From: Allacma fusca
Taxonomy: Eukaryota; Arthropoda; Collembola; Symphypleona; Sminthuridae
DNA: 64,000 bases
Direction: 5' to 3'
Assembly (NCBI GenBank): GCA_947179485.1
Contig: OX359245.1
Coordinates: 41,837,067-41,901,066 of the forward strand
A program made the position numbers and the translations under genes. The notes beneath the pieces were generated by a model. That model worked only from the letters and a program-made list of their open reading frames with translations. It did not search any database and had not been told where the DNA came from. This document shows, piece after piece, positions 1 through 64,000 of this stretch (positions are counted from its first letter, which is position 1; every line of letters begins with the position of its first letter).

Positions 1-283
1 AGATATGTACTTTGAGATAAATTTGAGAGTAATTTCAATATATATTTCGTATTTCAAATACGGTATTTTCATTTCATATTTTCTCTTTCTGTTGGAAGCA
101 AAGCATTTTATTTTGTGTCTTGCCCAAATGACTCCGGATATTTGTATTTTATTTTGTATCTTAAGTAAGTTACACCTGGTATTTGTATTTTATATTTTAT
201 ATCTGTATTTTAACTTTTCTGAAAGTGCATTAATTTGTATTTTGTATTTCAATAGTAAATTTCATGTATTTTCCACACCTCTG
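1..283. mobile_element. right end of a TATTT-rich hAT-type element (partial)
   Basis: Dense array of GTATTTTGTATTT-like words ending in ATGTATTTTCCACACCTCTG. The reverse complement of this end starts CAGAGGTGTGGAAAATACAT and closely resembles the termini of the complete element at 30243-30939. The left half lies outside the window, so the target duplication cannot be tested; the candidate 8 bp is CTAGTAGT at 284-291. Confidence 0.6.
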
Positions 284-2785
284 CTAGTAGTTGTCTAAAA
301 ACCTTCATTTACACAGATCCATTCACAATTTTAACTGGCTCTCCCAATACTCTTGTTGGGCTATGCCATATTAAAGTGTAACGACTATTAATTCATTTAT
401 TTAAATATCATGCTGCCAGCTACTTTGGGTGGTTTACAGTATTGTCAACATTCGATGATAACATGCAAAAGTGTGAGTACTGGAAACATTTGAAACTAAA
501 TCACGGAATTTAAATTGCAAGCTTAAGAATGTAAGACGAACCTGGTGGTTATAATATAATTAATTGCCATTAATTAAAATATGCGACTGTTTTAATTTAT
601 ATCAGTAATATCCATACTGTATTTTAAGAGCTGAACGGAACGCAATAGGCCGCTTATAAGTATATAGTCTTACCATAATAACAATGAAACCTACAATCAG
701 AAGAACAAATTTAATACCGAATGCTATTTCAGTCATTGAGATTGCTACCTGTAATAATTACCAATCCAGAGGCTAAAGATTGACCCGTATGTTTTTTTCC
801 AGCGCCCAAATGTTTCTTGTGGTTTCGTTCCAAGCATTGGTAAGTGACCCAAGATAGGTAATGGTAGTGGACCTGCCATGCAAATTGTATATAATTATCT
901 TGACCATTACGTATTTATTGAGAACCTTCATGGTTTAAGACATGATGTGTTTTCCAGTAATATAACTGGAATTAAGGAAAAATACGATCGTTTCTATAGG
1001 AACGTGAATTACAAATTATTACCTGGTGGGAGTCTGGAATTCTGCGTGTTCCAATATTTCCAACCCAGGACACACGCCAGAAACACAACCAACAGATACA
1101 GAAACATTGCAGCTAGGTAGAGTTGAGTATGAAAATCCAAATGAACTTGTTGAGTATTAAACGCAAAAGCTGAAATAAAAGATATTTACTTCATTTCTTC
1201 CTTTTATTTCGCGTTTATAAATGGCATCCAAGTATTAAAAAAATAGAATAAACTTCTGGGAATTTACAGTGTCGCAGGTTTGAAACAGGTTTAAAACAGG
1301 TTATTTCTCTTCACATGAATCCAAATTTACACTCAAATTGTTTGGCTATACAAACAAATTTACACGTGACATTTCACACCATCATATTTATTCAGTGAGC
1401 ATCCTATATTGTGCCTTCCAACTAGATAGAACATTCCCTTAATACTAGCACCATTAAATTTTCTCAAGATCATGTAATTACAGTACAAAGATTAGAAATT
1501 ACAAGGTTGAAGAAAGAATTAAACAGAACCTATGCGACCAGAAATAGTAGCCGTAGTGTCAAAACAGGTTATTTGACTCGAAATGGTCCTAAATATATCA
1601 CTCCAATTGTTTGTAGATACAAAAGAAATTATACAGAAAATCCAGATTTTTCACCATTTTCAACCATGATTTGCACCATGCACGTCCAAAAGTATAGCTA
1701 AATTATGCAACTTACGTGAGAGCGTAATTTACGTCAGAAGTAATTCCCTACAGGTTTTAATTAAGTTACATAATGTTTGGCAGGAAATGCTTAAATTTCT
1801 AAAACTTGAGTCTTAACCTGAGAGTTATTTCATACAGTTGTGAGACGTTTGTAAGTCATAGTAAATACCTGTAAGTCTATACATGGAAGATTATTTATTC
1901 ATTGGTACGACACCCTGGCATCTCCATATATTGGTAGGTATTTTCTCATCCTTGTTTCAGTACATATACATATAACGCGTCATAAGGCTGCAACACACTC
2001 AGATTGTAGCAGAATTCACCTCCCTAGTTGACACTGTTAGCCTTAGATGAATACAGTTCGTAGAAGTATAATAAAATTTATGTTACAAATATTTTATTAT
2101 CTGTCATAACACAGGCGAATAACAATAATCAAAATGAATGTTAATGTGAACTTGGGTTGTTATAGAATTATTTCTTTGGCTTGGAAGTAATTAAACTAAC
2201 CTTGGAATAATTCAACCGCTTCTAATTTGAGCAAAAAATTCCACAAAATATGAATGAAAAAATGAATAAGCCATTCCGCTCTAATAACTGTAATGTTCAT
2301 TATAATCACGAGTATTGTCTCAACGAGTGTAGTTACTGTACAATTTTGTGATTTTTTGATTTGTATAAAAATGTTCCCACTTGAACAAAATAAATTACAG
2401 AAAAATAGGTCAAATATTTGAAGGGCTTCTTGTAAGGTTATGAAGGATGAAATTTTACAACACTTTAGCCTTGGAAGGTTTAAAGGAAGGATATTTCATT
2501 TGGACATCTCTGTTTCATTATGCATTGCATCTAGATCATTTTATTTAATACATTTTGTTCAATTTAGCAAAAATAAAATCATGTTGCATGCATTTTCCAA
2601 CTAATCAAAAATGCAAAGATCATTTTGCCTATTCACTGCATACTGTATATCAGTTAACTTGTAATGTACTTTTAGCGGTACAATTATATTCAAATGTTTC
2701 ACTTTCAGCTTTATCAGCTGCAAGTAACTTATGAACTATTTGCAAGTTCAACTTCGGTTATTTGCATAATCTAATTGACACATTT
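284..2785. other. intergenic, no confident gene
   Basis: AT-rich sequence without a convincing gene. The only coding-like stretch is at about 878-1165 (listed separately). A short perfect exon-like block at about 814-851 has a pyrimidine tract plus AG before it and GTAAGT after it, but has no partner exon that I can identify. Confidence 0.5.
878..1165 (+). pseudogene. possible 3' exon or gene fragment, unrecognised
   Basis: Two overlapping open frames. The first, starting ATG at 878, reads like protein (YLDHYVFIENLHGL..., then KEKYDRFYRNVNYK) up to about 1025. The second, open from about 1008, ends in ...GRVEYENPNELVEY and stops at about 1160. An AAATAAAA signal follows within 15 bp. The pattern fits either a terminal exon or a coding fragment with a frame change near 1025. 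I do not recognise the family, no splice acceptor is compelling, and chance remains possible. Confidence 0.25.
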
Positions 2786-3160
2786 CAGGGTTCCGATTTT
2801 TGTAGATCTCCCTTGAAGATCAATTCTGAATTTCCCTGCTAAGTCAAATGTCCCTGCTAGGAGGTCCTCAATGATTTCAAAAATCCATGCTGAAAAAATA
2901 GGTCAACGGTTCAAAATCCCTGTTGGCAAAAATAATTTCAATACACGACGTCAAATAAGGTCAACCAAACTAAAAATATCTTTTTACCTAACAAATTTCC
3001 CTGAAACACGCCAACAAATTTGAAAATACCTGCCAAAAAAAGATCATAATCAAAATCCCTGTTTGTAAAAAAGAATCCCTTCCTCTTGTGATTTTCCCTG
3101 CCAGAAATATTTTTTCCCAGGGAAGAATCTTCCCGTCTTCCCATAAAAATCCGACCCCCG
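2786..3160. mobile_element. hAT-type MITE with TCCCTG-motif array
   Basis: Termini CAGGGTTCCGATTTTT and its imperfect inverse (reverse complement of the right end is CGGGGGTCGGATTTTT). Flanked by near-identical 8-bp duplications ACACATTT (2778-2785) and ACACTTTT (3161-3168). The interior is a degenerate run of AATTTCCCTGCYA and AAAATCCCTGTT words. A similar fragment occurs at about 12230-12300. No coding capacity. Confidence 0.6.
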
Positions 3161-3289
3161 ACACTTTTTAGCAAGTACCAGTTATGTCATTGCTGGTACT
3201 TGCATAATCAATTACAATTATTGTAATTTCAAGTTCGGTTATTCCTGATCTTTGCACCAACAGAAACACTAGTCCTAGGCTTTGGGTAA

Positions 3290-3445
3290 GAGTATAAATA
3301 ATTTTATTAATCCACCCCTGATGTAGACCATTTTGCTTTCAGGTTGGCTTCCACGCAGTTCATTTGTCTTGGAGGTGAGAAATCCTTTAGACCATTTTTA
3401 CTTTTTATCCAAAACACCTCTGGACCATGTTGCCTCTTCACCGAT
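3290..3445. repeat. fragments of a small MITE and of the foldback element
   Basis: 3290-3320 ends TTATTAATCCACCCCTG, the terminus of the short MITE seen whole at 15781-15955. 3322-3445 carries diverged copies of GACCATTTTGC and a GTTGCCTCTTCACCGATG end that match the foldback element at 6708-7075. Both are truncated and old. Confidence 0.5.
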
Positions 3446-3550
3446 GAATTCTGCTGAGTGGTTGGTTTTAATAATAATGAACGACTACATTTCTATATAA
3501 CATTATTTTCAAATCATCTAACTCCTCTTGAATCATATTTGAGTGCAAAC

Positions 3551-5039
3551 CAGGGACGGGAATTCGAATTCGAATCGGAATTAGAATCGGAATTATATTC
3601 AAAAAATTCGGGTATCCGAATCGATATTGGAATCGGAAAAAAAATCACAAAGGTATTTGTATCCAAAATTGGATTCGAATAAAAACAAGGGTATTCGAAT
3701 CGGTAATCGAATATTTTTTTATGAATTCCGATTCCAATAATGTGTCGATTTCATTATGTTTTATACTGCGACGTGAGAGAAAATGTTCATAGGAAACATT
3801 TTTTGAAAGCCGCAAACATGCAGTATGAAATTATTATAAAATCCAAAGGTCAAGTAACGAACGTTTGGCAAACGAAAAGTGTATCCTTGTTAATGGGCAG
3901 TGAGATGAAGTCCGTTTTGCAAACATTCCTGCAAACAGGGTGAGATAGCCTCCTGGTGTCTGTCTTACAGGACTATTAAGTGAATCAAGTTTCTCATTAC
4001 TTAAATTTTGCTCTCATCATGTAGAATGAAGTAGTTAGGCAGGTTAGCAGATTGTTCCAAATTTTTTTTAGAAATGTTATGGGATCACTCTAGAACTTCC
4101 TTCGGGTTTCCGAAATCCCGAAGTTCCGTGTTCGGAAACGGAACGGAACAATTTCGGAACATTCTTTTTGCTCCGTCATTGATTCGGGACAAAACCGAAA
4201 CATGAGCCTTTGTACCGGCGATATTGGGACCGGGACAGTTCACAGCATCGGTACGAAAACTGTCACATATAATTTATGTCATCGGAAAGCGGAATTGTTC
4301 TGTTCCGTTCCGATCCCGGTACAGTTTATGAAGTGCCCTTACTATTTTGGAATGCAGAAAGGAATTATTTATAATCAAATATTAAACTTGAACATAATTA
4401 TTGTTGTAGAAATATTACAGGTAATGTAATTGCATTTCATGTACATGTAATAAACAATCCCGGGATGCTTCGGAACGGAACGGGTTCGGAACAGAAAAAC
4501 CAGCAAAATCCGGAACGGAACACAAACGTGACGGAAACAAAAATTTACTTCTTTGTTCCGAACGATTCCATTTAAAATATTCCGATGACCCGACAGTCGG
4601 AACGGAACCGGGAAATTTTTATTTGCAGGTTTCGGAACGGTACCGAATTTTCTACGGAACAAAAATGTTGAACACATTGGAAGCTCTAGATCACTCCTTG
4701 CTTTTCCGGTTACTCAAATTTCAGTTGACCGTGTGTTTTCTGTGTTTAAATTTATATTAAATGATTTACGTGGTAATTTAGCTTAGAAATGCTTAATGCG
4801 CTATGTGTCGCTAATGTTTTTCCGATTAAATTGTTCTTTTGAATAAATTCCCATTTTTTGTTAGAATATCCGAAAAGTATTTGAATCGGAATCCAAATTC
4901 CAGAAGTATTCAAATTTATTAGAATCCGTATTGGAATTCAAATTTTTAAGTATTAAAAATAGTAAATAAAATAGAAATCGAAATTAGAAAGTATTCGAAT
5001 CAGAGTTTAAATCCGTATGTTTCCGATATCCCGTCCCTG
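3551..5039 (+). mobile_element. decayed hAT transposon with transposase C-terminal remnant
   Basis: Ends CAGGGACGGGAATTCG and its inverse (GATATCCCGTCCCTG). A perfect 8-bp target duplication GTGCAAAC lies at 3543-3550 and 5040-5047. Subterminal arrays repeat TCGAATTCGAATCGG-like words at both ends. About 4716-4830 translates as VDRVFSVFKFILNDLRGNL, then in a shifted frame LEMLNALCVAN. This matches the hAT C-terminal dimerisation region (SVERxFS...LR..L). The frame change and the loss of the rest of the transposase make it non-autonomous. It lies just outside the left arm of the AKR inverted repeat and hosts the nested element 4091-4688. Confidence 0.8.
4091..4688. mobile_element. nested hAT-like MITE with CGGAAC array
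   Basis: Inserted in the 3551-5039 element, with an exact 8-bp target duplication GATCACTC at 4083-4090 and 4689-4696. Termini are TAGAACTTCC and the inverse of TAGAGCTTCC. Both arms are rich in CGGAACGGAAC words. The ends resemble the CTAGAGC-type ends of the element at 45008-45744 rather than the CAG-type ends common elsewhere in the window. No coding capacity. Confidence 0.75.
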
Positions 5040-5422
5040 GTGCAAACCAAGGCTCAAGTCCATTAAGAGTTTATAGTAGGTGCCTGTAAAAATGTTCAAC
5101 ATCAGACGTTATTTCACTAAGAATTCCATCGCATCTTCAAAGAATCTGATAATTTCGAGCCGTGTTATGCGATCTATAGTCTCGAAAAAATGCCGCAGTG
5201 ACAATAATTAATTACAGATTTTTCCAGAAATTGACCTTGAATGATGCTGGACTCTGCCTCTGTCAAATCATACAGTATTTTGCAAGTCATCATAATGCTA
5301 CTAAATATTCCACTTCACACACAGTCAAACTCAATTGCCTTAATTATCAGCGCAACCTTCACAAACTGTCTTTCACGCACTTAGCCATTGTCAATAATGC
5401 TAGGGTTATAGATAGCCATAGA

Positions 5423-5460
5423 CCAATGGAAAAAAACACATTTATTTGGAGATATATAAG
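5423..5460 (+). promoter_or_regulatory. AKR copy 1 core promoter (CCAAT and TATA-like)
   Basis: CCAAT at 5423-5427 and TATATAAG at 5453-5460, about 100 bp before the start codon. The same layout occurs before the inverted copy (GATATAAG at 15278-15285), where the first base of the CCAAT box is changed to give GCAAT. Conservation of the TATA-like word in both arms supports a promoter role; the start site itself is inferred. Confidence 0.5.
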
Positions 5461-5559
5461 GAAGAGGAATGAGACCCTGACGGACCCATTCATTCCCAAG
5501 TGTTTGATTGTAACATTTTCGAAGCACTACAGTAATTTTATTCTCAAGGTTCATAAAAA

Positions 5560-8060
5560 ATGACATCCGTCAAATATTTTAACGGGTACTCCATGCCCTT
5601 GGTTGGTCTTGGCAGCTGGCAGGTATTACTAATAGATATACACCGGAATTCTGGAATTCGTAAAAGTCCCAATGAGTAAAAATTTAGTTTAAAAATTCCA
5701 GTCCAGCGACCCTACGGAATTGGAGAAGGCACTTGATGTTGCTCTAGAGACTGGCTACCGTCACATCGACACGGCTTACATGTATGAGAACGAGGCCGTC
5801 ATCGGGAATGTTCTGAAACGATGGTTAGATTCTGGAAAAATTAAAAGAGAGGATCTTTTTATTGTTACGAAGGTAGGATTTTTTATGGATAGATAATCAG
5901 TGTAAAAATTTTAAAAAACAAGGGGAATTTTACTGTAATCCAAAACATTTTAAAAAATAGTTGCCCCCCATTGGCATGCGCCCAGAACATGTGCCGCATT
6001 TTATTCAACTCTCCCTGAAAAACTTGCAACTCGACTACCTGGACTTGTATCTCGTACACTGTCCAGTTGGCTTCCAGTACGTTGACGCTAAACAGCTTTT
6101 CCCAATGGAGGGTGATACACTTTTAGTTGATACGAAGACAGACTTGGAGGCTATTTGGGGAGCCATGGAGGCCCAGGTTGAAAAAGGCCTTGCTCGTTCC
6201 ATCGGTATTTCCAACTTCTGTCGGTCACAGATCGAGAGAATCATGAAAGTATCCAAAATACAACCAGCAAATCATCAAGTAAAAAGCTCATTCAAAATTA
6301 TGAGGTTCATCTATATGCTTAGACGTTATCAATAACCGAATATTGTTATTTTGCTAGTGGACACGAGACGCCATGTATGAACTTTTTTTATTACCATTCT
6401 TTGAATAGATCGAACTTCACGCTTACTTCCAACGTCCCGCATTAATGGAAACATGTCGGAAGCATAACATTACTGTTGTTGCTTACGCTCCAATTGGCTC
6501 ACCCGGAAGGAAACAGTACTATGAACATCGTGGATTGTAAGAAAATTTATAATAATGAATAAGTTACCTATGCAAAAAACCATGAGTGACTAGCACTACA
6601 GTGCAAAGTTACCCAGGGGTGAAGTGAGATTTGGGCGACCCCTACCGGTCTGTAATGTGACACAGCCATGAAGGTTGTGTGTGGAAAATCTAGTACCTTG
6701 GATTGTGTATATCGTCGCTGAAGAGGCAAAATGGACTAAGTGCAATTTCGATTAAAATCAAAATGGTCTACATGCAGTTTTACTAAATGCAAAATGGAAT
6801 AGATGCATCAAGTTTTAAAAGCAAAATGAACTACATGCAGTTTTCACTAAAAGCAAAATGGACTACATACAATTTCGTTTTAAAGCAGAATTGCCTTATG
6901 AAAGTATACACGCATGTAGACCATTTTGCTTTTAGTGAAAACTGCATGTAGTTCATTTTGCTCTCAGGAAAGCTTGCAACTATTCCGTTTTGCCTTTAAG
7001 GAAAAAGGCATGTAGACCATTTTGCTTCTAGTCGAAATTGCACTTAGTCCATTTTGCCTCTTCAGCGACGATATACTTATTCGGGACCTACCTTAATTTT
7101 CTGGGGTTAAATAGATAACCCGATCTTCTCCAAAACAAACAGGGTTCTGAGACATTTGGTAATATGTCGTTGGTTTGGTAGTTATCAAGCAGCCACTGAG
7201 ATAACCAGGCATCAAAACGATATCAAAAGGAAACTTCATCTCATTAGAATTACGCTGGTGCCCAGAACTTTATGATGTTGGGTCACTTTGATCATTGATC
7301 TTTGTGTACCACTTTAACATTTTCAGAGCCTTCGAGCCCATTTCAATTTTGGAAGATCAAGAAGTCCTGGACATAGCTAAGAACCATTCAAAAACCCCGG
7401 CACAGATTTTAATGAAGTTTTTGGTCCAACAAGACATTGCTGTCATCCCCAAAAGCACTAATCCTGAGCGACTCCGGCAGAATTTTGATGTATGAATTGA
7501 TGTAACTTTATTACCCCTTAGGGGAATCTCTTAATTGATTTCAAGGAATGTTACACAGTTTTGTAAACATTTAATTTATTTTTTGTTTAAAACTTCTACA
7601 GTTATTCAACTTTGAACTAACATCAACGGAAATGGAACGGCTCAAAGCATTGGACAAGGGAGAGGCTGGGCGAACATTTAATGCAGAGTTGTTGGGTCCA
7701 GCGTATGTTAAATTCCCGTCTTGTCAATTCAGTGTACTTTTTTATGAAAGAAAACCCCTTAAAAGATCTATTTTCCTAAAGGATCCCAAATATTTTTTAA
7801 TATTTCTATTTAACATAAATTCTAATTTTTTTCTTGTAAGAGCAAGCTGTTGAACGCATATTTTTTTGGTTTATAATAAGGGTGATTTTACAATGACAGG
7901 ACAGTCTGTTGTTTTTGTTAGACCATTTTGACAATATATAAGATTGAAAATACTATCATCCCCATGGGACACCTGGATTACAAATATTGGTTTCATCTTT
8001 TGATTTTTCTTTTGTAGGATCCTAAATAACCCTGAAGGCAAAAATTTCTTTGTGGACTAA
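5560..8060 (+). CDS. aldo-keto reductase, copy 1 (7 exons, 328 aa)
   Basis: NADPH-dependent aldo/keto reductase, expected to be cytosolic and to reduce aldehydes and ketones. Exons: 5560-5622, 5702-5872, 5961-6278, 6409-6536, 7327-7489, 7602-7702, 8018-8060; all introns are GT-AG and frame is kept throughout. The catalytic tetrad is visible: D44 and Y49 in HIDTAYMYENE, K78 ending FIVTK, H111 in LYLVHCP. The family signatures LARSIGISNF (155-164) and IPKSTNPERLRQNF (267-280, cofactor loop) are present. The length of 328 is normal. The start is the first ATG, giving the usual short N-terminal strand before PLVGLGSWQ. Intron 4 is long (790 bp) because it holds a foldback element. The protein differs from the inverted copy at few sites (for example Y40/F, N57/K, C112/L, A121/D, M127/R). 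The exact substrate is not predictable. No defect seen. Confidence 0.93.
6708..7075. mobile_element. foldback (long inverted repeat) element in AKR intron 4
   Basis: Nearly the whole element is an inverted repeat. It starts TATATCGTCGCTGAAGAGGC and ends with the inverse, with arms of about 170 bp made of repeated GGACTAAGTGCA and AAAATGGACTACATGCA words. The flanking TA on each side may be a 2-bp target duplication (Tc1/mariner-like), but TATA is also part of the palindrome. It is absent from the corresponding intron of the inverted AKR copy. Confidence 0.7.
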
Positions 8061-8234
8061 TTTCGAGGAGCTTGGAAACAAACGAAATCTATAACGAGGA
8101 CACATATGTTGATGTATATGACCTGAGTATACTCGGACGCAAACATCTACAGTTTTTTATTTTCAAAAATTCCTTTAATTTTATTCAAATTATTACAAAA
8201 GAAAATGCTATGTTTATTTTGTTGCGCGTCTGCT

Positions 8235-8240
8235 AATAAA
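8235..8240 (+). promoter_or_regulatory. possible polyadenylation signal of AKR copy 1
   Basis: AATAAA 175 bp after the stop, in GTCTGCTAATAAACC. The inverted copy reads GTCTGCTAACC at the aligned place, so the hexamer is absent there because of a four-base difference. The two copies may therefore use different 3' ends. Confidence 0.4.
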
Positions 8241-8390
8241 CCTTGTTAGCCGACGATCTGCCAAACATCTCCAAACTAATGCTATGGATTAACTGATGTT
8301 ATTTGCGATGACAGTAAATAAAATTATGAGTTCTATAACATGTGACAGCAGATTAATTCACGAAATTAATCCTGGACTATCACTTTTTGT

Positions 8391-9427
8391 GAAAATCGAT
8401 GCTTTTATTAATTTTTAATTTAATTTCTGTAATTTTAATTAGTGTCTATACCCATGTGTTCTTACGGGATTCAAGTCCTCGTAGCTCGCTACATATTTGC
8501 GATAGTGACAAGTTTTAGGGATTCATTTATGTATATTTCCAGAATATAAATACCTTGGAAAATAGAATGTCATCACCCACTCTCTTTTAGACCCTTGTAG
8601 TGTTGAGATCTCCTTTTACCTCGTGGTGTAACTTGTAACAGTCACACCGATTCCCTTTATTTTTGCTGTAATATTTTTAATATGTATTACATTATAGTAT
8701 GTACATATGTACTGACTGTAGTATTACCTTGAAATAACCTTAAATTAATCGTTTTTGTTATATGCATTGCGTCTCTCCCAGAACATTTTCATACATGCAT
8801 CATACGTATGTACATACATTTATCTTCGTGCAGATATGTATGTATATTCCATGTCTAAGAACTTACCCTATAACAATTATCTCTATTTTTATAGAGCTGG
8901 TATTGTTGAATTTTCTATACGTTAACTCTAACACTCGCTGTAAGTTCAGGGGAATTTGTATTTTGCACAACTATGTAATGTGTTTCAACTCATCCCAAAT
9001 AAGTCGTTGGCGTTAAATTACTTTTAACCATTCCTCCAAGTACGACGGCAAACTTGAGGCAATTGCTTATTTCGACTTTTTTGGCGTGAATTATTTTCCT
9101 CAATATTTTGTAATTGGGTATTTTAGAATTTCGTATTTCATTCTACCTTTTGACATCGCGGAACAAGTATTTACGTCAATTGGATCCAGTTGATAGACAG
9201 TTGGGTCTTCCAGTTTTTAGTGTGGAATTGTGGTACAAACACAATACATTGGAACGCCGTGGAACTTGACTGACTGTTAGAATTAGAATTTGCATCTCGA
9301 TAGAAATCTACGTTGAGAATTGTGGGCACGACCGGAAAAACTCGGATTGAAAAAAACAACGAGCTTTGGTTAGTATGCTTTATGTTGCTAATTAAGTGAA
9401 GATATTAAATACGTTGCGTGTAGTAAT
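8391..9427. other. AKR spacer, left part, no gene seen
   Basis: AT-rich, with no supported exon. 8970-9080 is similar to 45750-45860 (shared AGTCGYTGGCGTTRAATTAC and downstream words). 9310-9350 resembles 36830-36875 (TACGTTGAGAATTGTG...ACCGGAAAAA). Both are short dispersed repeats of unknown class. Confidence 0.5.
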
Positions 9428-10396
9428 TAGGGTATGTCGATTGAAAATGCCCTGCAGTATTTTCCCGCCCAGCTGAAAATGCCAAAAATGCCGGCCCACA
9501 TGCCCAATTTCAGCAGCAATCGCAGCTTTTGAAAATGCCCTAATTTTGAGCATTTTGGGCAGGGCAAGTTGGGCATTTTGGGTATTTTCACGGAACAAAA
9601 ATTCAATCACTAGTTTAGATTCAAAATACCCAAATGTATTGGAGCGCAGCGAAGGAAAACTATGTGAGAGATGAGCGTTTGACTCATCTCTCCGTAGCTT
9701 GTTCTCATTCAAGAGTTAGCTTTATTATCTCGGACCTAATTCTTCATCTACAAGTTCACTCTGTTTATATATCATTCCAATAATGCAGAGTAAGCATAAT
9801 CTTACTTACTTGGTTACACAATATCAGATGTCTCATATCAAATACTATTCGATTATCATGCACATTTTACAGGATGATTTCATCTGAGTGTTACAATAGA
9901 ATTATGTCGTAACAGGTTATTCGCTGGTTCTTTAATTATTTTAATTTCCGAAACATTGACAATTCAATTTAATTTCAATGACATCGGATGTTATAATTTA
10001 TCTCTTCTTTGAAAATCAATTTCAATCATAGCATGATTGATATACAGAATAAAAATATATTTGGCCCTAATTACTGGAAAAATGGCTCGAGTAAAAACCA
10101 ATGTAATTCCTGGACACCGGTCTCCAAATATTGTTTGTTTAGTATATCTGTGTAGACAAAAAATTACTTTATGGGTTCTAATTTGAACAGAAAGCATGTT
10201 TCTGATCGCTCGTCATCAATATAAATACGTGTGTAGGGGTATGTACATATTTTATTCCACTATTCTGCCCAAAATGCCCAATTGTCCTCGAATGAAAATG
10301 CCCATAATGCCCTTACCCAATATGCCCTATTGTGCCGCCCTCGCCCTGAAATGAAACTGCCCAAAATGCCGGGCATTTTCAAATCGACATACCCTA
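9428..10396. mobile_element. hAT-like MITE with GGGCATTTT array (copy 1)
   Basis: Termini TAGGGTATGTCGATTGAAAA and inverse, with an exact 8-bp target duplication GTAGTAAT at 9420-9427 and 10397-10404. Both arms are filled with GGGCATTTT and AAAATGCCC words. About 9720-9916 is an unrelated LTR-like fragment in reverse orientation. A second member lies at 23693-24698. Confidence 0.8.
9720..9916 (-). repeat. LTR-like repeat fragment
   Basis: Reads TGTTACGACATAAT... on the minus strand. It shares the AGATTATGCTTACTCTGCAT block and a following TATATA-type word with 39163-39400 (+) and 58325-58610 (+). TG start, TATA word and dispersed copies suggest a solo LTR of an old LTR element. Class and ends are uncertain. 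Confidence 0.35.
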
Positions 10397-12789
10397 GTAG
10401 TAATGTCCATTTAATATCAGTAACAATTGAAGTACGAATCAGATTTAACATTGCACAATATCAAAGACATTGAAATTATGTAATTATAACTGTTTTACAA
10501 TTAATTATAAAAACAAGTCCAGAGCTGTACAAAATAAAGGCTCAGCAAATACAAGATACAAATTATGCATGTAAAACAAAATACTTCCTCGTAATAATAA
10601 ACGATAAACACGGTAACTTACAAAATACAAAATGTATTTTAAATGTAATTATTTATAGGATGAGCTCAAATGTAAGAAAATTTTGCAGACAAAAAATAGG
10701 GTGTACAAACTTTCGAGGAAAACGGATCTAAAAAATAGTCAATGCTAGCCCACAATGAGAAGGTTATGAGGGTAAACACAAAACTGTATGAGAATTTCAA
10801 AAAAAATTCCATGGTGACCATTAAACGTTGGAACTGTTTAAAGACCGGAGAAAAATTGTTTTGATTTAATTGTGGAATACTGTATAACCATGTGCCACAT
10901 GTGGGAAGGACAAGGAGAACTCGTGACATGTCAAATTGGTGTCCGAATGAAATTTTGTATGTACCCTGTTAGAAATCAGACTCAATGTCCAAGCCCCCAC
11001 TAAAGTTCCTGCCAGTTCGACCAGGTTCGACCGGTAGAGGTCGCCAAATTTTAATACGAACTAATATTTCTTTATAGTTTCAAAAACATAATAATACTTA
11101 TACTACTATACTAATAATACTGCTCCATATATCACGGAGAAAGAAACGTCAAATTTTCTTAAATGTTTATAGAACTACCAGAACTAAATAGCATAGTTGT
11201 GTAAAAGTACGGCACATAAATTAATAATATTAGGACTAATTTGACCGACAATTAATTAACAATTGGGGAAGTAGTCGGAGGTAACAATTTGAACGGCGTC
11301 AAAATGAATACATTTGTACTTGTACCCTTATATGGAGAATATTTGTATTAGGCGTTTGTGCAGAACAATAATAATCACATACTGTAAAACAAATTGTGAT
11401 ATTATGAGTAAGGCTAATGTGTATCATTGTTTTTGCATGTATGAGAAAGGTGCTGCTATAATGAGGACTCTTATAAAAAGAATTCCAGCAGTAATAAAAT
11501 CTGGCTTCGGAACAATCCGGACTCGTGGTTTTATGGATTAGAGGGTGGGGGTACTGGAACAAATTTGATTCACCCTTTATTATTGTATCATTAATATTGC
11601 AATTCATACGAAATACTTTCTGCTACTTCCCTTCCAAACATCCCGTGGTTACTAATTAATATTTTCCTTTCATTCGTGGTCATTACAACGGACAATGATG
11701 GTGTGGAAATGCTACCAATTTAGTATTTTCCCTTAATTAAGCAACATAAGGCATACTAACCAGAGCTCCATGCAAGTTCAAAAACTACTTGACGAAACTA
11801 ATACGTCAATTTTTTTTATACTAGATTTTTCCGGTCTTGTCCACAATTCTCAAAGTACATATATCCCTATCAAGTAGCTCTCTGGAGAGTTCGTAAATTT
11901 CCTACAAGAAAGTCCCGAAACATTTTCTGCATAAAATTGTATACGAAAACATAAAAGTGAAAAAAAATCTTCATTAAAAAAACCGACTTTCCTTGACATA
12001 ATTTAGTAGTCACTCGCTTGTAGTGGAGCGAGAGGGTGGGAGGTGGCAAATGAGTATGTTCACGTTGTATAAGTATAAGCACAGAATCCAACTGGGTATT
12101 TCAAATCAGATAAATTGAAAGTGCGGTTAAAAATAACGAAACAAAAATGTGGTTGTGACAAGGTTACAGCTCCTGTAGTACAGTAGTACTTGAGACTGAA
12201 CCTTCAAAAGCTTCTAAATCTGATGTCCCTAAACTCCCTGCTGAGAAAAGTATTTTTTACTAAACGTGAGAATATTTTAAATTCCCTGTTATAAAAGGAC
12301 TACATAACGACATTTAAAGAAAAATGTATCTTCATAATTACAAGAATCGTTATTTTAAAATTTAACTGTTATTCTTTGTCGAATTTTTAAGAAATTACAA
12401 AATTACTGGAGACAAATTTTACGACTCAATCTTCTGCAACTTTATAGTGCACAAAATTTGGCTGAAAAGTATAATGTTTCGTATAGGGTACCCCAGGACA
12501 AGTCTGTAAAATACGATTATGTGCATAAAATGTTTGAGCCAAAAACAATAATTTGTAATCCTTAAAGATAAAATACACATCACACACACATTATGTGTCA
12601 CTTGCATTTTGTTTATCACTTTTTTTAAATAATGAAATTTCAAAAATTCTCAACACAGTGCACAGTTTTCATGTCGTTCGAGTTTCATGGTTTCCCTTAA
12701 TTCATAATACGTAAAGTACCGCATTATTCATAAACTATTCCGTATAACTCAATGCAGTAAGTGTTATATACAAATCTCCGAAAAGGACA
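10397..12789. other. AKR spacer, right part, no gene seen
   Basis: No supported gene. 10514-10640 begins CAGAGCTGTACAAAATA, like the left end of the TATTT element family, but no matching right end is visible. 11350-11480 is the inverse of 37985-38110 (shared CTCATACATGCAAAAA and flanks). 12230-12300 holds TCCCTG-motif words like those of the element at 2786-3160. Confidence 0.45.
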
Positions 12790-13107
12790 TGATAGTCCAT
12801 GATTAATTCTGTGAATTAAACCGTTGTCGCGAATACATAATTTTATTTACTGTCATCCCGAATGTCATCAGTTAGTCACTAGCCTTAATTTAGAGTTGTT
12901 CGGTCAATCATCGACTAACAAGGTTAGCAGACGCACACGAAAATAAAACTAACATTTTCTTTTTTAATAATTGGAATAAAATTAAATACATTTTTGAATG
13001 GAAAAAACTTTAAATGTTTGCTTCTGATTACTCAAGTATAGTATGTATACATATGTACCTATGTGTGTCTTCGTTATAGATTTCTTTTCTTCCCAAGCTC
13101 CTTGAAA

Positions 13108-15179
13108 TTAGTCCACCAAGAAGTTTTTGCTCTCAGGGTTACTTTGAATACTACAATCAAATTCAAAAGATGAAAACTATATTCATTGTGTCCTAGGAAT
13201 GGTAATATTCACAATCTTTTATATTCGAATTTTTGATTAAAATTGGCTAAAAAAAGCAAAATATTCTCTTCTCGGTGTAAAATCACTCTTAAATTAAGCC
13301 AAAAAATAACCACACAATATCGTTCTTTTATAAGAAAAACGTTTTTTTTAAGGAAAATATATTTTAAGGGTTTTTAATTTATAATGAAACTACATTGAAT
13401 TAACAAGAAAGGAATTTAACATACGCTGGACCCAGCAAGGATGAATCAAATGTTCGTCCAGCCTCTCCCTTGTCCAGTGCTTTGAGTCGTTCCATTTCCG
13501 TAGGTGTTAGCTCAAAGCTGAATAACTGTAGAAATTTTAAACAAAATAAATTAAATATTTAAAACAAGAATTGAACCACATTCCATGAATTTCATCAAGC
13601 CCTTGCCCAAAGGGGTAATAAAGTTACATCAATTCATACATCAAAATTCTGCCGAAGTCGCTCAGGATTAGTGCTCTTGGGGATAACAGCAATGTCTTGT
13701 TGAACCAAAAACTTCATTAAAATCTGCGCCGGGGTTTTTGAATGGCTCTTAGCTATGTCCAGGACTTCTGGATCTTCCAAAATCGAAATGGGCTCGAAGG
13801 GTCTGAAAATGTTAAAGTGTCATACAAAGGTAAATGATCAAAGTGACCCGAAATCCCAAAGTTCTGGACACCAACTGATTTCTGGAGGCGAAGTGAGATA
13901 AAGTTTCGTAATATTGATACCGTTTTGATGCCTGGTTCTCTCAATCAGTGTCTGCTTCATAACTGTCAAGTCTACGTCACCAAACAATTTAAACTTTTTA
14001 CCTACATTGTCTAATTTGTGAAAACCCTATTTGTTTCGGAGAAGATGAGGCAATCTGGTAAAGCAGTACGTAACCTTTATGCCTGTGTTATAAAACCGAA
14101 CGACAGAGGTCGCCCAGATCTCACTTCGCCCCTGGGTTACTCTTGACCCTAATGCTAGTCACGCATGGTTTTTTGCACTGGTAACTTCATTACTATTACT
14201 TTTCTTACATTCCATGCTGTGCATAGAACTGTTTCCTCCCGGGTGAGCCAATTGGAGCGTAAGCAACAACAGTAATGTTGTGTTTCCGGCATGTTTCTAG
14301 TAATGCGGGACGTTGGAAGTAAGCGTGGAGTTCGATCTGGAACGGTAATAAAAAAGACAATTCATAGTGTCTCATGTCCGACATTGCTAAACTATTACCT
14401 CGGAAAATACTATATTTTAACTTTATATCCTAACTTTATAATTTTGAATGGGCACATTACTTGATGATTTGCTGGTTGTATTTTGGATACTTTCATGATT
14501 CTCTCGATCTGTGACCGACAGAAATTGGAAATACCGATGGAACGAGCAAGGCCTTTTTCAACCTGGGCCTCCATGGCTCCCCAAATAGCCTCCAAGTCTG
14601 TCTTCGTATCAACTAAAAGTGTATCACCTTCCCTGGGGAAAAGCTGTTTATCATCAACGTACTGGAAGCCAATTGGGAGGTGTACGAGATAAAGGTCCAG
14701 GTAGTCGAGTTGCAAGTTTTTCAGGGAGAGTTGAATGAAATGGGGCACATGTTCTGGGCGCATGCCAATGGGGGGCAACTGTTTTTGAAAATATTTTGTA
14801 TTATAGTAAAATTGCCCTTATTTTTTAAAATTTTTACACTGATTATCTATCCATAAAAAATCCTACCTTCGTAACAATAAAAAGATCCTCTCTTTTAATT
14901 TTTCCAGAATCTAACCATCGTTTCAGAACTTTCCCGATGACGGCCTCGTTCTCATACATGTAAGCCGTGTCGATGTGACGGAAGCCAGTCTCTAGAGCAA
15001 CATCAAGTGCCTTCTCCAATTCCGTAGGGTCGCTGGACTGGAATTTTTAAATTAAATTTTTACTCATTGGGACTTGTACGAACTCAAGAATTCCGGAGTA
15101 TATCTATTAGTAATACCTGCCAGCTGCCAAGACCAACCAAGGGCATGGAGTACCCGTTAAAATATTTGACGGATGTCAT
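13108..15179 (-). CDS. aldo-keto reductase, copy 2 (7 exons, 328 aa)
   Basis: Second complete aldo/keto reductase, inverted relative to copy 1. Exons in coding order: 15117-15179, 14867-15037, 14461-14778, 14209-14336, 13640-13802, 13425-13525, 13108-13150. Every exon has exactly the length of its partner and all junctions are GT-AG. Tetrad D44, Y49, K78, H111 is kept (HIDTAYMYENE, FIVTK, LYLVHLP), as are GISNF and IPKST. Exon 1 is identical in protein sequence. Most changes are in exon 3 (HLPIGFQYVDDKQLFPREG), the end of exon 4 (QFYAQHGIPFEP) and the C-terminal residues (FDSSLLGPAIQSNPESKNFLVD). These surround the substrate pocket and loop C in AKRs, so substrate preference may differ; that is inference. 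No sign of decay. Confidence 0.93.
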
Positions 15180-15277
15180 TTTTATGAATCTTGAAAATAA
15201 AATTACTGTAGTGCTTCGACAATGTTACAATCAAACACTCGGGAATGAATGGGTCCGTCTCGGTCTCATATCTCTTC

Positions 15278-15311
15278 CTTATATCTCCAAATAAATGTGT
15301 TTTTCCATTGC
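15278..15311 (-). promoter_or_regulatory. AKR copy 2 core promoter
   Basis: Minus-strand GATATAAG at 15278-15285, with GCAAT at 15307-15311 where copy 1 has CCAAT. Same spacing to the start codon as in copy 1. Confidence 0.45.
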
Positions 15312-15780
15312 TCTATAGCTATTAGCAATCTATCTCGCCAACATTATCGACAATGGCTAAGTGTACGACAAACAGTTTACAAAGGTTGCGCTGATAATTG
15401 AAGCAATTGAGTTTGACTGTTTGTGAAGTGGAATATTTAATTACATTATGAGGACATGGAAAATACAGTATGATTTGACAGACGCAGAGTCCAGCATCAT
15501 TCAAGGTCATATTCAGGAAAATTTTGCAATTAATAATTGTCACTGTGGTATTTTGTGCTGACTATAGTTCGCCTGACACGACTCGACATTATCTAATGCT
15601 TTGATAATGCATTCTAACACTTACAATTATTAGAGAAATAACATTTGATCCTGGAAAGTCTTAAATATTCACATTCACTACATGTACTATTTCCTCATTT
15701 TCCTCAATGGTCAAATATCAATACCCTTCAATTCCAAACTCCGATTGCCCGTTTACTGGACATGAGCCTTGGTTTGCAAT

Positions 15781-15955
15781 CAGGGGTGGATTTACGGGGT
15801 GGCCCACCCTGGCCCGACCAGGTTAAAAATTTAGGGCCAGGGTAAAATAAATTTTGTCTAAGGCCCTCAGATTACATACATGCACATCCAAAGGACCACA
15901 AATCTATTTTGGGGGTTAGGGCCAGGGTGTAAATTATTTTATTAATCCACCCCTG
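15781..15955. mobile_element. short hAT-type MITE, CAGGGGTGGATT family
   Basis: Termini CAGGGGTGGATT and exact inverse. Flanking 8-mers TTTGCAAT (15773-15780) and ATTGCAAT (15956-15963) differ at one base. The interior has TTAGGGCCAGGG words. Other members: 38755-38881 (exact duplication) and worn copies in each F-box unit (about 21979-22139, 29375-29526, 43588-43754, 51907-52052, 56113-56161). Confidence 0.8.
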
Positions 15956-17130
15956 ATTGCAATCAAATATGACTCCCGGGACAGAGGACCACAGCAGAAC
16001 ATTTGTACCAAGCATAATTGGTGACGAATTACGTGAAGGAAGCCTTCCCCTAATTAGTATTTAGTCCTTTGTAATTTCTATTGTTATATATTTATAATTA
16101 AAATAAAATCCTTTGGATAGCGTTCCTTAGACGTTTTCCTACTCGTGGGTGGGCTTCTCCAAAAAACCAGCGAGTTTGTAATTTGGTCCAATCAAACGAC
16201 CCAGACCCGCCCTTGTACACAAACGGGCCTAAACTGATTATCCAAAATTTTGGAACATATTAATAATGACAGAAGAAATTATGCCAAATGGGAAAAGATT
16301 ATTGACCTGACCACATGCAATATTTAGTCCCGAATGGAATAGTCCCAACACTAATTCTGTCCCCTGACATATCAATAATCAGGACGGGATCGGGACAGCG
16401 AAATTGTCCCGACCCCGTCCCGATCACACCCCGTTTAAAAGCACTAGATTAATTCAAACGATTGTCAATATTTACTTGTCCATTATTATACATTTTGCTC
16501 CTCATGTGTTTAGATACCTTTTACGTATAGATGATTATACGTTTAGCTATGATACCAATACCAATACTAGTATAAAATTATAACGTGTGTAGTAACGTTT
16601 TAATTACCTTATTACCACGCCACCCGTAATTAATTAAATGAACCACACGGGTAGTTACAACTCTAGATCGCTATATTCACCTTAAGTTTGCTTAAAAACA
16701 CTGAAAAAGTAACGCAGGTAAACACAATTAACGCATTAGTAGTTTAAGGTGAGAATGAGGATTTAATGAGGTGGAATAAATTGGCTGCTTGTGACAATCT
16801 CTAATAGTAAAATATTTTGAGACAATAATATTGATGAGCCAAGCCAGGCAATATGAAATGAAAAAAAAAATCGTTTGTAGTAATTTATTTTGAGTAACAG
16901 TATTGTTTTTTATTTATATTTTATTACAGTGGTAACCAAGTGCAACCCGAAATTATGCTCAGAAATTTCTCTTGCAGTAATTTGGTTTAAGGCATGGCAT
17001 TAATAGTTTAATTATATTTTATTATTGTGGTAACCAGGTGCAACTTGCCCGGAACTATTAGATGGTAAATTAAGTACCTATAAAGTGTCAAACTAAATTT
17101 TTTTCTGAAAATCTTTAATTTAAGTAACAA
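15956..17130. other. intergenic, no gene seen
   Basis: Holds a GC-richer patch with inverted GTCCCGA/TCGGGAC words at about 16340-16437, perhaps a transposon end. Two imperfect direct copies of a TATTTTATTA...GTGGTAACCARGTGCAAC block lie at about 16916-16955 and 17013-17050. No supported exon. Confidence 0.45.
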
Positions 17131-19004
17131 TTTAAAAAATGCCAAACGTCTAAAATTAGAAGCTCTACCTTTCCAACATCTTTTCCCTAGAACATGAATT
17201 TCTCCAACCTTACTCTCTACTTTACTGGATCAGGTCAACAGTTTTAAATCTTGAAATGTAATTGTTTGACAATGAGTCGGTCACACATTTTTCGGTCGGC
17301 TTGCCTTACTTCGACTACAAGTAATAAGAAGGCAAAATGCTTACTACAATATTGGGAAAGGGATTGAATGTTGGTGGGGAAATGAATAAAGAAAAAAGTT
17401 AACGTTACACGTTACAGTGCAAACAAATGTGATTCCGCCAGTTTTTAAGACAATTTTTTCTCATTTTTTTTATTAAATTGTTTCACAGGCGCAAGTCAAG
17501 AATAATTGCTATCACAATAGTCCACTTGTCCAAAACTTGTAGTTAATAGGTTAAGATTTGTTGAAGATATTGGACATTAATAATTTTTACTCCAAGCCAA
17601 AAATTTATGTGGAATATTTGTCACGCTATTGTTTGGTAAAACGTTCCGGACTGTTCAACTACATATATACAGACAGTAGTAATTTATAGATCCAATACGT
17701 TGCAAATTGTGGGCCTGGACCGTAAAAATATAAAGGAATGCTTTAAGAGTTAAATGGAGAAAGATGCGGAAAAGAAATAATTTTGGCTATTACCATATTT
17801 TCACGAACTCATTACTTCAGAATCTGTGTTTGTGGGAATTTTCTCGTGCATTTCTGTTAGTCTAGTACCATCTTTCTTTAGGGCAAAATCTAAGGTCTGA
17901 GGGCCTCCAAATGTGAGGGAAGACTGACACAAACAAAAATATTTCTTCTTATTTACTATTTAAAACATTCAATACATTTTAGGGCTTAGGTCCTGAGACC
18001 GAAATAATTGTCGAGGCTCAATTAAAAATCCATTAAATTTGGTACAAGGAAAGTGATTCATACTTTTTTTAAATAAATTGTAGTCGAAATAATAAAACAC
18101 ATTCAAAACTCAGTATGACTATAGTTGTGAATACAAAATTATAGTAGATCAAAAATACACATCGACTCTAGTTTTGAACTGTAGTTTGTCGTACTTTTTG
18201 AGCTTCAGTTTATTTACCATATATAGATATCATATCATAACATTATAGTATAGAAATACTTTATTTTTGGTCCAACCAATGTAGTACTCTACTGGCTTTT
18301 ACTGGACAGTGGAAATCAAGTTGTGAGGTACACGCCCCGTAAACTCATCAACAACATGTCCCACACTAATTAATACTTAATGACTTACGTAGAAATTATT
18401 AAAATTAAGGAAGATACAGTACATTTTGCTCGATAATGGTTCCATTCCATACCTATCATTTTCAAGTAGTAAGTAAGATATTGAAAAACATACGAGACAT
18501 GGTATACTTCAAAAGCTGCACTTATGTATGTTATGAGAAATAAATTCTTAAGTTCAAATTTCGTACAAACTTAATCTTTTTAACTTATCCCTACTTTTTA
18601 GTACACAATGTCTGATTTGGGAAAAAAACTAAATTAGCTCCACTTCTATGACCAACGTATCAGCTGGTTTTGAGTCAATTTTGGAAAAATTATTAAAAAT
18701 TATTTAAAGGAATTTCCTTTTAAATGTTTTAATTGCATTTAGAGACATTAACCAAACGTTGCGGACAAACATTTCGCAAAAGCTCTCTCTAATAAATTTC
18801 CTTAAGCGTAATAATTATTTAATACATTTCATCAGATGTTCAATACCGTGGTATCTATATAGTTATCTAGTTCTAACAGTCGAATTAAAGAGGAATTCAA
18901 AGACCGGACAAGTTGGCATGGTTATATATATAGTTTTGTATTTAGTGTAGATATTACAAAAGTATAATACATATATAGAAGGTTGACTCTTTCCTAGTAC
19001 ATCT
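17131..19004. other. downstream flank of F-box unit 1, no gene
   Basis: Homologous to 24710-26867, 39405-40729, 52440-53204 and 60600-61170. It holds the empty site corresponding to the MITE insertion at 23693 (near 17110) and to the PIF-like insertion at 25296 (near 17550). Confidence 0.6.
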
Positions 19005-21135
19005 TTAGACTCTACGAGCATTGGGTAACATCTCTGCTACTTGATCCATTGCACTTTGAAATCCCCAGTATTTAGTATCTGCAATGATAATCCTTTCCAG
19101 GTGCCCAATGGAGTCACGGAGTAGAGGAGCGGATAGAGAATGGTTCTGCAAAATTAAATCAGGAGTTTTATCATTACATTTAATACTGACCAGCAATAAA
19201 CAAGGAATGTCAAAAAATAAAATCAACTGACGGGAACCGACTTACCCAATGAAGAGCGACTTTTCTTAGTTTGGGTACTCGGGGTAGGCAATAACGTACC
19301 ATGTCCGGATCAACCTTAAAACTTGAACCAAAAACAATAGTCTCCAATTCTACAGCAAAACAATAACAACTTTTATAAACATGTAAATGTAATAACAGAA
19401 ATTGGTTTCTATTAACTCCTATGTTCATTTTCAATTACCCATAAAATCTGTGATAGATTTTTGACGAGGAATATTTTCAATGGACCCACCCCGCTCTATA
19501 CACTCGGCAATCGTTGCAATATCCATGCCCGAAAAATCTAAGAAATTACAGTGGCCGTCTAAAGACAGTTCTGTCAGCTTCGGGAAGGCCTCAAAGATGT
19601 CATTCACGGTAACAGTGGTGGAGTCAAATGAGGACATGGTAAATGTAAGTGAGGTCACTTTGGGGAACTGTCGGCTGACGTATTTCAATAAAACCATTAA
19701 TTCTTGGTGAGATGGGGGATAAAGAAAATCGTAAATGTCGATCATAATTTCCAAGGATTGAATTCCCAGATGGGGGTTGTATACATCTTCCACTAACGTA
19801 TACTCATTGGTATCTTCATAGAAAACAATGACATTCTCAAGAGACGGGAATTTCTCAGGGGTCAAAGACGACAAAGCAGTGTTGATCGAAACTTGTATTG
19901 TTTTTAAATTAAGGAATTTCAGCTCCAGCCCAATGCTAACCGGGACATTCGTGAAGAGTCCCTCTAACAAGGGAGATACATTTTGACAGATTAAATCCCA
20001 TTGAGGAAGCACGTCAGGCCTGGATAAATCCCGATCCACTAGGGTTAATTTTCTAAGCCCTGAAAATCTTAATGTCTCCAGATATTCCCAGGAAGGCATT
20101 GAAACTTTCGAAACCAGTAAAAACTCCTTTAAATTGTCGACATTGGCTTCCAGCAGCAGGCTGTGCATTGAGGCACTATCATCAATTAACAAAACTATTT
20201 GCTCGGGCTTGCACATTCTCAGGAAGGATTTCATAAACCCAACGTGTGTGCATTCTTTGCAATGGTCTTCGATTTGCAAAGACTTCAGAGACGTCAGTTT
20301 GATCCCATCGCTCTTTAAGAAATCATCATCCAAACATTCTTCACCTTCATAAGCGGTAATTGCCAAATTCTTTATCTTGGTCTGATTAGTCGTCAGGAGA
20401 AGCAGGAGGTGTGACTCATCCGGAACTGGGTCATCTTCGTCCAATGTCAGACTCAAGTTTGTAATGGGAATATTGGGCAGAGAAGTCAAAACCTGGAAGA
20501 CCGGGTTGCTGAATGAATTTCCTTCGGCGTGGAAATTTTGAAACGGGAACGGTAAATCGTGTAATTGACCAAATGATCTTTGGAGTAGCAATTTTGTGAA
20601 CTCCATCAAATCCGGGTCGCACTCTCTAAACATCACCATTGAACAAGCTCGGAGGGACTCACTTGCATAGATGTTCCATGATTTGGAGACCAAGCGGCAA
20701 GTTTTTAGCATCCCTACATCCTTCAAATACTGGAGAAAAATGACAGATACCTGAAAAAAAAACCAGAGCATTAAAATACTATACTATAATACGTTTAATG
20801 TACAATGGTTTTGGAATAGGAACAACTATATGAACTTTCTTCGGCAAAAATGCTGCAAAGCTCCTGAAAGTCATAAACATACTTAAAGCCCATTGGACCC
20901 CCGAGCTGAAGATTTTCAATAAGATTAATACGATTTAGTTAAATAAAGTTAAACATGATTTGTCTATTTTAGGACAAATTTCGTAGATTTAAAAAGTTAC
21001 CGATTCTGGGATTGTCTCGACGAATTTCAGATCATCATTTGCGTCAGCAAGATTTGACGGGGAACTTCCAGACGACAGTCCTGTACTTTTGGAATCTTCG
21101 TCTCCCCGAAACCGCTTACTCTGTTGTGAGTCCAT
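19005..21135 (-). CDS. F-box/LRR-like protein, array copy 1 (4 exons, 563 aa)
   Basis: Exons in coding order: 21001-21135, 19439-20750, 19246-19349, 19005-19145; all GT-AG; intron phases 0, 1, 0. The F-box is split by intron 1: exon 1 ends VETIPES and exon 2 continues VSVIFLQYLKDVGMLKTCRLVSKSWN, matching the P-E...IF.YL...L...R.VS+.W core. F-boxes bind Skp1 in SCF ubiquitin ligases; here the rest (residues about 80-560) has irregular leucine-rich segments (LRKLTLVDRDL, LTELSLDGHCNFLDFSG) and would bind substrate. Residues 1-45 are polar with basic QSKRFRGDE, a possible nuclear signal. HCKEC supplies a CxxC pair. Start chosen because this ATG is conserved at the same distance in all five copies. 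Complete; substrate unknown. Confidence 0.85.
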
Positions 21136-21230
21136 TTATTCCAAAAGCCCCCTCCAATTTGATCTCCAAGTGCAGAATATGTAGATAGAATCCCTTTCCT
21201 TCAATTTTTGCGATCCACTTCACCTCCAAC

Positions 21231-21420
21231 AACTGTATCTTTGTTGGAAATCTGAACATGAAAGCAGACGATATTATTCAACTTGACCTTAAGGCATTGC
21301 TTTACTATGAATTCCAATTTAATAGCAAACTTCAAAGCGCACGTCCCCAAGGGTTCCCACGGTAGTTTTGGATTTGTCTTCTTATTTTTCCTGGCTCATT
21401 TGACCACATTATATCCTTAT
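21231..21420 (+). pseudogene. RRM-like relic, unit 1, head-to-head with the F-box gene
   Basis: The frame at 21231 reads NCIFVGNLNMKADDIIQLDL (RNP2-like IFVGNL). Then, in another frame from about 21330, GSHGSFGFVFLFF (RNP1-like, RRM consensus [RK]G[FY]GFV.F). The gap of about 35-40 residues between the motifs fits an RRM. The change of frame between the halves is shared with the unit 3 relic. No further domain or flanking exon seen, so it is probably a captured and decayed exon. Alternative: chance similarity. Confidence 0.4.
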
Positions 21421-22590
21421 AGAGACCATGAGCAAGAATATACTCAAATCTGGAACAAAATTCAAGCCCCTTATTAATATATTCTTATCTCGGGTGATAC
21501 TTAATTGTGTTAAAATAAAAACTAGTGTGATTTGAAATTTCCGAGTACGCTATCCCTAGAAGTGCTTTCTGAATTAAGATCCAAAATCGTACACTTATAC
21601 CATCTTTCATGGATTTTAACAAAATTGTGGCACTTAATGGGAATTCGTTAAAATATTTGTTGTCACAAAATTTATAAAACGATCTCGGCAAAGAGAGAAA
21701 GAGTTTACTATCGTATTTGAAATACATATCCCCAAAATCGACCATTCATTTTGACATCATCTTTTCAAGTCATGTTTTGAGGTAATTTTAGATTCGATGG
21801 AATAAAAAATATACAAAAATGTAGTAGCTTTCTCTGTACAAAAATTGAATTACACACGTGAGCAGTATTCAATATGTATAGGAAACCTAAAGTTATTTTT
21901 TTTTTGGATTCTGTCTTACAGTGCCCCAATCAGCTGTACGGGTTATTTGGATTAAAAGCGAAATATGTAAGTATGTAGCAGTGGATTAATAAAATAATTT
22001 TGACCCGGGGCCTAAACCTCAAAACAGATTCGCCTTTTTCCGCATGCACAATATCAGGGCCTTCTTTAAAAACTGTATACTCAGGCACTATAATATGCTT
22101 TATCCTGGTTGGGCCAAGTACCCCATAAATCCACACCTGGAAATATATTTTGCAGAATATTCCACAAAAACACAGGTAAAAATAGAAAGGACAAATCCGT
22201 TTACAATTGAATAACCTCGGATGAATTCCACCAAGTCTCTGTAACGAATTTATTAATATACCGGGTAATTAAAAAGTTTTCCCTAGATGAAGTTAAGAAT
22301 CACATCATCCATTGTTATAATCCGATTGTCACTGTGGCTATAGCCAAAAAATATGTAAGAATACCAAAAGAGAAGAAAAGAACTTCACGTCCAAGGCATG
22401 CAAGGTCCAACTGTAGGTCCACATTTGTCCACATGTAAATTATTAAGGCAATGCCCCCAACGCAACTTGCAGCGTTGCACTTTGCAGCACTGGTGCCTTC
22501 GTCTAGTCCGACTTGACTAGGAAAATAGGGAATACACTAGACTCAAGGTTAAGGCGAAGCGAAATGAATAGACTCGAATAGACTAGCGAT

Positions 22591-23203
22591 CAAAGGTGTC
22601 CACCTAACCTATTCATAGGCCTATATATAGTATAAAAATAGGCAGGATGCAAAATCCAAGTAATTATAGGTAGTAAAATAGGGTGCAGTAATTACCGCTA
22701 AAATTAATCCTATATTATATGTAGGAGCTGCAAGAGTTCACTTTTTATTTAGGAACAAGGTAGGCAGTTTGCGAAGGTAAAAATAGGCATATTTAATAAT
22801 CTATTGACAAATTTGTCAAGCAATTATTTGATTTAACCTTAAAATAAATCTCAAAAATATTCTTCAAATACGTGAAATTTTAGTAGTTCGATTTTGTTCA
22901 TGTGTTACGATTGCACGTACTTACATAGATGATTTTTAGTTGAAAAAATAAGCCTTTGTAGGCTAAAAATAGGTGTTTATAGGCTAAAAAATAGGCCTTT
23001 ATGGGTTAAAATATAGGCCTTTATAGGCTAAAATATAGGCCTTTATAAGCTAAAATATAGGCAGAAACATTACAGGAGCATATATGTAGGCAAATAGGTA
23101 GGCAATTTATTTTTGATAAATAATGTAGGTTAATATGTAGGGAAGGCAATGCTGCAAAAAATATGTAGTATTTTAGATAGGCTGAACCTTTTGGACACCT
23201 TTG
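22591..23203. mobile_element. hAT-type MITE, CAAAGGTGTCCA family (copy 1)
   Basis: Termini CAAAGGTGTCCA and exact inverse; exact 8-bp target duplication CTAGCGAT at 22583-22590 and 23204-23211. The interior has many TATAGGCCTTTATAGGCTAAA words. Copy 2 at 56162-56743 is closely similar over its length. No coding capacity. Confidence 0.88.
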
Positions 23204-23692
23204 CTAGCGATACGTGAGATTTAGAAGAAGTAGACTAGACTAGACTAGTCAGGTATTGAAAGCACATTGAATAGAATATATTTGACTAGGAAAATATACC
23301 AATTCCTGTTCACAGATTCCGCTCAAGTTAGGCATCATAGCAAATAGGCCTCCGCAGAGACAGGATTTGGAAGTTAGAACTTGGGAGGGAGGTAGGATTT
23401 GGGAGTTAGGTTTTTACGGAGGAAGTTAGGAGTTGAGATTAGGCGTTGTAATTAGGGAGTAAGGTTTTAGGGTCTGCCTAACGAGGTCAAGTGGTGAGAG
23501 ATGATCCAATATCTGAAATTTGAGCAAACATTGAAGCACTCACTTGATTATTAATTTTTAAATTTTCGATTGACGAATTGCATTATTTCCCAATTTGTGG
23601 CTAAATTTCAGCTAGTACTGGTTTGAAATATCTTTTTACCTACAAAATGTCAAACTTTTTTTCTGAAATTCTTTAATAATTGAAGTAATAAT

Positions 23693-24698
23693 TAGGGAAT
23701 GTCGATTGAAAATGCCCTCGTATATATGCCCGCCAAGCTGAATATGCCCAAAATGCCCGCCAACGTGCCATATTTTTGGGCACGTTGGCACATTGGGAAA
23801 ATGCCCTAAATTGGGCATTTTCGACAGGGCATATTCGGCATTTTGGGCATTTTCAGTAGGGAATATTTATTATTTTTTGTAGACAAAACTCAGCAATATA
23901 GTCAAGTCAAAAAAGCCACTATTCACTATTAAAATGAAATATTCTAAAAAGGCCTACATGTCAATTTTGCTCAAATATATTTTATTTCAAAGTATACTTC
24001 ATGTGTATCATACAATCGCCTTATATTGAATTGCAGAATGCAATACTGTTGCATTTTGTATAACGTTAATCAGAATGCTCTAGTTCTTCTCGCGTGTACG
24101 GTTCTTCAATGATAAATGCGTCCTCAAAAAAATCCTCCCCATCAGAACTTTTATTTCTGTAACTTTCAACCTCTGCAGCCGTTGCTCAGCCTTCGGCTGA
24201 AATAATATCGGCATAAATAAAATTTCTCATATCAACTTTTTCTAACAAGTGCTTCGAGGTTGCAGAGTTTATTGCATTCCAAAATGTGAGTTATGTTTGA
24301 CTACTAAATTAAAAATAATACGGGAACAATTTCAATGTTGAACTGTGAAACCACCCGTCAATTAGCAACAATGCAATGGTTAGAAGTTTCAAAACTTTTA
24401 CAATTGTCTACTGACCAGATTTATTTACCTGTATGTTAAAACGGCGAGTAATCGTTTTTAGTTATAACAATGTGTGCTGGGCAGTTTAACGTCTGGAAAA
24501 GGTAATCGGCCGGAAAATTGGAGTTGAATATGCCCAAAATGCCAAATATGCCCAGGAATGAAAATGCCCAAAATGCCCGTGCCGAATGTGCCCAAAATCT
24601 ACGTATTTGCCCAAAGTTGAAAATGCCCAAAATGCCAGGGCATTTTGGGCAGGCATGATGCCCAATATGCCATGGCATTTTCAAATCGACAATCCCTA
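23693..24698. mobile_element. hAT-like MITE with GGGCATTTT array (copy 2)
   Basis: Termini TAGGGAATGTCGATTGAAAA and imperfect inverse; exact 8-bp target duplication GTAATAAT at 23685-23692 and 24699-24706. Arms hold GGGCATTTT/AAAATGCCC words; the middle is different from the 9428-10396 member. Unit 1 has the uninterrupted site near 17110 (TTTAAGTAACAATTTAAA), so the insertion followed duplication of the units. Confidence 0.85.
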
Positions 24699-25295
24699 GT
24701 AATAATTCAAACAATCCCGAGCGTCTGAAATTAGAAGTTCTGCTATCCCAAAACTTTTCCATCCTCTATCGAACAGGAATTTCTCCAACCTTGCTCTCTA
24801 CTTTACTGAATCATGTCAACAGTTCTGAAAATAGGGATCCGCTTCTCTGTATAGCTTCTTGGAAACCCTACAAAATTTCCTAATGCCTAAAATTCTGACA
24901 AAATCCTGAGTTTGCTTCTCGTTTTAAATTATTGTGACCAAAAATTCTTTTTTGCTAAGGTCAATGAAAAAATTTTTAAACAAATTTGGAAATGTAATTA
25001 TTTTGGACAATGGGTCGGTCACACATATTTCGATCGGCTTCCCTTATTTCGGCTATAGGTAAAAAACGATAGGACACATAAATACATATCATGTCATTTA
25101 GGCAACCATTTTTACTACAGTATTGTGAAATGGAGGGAAATTAGGGGAAAAGAAAGTAAGGGAAGAAGTAACGTTACACGTTACAGTAAGTGTGATTCGG
25201 TCAGTTTTTTAGGGATTTTTTCACAGATTTCTCTTAATTTGTTTCATTGGGGCGAGATGAGAGTCGCGATCACAATAGCCCAAACTTGTTGTTAA

Positions 25296-25853
25296 GGCGG
25301 CGTCCATATATTATGTAACGGTAGGTCGATCGGTGGTCAAATGTTCTGCCGTTACGCTGAAGTTACGACGAGATGGTGGTCCTATTATAAACACACACGT
25401 AACGCAAATTTCATGCATAAATGAGTTTATGCGCATATTTCCTTGAAAACAATTGTGCAGGGAAAAGCCCAATTCGCCTTAAAGATTTCAAGTGTTTCGC
25501 ATCATGTAATGATTTTTTATTAATTAAAATTTTAAATGGCACAATTTATTGCATGTGGAGCATGTTTTGAACCACTTCGGGGTACCCCGGAGGGGGGGAG
25601 AAGGAAGTGATGTACACGCTGTAACTTTAAGCTATGGACATTTACTTCATAAATTCTGCCTGTCATCATTTTTTCGAGCAATTGAAAAAATAAATGCAGA
25701 ATCTTAACCACGTTACTTACACAGTTCATTATAAATAAATATGCGTTACGGTTGGGTGGTACCTCTTTATCTAAGCGTTACGTGTGCGTTACATTTGGTG
25801 GGCGGTGGTACGGATTTGAGAAATTTGGCGTTACGTAATAAATGGACGCCGCC
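25296..25853. mobile_element. PIF/Harbinger-like MITE
   Basis: Termini GGCGGCGTCCATATATTA and the inverse of GGCGGCGTCCATTTATTA, continuing into GTAACG; 3-bp flanking TAA on both sides (25293-25295, 25854-25856). A TAA duplication fits the TWA preference of PIF/Harbinger. Interior has GTTACG words in both arms. The aligned part of unit 1 (near 17550) lacks it. No coding capacity. Confidence 0.65.
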
Positions 25854-26867
25854 TAATATGTTGATTTTTTGAGGATGTTGAAAATTAACAATTATTGTTC
25901 CAATTTTTTCTGGAATTTGACGATATAGTTTGTAAAAAATGTTTTGGACTTTCCAACTATATATCGTACAGATAATGTATTACGTTGAAAATTCTGGGCC
26001 TGGCCCGTAAAAATATTGAGCAATGCTTTAAGAGTTAAAGGGAGAAAGGTGCTAGAAATAAATAATTTAGGATTTTATAGTATTTTTATGGTCTCATTAA
26101 TTTAGAATCTGTGTTTGTGGGAATTTTATTGTGCATTTGTTAGCATATTATCAATATTCTTTCAAGCAAAAACTGGGGTCTCAGTGTCTCAGGTCCTACA
26201 GGTGAGGGAAGACTGATACAAAGAAACATTCATTTTTACTGACTGTTTAAAACATAATAAATTTTGGGGCTTAGGTCCTGAGACCACAATAATTGGTGGC
26301 TAAGGAAGATGGGGGCTCAAGTGAAAATTCATTGAGTGTGCTACAAGCAAAGTGATTCATACTTTTTTAAAATAAATTGTAGTAGAAATAACAAAAGACA
26401 GTCGACACTCAGTATGACTATAGTTGGGAATACAAAATTATTATGAATCAATTACACATATTTTGGAGTTTGAGTTGATTTGTCATGCATATGATATCAT
26501 TACAATACATATAGCGTAGAAATACTCTATTTTTGGTCCACCCAATGTAGATAGCACCAAGGATTTTACTGGACCGTGCAAATCAAGTTGTGAGGAGAGC
26601 ATTTACAGGAATTTCCTGAAGCTATTTCAAATGCGATTAGAGACTATTCAACAAACATTGTAGACAAATATTTCGCAAAAGCTCTACCTAATACTTTTTC
26701 TTAAGCGCAATAATTATTTAGTAGACTTCACCTGGTGATCAACACCATCTTATCTCGATTTATCGATTTATTTAATGAAATAGGGTGTTTCTTCAAACAC
26801 AGATCAAGTTAGTTTAGTATGTATGACAAAACTATAATAGAAGGTCGACTTCTTTCCTTGGAAATCT

Positions 26868-29149
26868 TTATCTTCTACAAGCATTGGGTAACATCTCTGT
26901 TACTTGAGCCATTGCATCTTGAAATCCGCCGTATGCAGTATTTGAAATGATAATCCTTTCCAGGTGCCCGATGGAGTCTCGGAGTAGAGGTGCGGATAGA
27001 GACTCGTTCTGCAAAATTGAATCCGAAGTTTTATGATTACTTTTAATACTGTCGGGCAACAGAAATGTGAAAAAAAATCAACGCAACTGACTTACCCACT
27101 GGAGGCTGACTTCCCTTAGTTTGGGTACTCTGGGTAGGCAATACCGTACCATGTCCGGATCAACCACAAAACTTGAACCAAAAACAATAGACTCCAACTC
27201 TACAGCGAAAGAATAACGACTTTTATAAATGTAAAGGCAATAACAAGATTTTTGTTTCTACTATAACTCCTACAGATGTACATTTGTAAGTCAAGTACAA
27301 GTCTACAGCAAAATAATTACGAGGTTTACAAACGTAAATAAACGTAATAAAAGGATTTTAGTTTCTACTAACTTCTGTGGGCATTTGTAATGTAACGTAT
27401 TTTATTAGAATTTTAGTGTATTTACTCACTGTGGATTAATACATATTATAATTACCCATAAAATCTGTGATGGACTTTTCACGAGGAATAGTTTCAATGG
27501 ACCCACCCCGCTCGACATACTCGGTGATCGTTGCAGTATCCATGCCCGAAAAATTTAAGAAATTACAGCGGCCGTCTAAAGAGAGTTCCATCAGGTTCGG
27601 GAAGGCCTCAAAAATGTTTCCCACCGTCACAGTGGTGGGATCAAATGTCGGAATTGTAAATGTAAGTGAGGTCACTTTGGGGAACTGTCGACTGGCGTAC
27701 TTCAATAAAACCATTAATTCTTGCTGAAATGGGGGATTATAAAAGTCTGCAAAGTCGATCGTCATTCCCAAAGACTGGACCCCTAGATGCGGATCGGATA
27801 TGTCTTTCACTAACGTATACTCATTGATATCGTCACAGAAAACAATGACTTTCTCAAGAGACGGGAATTTTCCAGGGGTTAAAGACGACAAGATAGTGTT
27901 GGTCGAAACTTGTATCGTTTTTAAATTAAGGAATTTCAGCTCCGGCCCAGTGTAAATTGGAACATTCGTGACGAATTCCTCTAACAATGGAGATACATTT
28001 TGACACACTGAGTCCCATTGAGGAAAGACGTCTGGCCACAAATCCCGATCCACGAGAGTTAATTTTCTAAGCCTCGAAAAACTTAATGTCTCCAGATATT
28101 CCCAAGAAAGCTTTGAAACATCCGAATCCAGTACAAACTCCTTCAAACTGTCTACGTTGACTTCAAGCAGCAGACTATGCATTGAGGCACTATCATCAAA
28201 TAACAACTTCATCCGCTCCGGCTTACACATTCTGAGGAAGGATTTCATAAACCCAACAAGTGTACATTCTTCGCAATGGTCTTCGATTTGCAAGGACTTG
28301 AGAGATATCAGCTTGATCCCATCGCCACTTAAGAAGCCATCGTCCCACAAAGTATCACCCTCATAGGCAGTAATTGTCAAATTCTCTATCTTGGTCTGGT
28401 TAGACGTCAGGAGAAGCCGGATCTGTGACTCATCTGGATCTGGTTCATCCTCGTCCAATATCACACTCAAGCTCGTAACGGAAATATTGGGAAGAGAGAT
28501 TAAAGTCTGGAAGATCGGATCGGTGAATGTCTTTCCTTCCGCATGGAAATTTTGAAAGGGGGACGGTAAATCCTGTAATTGACCAATTGCTCTTTGGAGT
28601 AGCAACTTCGTGAAATCCCTCAATTCCGGATCGTCCTCTCTCAGACACACCTTTGAACAAGTTCGGAGGGATTCAGTGGAATAGCTGTTCCATGATTTGG
28701 AGACCAAGCGACAAGCTTTAAGAATCCGAACATCCCTCAAATATTGGAGAAAAATTACAGACACCTGAAAAAAACCATTAAATTACTATAATGTCTCTGA
28801 GTGTGCTACTATTTTGGAATACGAACAACTACTATATGACCTTTCTTCCACAAAAACACTGCAAAGCTCTGAATTCCCTAAAAAGTCGTAAGCATACTAA
28901 AAGGCCAGTAGAACCCCCGAGTTGTAGATTGTAGATTCTCAATAAGATTAATACGATTTAATTAAATAAAGTTAAACATTATTGTTAAACGTGTCTGAAT
29001 AATTCAAAAGTTACCAGTTCTGGGATTGTTTCCACCAATTTTGGATCTTCTACTGATTCAGCGAGATTAAACGGGGAACTTCTCGACGACACTCCTGTAC
29101 TTTTGGAATTTCCGTCTCCCCGAAACCGCTTTCTCTGTTGTGGTTCCAT
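26868..29149 (-). CDS. F-box/LRR-like protein, array copy 2 (4 exons, 562 aa)
   Basis: Exons in coding order: 29015-29149, 27456-28764, 27096-27199, 26868-27008; GT-AG with phases 0, 1, 0 as in copy 1. F-box across intron 1: VETIPEL then VSVIFLQYLRDVRILKACRLVSKSWN. N-terminus MEPQQRKRFRGDGNSKSTG is basic, then Ser-rich. Conserved MKSFLRMCKPE and DDSASMHSLLLE segments lie mid-protein; HCEEC gives the CxxC pair. Intron 2 is 256 bp against about 90 in the sisters, because it contains an internal duplication that repeats the TCTACAG acceptor. Unit 2 has lost the RRM-like relic upstream by a deletion of about 0.5 kb. Complete, no defect seen. Confidence 0.85.
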
Positions 29150-30242
29150 TTATTCAAAAAGTCCCCTTAAATTTGCTCTCCACGTGCAGTATAGGCTAAT
29201 AGTCGGATAGAATACTGTTCCGTCAATTTTTTGATCCACTTCACATTTCATTTTGACATCATCTTTGAAAGTTCTGTTTTGAGTGGATTCCTTGGAAGCT
29301 GTTGTTTCTCGATGTCTTACAATGCCCCAATTACTGTACCTACAGAGGTTATTTGGATTAAAAATGAAACATGCAGCGGTGGATTAATCAAATAATTTTT
29401 ACCGTGACCCTAAACCTCAAAACAAATTCGTCTTTCATTCAATATAAAGGACTTCTTTAAAAAAATTTGTTTTGGCAGTAATATATTTTACCTGGTGGGG
29501 CCAGGTTCCCCGTAAATCCGCCCCCTGAAAATATGTAATACTCCGATAAGAAGAATATTCCACAGAACACGGGTAAAATCTGTTGGACAAATATCTGAGT
29601 ACAGTGGAATAACTTTAGACGAATTCCAACAAGTTTCTTTAAGGAATTCCTTAAACAACCAGGAAATTAAAAATATCACTAGATGAAGTTAAGAATCACA
29701 TCATCCATTGTTACAAACGGATTGCCGCTGTAGCTATATCCAAAAAGTATGTAAGAATATCAAAAGGAAAGAAAAGAATTTCATGTCCACAGCATGTACG
29801 ATCCAACTGTAGGTGTACATAAGTTTTGGCCCGAACTGGCCGAACGTGCAGCACTAAACCATAGATGGGCGTTTTTCTCCCCCTCTGCCTCCTCGTGCGA
29901 GGGATGTAACATAGACTGCTCGCACTCTCCCTCGTCATCAATCGAGCGACACGTTACGGGTTGTCCTCGTCCTCGCCCTCGTGAGGGGCTACTTTTAAAA
30001 TACACCCCTCTTCCTCGCCCTCGACATTCCCCCCAGTTTTGAACGCAAGGAACTTTTGGATAACTTAGAAAGTTTATAAATTTACTACAACCTAGCGTTT
30101 AAAACAAATTTTTAAAAAATTGTTGTTGAAATAAACTACTGTATTCAAAATATCGCCCATTATTGGTGCAGAGAGATAGAAATTTATTTATTTCACTGAC
30201 ACTTCAACAGTGCTTGCCTAAAGACACAGTATATTCAGTTCT

Positions 30243-30939
30243 CAGAGCTGTCCAAAATACATGGTATTTTAAATACATGTATTTCAAATACGTATTTCAA
30301 ATACGTGTTTCAAATACATTTTTGTGTTTTGTATTTTGTATTTTCGTGGCTAGGTATGTGTTTTGTATTTTGTAGTTTGTATTTTGTCTTACGATGCAAT
30401 GTATTTTGTATTTTGTAGTTTGTATTTTGTCTTGCGATGCAATGTATTTTGTATTTTGTAGTTTGTATTTTGTCTTACTTAAGTAAAGTAAGCAATGTAT
30501 TTTGTAGTTTGTATTTTGTTCGCTTTATAAGCTACTTGTGTTTTTTGTTGGCGCACTTTCTTTGGGTTTGAAAATTCCGTTTATGCCAAAAACCAATCAC
30601 ATCAATGAAGTAAAACGAAATGCAATCGTTTTAACATCACATAAAACTAAATTCCATATTTTGGATGTTCTACGTTTCAAGTATGTATTTTGTAGTTTGT
30701 ATTTTCGTCGCCTGAAGAATGTATTTAGTATTTTGTAGTTTGTATTTTCTACGTTTTGAGTATGTATTTTGTATTTTGTAGTTTGTATTTTCGACGCCTG
30801 AAGAATAAATTTTGTATTTTGTAGTTTGTATTTTCGACGCCGGAAGAATGTATTTTGTATTTTGTAGTTTGTATTTTCGACGCCGGCAGAATGTATTTCG
30901 TAGTTTGTATTTGGTGAGCATGTATTTTGGACAGCTCTG
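30243..30939. mobile_element. hAT-type MITE with GTATTTTGTAGTTT minisatellite
   Basis: Termini CAGAGCTGTCCAAAATACAT and exact inverse; exact 8-bp target duplication TCAGTTCT at 30235-30242 and 30940-30947. Most of the body is tandem GTATTTTGTAGTTTGTATTTT words; on the right these form units of about 60 bp that include a CGACGCCGGAAGAATG spacer. Nested in 29860-32066. Confidence 0.88.
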
Positions 30940-31117
30940 TCAGTTCTAATATTGTAACTACAATTAATTCACATTTTATAGCATTAACTTTATATATTTA
31001 TATTATACAAGTGATTATGAGCTATCTTATAAGATCCTCTAATAACACATATTATTTTGTACATTATATTATTACATAGGTATTTGGGTACAGGTACATG
31101 TTAGGTTTCGTGGTTGA

Positions 31118-31516
31118 CAGGGTTGGCAAAAAACCGGCTTTTATCAAAAAAGGCCAAGCCAGTGGCAAGAAATGGTAACAACCGGTTTTTATTGGACAGT
31201 GGACTTATTTGGATAGTATTAAATATGACCATTTTATACCAACCTATACAACAGGTCCGGGCCGGTTAGAACCGGATTTTAACCAATAATAACCAGGTCA
31301 TTTCTGACCATTTGGCAACCCTGTGTTCATGCATGCGCAATATTAGCCAAGCCGGTGGTACGTTTTGGTTAAAACCGGTTTTTATTGGATAGTGGATTTA
31401 TTTGGATAATATTAATTACGAACATTTTATACCAACCCAAGCAATTGGATCAAGCCGGTGAGAACCGGATTTTTACCAATAACGGCCAGGCCATTTCTTG
31501 CCACTTGCCAACCCTG
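31118..31516. mobile_element. hAT-type MITE, CAGGGTTGGCAA family
   Basis: Termini CAGGGTTGGCAA and exact inverse; exact 8-bp target duplication GTGGTTGA at 31110-31117 and 31517-31524. The body is two diverged direct copies of a block of about 190 bp with AAACCGGTTTTTATTGGA and ACCATTTTATACCAACC-like words. Nested in 29860-32066. Confidence 0.85.
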
Positions 31517-32528
31517 GTGGTTGACATAATTGTAAAAGGTATAAAAAACTTGAGAAATTTAGAATGTTTTATCGATTTTGTCCTGAAAATAACGTAAAAA
31601 ACAAGTTTAAAATTCTAATTTATCGGTAAAAAGTGCCTATCTTTCTTATATTTTAATTGTCGGCAAGATGGAAAACATTCAGTAGTCAAACTACAATATT
31701 TTGTTATAAAAGACATTTTTGTTGGTCTTTGACAATAATTCTTCATTATAATCGATTCAGTAGCTCAAAAAATGACTATTATTGATCAAAGGTGTTTTGG
31801 TGATTTGTTATGAAGTTGGTCTTGCTACAGAACAATATATGTATGATTTTTGCTTAACTATTAAGGTAAGAGAAGGTCATGAGGGCTTACATGTGTACTC
31901 TGCCTCCCCCTCTTTCGTTCGCATCCTATTCATAGGTCCGCTCTCTCATGTTCATGAGGGCGCCTAAAATCAACGTGTACTTACCATCACCCTCGCAGTT
32001 TGTGAGGGTGAGGACGAGGGAGAGGGCGAGGCATCCCTCAATCCCTCGTGAGGGTGCCCATGTATGCACTAAACGTACAAAGACTCAAATAGTCGCGCCA
32101 ATCAAGGACCAAGTTCTACTATGACAGCAAATTTATTTAGGCAATTGAATGTTTTGATCAGTTTCAGAGATGTCCAAATGAAATTGCCTTCCTTCAAACC
32201 TTCGAAGGTTATTTTTTGAAAAAACGCATTCCTGCATCCTTCTATTAAAGGAAACCTTCAAAATATTTTGCCTTCCTTCAGCCCTACTTTACTTATTAAT
32301 TTAATGACTCCAGCCTTCAGCCTTCAAAAATAATCAGCCTTCCTTCCTATTCAGCCTTCATAACACGAAATACCATAGCAATGCATTTAAACAACCCTTT
32401 TGCGGGTAAAACACCTGAAAATCTGCGATACAATTTACTCAATTGAGTTCGTTTATTAAAATCAGAAGCAATGAAGTAAGTCTCATTGTGCATATAACTG
32501 TACATTTGTGCATTTGTAGTGTTTTTAG

Positions 32529-33736
32529 CAGACATGGAAAACGTTATCGGATAACGTTATTGAAAAACGTTATTAACCGAAAATTTGACCTAACGATTTT
32601 TGATAACGAAAACGGAAACCGATACATAAAAATTTAGTTAAACGAAAACAAACGATAAACTGGTTTAATTAAAAACGGAAACGATAACAGAAACGGAAAA
32701 AATACGGTTCTTTTCCGTTTTCAAGCAACTGTAAAATTGAGCGGTATGCTATCTCCTGGTCGCCAACTGGCACCAGCGGGACGGCACATTACATGAATGC
32801 ATAGTTGCAGTTTATTGTATACCCGTACATTGGAGTAAACCTCATTGTTTTTTCCCTTTTACACAATGTACTGCTTCAATTGTTAGTTTCCTAAACCTTA
32901 TCGTACCTTATTATTAGCACCATTTAAACATATTTTCATTTATGCTTATTGTTAGTCCCATAAAAGCATTGAGTCTGACAAGAGCAACACTAAATTTAGT
33001 GCATATATATAGTCGTTAATGATGTAATTTACAAAAATGGGCAGAGAAAAGATCAGTACAGTTTTTCAAAATTTTGAATTCAGAAGTAAGGATCAAACAC
33101 CACCATATTTAGTGGAAGTTTGTGATTCAGTAGTTTGGGTAAAACCAAAATTTTATAACGAATTTATAGAAACACAGATATTGTTCAAAATGCAGTGTAT
33201 TGTTGGAAGCTTCTTCCAGTTATGAAAATATATTGCGGGAAAAAATCAAATTGGTTTTAAATTGGATCCATTTGATTCGTGGACTAGCAATGGTCCAGCT
33301 TCGTTGAAAGATGTAGCTAGAGTAATTATTTGCCTCCGATATACTCATTCTAGTGTCGAACGTCAGTTCTCAGTCCTGGCATTTATACCCTCTGAAAGAC
33401 GAAGCAGAACGAAGGACGAAGTCCTGAACGCAGTTTTGTTCTTTCGAACCAATGGATTTTGAATACAAAGCGAAAAGTGGTTTTATGTGATTTTTCTTAG
33501 TACGTATTAGGTGTTACAAAACTATAGGAAAAACGTTTATACAGCTAAATATCGTTGAAGCTAAATGAGCTCTGAATACCGTTATTAACCGTTTAACGGA
33601 ATTTAATTTGAGCAAAAACCGTTTTAACCAAAAACTGTATTCGGAAAAACCGAAAACAAAAACAAAAACCGAAAACAAATTCCCAAAAACGTTTGACTAG
33701 CAAACGAAAACCATATTTTTTGGTTTTCCAAGTCTG
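32529..33736 (+). mobile_element. internally deleted hAT transposon with dimerisation-domain remnant
   Basis: Termini CAGACATGGAAAACG and inverse of CAGACTTGGAAAACC; exact 8-bp target duplication GTTTTTAG at 32521-32528 and 33737-33744. AACGTTAT and CCGTTTTAAC words fill the ends. Two short open stretches remain: 33037-33225 (starts MGREKISTVFQNFEF, position of a BED-type N-terminus) and 33262-33462, which contains HSSVERQFSVLAF and DEVLNAVLFFRTN, a clear hAT C-terminal dimerisation motif. The catalytic middle is missing. Family member without coding remnant: 59140-59961. Confidence 0.85.
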
Positions 33737-34453
33737 GTTTTTAGTACACTCTCACTGTTGTATTTGTAACTATCTATTTTGTAGTTCATTGCATGCGCGA
33801 ATCCTTCCAAGTAGCAGAGGGCTACTTTACATACTGCCTTCCTTCGCCTTCCGTTTTCTGATAATAATATGAAGGCTTTCCTCAGCCTTCCCGAATTAAT
33901 TCAGCCATCCCGCCTTCCCTTCCCAACTCTCTGGAAAATTTATATTCCGCCTTCAATGCAGTGATGCTCACACTACTCTATTTTTCCGTAGTGGTAGTGG
34001 AATAGTGGTAAAGTGTAGAGTATTTCTAATAGGTACATATATTAAGTAGTTATTGGTAGAGTAGCACCGTACTGAGATAGTTTCTGCTAGGAGTAGTGGT
34101 AGGTAGAGGTAGCGGGTTGCTGTACTTATTAAAATAGCACATTGTAGTTCCGTCAAATTATTGCAGTGTCAATACAGTAGAGGTAGAGGTATAGGCGTCA
34201 GTATTTCATACATAAGTAGTGCTAACGCAGTAACCATTACTTCCTCAAGTGAAAGAGTGAAACACACCAGTTATCACTAAAAATCCTTATAAATTAACCG
34301 CCTAGGCATGGAGTTTGTGGCTATTAAAATTTCGCGCTCTACTATTAAGATCAGCGCGCAAGATTTAGGCATACAGTAAGTCTCCACGACTGGGCTTGAT
34401 TTGTAAACAGTTAAGCCTCTACACTCACACTACCACCTCTCCAAGTAATTGTT

Positions 34454-34479
34454 CCTGTGAAGCACAGGGCTGCTACTAG
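34454..34479 (+). mobile_element. Helitron-like 3' end
   Basis: Hairpin CCTGTG-AAG-CACAGG at 34454-34468, 7 nt spacer, then CTAG (34476-34479) followed by T. This is the hallmark 3' end of Helitrons (hairpin then CTRR, insertion before T). A close relative lies inverted at 38475-38501. The 5' end (TC) could not be fixed. Confidence 0.5.
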
Positions 34480-34612
34480 TACTATAATTTGGCCGTGCCA
34501 TAAGAGAGTTTTTTAAATCTTCGCTCTCTCTTCTAAGCGCGCTTTATAGATTCGCAAGTACACACTACAAAATTGCTAAACGGCTTATGCATATGAAATA
34601 TATATGTAGTTT

Positions 34613-34644
34613 CCATTGGCGAAGCCGATGGCTGTTTACGCTAG
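34613..34644 (+). mobile_element. second Helitron-like 3' end
   Basis: Hairpin CCATTGGC-GAA-GCCGATGG at 34613-34631 (one G-T pair), 9 nt spacer, CTAG at 34641-34644 followed by T. The body may be the 165 bp between this and the preceding terminus, which starts just after its CTAG; if so it is a short non-autonomous copy. Confidence 0.5.
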
Positions 34645-35820
34645 TGTAATATTAAATGCTATGTCTAAGCGTAAGCGCGCGTAAAATATTTTCGAAGTAA
34701 TCATATTGGCGCCCCCGGATGCTATATGTTCTGACTCAGTCTAGTCTACCGTCTACCAGCATCAGCATCACCGGAATTTATGAGAATTTCACCCATCGAA
34801 ATTCATTCGTAAAAATAAACTGATAGTATAGTACCTTTGCTGTGTTCCACGCATTAGGTTGTTAGGTATCGTTTGGAATTTTCGCTTATTAGTGTCAGTT
34901 TAGAAATTTATTTCCATAGTTGGAAGCTAGAAGCTATCGATATGGACAAAAGGTGTAAGAAAGTGTCAACGGACTGTCCGGTGCCAAATATAACAGTTGA
35001 ACTCAGCTCAAACCAAATGGTATTGCTGAACAAACCCAAAAACAAACGGACAATGAAGGACATTCTCGAAATTCAGGGTATTTATGGACGATCCAAAGAA
35101 AGTTTGATCAGCCGAAGCCGGGAATTAAAGAGAAAAATTCAGAAAACCAATTTGAAAGGTAGATTACGAATTCTCGCTGTCTAATAAATTTTTGAATTTA
35201 ATATACGTCCAGTCTTATGGGAAAAATTCAACAAGCCTCCCTTTCTCTAATAAATAGTACTAGTGCTTCCATAACCTGTTTTAGAGTAGCACCGGACAGA
35301 CCGGTGGTAATTGGCTGTTTTGACATATGTAGGGCCTCGGTTTGTTAGCAAATGCTGGTAATGAAATAATTTCTGAGGCATTTTGTAATCTGAAATGGAT
35401 GGAGAGGTACTACATTATTAGTGTTAATTTTGTATGGTTCTAACGTTTTATTAAAAACTACTTTTAAAATTCCAACATCTTGCGTTAGCCAAGTGTAGAG
35501 TAGTGGGTGGCAAATATAATTTTTTTAGAGTAGTGTTTCGGTAGTGGTTAGGTAGGCGCCAACAAAAGTACTGGTAGTGGTAGTGGGTAGTGTTTTGCGT
35601 AAATATAAATGTGTTGTAATTAGAGGTAGTACACTGTCACATCTGAATTTTGTAGTAGTAACGGCAGGTGTAACTGGCGCATTTCTACATAGCGTATTTT
35701 AGAGTAGTGGGAATTCGAATGAGCATCACTGCTTCAATGAAGCCTTCATTGCAGGCTAGCCTTCGAAGGCTGGACATGTCTGGTTTAATATCAACATTCC
35801 ATTGTTATTAAATTTTGCTG

Positions 35821-35926
35821 TTGCATCCCTGTATGGTGCTTCGCCCCTTAGTGGATCAGCACAACGTGCTGATCAAATATGATTGTTTATAGTTTTATTA
35901 TAATTTGTATATAGCTCAAGTTGTAC
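35821..35926. repeat. conserved hairpin block, copy 1
   Basis: Contains GTGCTTCGCCCCTTAGTGG and a hairpin GATCAGCAC-AAC-GTGCTGATC. The first 64 bp differ at only one base from 38920-38983, while the flanks are far less similar. On the minus strand the hairpin is followed by CACTAAG, which resembles a Helitron subterminal structure. Confidence 0.6.
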
Positions 35927-38474
35927 CGTAATAATGTAACTGAAGTCTCCGACACTATTTTTACATATGACACATATTTTTCCTATTTAAAATAGGAAAA
36001 ATGAAAGGAAGTAGTAGTGCAAAGCGCAACACGTTTCACATGTTATAGTCATTAAATTTCAAGATTCCTACAAATTAATTCTTATTTTGCCTAATGATAT
36101 TTTTAGGGGATATAGAGATCAAATGTGGATATTAAGGCTTGTAATTAAAAAATAGTGAGCAAATAACTTCAGCAATACAGTATTTGAGAATTTAACTGAC
36201 GTAAATATAAAAAGTGCTACAATAAGTATACTTACTTTCAATTCCATTTGATTTTCCCTAATAGGAATCCCGCGCTTGGAGCAGGATTTTGTACAATTAT
36301 AAAGTTTCAGAAGATTGAATTGTACACAATTTTACTTTTCTCCACTAATTTTGGGGTTCTTAAACATTTCGAAACAGAATAACAGGCTTGTTTTAAAGAC
36401 ACAGTTATTGTGCCTGTATTTTTATTTAAATACCGCCATATAGCGACTTTCAGTTTTCGTTTTTAGACCATCAACTGTTTTGTATATGCTCATATCTCTA
36501 TTTGAAATATTCAATTGGATTATGTGCCTACAATTAAGCCATTGGTCAAGTAAAGGGTGAACAGTCTCATTTATCTCTCCCCCATGTAGCCCCACCACAA
36601 GCTAGCGACATAAAATATTTGATTCCGCCGGTTTGTAGCAAATTATTTTCCTCATTTTCTGAAATTTATTTTATTGACCTACTCATTATTTGAGGTCACA
36701 GGGTCAAGAAACGTCAAGTAAAGTCAAATTTGTCGCCTTTTTATTTTCGAAGAAAATTTTATTCGGAAATTGTTTTGACGTTACCTTGTGGGAAATTTAT
36801 GGACTTTCCAGAGAGCTACTTGATACAGGTAACTACGTTGAGAATTGTGAAAGGACCGGAAAAACCGGTATTAAGAAACCTTTGACATCTTGGTAACTGT
36901 TAAGTAATATTGTAAGGTATAAATACATAGTTGTAAGAAGTGTAGTTTTAAGAAGTGATTTTACTTATGTAATAAAATTGTTATTAGTGTTAAATGTCAG
37001 CTCTAGCTGCGTCTAGAGCAGAGTGAAGAATCCCTGACGAGGGACTTCTCACGCTCCACTTTTGGAAGCGTCTCATCTTATGTAATGATGTACTGATGTA
37101 TGAATCACACACGGCAATGTTTATGTGTGTGCAAATCTTATTTGAGAACTTCAGTCTTAGACAGAGTTATTCCTTTCTGTTTGATTATTAGAATCCTCCG
37201 AGATTCCCCTTTTGTTCTATTTTAATTTTCTGAAGTTATTGTTGAAGTAATTATCCTTTCGTTTTTAGTTTCATTTGAATAAATAATCAGCCTTCGGGTT
37301 ATCTTATTCAATTATTGTGTGAACTACCTTTGAGGCTTTTATTAATTGCTTTCATCCAATTAATTACATTTTTAGCACGATTCATAACTAGTCAAGCCTG
37401 GAATGTTGCTCTGATATAGTGACCACAGCTTGACCTTAATAATATTTAAACTTTCATGGAGCCGGGGATGTATATACATTTGAAAATGCCATGGCGGTAG
37501 GGGCATTTTCATTTCATGGCACTTTGGACAATTTCACCCTTATGAGGAATATGACAATGAATATGAATAAGGAATTGACCTATAGCAGTGAAACAAGTTT
37601 TTGAAATCTGCTGTCAGAGATGGACAACTCAAAAATTGGGTTTACCTTTGTTACTAACTCAAACGTGAGTATCAGTAAAATTTTCACTTCTTGTTACGAA
37701 TTCCCCTTTACGACAATAAAATGATAAAAAACAAAATGATGGCTAATGATCAAAAATGAAAAAAGACAATAAATGAACGAGAAATGAGCTATTTTTTTAA
37801 ATGATTCTTGTGCTACGTATTTTATCCAAAATATTTATTGCGATAGAAAAAAAGACCATCATTTGAGTGCGCAAAGTTTGTCGGAAAATTTCGTTACCCT
37901 CATTCCTTAATATACTTTTGTCATATTTACGATTGCGAATGTAGTTAAAAAGGGATAAAAAAATGCATAAGCCCTGCTGTTACTGCAGTAATTCTCTTTA
38001 TAAGATAATACATTAAAGCAGCACCTTTCTCATACATGCAAAAATAATGATAAACGTTAACCTTAATCATAATGTGGCTATTTTTTACAGTATACATTTA
38101 TTATTGTTCTGCACAAAGATGTAAAGAAAGGATGCTCACAATCAGATGGAACGTTGGAAAATTCCTACAGAGATTTATTGAGCTCAAAAACTTGCACGAC
38201 GTGGATTTACATAGAACATTATTACTGAGAATTAATTTCGTTTCTAAAACATTACAGATGTAACAACAAATGTTAGACATCCTCTGTGGCAGAAAGATAA
38301 GGGGTTATTAAGCATTTTTCTCGGTTGAATCTTCTATAGGGTAGAGGTAGAGGGGATATAAAAATGTATTTACATAAACAAAGGTCACAAATGTAAAGCG
38401 AAGTCGTTTTTTTTGTCGGATTTGAATGCCATTATAATTTATTCCCTCCCAATTTTTCTGATAATAAAGCCCAA

Positions 38475-38501
38475 CTAGCAAAAGCCCTGTGCTTCACAGG
38501 G
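38475..38501 (-). mobile_element. Helitron-like 3' end, minus strand
   Basis: On the minus strand: hairpin CCCTGTG-AAG-CACAGGG (38485-38501), 6 nt, then CTAG (38475-38478) followed by T. Shares the hairpin and flanks with 34454-34479, so both belong to one family. The body probably extends right towards 39030, including the hairpin block at 38920 and a nested short MITE. Confidence 0.5.
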
Positions 38502-38754
38502 GCAAGTACTTGAGAATTGTGAGAGTACACAAACTTAAGACCTACCGTAAATGGTCATGTCAAGGCATGTCGTTAACAGCCCGCTTAGCAGGGAAAAGTA
38601 ATCTCATATAAGACGTGAACTATTAATTGTAAAACTAAAAATTCGTTTCATAAAGCTAGATGACATTACATCATCAAAAAATTATGGTACACCGCTCCGG
38701 CCCACCAAGGTTCTCTCCCAAACTCAATATTTGGCTATACACGTAGAATTTAAC

Positions 38755-38881
38755 CAGGGGTGGATTAATAAAATAATTTTTGCCCTGGCCTTAACCCTCA
38801 AAATAGATTTGTGGGCCTTAGTCAAAATTTCTTTTATCCTGGCCGGGCCAGGGTGGGGCCCCCCCCGTAAATCCACCCCTG
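38755..38881. mobile_element. short hAT-type MITE, CAGGGGTGGATT family
   Basis: Termini CAGGGGTGGATT and exact inverse; exact 8-bp target duplication AATTTAAC at 38747-38754 and 38882-38889. At 127 bp it is the shortest complete element in the window. Confidence 0.88.
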
Positions 38882-38919
38882 AATTTAACTAATCACTTCA
38901 TCAATTTAATACCAACATG

Positions 38920-39026
38920 TTGCATCACTGTATGGTGCTTCGCCCCTTAGTGGATCAGCACAACGTGCTGATCAAATATGATTTTTAATAATTTTATTAT
39001 AATTTTAATACATCTCAGTTGTACCG
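38920..39026. repeat. conserved hairpin block, copy 2
   Basis: Second copy of the 35821-35926 block with the same GATCAGCAC-AAC-GTGCTGATC hairpin. After the 64-bp core, similarity continues more weakly through TTTTATTATAATTT to GTTGTACCG. Confidence 0.6.
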
Positions 39027-39162
39027 CGGTTTTCAGATCTCTCCATTGTGCCCGACATCATATGCAAGCAAATATCATATATGGTGTCGAAATAATTTAT
39101 TTTTATACACGAAATACATTAGTACGTATGCGTACTAATTAATAGTATGTATATACATACTG

Positions 39163-39400
39163 TTACGACATAATGCTATTGAAAATTGAATCACTGACAA
39201 TGAAATAAAATCATTCTGTTCAATGTGTAATAAAGTAAGATTATGCTTACTCTGCATTATTGGAATTATATATACACGAGAGTGAACTTCCATAAGGATA
39301 GACATTAGAACATTAGTTAGGTTGCATAAGGTTAGGTACAAATAATACGGGTTGAACAGCCGTTCAAGCCTCAGTTCGTTCCATCTTATTGATTCAGTTT
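39163..39400 (+). repeat. LTR-like repeat fragment
   Basis: Starts TGTTACGACATAATGC and carries AGATTATGCTTACTCTGCAT. Counterparts are 9720-9916 (inverse) and 58325-58610. It interrupts the start of unit 3, whose homology resumes at about 39405. Likely an old solo LTR; ends not certain. Confidence 0.35.
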
Positions 39401-40729
39401 GCTTCTCGTTTTTAATTATTGTGACCAACATATGTTTTCCTAAGGTCAATGAAAAATTGTGCTTAAAAATCTGAAAATGTAATTGTTTGACAATGGGTTA
39501 GTCACACACTTATTGATAGGTTTCCCTGATTTCGGCTATAGGTACGAAAAACGATAAGGCACACCAATTTGAAGCCATATGGGCAGTTTTTTCCCCAGAT
39601 TTCTCTTCATTTGTTTCAATGGCGCGAGATGAGAACCAATTTTTACTCCAAGCCAAAAATTTGTCTAGAATAATTTTGAGGCTGTAGTTTCTAACAATTG
39701 TTTTGAACTAACCAACTGTATATCATATAGACCCATATGTTGAAAACTGTGGTCCTGACCAGTCAAAATATAGAGCAATGCTTTATGAGTTAAAGGGAGA
39801 AAGGTGCAGAAAAGAAAGAATTTCGGATCTTACGATATTTTCACGGACTCATTACTTTAGAATCTGTGTCTGTGGGAGTTTTCTTGTACATTTCTCTTAG
39901 TCTAATATAATCTTTCTTTAAAGCAAATCTAAGGTCTGAGGGTCTACAAATGTGAGGAAAGACTGACGAAAAGGAAAAAATGTTTTTATTGACTCTTTAA
40001 AATATTCAATATATTTTGGGGCTTAGGTCCTGCGACCGAAATAATTGTTGGCTCAGGAAGACGATGTTGAGCTCAAGTAAAAATTCATTAAATGTGCTAC
40101 AAGCAATTTTTTTCAATTGTAATGGAAATAACAAAACACATTCGAATCTCAGTATGACTTGGGAATACAAAAGCATTATGAATCAAATACACACATTTTT
40201 GAGTTTGTTTATTTGTCATACATATGATATCATTACAATATAGCGTAGAAATATTTTATTTCTGGTCTGGAAGATCTGGATTTCACACCTTACTGCTTCC
40301 ATTCCATAACTCTCACTTCTAATAAGAAGTATTAAGTAACATACAAGAAGTACAAATCTCAATTTTTTACACCTTTAATTTATTTAGTCTTAATCCTACT
40401 TTTTAATATACTTACATTGTCTGATTTCGGAAAAAATCTAAATTAGCTCCACTTCAATGGTAACCTTATCAACAGTCTTTGAGTCAGTCTTGGAACGAAA
40501 CACACTTTGAAACACGAGGAATAAAATAATATTCCTTTGAAAAATATTTGAAGGAATTTCCTCAAGAAAATTTAATCCAAGTGATTTTAAAACAAAGGTG
40601 GAAAAATAATTTGGAAAAGCTCCTTAAGTGCAAAAATTATTTAATAGCACTCTTTTGATGTTCAGTACCGTAATATCTCGTTCCAACGGTTGAATTAACA
40701 AAGGCATTTCTTCAAAAACTTTCTTATCT

Positions 40730-42851
40730 TTATTTTCTACAAGCATTGGGTAACACCTCCGCTACATGAGCCAGTGCATCTTCAAATCCGCGGGATTCTG
40801 TATTTAAAATGATCCTTTCCAGGTGCCCGATGCAGTCACGGAGTAGAGATGCGGACAGGGATTTGTTCTGCAAAATTGAAGTGGAAATTTTATGATTACT
40901 TTTACTACTGTCCGACGACAGGAATGTGAAAAAGAAAATCATTCGGGGAAACTGGCTCACCCAATGCAGGCTGACTTCCCTTAGTTTGGGTACTCTGGGT
41001 AGGCAATACCGTACCATGTCCGGATCAACGACAAAACGTGAACCAAGAACAATAGTCTCCAATTCTACAGCAAAAGAATAACGACTTTTATAAACATGTA
41101 AATGTAATAACAGGATTTTGGTTTCTATTAACTCCTATGTTCATTTACAATTACCCATAAAATCTGTGATAGATTTTTGATGAGGAATATTTTCAATGGA
41201 CCCACCCCGCTCTATATACTCGGCGATCGTTGCAATATCCATGCCCGAAAATTCTAAGAAATTACAGCGGCCGTCTAAGGAAAGTTTCGTCAGTTTCGGG
41301 AAGGTCTCAAAAATGTCACCCACGGTCACAGTGGTGGAATCAAATGTGGAAATGGTAAATTTAAGAAAGGGCACTTTAGGGAACTGTCGGCTGGCCTGCA
41401 TCAACAAAGTCATTAATTCTCGGTGAAATGGGGTATCATGAAAATCGTCAACGTGGATCATTATTCCCAAAGATTGGACCCCTAGATGAGGGTAGGATAT
41501 ATCTTCCACTAACGGATATTCATCGGTATCATCACAGCAAACAGTGACGTTCTCAAGAGACGGGAATTTTGCATGGGTCAAAGACGACAAAGCAGAGTTC
41601 ATCGAAACTTGTATTGTTTTTAAATTAAGGAATTTCAGCTCCGGCCCAGGGCTAATTGGAACATTCGAGTCGAGTTCCTCTAACAAGGGAGATATTTTTT
41701 GACAGATTGAGTCCCACAGAGGAAGGTTGTCGGACCGGGACAAATCCCAATCCACGAGGGTTAAATTTCTAAGCTTCGAAAATTTTATTGTCTCCAGGTA
41801 TTCCCAGGAAGGCATTGAAAATTCCGAATACAGTTCAAAGCGCTTTACATTTTCGACGTTGGCTTCCAGCAACACGCTGTGCATTGAGGCACTATCCTCA
41901 AATGACAAATCTATCCACTCTGGCTGGCACATTCTGAGGAAGGATTTCAAAAGCCCAACATGTTTACATTGTTTGCATTGGTCTTCGATTTCCAAGGACT
42001 TCAGAGACGTCAATTTGATGCCATCAATTTGTAAGAAGTCATCATTCAAACAAGCTTCACCTTCATAAGCGGTAATGGTCAAATTCTCTATCTTGGTCTG
42101 GTTAGCCGTCAGGAGACGCCGAAGCTGTGACTCATCTGGATTTAGTTTATCGCCGTCCAATATCAGATTCAAGCTCGTAATGGAAATATTGGGAAGAGAG
42201 ATTAAAGTCTGGAAGGTCGGGTCAATGAATGACCATCCTCCAAGGTGGAAATTTTGAAAGGGGGACGGTAAATCTTGTAATTGGCCAAGTGCTCTTTGGA
42301 CTAGCAATTTCGTGAAAGCCGGGTTGCCCTCTCTCAAAAACACCTTTGAACAAGTTCGTAGGGATTCGCTTGCATAGATGTTCCAAGATTTGGAGACCAA
42401 GCGGCAAGTTTTAAGCATCCGAACATCCCTCAAATACTGGAGAAAAATCACAGACACCTGAAAAAACCAGAGCATGAAAATAATTACTATGATGTATTCG
42501 GTGTGCAATTATTTTGGAATAGAAACAACTATATGAACTTTCTTCCGCAATAACACTGCGAGGTCCGAATTTCCTGAAATTGGTCGTAAACATACTAAAA
42601 GACCAGTAGGACCCCTGAGCTGTAGATTTTCAATAAGATTAATACGTTTTAATTAAATAAAGTTAAACATATTTTGTCTGTTTTAGAACAAAGTTCGTAA
42701 AGAATTAAAATTTTACCAATTCTGGGATTGCCTCGACGAATTTCGGATCTTCATTTGAGTCAGCGAGATTTGAGGGGGGATTTCCCGACGACAGCTCTGT
42801 ACTTTCGGAATTTCCGTCTCCCCGAAACCGCTTTTTCTGTTGTGATTCCAT
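40730..42851 (-). CDS. F-box/LRR-like protein, array copy 3 (4 exons, 559 aa)
   Basis: Exons in coding order: 42717-42851, 41155-42457, 40961-41064, 40730-40867; GT-AG, phases 0, 1, 0. N-terminus MESQQKKRFRGDGNSEST; F-box VEAIPEL plus VSVIFLQYLRDVRMLKTCRLVSKSWN. CxxC pair in DQCKQCKHVG. Closest to copy 4 (shared SFLRxCQPE, ENVKxFEL, FHRELMTLL). Exon 2 is three codons shorter than in copies 1 and 4, lacking residues after REGNPAFTK. Intron 3 (93 bp) has no stop in frame and is a multiple of three, so retention would insert 31 residues. Complete, no defect. Confidence 0.85.
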
Positions 42852-42900
42852 TTATTCAATAAGTCCCCTTCAATTTTTGAGATCCACTTTAACCGCCTAC

Positions 42901-43080
42901 AACTGTATCTTCGTTGGGAATGTGATCATGAAGGCGGACGATATTATTGAACTCGACCTTAAGGTATTGCTTTACTATGAATTCCAATTTAATAGCAGAC
43001 TTCAAAGTTTACGTTCCCATGGGTTCCCACGGTAGTTTTGGATTTGTGTTATATTTTTTCCTGGACGATTTGACCCCATT
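42901..43080 (+). pseudogene. RRM-like relic, unit 3
   Basis: NCIFVGNVIMKADDIIELDL from 42901, then in another frame IADFKVYVPMGSHGSFGFVLYFF. Same two motifs, spacing and frame change as in unit 1. Lies about 50 bp from the F-box start on the opposite strand. Confidence 0.4.
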
Positions 43081-44116
43081 ATATCCTTATAGAGACCACG
43101 AGCGAGAATGAACTCAAACCTGGAATAAAATTATAAGGCCCTTCGTAATTAATATATTCTTAGCTCAGGTAACTCTGAACTGTGTTAAAATAAAAACCAA
43201 AGCAATTTCAAAATTTCGAGGGTACTATTGCTAGAAGTGCTTTCTGAATTAAAAACCAAATTCATAGTTATATCATCTTCCAAGAATTTTAACAAAATTG
43301 TGGTACTTAACGGGAATCCGTTAAAATAGTTTTTTCCACAAAATTTATAAAACGCTGTTGTACATTCCCGGCAGAGAAAGACACAGAGTCACTGTACTAT
43401 TGTATTTGAATTGTATCCGGCCAAAGCAGACCATTCATTTTGACATCATCTTTTAAAGTGATGTTTTAAGTGAATTTTAGATTCGATGTTGCAAAAAATG
43501 TACAAATATCCAGGAAATTGGATTTTGTCTTACAGTGTCCCAATACACTGTACGTACAGATTCTTTGGATTAAAAATGAAATATGCAGTGTAGTGGATTA
43601 ATAAAATAATTTTTACCCTGGCCCTAACGCCCTAAGTCTCAAAACAGATTGACCTTTCCGCATGAAATATCAGGGCATTCTTTAAAATTTTTGTACTCAG
43701 GCATTATAATATGTTTTACCCTGGTTGGGCCAAGTACCCCGTAAATCCACACCTAGCAAGAAAAATGTAATAACCGGAGAAGAAAAATATTCCGCAAAAA
43801 AACGAATACAAATATAACGGACAAATCCTAAAGAGTGAAATAGCCTCAGGCGGACTCCAACAAGTCTCTGTAAGAAATTCTTCCAAAAACCGGGGAATTA
43901 AAACTTATCACTAGATGAAGTTAAGAATCACATCATTCATTGTTACTATAGAATTGCCTCTGTAGCTATAATCAAAAAGTATGTAGGAATAACAAAAGGA
44001 AATAAATAAAAGAATTTCACCTCCACGGCATATAAAATCCAGCAGTAGGTCCACACTTATTCTCCACATATAAATCCCTAAACTTCTTTCGCTTATTCGT
44101 TTCCAGCACTAAGCGT

Positions 44117-44752
44117 AGGGTCTCCCTAAAACACTGAACTACTGAACAACTGAACATTACACTAAAGCACTGAACAACTGAACAGCTGAACAACTGAACA
44201 GCAGATCCACGGAACAACTGAACAACTGAACCACTGAACCCTCGTAAAACACTACTGACCTGACAGTACTGACCTGCTGACCTACACAGAATCACTGACC
44301 AGCACTGACCTGCTGACTACTTCAGGTAGTCCGGGACGTCCAAAAAAGGGGAGTACATTTTTTCCTTGATTTTAGTTACATTGCTAGTGGCTATATACAA
44401 TGTATGTACTTATAGGATTGCAAATTATAGTTCGTTAGTAGCTTATACAGTACAAGCATCAAATGTATAGATTTTCCCATTTTTAAAGAATTTCTTGTAA
44501 ATTTAAAGAATAATCTAAAACAAAACACAGCCACTAGCAATGTAACTAAAATCAAGGAAAAATTTTTTTGGACGTTCCGGACTGCCTGCAGTAGTCAGCA
44601 GGTCAGTGCTGGTCAGTGATTTTGTGGAGGTCAGCAGTCAGCAGGTCAGTACTGTCAGGTCAGTAGTGTTTTAGGGGGGTTCAGCTGTTCAGCTGTTCAG
44701 TGTTTTAGTGTAATGTTCAGTTGTTCAGTTGTTCAGTGTTTTACGGAGACCC
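44117..44752. mobile_element. long-inverted-repeat MITE with CTGAACAA minisatellite arms
   Basis: Ends AGGGTCTCC and inverse of GGGTCTCCG; exact 8-bp target duplication CTAAGCGT at 44109-44116 and 44753-44760. The left arm is (CACTGAACAACTGAACA)n and (CACTGACCTGCTGACC)n; the right arm is its inverse. The centre has a second inverted pair (GGTAGTCCGGGACGTCC and TTAGTTACATTGCTAGTGGC). The empty site is at about 52400 in unit 4. Confidence 0.85.
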
Positions 44753-45007
44753 CTAAGCGTACGAAAATTGGAATATCGCGCCAATCAAGGACCAAGTACT
44801 CAGAATGGAATAACCCCGACGGCATGTCGATATCTTGTCAAAGTAAAACGGAAACCCAAAGAATAAATTTTTGTTGAAGTAATCTCCCTGGTAATATCAC
44901 TTCATTAAATGGGAAAAAAACAAATGTAAACAAAAAGATTAAACTAATAAATCTGTATTGTATAGTGGGCTAGGGCTTCGTACTCGGTTCAACGGGTGTG
45001 TTAGAAC

Positions 45008-45744
45008 TAGAGCATCTCGGGGGGTTAAAATTTGCGGGTAAGCCCGTAAGAAGCCCGGCCCGCCCGGGCTTCGGGCGGGTCCGGGAAAAATGTATTACGC
45101 TTGACGGGTTACGAGCGGGTACGGTCTTTTCAATGCGGTTAAAAAAGACCATGAAATGCCCGTAAAAGCCCGTGAAAAATTCATGAGTGGTACATGCCGG
45201 ATCAGGGGTTGTAAATGTACTTTGACTTGAATACATGGAACGATTTTCAAACACTTTTAATTTTACCTTTTAAACAAAGTCTTAACATTCAAAGTCAACG
45301 AAATAAATTACAGGAAATAGCCAGAAAATCGTAAGTTTGGAAAGCATTAAAAAATATACTGGTTGGCTATAGGTTTCCATAAATTATGTGAAGTGCAATG
45401 AGTGAAGGAATATTTTAGCAGGCATTCACGCCAAGGAGGGACATCAACTCTGGCCAAACATAATTGTAAGAATTCTGCAGTAGTGGAAGTAACCCCAGCT
45501 CTTACCAATTTCATTTTAAAAAAAGTCGAAAATGTAAAACTGAATAAGCAAATTGTTCCGAGTCTATAGCTATTGATTTACAAGTTGAACTAGTATTAGC
45601 GGGCGGGCTGCGGGCTTTTTTAAATTTTACGGGCCGGTCCGGGCTTTATCGCTGAACTTTAATTTCGGGCCGGGCGGGCACGGGTAAACATTTACGGGCC
45701 GCGGGCGAGCACGGGCCTAAAATATCCCACGGGTTGATGCTCTA
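45008..45744. mobile_element. hAT-like MITE with GC-rich CGGGCGGG ends
   Basis: Termini TAGAGCATC and exact inverse; 8-bp flanks GTTAGAAC (45000-45007) and GTTTGAAC (45745-45752) differ at one base. About 150 bp at each end is GC-rich (GCGGGTAAGCCCG, GGGCCGGTCCGGGC words) around an AT-rich middle. This is the sharpest base-composition change in the window. Confidence 0.75.
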
Positions 45745-45935
45745 GTTTGAACTCATTCAAAATTAGTCGCTGGCGTTGAATTACTTTCAAAAAATCTTGT
45801 AAGTATAACAGCAAAATTTGGATGGTAATTGCTTGTTTTGACTCATTTTGCGGGAAGTATTTCTGCTGGGTTGCCCTAAGACCTACGAAACCTTATATTT
45901 TCCAACAAGATTTTGTGCAATTATAAAGTTCCACA
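45745..45935. other. flank shared with other units
   Basis: Similar to 8970-9080 at its start, and to 36270-36310 (GATTTTGTRCAATTATAAAGTT) at its end. No gene. Confidence 0.45.
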
Positions 45936-46512
45936 CAGTTATGAACAAGTGGATCGCCTATCCTTCAGCCTTCCCTATAAAATATTTGAAAAACAGCCCT
46001 ACCTACTGGGCTACAGGGATGCCCATTCCCTATAGCCCAAAACTAGGCAGATACATCGCCTACCTTTTCCTTGCCTAGTTTTGAAGTGCAGTGGATTTGT
46101 GCTACATAAGTTCTATTTATTTATCAACGGGAGCACAAAATACTTCTATTGTTCCTTATTCTGTATTTGCCAACAACCCCAAAACTAGATTGCAATAAAA
46201 CGTTTAATGCGGTCCAATCGTACGTTTAGCCAGGGTATGCATTGATGCATGCATGCTCTTTCTCATTGCCTTAAAAATCACCGATAGGTACCCTTCAACA
46301 TAATATTCTGACCTGATTGGCAAAACTTGACACCCTTCCTTTTCCTTACCTATATAATTGGTTTTATATTTGACTTCCTATCCCCTAGCCTAGTATTTAT
46401 AAAATGCCTACCCGTTTTTGCCAACCTCGCCTACATTGTTTCAGCAATTTCCAGCCCGCCTATACTATCGCCTATTTATAGGGCCTATATATAGGCGAGG
46501 TGCCCATCACTG
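45936..46512. mobile_element. hAT-type MITE with GCCTATATAGG words
   Basis: Ends CAGTTATGAACA and inverse of CAGTGATGGGCA; exact 8-bp target duplication GTTCCACA at 45928-45935 and 46513-46520. The homologous site near 36310 (AAAGTTTCAGAAGATT) is uninterrupted. The interior has GCCTACC, CCTTTTCC and TATAGGC words, like 58899-60418. Confidence 0.8.
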
Positions 46513-49022
46513 GTTCCACAAGATTAAGTCGTACAATTTGCTTTTTTCTCTACTAAATTTATGGTTCTTAAGCATTTCAAAACAGAATAACTGGCTAATT
46601 TTAAAATCACGGTTACTGAGCTTGTATTTTTATGTAAATGTCGTAATATAGTCGTTTTCCAGCATGGAATATAAAATACGCGGGTCGTGAGTAATTTGTA
46701 AAAATACTTTTCAATGACTGAGTGTAAAAACAAAAACACTGAACTGGGCCCAGTAAAATTTGAAGGTTCAGTCATACAAGAGCTGTAATGCAACATTATC
46801 ATAACCCATTATTTTGTTATTTTTACTCACACTTGCAATTTACCTGATTTGAAAATCCAAGTTGGACAAATTCAGACTAGGGCAAGCATTTTTGGCATAT
46901 TCGCTCAAATGTTTTTGTTATATTACTTTAGCTATCTACTAATTTTGCATGATAAATCACAAAGCAGTATGTTGCAAATTGACATAGACAACTTTATGAA
47001 AAACAACAATAATTATTATATTTTATTTAAATTACTGTAAGAATTTGTTTGCAAAGTGCATCTAATTATTTGGACTTCATGAGCAAATATATTCGTGCAA
47101 AGATGCAACACAAAAAGATTAAATAGTTATTAATAGATTAAAAACACCATTGCTTGTGAGCTATAAAACTCGTCACCATTTAAATGTAATAATTATTGTT
47201 CCACTTTTGACTCCTTGGATAACAATAATTGTTTGGATGGATGAAATGTAATTTTCAAAGTCGACACAAGATATACTGCACAACCTCCAAGTTTTGATGT
47301 ATTGTATAACCGCCGCATCTTATGTATCTTATGACTAATATCTGAAAATCATCTAGTGATTATTTTCTATTTCTTACAAGCCATTATAAAAATTCTTATC
47401 CAAGAACCTATACAGGCAGTGTGTAAATTGTTCTTTTCAAACCCAATAGTTTTATGATAATTTTAATAATGAGGAATATGGGAGCTATTTTTCACCTACA
47501 ACAATAAATCAAATTTTTAAATCTGCTGTCAGAGATGGGTAACCCACAAATTGGGCATACATTATTTATCAACTCCAATGTGAGTATCAGTAAAATTTTA
47601 ACATTTTACGAATTTCATAAGAGTAAAATTTCGGTGAGAAATGATTTGTTTTAAATTAATCTTGTGCTACGTATTTTGTTTAAACTTCCTATTGGGATAA
47701 AAAAATACATGATCATAATTTTGATGTACAAAGCGCGTCACAATATTTCAATACTCGCATTCCTTGGGATTCTCAATAGGAAGCTGGAAAACTCCCTAAG
47801 CAAAATGGGCTCAAAAACTTGCACGACGTGGAAATTACACATTATTGCAGAGAATTAATTTGAGTTTCTAACAAGTAAAGGTGTAACAACAAATGTTAGA
47901 TACCCGCTGTTGCAGAAAGATTTGTAATACTTGATCCTGCAACTTTCAACAAATCTGAAGGTTATTCTTGATTGGTTGTCATTACTTAATATATAATTTA
48001 TTCTACATGTTACAATTATTGAGAAAGACAGATTATTCAATATGAATATAACCTCGAGTTTACTCAAGTCATGAACTCTCTAACTTTTGAAGTATTGTAT
48101 GAATGGTTGAATTATTGAATGAAGGCTGAGGCCATTTTGAATCGACCAAGAATAAATTATTATTATTATTAATTATTGCGAAAGGCTGTGAAACACATAT
48201 TTTGAGGGACCGTTTAGAAAAAATAATCCTGATTTTAATATTTTGCATTCCGGAAGTATTGCTTTTTATGAAACTTTTTTTAATCATTTAGAATTTTCAA
48301 GTTCATAAATAATTTGATGTTGTGTTCCCGTTATCAGAGCCTATAAAAATATAGTTATTTCAACACAGTCAATTCAGTTGACAAAATTAACATTGCTTAC
48401 GAAATTTCTAGAAGTTACATATGAAGTGCATTTCAATTTCGCTTATATGAAACCCGGATGAATTAAAATTGCGTTGCAGTTAGATTCGAGTTAAAATCTA
48501 AACTTAATTTCAGATTGAAAATAAAATCAACAAAACATTTGACAGCATAAATCAGGATTACATTTGAAATTGAACCAAATATTGAGATTAAATTTTATAC
48601 TAGAATTGGGTCCCAATAATAGACCATTAGATTATTAGGTCTATTTTTTAAAACATTATTCGTTTGGTTAACCAAGATTGACCTGTAAATGAAATAGAGA
48701 TCTTTTTGTGCAGTCTGATCGTTCAGGAGCGTCATCAGGCTCAATCTTTCTAGCATTTTAGGGGACTTTGAAACACTGTGGCAATGATTTTCAATTGGCG
48801 TTCCAACAACACATTATAACGGGCCGCACAAACAAAACGTTATCATTCGGGTGGGTCGTCAAATACGGAATATGTATTTGTTGTAACTATATCTACTTAT
48901 ACATAGATCATGCTCCTTAAGCGAATGAATTATTTCATAGTTCTCTTCTGATGCTCAATACCGTGATATCTCGTTCTAACAGTTGAATTCCAAAGGGTAT
49001 TTCTTCAAAAACCTTCTTATCT
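46513..49022. other. flank of unit 4, no gene
   Basis: 46513-46640 matches 36310-36450, and 47440-47950 matches 37500-38300. 48880-49022 matches the 3' flank of copy 3. The rest is AT-rich with no supported exon. Confidence 0.5.
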
Positions 49023-51159
49023 TTATGTCCTACAAACATTGGGTAACATCTCTGCTACTTGAGCCAGTGCATCTTCAAATCCGCGGGATTCTGTATTTAA
49101 AATGATACTTTCCAGGTGCCCGATGTTGTCACGGAGTAGAGATGCGGATAGGGACTCGTTCTGTAAAATTGAATAGGAAGTTTTATGACTACTTTTAATA
49201 CTGTCCGACATCAGGAATGTGAAAAATAAAATCAGTCAGGGAAACTGGCTCACCCAATGCAGGCTGACTTCTCTTAATTTGGGTACTCTGGGTAGGCAAT
49301 AACGTATCATGTCCGGATCAACAACAAAACTTGAACTAAAAACAATAGTCTCCAATTCTACAGCAAAAGAATAACGAATTTTATAAATATAAAGGTTATA
49401 ACATGATTTTGGTTTCTACTAACAACTGTAGACGTATGTGTATTTGTAATTACCCATGAAATCTGTGATTGACTTTGAACGAGGAATATTTTCAATGGAC
49501 CCACCCCGCTCAACATATTCGGCGACCGTTGCAGTATCCATGCCCGAAATATTTTTGAATTCACAGCGGCCATTTAAAGTAAGATTCGTCAGCTTCGGGA
49601 ACGCCTCAAAAATGTCACCCACGGTCACAGTGGTGGAATCAAATGTGGAAATGGTTAATTTAAGTGAGGGCACTCTGGGGAACTGTCGGCTGACCTGCAT
49701 CAACAAAGTCATCAATTCTCGGTGAAATGGGGTATTACAAAAATCGTCAATGTCGATCTTTATTTTCAAAGATTGAAGTCCTAGATGAGGGTCGGATATA
49801 TCTTCCACTAACGGATATTCATCGGTATCATCACAGTAAACAATGACTCTCTCAAGAGACGGGAATTTTGCAGGGGTTAAAGACGACAAAGCAGAGGTTA
49901 TCGAAACTTGTATTGTTTTTAAATTAAGGAATTTTAACTCCGGCCCAGTGCTAATTGGGAGAGTCGTTTGGAGTTCCTCCAAAAAGGGAGATATATTTTG
50001 ACATATTGAGTCCCATAGCGGAAGGATGTCGGACCGGGACAAATTCCAATCCACAAAGATTAATTTTCTAAGCTTCGAAAATTTTATTGTCTCCAGGTAT
50101 TCCCAGGAAGGCCTTGAAACTTCCGAAAACAGTTCAAAGTGCTTCACATTTTCGAGGTTGGCTTCCATCAACACACTGTGCATTGAGGCACTATCATCAA
50201 ATGTCAAATCTATCCGCTCTGGCTGGCATATTCTGAGGAAGGATTTTATAAGCCCAACATGTTTACATTGTTTGCATTGGACTGTGATTCCCAAGGACTT
50301 CAGAGACATCAACTTGATGCCATTACTTTGTAAGAAGTCATCATCCAAACAAGCTTCACCTTCATTAGAGGTAATGGTCAAATTCTCTATCTTGGTCTGG
50401 TTAGCCGTCAGGAGAAGCCGAAGCTGTGACTTATCTTGATTTAGTTGATCGCCGTCCAATATCAGACTCAAGCTCGTAATGGAAATATTGGGAAGAGAGA
50501 TTAAAGTCTGGAAGGTCGGGTCGATGAATGATCTTCCTTCAAGGTGGAAATTTTGAAAGGGGGACGATAAATCTTGAAATTGACCAAGTGCTCTTCGGAG
50601 TAGCAACTCTGCGAAATCCCTCACTTCCGCGTGGTCCTCTTCCAGAAACACATTTGAACAAGTTCGGAGGGATTGAGTGGCATAGATGTTCCATGATTTG
50701 GAGACCAAGCGACAAGTTTTAAGCATCCGAACATCCCTCAAATACTGGAGAAAAATCACAGACACCTGAAAAAACTAGAGCATTAAAATAATTACTATGA
50801 TGTATTTGGTGTGCAATTATTTTGGAATAGAAACAACTATATGAATTTTCTTCCACAAAAACACTGCGAGGTTCGAATTTCCAGAAATTGGTCGTAAACA
50901 TACTAAAAGACCATTAGGACCCCTGAGCTGGAGATTTTCAATAAGATTAATACGTTTTAATTAAATAAAGTTAAACATGATTTGTCTATTTTAGAACAAA
51001 TTTCGTAAAGAATCAAAATTTTACCAATTCTGGGATTGCCTCGACGAATTTCGGATCTTCATTCGAGTCAGCGAGATTTGACTAGAAACTTCCCGACGGC
51101 AGTCCTGTGCTTCTGGAATCGTCGTCTCTCCGAAACCGCTTTCTCTGTTCTGATTCCAT
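49023..51159 (-). pseudogene. F-box/LRR-like gene, array copy 4, early stop in exon 1
   Basis: Four-exon structure as in the sisters: 51025-51159, 49454-50765, 49254-49357, 49023-49160, all GT-AG and in phase (562 codons). However, codon 26 is TAG (minus strand of CTA at 51082-51084), where the other four copies have Pro or Arg. It sits before the F-box, and exon 1 has no later Met. Exons 2-4 are open and conserved (VSVIFLQYLRDVRMLKTCRLVSKSWNIYA, MHSVLMEANLENVKHFEL, LTNLTLNGRCEFKNISG), so inactivation would be recent. Alternatives: a downstream start within exon 2 that loses the F-box, an unseen first exon, an assembly error or a null allele. Closest to copy 3. Confidence 0.75.
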
Positions 51160-51250
51160 TTTTTCAAAAATTCCCCTCCAATTCGTTCTTCAGGTGCAGT
51201 AATAGGTTAATAATCAGATCCACAGATAAACAGGTCCACTTCACCTCCTA

Positions 51251-51420
51251 CAACTGTATCTTCGTTAGGAATCTGATCATGAACGCGGACGATATTTTTT
51301 AACTCGACCTTAAGACATTACTTTACTATGAATTCCAATTTAATAACGAACTTCAAAGCTCAGGTCCCCATGGGTTCCTGCAGAAGTTTTGGATTTGTAT
51401 TCTTTTTTGCCTGGATCATT
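51251..51420 (+). pseudogene. RRM-like relic, unit 4
   Basis: NCIFVRNLIMNADDIF followed at once by a stop, then RSFGFVFFFA in another frame. More decayed than the unit 1, 3 and 5 copies. Confidence 0.35.
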
Positions 51421-53204
51421 TGACCCTATTATATCCTTATAGAGACCACGAGCGAGAATAAACTCTAACCTGGAATAAAATTATGAGGCCCTTCGTAATT
51501 AATATATTCTTAGCTCAGGTGACTCCTAATTGTGTTAAAATAAAAACCAAAGCAATTTCAAATTTTCGAGGATGCTATCGCTAGAAGTGCTTTCCGAATT
51601 AAAAACCAAATTCGTAGTTATATCTTCTTCCAAAAATGTAAAAAAAAATTGTGGTACCTGACGGGAATCCGTTAAAACATTTGTTGTTACAAAATATATA
51701 AAAAACGCTGTTGTGCGATCCCGACAAAGAAAGACAAAGTCCGTGTACTATTGTATTTGAAATGTATTTAGGCAAAATAGACCATTCATTTTGATATCAT
51801 CTTTTAAAGTAATGTTTAGAGTGAATTTTATAATCGATGTTGCAAAAAATGTAAAATCACAATGAACTGTGCGTACAGGATCTTTGGATTAAAAGTGAAA
51901 TATGCAGCAGTGGATTTATCAAATAATTTTTAATCTAGCCCTTATCCCCAAATAACCTCATGAAATATCAGGGCATTCTTTAAGATTTTTGTACTCAGGC
52001 ACTATAACATGTTTTACCCTGGTTGGGCCAGGTACCCCGTAAATTCACATCTAGCAAGAAATATGTACATAATGGCCGGCGAAGAAGAATATTCCGCAAA
52101 ACATGAATAAAAATATAACGGACAAATCCGAAACAGTGAAATAGCCTCAGACGAACTCCAACAAGTCTCTGTAAGAAATTCCTCAAAAAACCGGGGAATT
52201 AAAAATTATCACTAGATGAAGTTAAGAATCACATCATTCATTGTTACAATAGAATTGCCGCTGTAGCTATAATCAAAACGTATAGTTATGTAGGAATTCC
52301 AAAAGGAAAGGAAATAAATAAAATAATTTCACGTCCACGGCATATAAAATCCAGCAGTAGGGTCACTTTAATCTAAATCCCTAATCTTCGTCCCGCTTCA
52401 TCCAGCACTAAACATTCGAATATCGCGCCAATCAAGGAACAAGTACTTACAAAGGAACAGAGTCATTCTTTAAGAGTTAAAGGGAGAAAGATGCAGAAAA
52501 GAAAGAATTTCAGAATTTACCATATTTTCATGGACTTAAAGCTTCAGAATCTGTGTTTGTGGATATTTTCTTATGTATTTGTGTTAGTCTATTATCTTTA
52601 TTTAAGCAAAAACTCAAGTCTCAGGACTTACAAATGTGAGGGAAGACTGGCACAAAGAAAAATATTTATTTTAATTGACTCTTTAAAATATTCGATAGAT
52701 TTTGGGGCCTAGGTCCTCAGACCGCAGTATTAATTGTTGGCTCAGGAAGACATGATTTTGGGTCTACTATTTATCCTACTTCTTAACATATAAGTACATT
52801 GTCTGATTTCGGGAAAAAACTAAATTCGCTCCACTTCCATGACCACCATATTAACAGTTTTTGTGTCAGTCTTGGAACGAAACACACATTGTAGCATGAA
52901 CAAAATAATACACCTGTAATTTAAATTCCCTTAAAAAGTATGTAAAGGCATTTCTTCAGGATATTTTAATTCCGTTTAGAGACTATAACACAAACATTGT
53001 GGGAAAATATTTTGCGAAAAATTTCCCTAATAAATTTCTTTAAGGGCAATATTTATTGAATGGATTTCATCTGATTTTCAACACCGAGATTTCTCGTTCT
53101 TACGGTCGAATTATAAAGGATGTTTCTTCAAAGACCTGACAAGTTAGTTTAGCATATGTATTACGGAGGTACAATAGAAGGTGGACTTCTTGTCTTGGAC
53201 ATCT
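51421..53204. other. between F-box copies 4 and 5, no gene
   Basis: Tail of unit 4 (with worn short MITE at about 51907-52052 and the empty target site near 52400), then the downstream flank of unit 5 from about 52440. This is the shortest junction in the array, with no transposon inserted at it. Confidence 0.6.
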
Positions 53205-55272
53205 TTATTTCCTACAAACATTCGGTAACATCTCTGCTACTTGAGCCATTGCATCTTCAAATCCGCCGTACTCACAATCAGTATTTAAAATGGTAATCCT
53301 TTCCAGTTGCCCGATGAAGTCACGGAGTAGAGATGCGGATAAGGACTCGTTCTGCAAAATTAATTCGGAAATTTTAAGGTTACTTTTACAAAATTGCCCC
53401 GCACCAGGAATGTGAAAAATAAAATCAATTGAGGAGAACTGGTTTACCCAATGAAGGCTGACTTCTCTTAGTTTGGGTACTCTGGGTAGGCAATAACGTA
53501 CCATATTCGGGTCAACGACAAAACTTGAACCGAAAACAATAGTCTCCAACTCTACAGCAAAATAATTACGAAATTTATAAATATAAAGGCAATAACGAGA
53601 TTTCGGTTTCTACTCAACGTAATGTCTAATAATTGTAAATACCCATGAAATCTGTGATCGACTTTTCACGAGGAACATTCTTAATGGGTTTACCCCGCTC
53701 CGCAAACTTAGCGATCCTGGCATTAGCCATGCCCGAAAAATATCTGAATTCACAGCGACCATTTAAAGAAAGTTCCGTCAGTTTCGGGAAGGTCACAAAA
53801 ATGTCACCCACGGTCGCAGTGGAGGGATCAAATTTCGAACAGGTAAAAGTAAGTGAGGTCACTTTGGGAAACTGTCGGCTGATGTACGTGAACAAAACCA
53901 TTAATTTGTTGTGAAATCCGGTATTATCGAAATCTTCAATTTTGATCATTATTCCCAAAGATTGAACCCCCAGATGCGGTTCGGGTGAATCTCTCAGTAA
54001 CGTATATTCACTGGGATCGTCCCAGTAAACAATGACTTTCTCAATAGACGGGAATTTTTCAGAGGTCAAAGCTGAAAATTCAGTGTTGATCGAAACTTGT
54101 ATTGTTTTTAACTCACTGAATTTCAGCTCCGACCAAACGTTAATTGGGAGATTTGTGACGAGTTCCTCTAAAAAGGGAGATACACTTTGAAAGAGTAAGT
54201 CCCATTGAGGAAGTTCGTCCTGCCAGGAAAAATTCCGATCCACGAGGGTTAGCTTTCGAAGTCTCGAAAATCTGGATGTCTCCACATATTCCCAGTAAGG
54301 CATTGGATAATCCGAATCCAGTACAAGCTGCTTTTCAGTATAGACGCTGGCTTCATATAGCAACCTATGCATTGCGGCACCATCATCAAATAACAAATCC
54401 ACCTGCTCTGGGTTACCCATCCTGAGGATGGATTTCATAAGCTTATCATGTGTACACTTGTTCCGTGTACATCGTTCGCAATGGTCCTTGATTTGCAAGA
54501 ACTTCAGAGACGTCAGCTTGATCCCAGCACTTTTTAAGAAGCCATACTTCAACGAAACATAGCCTTCATAAGCAGTAATTTTCAAATTCTCTATCTTGGT
54601 CTGGTTAGCCGTCAGGAGGAGCCGGAGCTGTGGCTCATTTGGACCTGCTGTAGGGTTATCCAATATGAGATCCAAGCTCGTAATTGAAATATTGGGAAGA
54701 GAAATTAAAGTCTGGAATGTCGGGTCAATGAATGATCTTCCTTCCACGTGGAAATTTTGAAAGGGGGACGGTAAATCCTGTAATTGACCAATTGCTCTTT
54801 GGAGTAGCAACTTCGTGAAATCCTTCAATGCCGGGTTGCCCTCTCTCAGAGACACCTTTGAACAATTTCGGAGAGATTGAGTGGCATAGATGTTCCATGA
54901 TTTGGAGACTAAACGGCAAGCTTTAAGGATCCGAACTTCTCTCAAATACTGGAGAAAAATGCCAGCTACCTGAAAAAATCAGGGAAGTAAAGTGCTATAA
55001 TAATTATTGTGTTTAATATACATGCAGCTAGATATAGGCACATACTTTAATAAGTACTAGTGTCAAATAATCAGATAATGATGACAATTTTCACTGCGGT
55101 AAATATTTTCACCCTCAAAAATTACCAATTTTGGGACTGTCTCCACGAATTTCTGATCTTCCTTTGAGTCTGACCTTGACCTTTTGAGATTTGACCTTGA
55201 ACTTCCCGAAGACAGTCCTGTACTTTTGGAATTTCCGTCTCCCCGAAACCGCTTTCTCGGTTGTGTTTCCAT
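53205..55272 (-). CDS. F-box/LRR-like protein, array copy 5 (4 exons, 574 aa)
   Basis: Exons in coding order: 55126-55272, 53643-54969, 53448-53551, 53205-53351; GT-AG, phases 0, 1, 0. The most divergent copy. Exon 1 is four codons longer and more basic (SNLKRSRSDSKED), adding to KRFRGD as a possible nuclear signal. F-box: VETVPKL plus VAGIFLQYLREVRILKACRLVSKSWN. The CxxC region is enlarged to HCERCTRNKCTHDK, apparently by a short internal duplication. Exon 4 has three extra residues (TDCEYGGFED). Intron 1 is 156 bp against about 250-260 in the others. Intron 3 (96 bp) is open in frame. Complete, no defect. Confidence 0.85.
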
Positions 55273-55370
55273 TTATTCAAAAAGTCCCCTTGAATTTGTT
55301 CTTCAGGTGCAGTAATGGGTTAATAATCAGGTCCAATGATGTCCTCTCAATTTTTCCGAACCACTTTACG

Positions 55371-55574
55371 TCTTACAATAGTTTCTTCGTTGGAAATCTG
55401 ATCATGAACGCGGAAGATATTACCCAACTCGGCCTTAATGCATTTCTTTACTGTGATTTCCAGTTTTCAGTAATAGCGGACTTCAATGCTCATGTCCCGA
55501 TGGGTTCCCACAGAAGTTTTGGATTTGTCTTCTTATTTTTCCTGGACCCAATTGACCCCAATATGTCCTTATAG
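55371..55574 (+). pseudogene. RRM-like relic, unit 5, single open frame
   Basis: One frame reads NSFFVGNLIMNAEDITQLGL through ADFNAHVPMGSH to RSFGFVFLFF. RNP2-like and RNP1-like motifs are therefore in frame, unlike in units 1 and 3, which look 5 bp shorter between the halves (unit 5 CCAGTTTTCAGTAATAGC against CCAATTTAATAGC). The frame stops soon after. Either the ancestral state of the relic or a remnant exon of a divergently transcribed gene. Confidence 0.42.
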
Positions 55575-56161
55575 AGACCATGAACGAGAATACTGAAACC
55601 TGGAACAAAATTCAAACCCCTTTACTTTTAATACATTCTTAGCTCGTGTGATACACTTGAGTCAACTTGAGTGTGTTAAAATAACATAAGCGATTTGAAA
55701 TTTTCGAGTGCACTATCACTCGAAATGCTTTCTGTATTAAGAGCCAAATTTAACTAGTACAGGTAGTTATATCATCTTCCAAGGATTTAAACAAAATCGT
55801 GGACCACGATCTGGTCAAAGAAATAGTGTTAGTGTACTATTATATTTGAAATACTTCTGCCCAAAATAGACCATTCATTCCGACATCATCTTTTAAAGTC
55901 ATTTGAGTGAATTTTAGATTCAATGGTGTTATTAATATACGTATGTAGGAAATATCACAATACAATTAAATTATAAACAAGGGTTGTATTCAAATTATAG
56001 GAAACTCCTTGAATCTGTTGTGTCTTGAATTATGTCTTACAGTGCCCCAATCATTTGTACGAGCAGATTATTTGGATTAAAAACGAAATATACATAGGCA
56101 CATATACATATACCTCTGTGGATTAATAAAATAATTTTTACTCTGGCCCTACTCAAAATAG

Positions 56162-56743
56162 CAAAGGTGTCCACCTATCCTATTTATAGGCCTATATATA
56201 GGATAAAAATAGTCAGGCTGCAAAATGCTAGTAATTATAGGTAGTAAAATAGGGTGCAGTAATTACCGCTAAAATTAATCCTATATTATATGTAGGAGCT
56301 GCAAGAGTTCACTTTTTATTTAGGAACAAGGTAGGCAGTTTGCGAAGGTAAAAATAGGCATATTTAATATTCTATTGACAAATTTGTCAAGCAATTATTT
56401 GATTTAACCTTAAAATAAATATTAAAAATACTCTTGTGACATTTTAGTAGTTCGATTTTTTTCATGTGTACGATTGCACGTACATACATAGCTGATTTTT
56501 AGTTCAAAAAATAAGCCTTTCTAGGCTAAAAATAGGTGTTTATAGGCTAAAAATAGGCCTTTATAGGCTAAAAAATAGGCCTTTATAGGCTAATATATAG
56601 GTAGAAACATTACAGTAGTATATATGTAGGCAAATAGGTAGGCAATTTATTTTTGATAAATAATATAGGTTAATATGTAGGGAAGGCAAAGCTGCAAAAA
56701 ATATGTAGTATTTTAGGTAGGCTGAACCTTTTGGACACCTTTG
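56162..56743. mobile_element. hAT-type MITE, CAAAGGTGTCCA family (copy 2)
   Basis: Termini CAAAGGTGTCCA and exact inverse. Very similar to 22591-23203, with several indels. Inserted in a worn short MITE of unit 5. Flanks (CAAAATAG and TTCCTAAT) do not match and the rest of the host MITE is missing on the right, so a deletion or rearrangement followed insertion. Confidence 0.8.
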
Positions 56744-56757
56744 TTCCTAATACTAAT

Positions 56758-57818
56758 CAGAGATGCGCAACCTTCGAAGGCTAGCCTTCCAAGAAGGCTT
56801 CCTTGAAGGCGGAAAGCAATGATGGGAAAATCCCTACTACTTACGTCCATATCCCTGGTAACACTCACAATCAGTCACAAATCCTTACGTCCCTCCAATC
56901 CGTCCTGAACACCAGACGATCTAGTCTCAGTCACGGTCAGTCGGCGCTAACGTCGTTAATGAACGTCCCCGTCCCGTCCGTATCCCTATCCTATCCCTAT
57001 CCCTATCCCTCTCTCCATCTCACGTGACAATCATTCCTGCCATTGTTATATGCATTGCTACATATGTATGGTATACAGCACATGTAAATGAACGAGATAG
57101 TAAAAAGTGAGAGTGACGGTGACTGGATTAGATCGAAACGTCCCAAGTATTCGTCCCTATTATTATTGTATTTTATGGCCAACGTCTCGATCCCGTCTCA
57201 GTCCCTCTCCTCTCTTAATTTTTAGAACCGAATCCGTCTCAAAGTCCCTATCCCGTCCCGATTTTTGCCGTCCGTCCTGAGATACGGTATCCCCAGCGAA
57301 CATAATTGGCGGAAAGGTAACTTTCTTAACGTTGTAGAAGGAATGGAAGGATGGCGATACTTTTTCATGAAGGCTGAAGGAAGCCTTCACAAAAACTAGC
57401 AATGAAGGAGTGTGAAGGAAGGGTTCCTAAATGTTAGCCCTCTAAGGCCGTGAAGGCTTCCAGGTACACGAAATATCTATAACGTAAAAGCATAGCATAT
57501 ATGCAACGACGTTTTGCTGCTAGCGCAACAATACAGCCAATTCGTGAACTCACAACTGACATTGTGTGCCGCTATCTTCACTGCACTAAATCCTGCTGGT
57601 GCAAAACGTTTTTAAGCGGGTTGCAGTTTAAAATTGAAGGAAGGCTATTTTTTAGATGAAGGCTGAAGGCAAAAATGAGTGTATGTATTTTGGAAGGAAG
57701 GCTGAAGGAAGGCTGATTTTTTAGAGGGCTTCATTCCAGGACATTTTGAAGGGGAAATTTTTACTGAATTTTCGCCTTCGAAGGCTTGAAGGAAGGCTAT
57801 TTCCTTTGCGCATCTCTG
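56758..57818. mobile_element. hAT-type MITE, CAGAGATGCGCAA family, with nested element
   Basis: Termini CAGAGATGCGCAA and inverse; exact 8-bp target duplication ATACTAAT at 56750-56757 and 57819-57826. CCTTCGAAGG and GAAGGAAGGCT words line both ends. Host to 56817-57308. A second copy starts at 63452 in the opposite orientation. Confidence 0.88.
56817..57308. mobile_element. nested MITE, CAATGATGGG family
   Basis: Exact 8-bp target duplication GCGGAAAG at 56809-56816 and 57309-57316; short ends CAATGATGGG and inverse of CAATTATGTT. The copy of the host element at the right window edge lacks it (uninterrupted GGCGGAAAGGTAAC on the minus strand near 63955). CCCTATCC and CGTCCCGTCC words lie inside. 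Confidence 0.8.
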
Positions 57819-57826
57819 ATACTAAT

Positions 57827-58645
57827 TGTAAGCTTAGCCCGAAATTGAAGCACTAAAAGTACGAACATTCGAATATTCTCACCAATTAAGGATCAAGTAC
57901 TAAGAAATAAATAATCCCCGCGGCATGTTGATTTTTGTTTGCAAAGTAAACGGAAATCCAAAATATAGATTTTTTCACTTCATAGACCACTTCAGTACAT
58001 ACATGCAAAACAAAACGCGTAAAGAAACGTATTTTTAATTTAAATTATCGTCACTTACTTTTGAGACTAATAAAAAAACTTTTATTCAGAAATAAAGATG
58101 AATCGTGTTTTAATGAATATGAAAAAGACCTTTGCAACACAGAGAGACTGGAAATAATATCCCGAAGGCTAAGTTTAATTATTTCCTGAAAAGAAACGAA
58201 AAGGTTGATTACAGATCAATATTTAAAACTTAATACAACTGGAAGGAATAATTCTCAGTACAAGACAGAGATTCAAATTAAAAATCTTTAACATCATTAC
58301 ATGATTATTATGTGACTTAACTTATGTTACAACATAATACTATTGCAACTCTAAACGCTGACATAGTCATACTGTAAAATTTACATGCTAATCAAATATT
58401 ATTTGCTATAAAAATTTCCAACATATTTGTTATTGTGGAATGATGTGAGATTATGCTTACTCTGAATAATTTGGATTATATATAGACGACAGCAAACTTG
58501 CATGACATGATATTCGATTACATTACATTAGGTTAGATAAGAATATACGGATTGAACAATCGTTCAAACCTCAGTCTGTTATCCACCCTTATTCGACACA
58601 ATTAGTAAACTTAAAGTCTTGTCTAAATTAACCCGTCTATATTCA
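57827..58645. other. tail of unit 5 and flank, no gene
   Basis: 57840-57960 matches the unit tails (GCACTAAAAG...CACCAATTAAGGATCAAGTACT). 58325-58610 is the third LTR-like fragment. No exon supported. Confidence 0.45.
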
Positions 58646-59032
58646 TTACTTATCTGATCCTGTACTTCCCACTGCTACTGAGTTCCCCTCAAATCATAAA
58701 TTCGCCCAAGTCTCAATTAATATTCTTAACACTTAATTAATAACGAACTTCTTCCCCTCGTAGATCGCCTTTGAAGGAAGTCTTATTCTAGACTTTTACA
58801 AAACTGGAACGTGTGAACATCCGTTTCACATTCATTTTTTACTGATGATTTGCTGACAAGGACTTTAGGAATCTATTCATAGCTTGTTCCTTCGTCATCA
58901 AAGATGGGCAAATGAAGTGCCTAAGCCTAAAGCCTGCCTATTTTCTTTCGAAAAATACGGCCACCCTATATAGGCGGATAGGATGTTTTAACGAAAAGAA
59001 GAGCTTTAATACCAAGGGTCAAGTACTCTAAC
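58646..59032. repeat. 387-bp segment duplicated across the gap (copy 1)
   Basis: Matches 63065-63451 with no indel and about five to six substitutions. Ends exactly where the transposon at 63452 begins in the other copy. Confidence 0.85.
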
Positions 59033-60418
59033 TGCCTGCCTATTAGCCTATATCTGTCCTAGTGTACATTGCTTGCCTGCCTATATTTGCTGTATAGCTT
59101 CTGACAGCCTATATAGGCGACATAATTGTGTGTTTTAGACAGGGATGGATAACGTTTTTCATAACGTTATTGAATAACGTTATTATCGGAAAAAAAGAGA
59201 AAACGGTTTACAGTAACGAAAAAGAAACGCAAAATATGTAATAACGTTAAACTAAAACTGACCCAAAGGTTGGATTTGTAAAACCAAAAACGTAAACCAT
59301 AACCAAAAATATAAACGTTATTTTCCGTTTTTAAAAATCATATGTATTACCATCTTGTAAGCTCCAATAAAGCTTAAGGCTGATCTCAAATGAGACACGT
59401 AAACGTTTCTGTTTCGTTTCACTTGAACTAATTCTTTCAGCACGTGCTATCTTTATGACATATATAGAAACTAGAAACGCATAGAAACTACAGAAAGTCA
59501 TTCCTTAGCAATTTACATTAGGTAATTATTGACTCATAAGGAAGTAATTTTGTCTATAAGCAAGTACATTTTGTCTAACAGAAGAATGAGATTAACAGAT
59601 GAACTTCTGAAGGTCATTCTATTTCTTCGAGTAAATGATTCTGAGTGGCATTTATGTATTTGCATGCAGTTCCTATTATTGTTTTTTCACTAAATAAGCT
59701 ATAAAATTATATTTCTGTGATTAAAATTAGCAAATATTATTTTTATAACCGTTTTTAACCGTTTAACGGTATGTCATGGAAACTGTAACCGTTATTTTGG
59801 AAAACCGTTTTTAACCGTTTAACAGAATAACACGGAAGCCGTAACCGTTTTTACCAATAACCCTATCTTCAGATAACGTAAACTATAACGTTAACGTAAT
59901 TAATTCTGACAGAAACGTTAATGTATTAACCGAAACCATATTTTTCGGTTTTCCATCGCTGGTTTTAGATAGTGCAAGCCGTATGGAATGATCATATACA
60001 AAAATTGGAGTATCAATGTAGGGGTTTTATTAATGATGTAGTAAACAACTAGACTACATAGTATATACATGTGCATATACTCTGGTAATTACTGGTTTTA
60101 AGTAATTCCCGCCTCATTGTCAGTCCGTCTCTGCTAACGTTTTCCCAAAGATCTTGTAATCCTGTCCTAAACTAATTCGTGCTTTGAGAACGTTCCGGTC
60201 ACCACTAATGCCTAGCCTTTACTTGACGAACTTGTAGCCTGCCGGAATAGCCCAGTCCCTTGTTCAGAAATATCTGAATATCCTAGATTTTCTCTAAGCC
60301 TATATTGTAGTGGTGACTGTCCAGCCTTGAACCTCGCCTAGATTTATATTCCAATTTGCAGCATCCTAGAGCCTTAGCCTATTATAGGGCCTAGAATCTA
60401 GGCAGGCGCCAATGTTTC
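58899..60418. mobile_element. hAT-type element with GCCTATATAGG words, carrying a nested element
   Basis: Exact 8-bp target duplication TTCGTCAT at 58891-58898 and 60419-60426. Ends CAAAGATGGGC and inverse of GAAACATTGGC (imperfect). Both ends hold GCCTATATTAGCC-like words. About 0.7 kb without the nested 59140-59961. Its left part recurs at 63318-63451. Confidence 0.75.
59140..59961. mobile_element. hAT-type MITE with AACGTTAT array
   Basis: Termini CAGGGATGGATAACG and inverse of CAGCGATGGAAAACC; exact 8-bp target duplication GTTTTAGA at 59132-59139 and 59962-59969. AACGTTAT and CCGTTTTTAACCG words fill the ends. Same family as 32529-33736, but no transposase motif is visible. Confidence 0.85.
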
Positions 60419-60426
60419 TTCGTCAT

Positions 60427-60543
60427 GATAATAATGACGAAGGAATTTCCTTCCTTCAATCTGAAGAGGACTGAAGGAAGGAAATGGTCCTATTTTTTGC
60501 ATTCGAAGGATTGAAGGAAGGAAAAATCATTTGAACATCTCCG
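60427..60543. mobile_element. fragment of the CCTTCGAAGG MITE family
   Basis: Contains CATTCGAAGGATTGAAGGAAGG and ends CATTTGAACATCTCCG, the inverse of a CAGAGATGTYCAAATG-type terminus. No left terminus found. Confidence 0.5.
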
Positions 60544-60599
60544 ATGTAACGTCATATAGGCAACAATGTTTACAACAGTATTCGTAAAAGCAGGGAATG

Positions 60600-61170
60600 A
60601 AGGGGAACATTATGTAAGTATAAAGCGACGTTACACGTGACAGTAAAAACTAACGTGATTCGGCCAATTTAAAAAAAAATGTTTCCTCAGATTTCTCTTA
60701 ATTTGTTTCATTGGCGGAAGTCAATCACAATAGTCCAAACTTCTAGTTAATAGGTTACGATTTGTTGAGGATATTGGACATTAAAAATTTTAATTCCAAG
60801 CCAAAATTTTCTCTAAAATATGTTCTGATGCTTAGTTTCTAAGGAATGTTTTGGACCACCCAACCCAACTATATATAATATAGATCACTATGTTGAAAAC
60901 TGTGGGCCTGACCAGTAAAAATTTAGAGCAATTCTTTAAGAGTTACAGGGAAAAAGATGCAGAAAAGAAAGAATATCGGATTTTACCACATTCTCATGGG
61001 CTCATAACTTCACAACCTGTGTTTGTAGGCACTTTCTTGTGCATTTGTGTTAGTCTATTATTTTTGTTTAAAGAAAAAACTAAGGTCTTAGGACCTACAA
61101 ATGTGAAGGAAGACTCACAGAAAGACAAATATTTCCTTTTTTTGGCTCTTTTAGAAATTCGATAAAGGAC
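60600..61170. repeat. downstream flank of a sixth F-box unit
   Basis: Matches 17400-17930 and 25170-26240: CGTTACACG...CAGTAA, GATTCGGCCA, TTGTTGAGGATATTGGACATTA, GTGGGCCTGACCAGTAAAAA, TTAAGAGTTA and GTGAAGGAAGACT follow in order. Homology stops at about 61170, before any F-box exon, so the array continued here or was cut. Confidence 0.75.
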
Positions 61171-61479
61171 ATCGCACAATCCTTACGAGAATATGCCCCC
61201 TGTTCGATCTCGATAAGAAAATTACTGAAGGGTGCACCTTGAAGAGTAGATCATTTTTGATAATTGGCCCAAAGAAATCGTAATGCAGGATTCGGAGATA
61301 TCCCGGGTTAAAGTTACCAAAAAATGAGGGGGGGGGGGGCTCAAAGGGTTCCAAAAATTTCAAACCGTGAAAATTAGCAATATAACTTCAAAAATGGCAA
61401 GAATAAAAATTAAATAACGTGTAAAAAAATTTCAGCGAGATATGACCTCAACTTTCCAAGATAATGACCTCAAGAGGTC

Positions 61480-62100
61480 AAAGAACGTCGATACCGGTTT
61501 CATATTCTAAACGCTGATGAAACTGGCCCAGATTAGAACTAGGGCTTTCATTAGACATGTATTCAACGTGTGTCGAGTTTGGTTCCAGTTTGTGACACGA
61601 TGACCTAGATGTGACCTCCAAAGTCAATACCTTACCCATACCGGATTTGGTGCCTAAAATCATTCGAATTGCCCGAAAATAGACTAGAACTTTTAGTTTA
61701 AGCCCAGATAAGTTTCATGACAAGTTTGGTTCCATTTGGTGACACGATGACCTAGATGTGACCTCCAAAGTCAATACCTTACGCATACCTGATTTGGTGC
61801 CTTAAAATCATTCGAATTGCCCGAAAATAGACTAGAACTTTTAGTTTAAGCCCAGATAAGTTTCATGACAAGTTTGGTTCCATTTGGTGACACGATGACC
61901 TAGATGTGACCTCCAAAGTCAATACCTTGTCCATACCGGATTTGGTGCCTAAAATCATTCTAATTTATATAAATAGGCTAGAACTTTTAGTTCAAGTCCA
62001 GATAAGTTTTCTGTCAAGTTTGGTTCCATTTGGTGACACGATGACCCAGCTGTGACATTGGAGGTCAATATCACATGCATACCGGATTTGGTGCCTGAAA
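61480..62100. repeat. 148-bp tandem repeat
   Basis: The word GACACGATGACC recurs at 61593, 61741, 61889 and 62035, giving periods of 148, 148 and 146 bp. Units contain TTTGGTTCCATTTGGTGACA, GTGACCTCCAAAGTCAATAC and TAGACTAGAACTTTTAG. The second and third units are almost identical; the outer ones are diverged. Resumes after the LINE insertion at 62526-62570. Confidence 0.85.
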
Positions 62101-62510
62101 GCAAAGCAAAGCAACCTTTATTGTCTTTCAGTACACAGACTAACAATCTTACATTCAGTTTTTACATTGCATGTTAATATGGTTTGGGACGCAGCCCGTT
62201 AATCTTAACCTAATTTGCTTAATCTATGGAGGTGAGAGAGCAAGGTAACATAGAAGGAGAATATATCCCACGACGAACTGAGGGTGCACTGTCTAGCTGT
62301 AACAGAGGCACCCATATCCCGAAGAACGGTAAGTTCACTCACACTGAAGTGAGTGTTTGGGTGCATGCTAACTAGCAGTACATCCCACAGAACCCAACAT
62401 CTATCTCTCTCTTTCTCTCACCTCCGCGACTGCAGGGGCACTGGGCTTTGAAGCCATTCCTCAACGATGGTAGTTGAGTACATTCAGTGCTGGACTACTC
62501 CTGCAGTCCA
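62101..62510 (-). mobile_element. 5'-truncated LINE 3' end inserted in the tandem repeat
   Basis: Flanked by an exact 15-bp duplication ATTTGGTGCCTGAAA (62086-62100 and 62511-62525), a length typical of target-primed reverse transcription. On the minus strand it ends AATAAAGGTTGCTTTGCTTT, a polyadenylation-like signal and a short TTTGC repeat tail in place of poly(A). No reverse transcriptase is left; the 410 bp look like a 3' UTR with perhaps the last codons of an ORF. A SINE is an alternative. Confidence 0.65.
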
Positions 62511-62525
62511 ATTTGGTGCCTGAAA

Positions 62526-62864
62526 ATCATTCTAATCGCCCGTAAATATTCTAGAACTTTTGGTAACTGAAAAGTGAAATCAATTTATTTCCTCACAACT
62601 ATTCTATTATACTTACATTTATTTATATATTTTCCACGGGTGCCGCCACTATCACACTCTACTCTACCAGCGGTTTTGGATAGAATAGACGAGCTCTACT
62701 GCTATTATGATTAGCTGACTTGCTATCAATTATTTTATTCAATTATGTGTTAAAGTTATTGGCGCTACTCTAACTCCACTCTTCTCTCCAAATTTGTGTT
62801 AACTCTGCTATTGCACATATTCAAAAGGATTGAGGTAATTTTGAGACCACTCAAACACGTTTTA
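62526..62864. other. end of tandem repeat and flank, no gene
   Basis: The first about 45 bp continue the 148-bp repeat. The rest, with TCTACTCTACC and CTACTCTAACTCCACTC words, gives no exon and runs into the gap. Confidence 0.5.
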
Positions 62865-63064
62865 NNNNNNNNNNNNNNNNNNNNNNNNNNNNNNNNNNNN
62901 NNNNNNNNNNNNNNNNNNNNNNNNNNNNNNNNNNNNNNNNNNNNNNNNNNNNNNNNNNNNNNNNNNNNNNNNNNNNNNNNNNNNNNNNNNNNNNNNNNNN
63001 NNNNNNNNNNNNNNNNNNNNNNNNNNNNNNNNNNNNNNNNNNNNNNNNNNNNNNNNNNNNNNNN
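62865..63064. other. assembly gap
   Basis: Exactly 200 N, so probably a placeholder of arbitrary length. Confidence 0.99.
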
Positions 63065-63451
63065 TTACTTATCTGATCCTGTACTTCCCACTGCTACTGA
63101 GTTCCCCTCAAATCATAAATTCACCCAAGTCTCAATTAATATTCTTAACACTTAATTAATAACGAACTTCTTCCCCTCGTAGATCGCCTTTGAAGAAAGT
63201 CTTATTCTAGACTTTTACAAAACTGGAACGTGTGAACATCCGTTTCACATTCATTTTTTACTGATGATTTGCTGACAAGGACTTTAGGAATCTATTCATA
63301 GCTTGTTCCTTCGTCATCAAAGATGGGCAAATGAAGTGCCTAAGCCTAAAGCCTGCCTATTTTCTTTCGAAAAATACGGCCATCCTATATAGGTGGATAG
63401 GATGTTTTAACGAAAAGAAGAGCTTTAATACCAAGGGTCAAGTACTTTAAC
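63065..63451. repeat. 387-bp segment duplicated across the gap (copy 2)
   Basis: Same length as 58646-59032 and about 98.5 percent identical by eye. Interrupted at 63452 by a transposon that copy 1 lacks. Confidence 0.85.
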
Positions 63452-64000
63452 CAGAGATGCGCAAAGGAAATAGCCTTCCTTCAAGCCTTCGAAGGCGAAA
63501 ATTCAGTAAAAATTTCCCCTTCAACATGTCCTGGAATGAAGCCCTCTAAAAAATCAGCCTTCCTTCAGCCTTCCTTCCAAAATACATACACTCATTTTTG
63601 ACTTCAGCCTTCATCTAAAAAATAGCCTTCCTTCAATTTTAAACTGCAACCCGCTTAAAAACGTTTTGCACCAGCAGGATTTAGTTCAGTGAAGATAGCG
63701 GCACACAATGTCAGTTGTGAGTTCACGAATTGGCTGTATTGTTGCGCTAGCAGCAAAACGTGGTTGCATATATGCTATGCTTTTACGTTATAGATATTTC
63801 GTGTACCTGGAAGCCTTCACGGCCTTAGAGGGTTAACATTTAGGAACCCTTCCTTCACACTCCTTCATTGCTAGTTTTTGTGAAGGCTTCCTGCAGCCTT
63901 CATGAAAAAGTACCGATATCCTTCCATTCCTTCTACAACGTTAAGAAAGTTACCTTTCCGCCTTCAAGGAAGCCTTCTTGGAAGGCTAGCCTTCGAAGGT
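63452..64000. mobile_element. hAT-type MITE, CAGAGATGCGCAA family, partial at window edge
   Basis: Starts CAGAGATGCGCAAAGG after ACTTTAAC (63444-63451). Inverse of 56758-57818 and very similar to it, but without the nested 492-bp insert. The other end and the second target duplication lie beyond the window. Confidence 0.82.

Follow-up and report, generated by a model that had tools for sequence, protein, structure and literature searches.

That hAT transposases use subterminal sites is a known principle. According to the accessible portions of the reports cited here, the site of the maize Ac transposase is AAACGG and the Ac tips are C/TAGGGATGAAA (PMC3260210), and a short motif, CGATTCAT, to which the transposase binds, recurs at both ends of Herves, a hAT element of Anopheles gambiae (PMC3143072). 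Hermes, a hAT element of the house fly, prefers nTnnnnAn as its target; two of its BED domains bind cooperatively to a quasi-palindrome in the left end (LE11-27), while the right end binds none (PMC10368747). For CGGBP-type domains, motifs have been measured for four hAT proteins; each motif fits the subterminal regions of the element concerned, and the specificities differ (PMC8097297). In the window (the whole stretch of 64,000 nucleotides analysed here) the variety of such arrays is unusual. Our main reading, to which we assign a probability of about 0.75, is that the window holds non-autonomous hAT elements of some twelve families, with arrays that would be transposase sites and a one-sided palindrome that would mark the nucleation end. 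The elements are best read as internally decayed or deleted and the genome as eukaryotic by content. Weak F-box/LRR-like tandem frames and pieces of an aldo-keto reductase were also seen in the window, suggestive of a eukaryote only; neither a tRNA nor an Rfam match reaching the gathering score was found in it.

A scan for CAG..CTG ends (TIR of at least 10/14, length 60–4500) returned eight pairs with exact target duplications of 8 bp and none at 5, 6, 7, 9 or 10 bp, as well as 38, 7 and 5 pairs at 2–4 bp, where the chance level is high. When any tip was allowed, 19 exact 8-bp pairs were obtained, of which 12 were accepted and seven discarded as chance-like, as were almost all rows with one or two mismatches. 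Addition of E10 (TIR 9/14) gave 13 elements in 11 families, and F12 raised the total to 14 elements in 12 families with exact 8-bp duplications (Table 1), this last family having a weak TIR (8/12) and coming from a noisy relaxed scan (42, 17, 19, 1 and 0 pairs at 6–10 bp), 24 of whose 38 rows were discarded as chance-like. The 8-bp duplications reported in the earlier note were thus borne out, its count of at least fifteen families was not, and the CAG ends that it described hold for the eight pairs above but not for all families (F2, TAGGG; F4, CAAAG; F5, CATA; F12, CAAAG/GAAAC). The terminal sequence CAGNGATGNNCAA has six exact sites in the window and 20 with at most one mismatch, related copies counted, against a mean of 2.7 and a maximum of 10 for 41 column-permuted patterns. 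Two sites of CAGAGATG, at 37615 and 47530, were rejected as families, neither a partner end nor a duplication being found. Net element lengths are 127–1773 bp, six families having copies longer than 1 kb (E1, E2b, E5, E8a, E9 and E11a), and 'non-autonomous hAT element' is a safer name than MITE.

Table 1. Elements and transposase remnants in the window. The end bearing the palindrome was taken as the left end in assigning strand (our own convention).
Feature	Position	Strand	Target duplication	Array word	Palindrome	Remarks
E1 (F1)	3551..5039	+	GTGCAAAC	ATTCGAA, CGATTC	ATTCGAATTCGAAT, centre 18.5 bp from left tip	
hAT C-terminal dimerisation-like fragment in E1	4589..4783	+				PF05699, 11.5 bits, below cut-off 21.4, E 0.27
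E2a (F2)	9428..10396	-	GTAGTAAT	AAATGCC	right end, AAAATGCCCGGCATTTT	tips TAGGG
E3a (F3)	15781..15955	+	TTTGCAAT/ATTGCAAT, one mismatch	array not clear	left end, GGGTGGCCCACCC	
E4a (F4)	22591..23203	+	CTAGCGAT	TATAGGC	left end, ATAGGCCTAT	tips CAAAGGTGTCCA
E2b (F2)	23693..24698	-	GTAATAAT	AAATGCC	right end, ATGCCATGGCAT	empty site 17075-17243
E5 (F5)	29860..32066	-	CACTAAAC	CCCTCG	right end, CCCTCACGAGGG, centre 18.5	E6 and E7 nested inside
E6 (F6), inside E5	30243..30939	+	TCAGTTCT	AAATACA, 31 copies	left end, AAAATACATGGTATTTT	
E7 (F7), inside E5	31118..31516	+	GTGGTTGA	AACCGG	left end, imperfect, AAAAACCGGCTTTT, centre 18.5	score equals that of right end
E11c (F11)	32165..35782	-	none		right end, AGCCTTCGAAGGCT, centre 18.5	diverged; split by nested E8a and E9
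E8a (F8), inside E11c	32529..33736	+	GTTTTTAG	AACGTTA, AAACGG	left end, AACGTTATCGGATAACGTT, score 9.0 (right end 6.5)	
Decayed hAT transposase C-terminal dimerisation domain in E8a	33226..33459	+				PF05699, 22.5 bits, cut-off 21.4, E 9.6e-5
E9 (F9), inside E11c	33959..35731	.	CTTCAATG	CCACTAC, 8/8 on same strand	right end, weak, other than its word	
E3b (F3)	38755..38881	-	AATTTAAC		scores equal at both ends	inverted relative to E3a
E10 (F10)	45936..46512	-	GTTCCACA	TAGGCGA, GCCTATA	right end, GCCTATATATAGGC	empty sites 12273-12496 (- strand, junction displayed) and 36282-36443 (junction not displayed)
E4b (F4)	56162..56743	+	none			second F4 copy, 90.7% identical
E11a (F11)	56758..57818	+	ATACTAAT	GAAGGCT	left end, CCTTCGAAGG, centre 18.5, and a longer one, centre 25.5	
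E12 (F12)	58899..60418	-	TTCGTCAT	TAGGC	right end, GCCTAGATTCTAGGC	tips CAAAGATGGGCA/GAAACATTGGCG (8/12); E8b nested inside
E8b (F8), inside E12	59140..59961	+	GTTTTAGA	AACGTTA (11); AAACGG, 5 in outer 200+200 bp		
E11b (F11)	63452..64000	-				about 98% identical to E11a; truncated by window end

The proposed hAT origin of the elements is supported by 8-bp duplications leaning to nTnnnnAn (T at position 2 in 11 of 14, P 0.0004; A at position 7 in nine, P 0.013; both in seven), by short TIRs with C/TA..G tips and by the Dimer_Tnp_hAT remnant in E8a, the only hAT dimerisation region above the Pfam cut-off. Departures from the C/TA..G form are found in the right tip of F12 (GAAAC) and, at the fifth base, in at least one tip of F5, F8, F10 and F11. 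A scan of 79 ORF pieces (44 of the 51 located within elements plus 35 others, from 280 ORFs of at least 55 aa in all) gave no other transposase-domain match at E ≤ 0.05, no BED domain, no recognisable RNase H-like catalytic region and no intact transposase, and no word could therefore be linked to a protein; a missing BED domain is expected of decayed copies and is uninformative on autonomous partners. A comparison of the E8a fragment with solved structures gave no convincing match (best E 0.37), and its peptide pattern matched eight stretches in viral contigs, none of which was confirmed. The end patterns of F11 were absent from the searched genome contigs and viral contigs, and those of F2 from the searched viral contigs.

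The words that make up the arrays lie mostly within the outer 200–300 bp of the elements, and the word-by-family matrix is nearly diagonal. Words picked in one end recurred 78 times in the other against 1.92 expected (10 families, both directions; F12 and F3, the latter with 1 and 1 in the other end, left out), compared with 10 against 4.0 for the same words in element interiors; recurrence was 50 against 1.24 when F6 and F7 were set aside because their halves are direct repeats. E1 was weak in this respect, with a single CGATTC in the opposite end and the right-end word absent from the left end. Array cosines were 0.66–0.95 between copies in five multi-copy families, contradicting the possibility, raised in the earlier note as a refutation, that arrays are not shared among copies of a family, and ≤ 0.16 between families in 63 of 66 pairs. 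That each family has an array of its own holds in the main, by the matrix and the cross-end recurrence, but not throughout: F4, F10 and F12, with differing tips, have a TAGGC word in common, and F3 has no clear array. Three words singled out previously, all of them palindromes or nearly so, proved rare (TCGAATTCG and AAACCGGTTTTT present once, CCCTCGTGAGGG twice), the arrays consisting instead of shorter half-sites. Of the 17 copies, 12 reached P ≤ 0.02 when raw hexamer counts were tested by shuffling (failing: E1, E3a, E3b, E8a and E8b); P ≤ 0.01 was seen in three of 68 control windows. This test was seemingly too blunt for A+T-rich or palindromic words, and background-based and cross-end tests were then run. 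With 143 overlapping control windows as the background, the 95% point was exceeded by 12 of the 17 copies, but not by E3a, E3b, E4b, E7 and E8a. In three diverged families, words held their position between copies in 100 of 193 cases, compared with 234 of 1967 for other hexamers; this figure is biased by word choice, and the F4 copies showed no difference (30/40 and 504/680).

The coexistence of similar tips with different arrays could reflect one recent radiation of a single hAT lineage, in which tips were kept while array recognition diverged. The combination in F6 and F11 of matching tips (11 of 12 bases) with unrelated arrays (cosine 0.01) and the occurrence of GATGGGCA or GTCCA in the tips of several families are in its favour. 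We nevertheless regard a single recent radiation as rather unlikely: Ac has similar tips (PMC3260210), the CAGNGATGNNCA tip form is not followed by F1, F2, F3, F7 and F8, the transposase remnants of E1 and E8a match at only 11 of 30 residues, and the similarities of tips and of arrays showed no significant correlation (Mantel r 0.17, P 0.13, 66 family pairs).

New here is a tendency of the word to be arranged as a palindrome adjoining the TIR at one end. Over the 12 families, the palindrome score of the stronger end averaged 6.33 against a null of 3.50, a value reached in none of 200,000 draws, and that of the weaker end 2.92 against 2.49 (3290 of 200,000 draws), so that a one-sided palindrome of the Hermes kind is present at group level. 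Deeper in the same arrays, palindromes were not above the null (offsets 80 and 110; P ~0.055 at offset 50). The pattern is clear in eight of the 12 families (F1, F2, F4, F5, F6, F10, F11 and F12) and not in F3 (scores of 6 and 4 in one copy, equal ends in the other), F7 (two ends tie), F8 (weaker end 6.5) and F9 (palindrome not built from its word). With dinucleotide shuffles of single ends, the stronger end reached P ≤ 0.05 in seven of 16 copies. In all but one of the 12 families, further copies of the palindrome's hexamers are present in the rest of the terminal array (235 against 16.6 in total, overlapping hexamers counted). In the titles and abstract openings of the literature searched, most subscription papers being out of reach, no one-sided palindromes across many hAT families were encountered.

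Alternatively, the arrays could be by-products of decay and regrowth, produced by slippage or by gap repair copying end segments, and have no binding role. Tandem periods of 43 bp in E6, 21–22 bp in E4 and 13 bp in E8, the direct-repeat halves of E6 and E7, the alignment of the two E2b arms and the presence of arrays in two elements with other duplications (44118–44752, 9 bp; 25296–25853, TAA) are consistent with such an origin. In the remaining tested families, however, the arms have no blastn match beyond short stretches and yet have the word in common; this, together with the confinement of the arrays to the outer 200–300 bp, the palindromes adjoining the TIR but absent deeper in the same arrays, and the exact match of one word to the Ac site, makes a by-product origin improbable. 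Still less probable are sites of host factors for transcription or silencing: palindromic words do generally resemble dimeric transcription-factor sites, and function is unreadable from sequence, but a different word in most families, placed near the tips, is easier to reconcile with a private partner than with a host factor common to them all.

The arrays are most likely transposase binding sites, as had been suggested previously, a view supported by their end-confinement, their sharing among copies, the Hermes-like palindromes beside the TIR and the one word that equals the Ac site. In this interpretation, the word of each family would most likely be the DNA site recognised, through a BED zinc finger, by the hAT transposase that mobilised the family. 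Many copies in the outer 200–300 bp of both ends would make capture by a multimeric transposase likelier, and the palindromic word pair adjoining the TIR would serve as a nucleation site at which two BED domains bind together, so that the two ends would be distinguishable as 'left' and 'right', as in Hermes, with the other end then recruited through the terminal repeat. Arrays would differ because each tracks the transposase of its family; tip and array would change separately because they are read by different parts of that protein. Possible, though at somewhat less than even odds, is a general rule of hAT ends, in which one nucleation end carries head-to-head private BED half-sites about 15–30 bp from the tip, and tip (catalytic and dimerisation domains) and array (BED) are separable modules; near-identical tips would then be kept apart by their array words, and unlike tips could share a word. 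If binding-site arrays of this kind are confirmed, the private words would be readouts of BED-domain specificity, and a single genome would offer a natural series of protein–DNA recognition pairs for the study of BED site choice and of how related transposons avoid cross-mobilisation. Through the one-sided palindrome, the nucleation model known from Hermes would also become open to purely computational tests in many families.

Among the described systems, F8 has features in common with Ac/Ds: AAACGG, found de novo in the left end of E8a, is present in both outer 200 bp of its copies (four and two in E8a, two and three in E8b), CAGGGATG occurs in one tip, and one copy retains a transposase fragment, a feature also on record for Ds-like elements in the accessible text (PMC3260210). 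Unlike Ac/Ds, F8 has the tips CAGGGATGGATA, CAGCGATGGAAA, CAGACATGGAAA or CAGACTTGGAAA, and its remnant is short. CGATTC, found in the left end of E1, is contained in the Herves site CGATTCAT as given in the available part of that report (PMC3143072), but six bases only are common and the top-scoring heptamer of F1 is ATTCGAA, so that the match may be a coincidence. Whereas the CGGBP-type hAT proteins have measured motifs (PMC8097297), only the DNA side is visible here. As in Hermes (PMC10368747, accessible portions), the elements have 8-bp target duplications with nTnnnnAn and a short motif recurring at either end, and, as in its left end, a motif pair forms a quasi-palindrome adjoining the TIR, centred at 18.5–20 in five of the 12 families (F1, F5, F6, F7 and, for its inner palindrome, F11) compared with base 19 of Hermes by our own reckoning from LE11-27. 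In contrast to Hermes with its AAGT/AAGC motifs, most families here have a word of their own, usually a longer one, and their best-scoring palindromes are centred between 15.5 and 29.5.

The window was scanned for terminal inverted repeats (TIRs) with exact flanking duplications, over a set of duplication lengths. Among CAG..CTG ends with a TIR match of at least 10/14, eight exact pairs were found at 8 bp and none at 5, 6, 7, 9 or 10 bp; together with 14 exact 8-bp duplications in the catalogue, this bears out the 8-bp target duplications (TSDs) claimed in the earlier note. The duplication of copy E3a has one mismatch, and E4b and E11c are full-length copies without a TSD. The main list contained 19 exact-TSD rows, of which 12 were accepted and seven dropped. 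The catalogued copies sorted into twelve families, F1-F12, best read as non-autonomous hAT elements. The weakest, F12 (TIR 8/12), was taken in on its exact duplication TTCGTCAT, and the relaxed scan yielding it was noisy, with pair counts of 17, 19 and 1 at 7, 8 and 9 bp. Empty sites were found for E2b and E10 (see table), and several insertions are nested: E6 and E7 inside E5, E8a and E9 inside E11c, and E8b inside E12.

Features of the window (positions in the window; empty sites lie in related stretches)
Feature	Position	Description
E1	3551-5039	
E5	29860-32066	
E7	31118-31516	resembles a tandem dimer: bases 36-206 and 229-399 are direct repeats, 81% identical
E8a	32529-33736	
E10	45936-46512	
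E11c	32165-35782	
E12	58899-60418	
Empty site, E2b	17075-17243	junction displayed
Empty site, E10	12273-12496	junction displayed
Empty site, E10	36282-36443	junction displayed on right side only
F6-like end relic	10520-10620	CAGAGCTGTACAAAATAAAGG; not in catalogue
Duplicate	58701-59032 and 63120-63451	98.5% identical; E11b adjoins the edge of the second copy exactly, giving half of an empty site
Element, presumably MULE-like	44118-44752	tips GGGTCTCC; 9-bp duplication CTAAGCGTA; CTGAAC arrays, long inverted arms
Element, PIF/Harbinger by our guess	25296-25853	tips GGCGGCGTCCAT; TAA on both sides; CGTTAC/CGTAAC words at both ends
Fold-back	6707-7076	~32-bp units around GCAAAATGGACTA; inverted arms
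Inverted duplication	~5600-8400 and 12790-15119	aldo-keto reductase pieces (PF00248) in both arms
Tandem family (- strand)	19431-54978	~450-aa reading frames at 19434, 27439, 41144, 49422, 53629; three scanned, with sub-threshold F-box or LRR matches only, in two
Tandem repeat	61576-62100	148 bp, 3.6 copies
Run of N	62865-63064	200 bases

For each copy, the top heptamer of the outer 300 + 300 bp was determined relative to the remainder of the window. Against 143 overlapping control windows, it passed the 95% point in 12/17 copies (not in E3a, E3b, E4b, E7 and E8a), some of the top-scoring control windows being parts of the elements at 44118-44752 and 25296-25853, and a raw-count shuffle test gave P ≤ 0.02 in 12/17 copies. 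We take the first of these two elements to be MULE-like from its duplication length; both carry arrays, and in this genome end arrays are therefore not limited to hAT elements. So that no word was tested on the bases from which it had been chosen, a hexamer was picked from bases 16-200 of one end and its copies were counted at the opposite end, which yielded 78 occurrences vs 1.92 expected (ten families, both directions, which are not independent), or 50 vs 1.24 when F6 and F7 were left out because the halves of each are direct repeats of each other. One of the 20 tests, E1 from right to left, showed no recurrence. In element interiors these words occurred 10 times vs 4.0 expected, with six of the ten from E11a, and in 15 copies the chosen words, which were picked from ends, lay within 300 bp of a tip, bar one in E8b and three in E11a.

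The claim that each family has a private word holds in that counts of ten family words formed a nearly diagonal matrix (off-diagonal counts 0 to 3), but privacy is incomplete, as the end 5-mer profiles of F4, F10 and F12 have between-family cosines of 0.65-0.72; the remaining 63 of 66 family pairs reach at most 0.16, and same-family copies 0.66-0.95 (five families). In three diverged families (F4 left out), word hexamers were kept in place in 100/193 cases vs 234/1967 for other hexamers, a count inflated by the choice of words for their frequency in these same copies; the less diverged F4 showed no difference (30/40 vs 504/680).

Inspection of the ends suggested that a palindrome of the family's own word often adjoins the TIR at one end. 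When the best palindrome in bases 9-36 was scored at both ends of the 12 families against GC-matched random pairs, the mean of the stronger (higher-scoring) end was 6.33 vs a null of 3.50 (reached in 0/200,000 draws) and that of the weaker end 2.92 vs 2.49 (3290/200,000). Swapping in the other copy where one exists gave 5.88 and 2.71, the stronger end again with 0/200,000. The first test comprised 11 families; F12, added later with its sequence already seen before scoring, has scores of 7.0 vs 2.0. Further into these arrays, the score of the stronger end was 4.09 at offset 50 (11029/200,000) and at background at offsets 80 (3.59) and 110 (3.55); dense arrays alone therefore do not produce the TIR-adjacent palindrome. 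In 11/12 families its hexamers turn up at other places in the terminal array (in total 235 vs 16.6, overlapping hexamers counted), the exception being F9, whose palindrome is not made of the F9 word. One-sidedness is clear in eight families (F1, F2, F4, F5, F6, F10, F11 and F12) and not clear in F7 (ends tie at 4.0), F9 (palindrome not of its own word), F8 (weaker end reaches 6.5) and F3 (6 and 4 in E3a, a tie in E3b). Dinucleotide shuffling gave stronger-end P values of 0.003-0.083 in 14/16 copies (≤0.05 in seven of these), and the tied ends failed (E7, P 0.445 and 0.266; E3b, P 0.452 and 0.312). Best-scoring palindromes are centred at 15.5 (F9), 18.5 (F1, F5, F7), 20 (F6), 21 (F8), 23-23.5 (F3, F10, F12), 25.5 (F11), 26 (F2) and 29.5 (F4); F11 has a second palindrome at 18.5, and in E11c this one scores highest.

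In some family pairs, tip and array similarity do not go together: F6 and F11 share 11/12 tip bases at an array cosine of 0.01, and F4 and F10 share 7/12 at a cosine of 0.72. Overall, the Mantel correlation of tip and array similarity was r = 0.17 (P 0.13, 66 pairs). E8a contains a clear hAT transposase remnant (22.5 bits, above cut-off) and E1 a weak fragment (11.5 bits, below cut-off), which match in 11/30 residues; in each of these two cases, the only ones, the reading direction leads away from the end with the palindrome. That all families stem from a single radiation of one hAT lineage, as the earlier note proposed, we consider less likely than not. The elements belong to an ordinary kind, and their interest lies in the variety within 64 kb, the separation of tips from arrays and the one-sided palindrome in most families.

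The proposal that the arrays are binding sites has clear precedents, on the strength of which we read them as putative sites for the BED domain (the DNA-binding zinc finger of the transposase) and the TIR-adjacent palindrome as a putative nucleation pair. According to excerpts of PMC10368747, the BED domain of Hermes recognises a short motif that recurs in both ends; at the left end the first two copies form a quasi-palindrome in LE11-27, on which two BED domains bind cooperatively, no BED domain is bound at the right end, and Tol2 has a perfect palindrome directly after its TIR. The Hermes quasi-palindrome is centred at 19, as reckoned here from LE11-27, and those of the window families at 15.5-29.5. 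Excerpts of other studies describe hAT DNA-binding domains with distinct specificities, each matching its own element's subterminal regions (PMC8097297), Ac transposase binding to AAACGG copies within the terminal 200 bp (PMC3260210) and Herves binding to CGATTCAT (PMC3143072). AAACGG is also the word found in the left end of E8a, whereas other words are found in its right end and in E8b, and the first six bases of CGATTCAT are the word found in the left end of E1.
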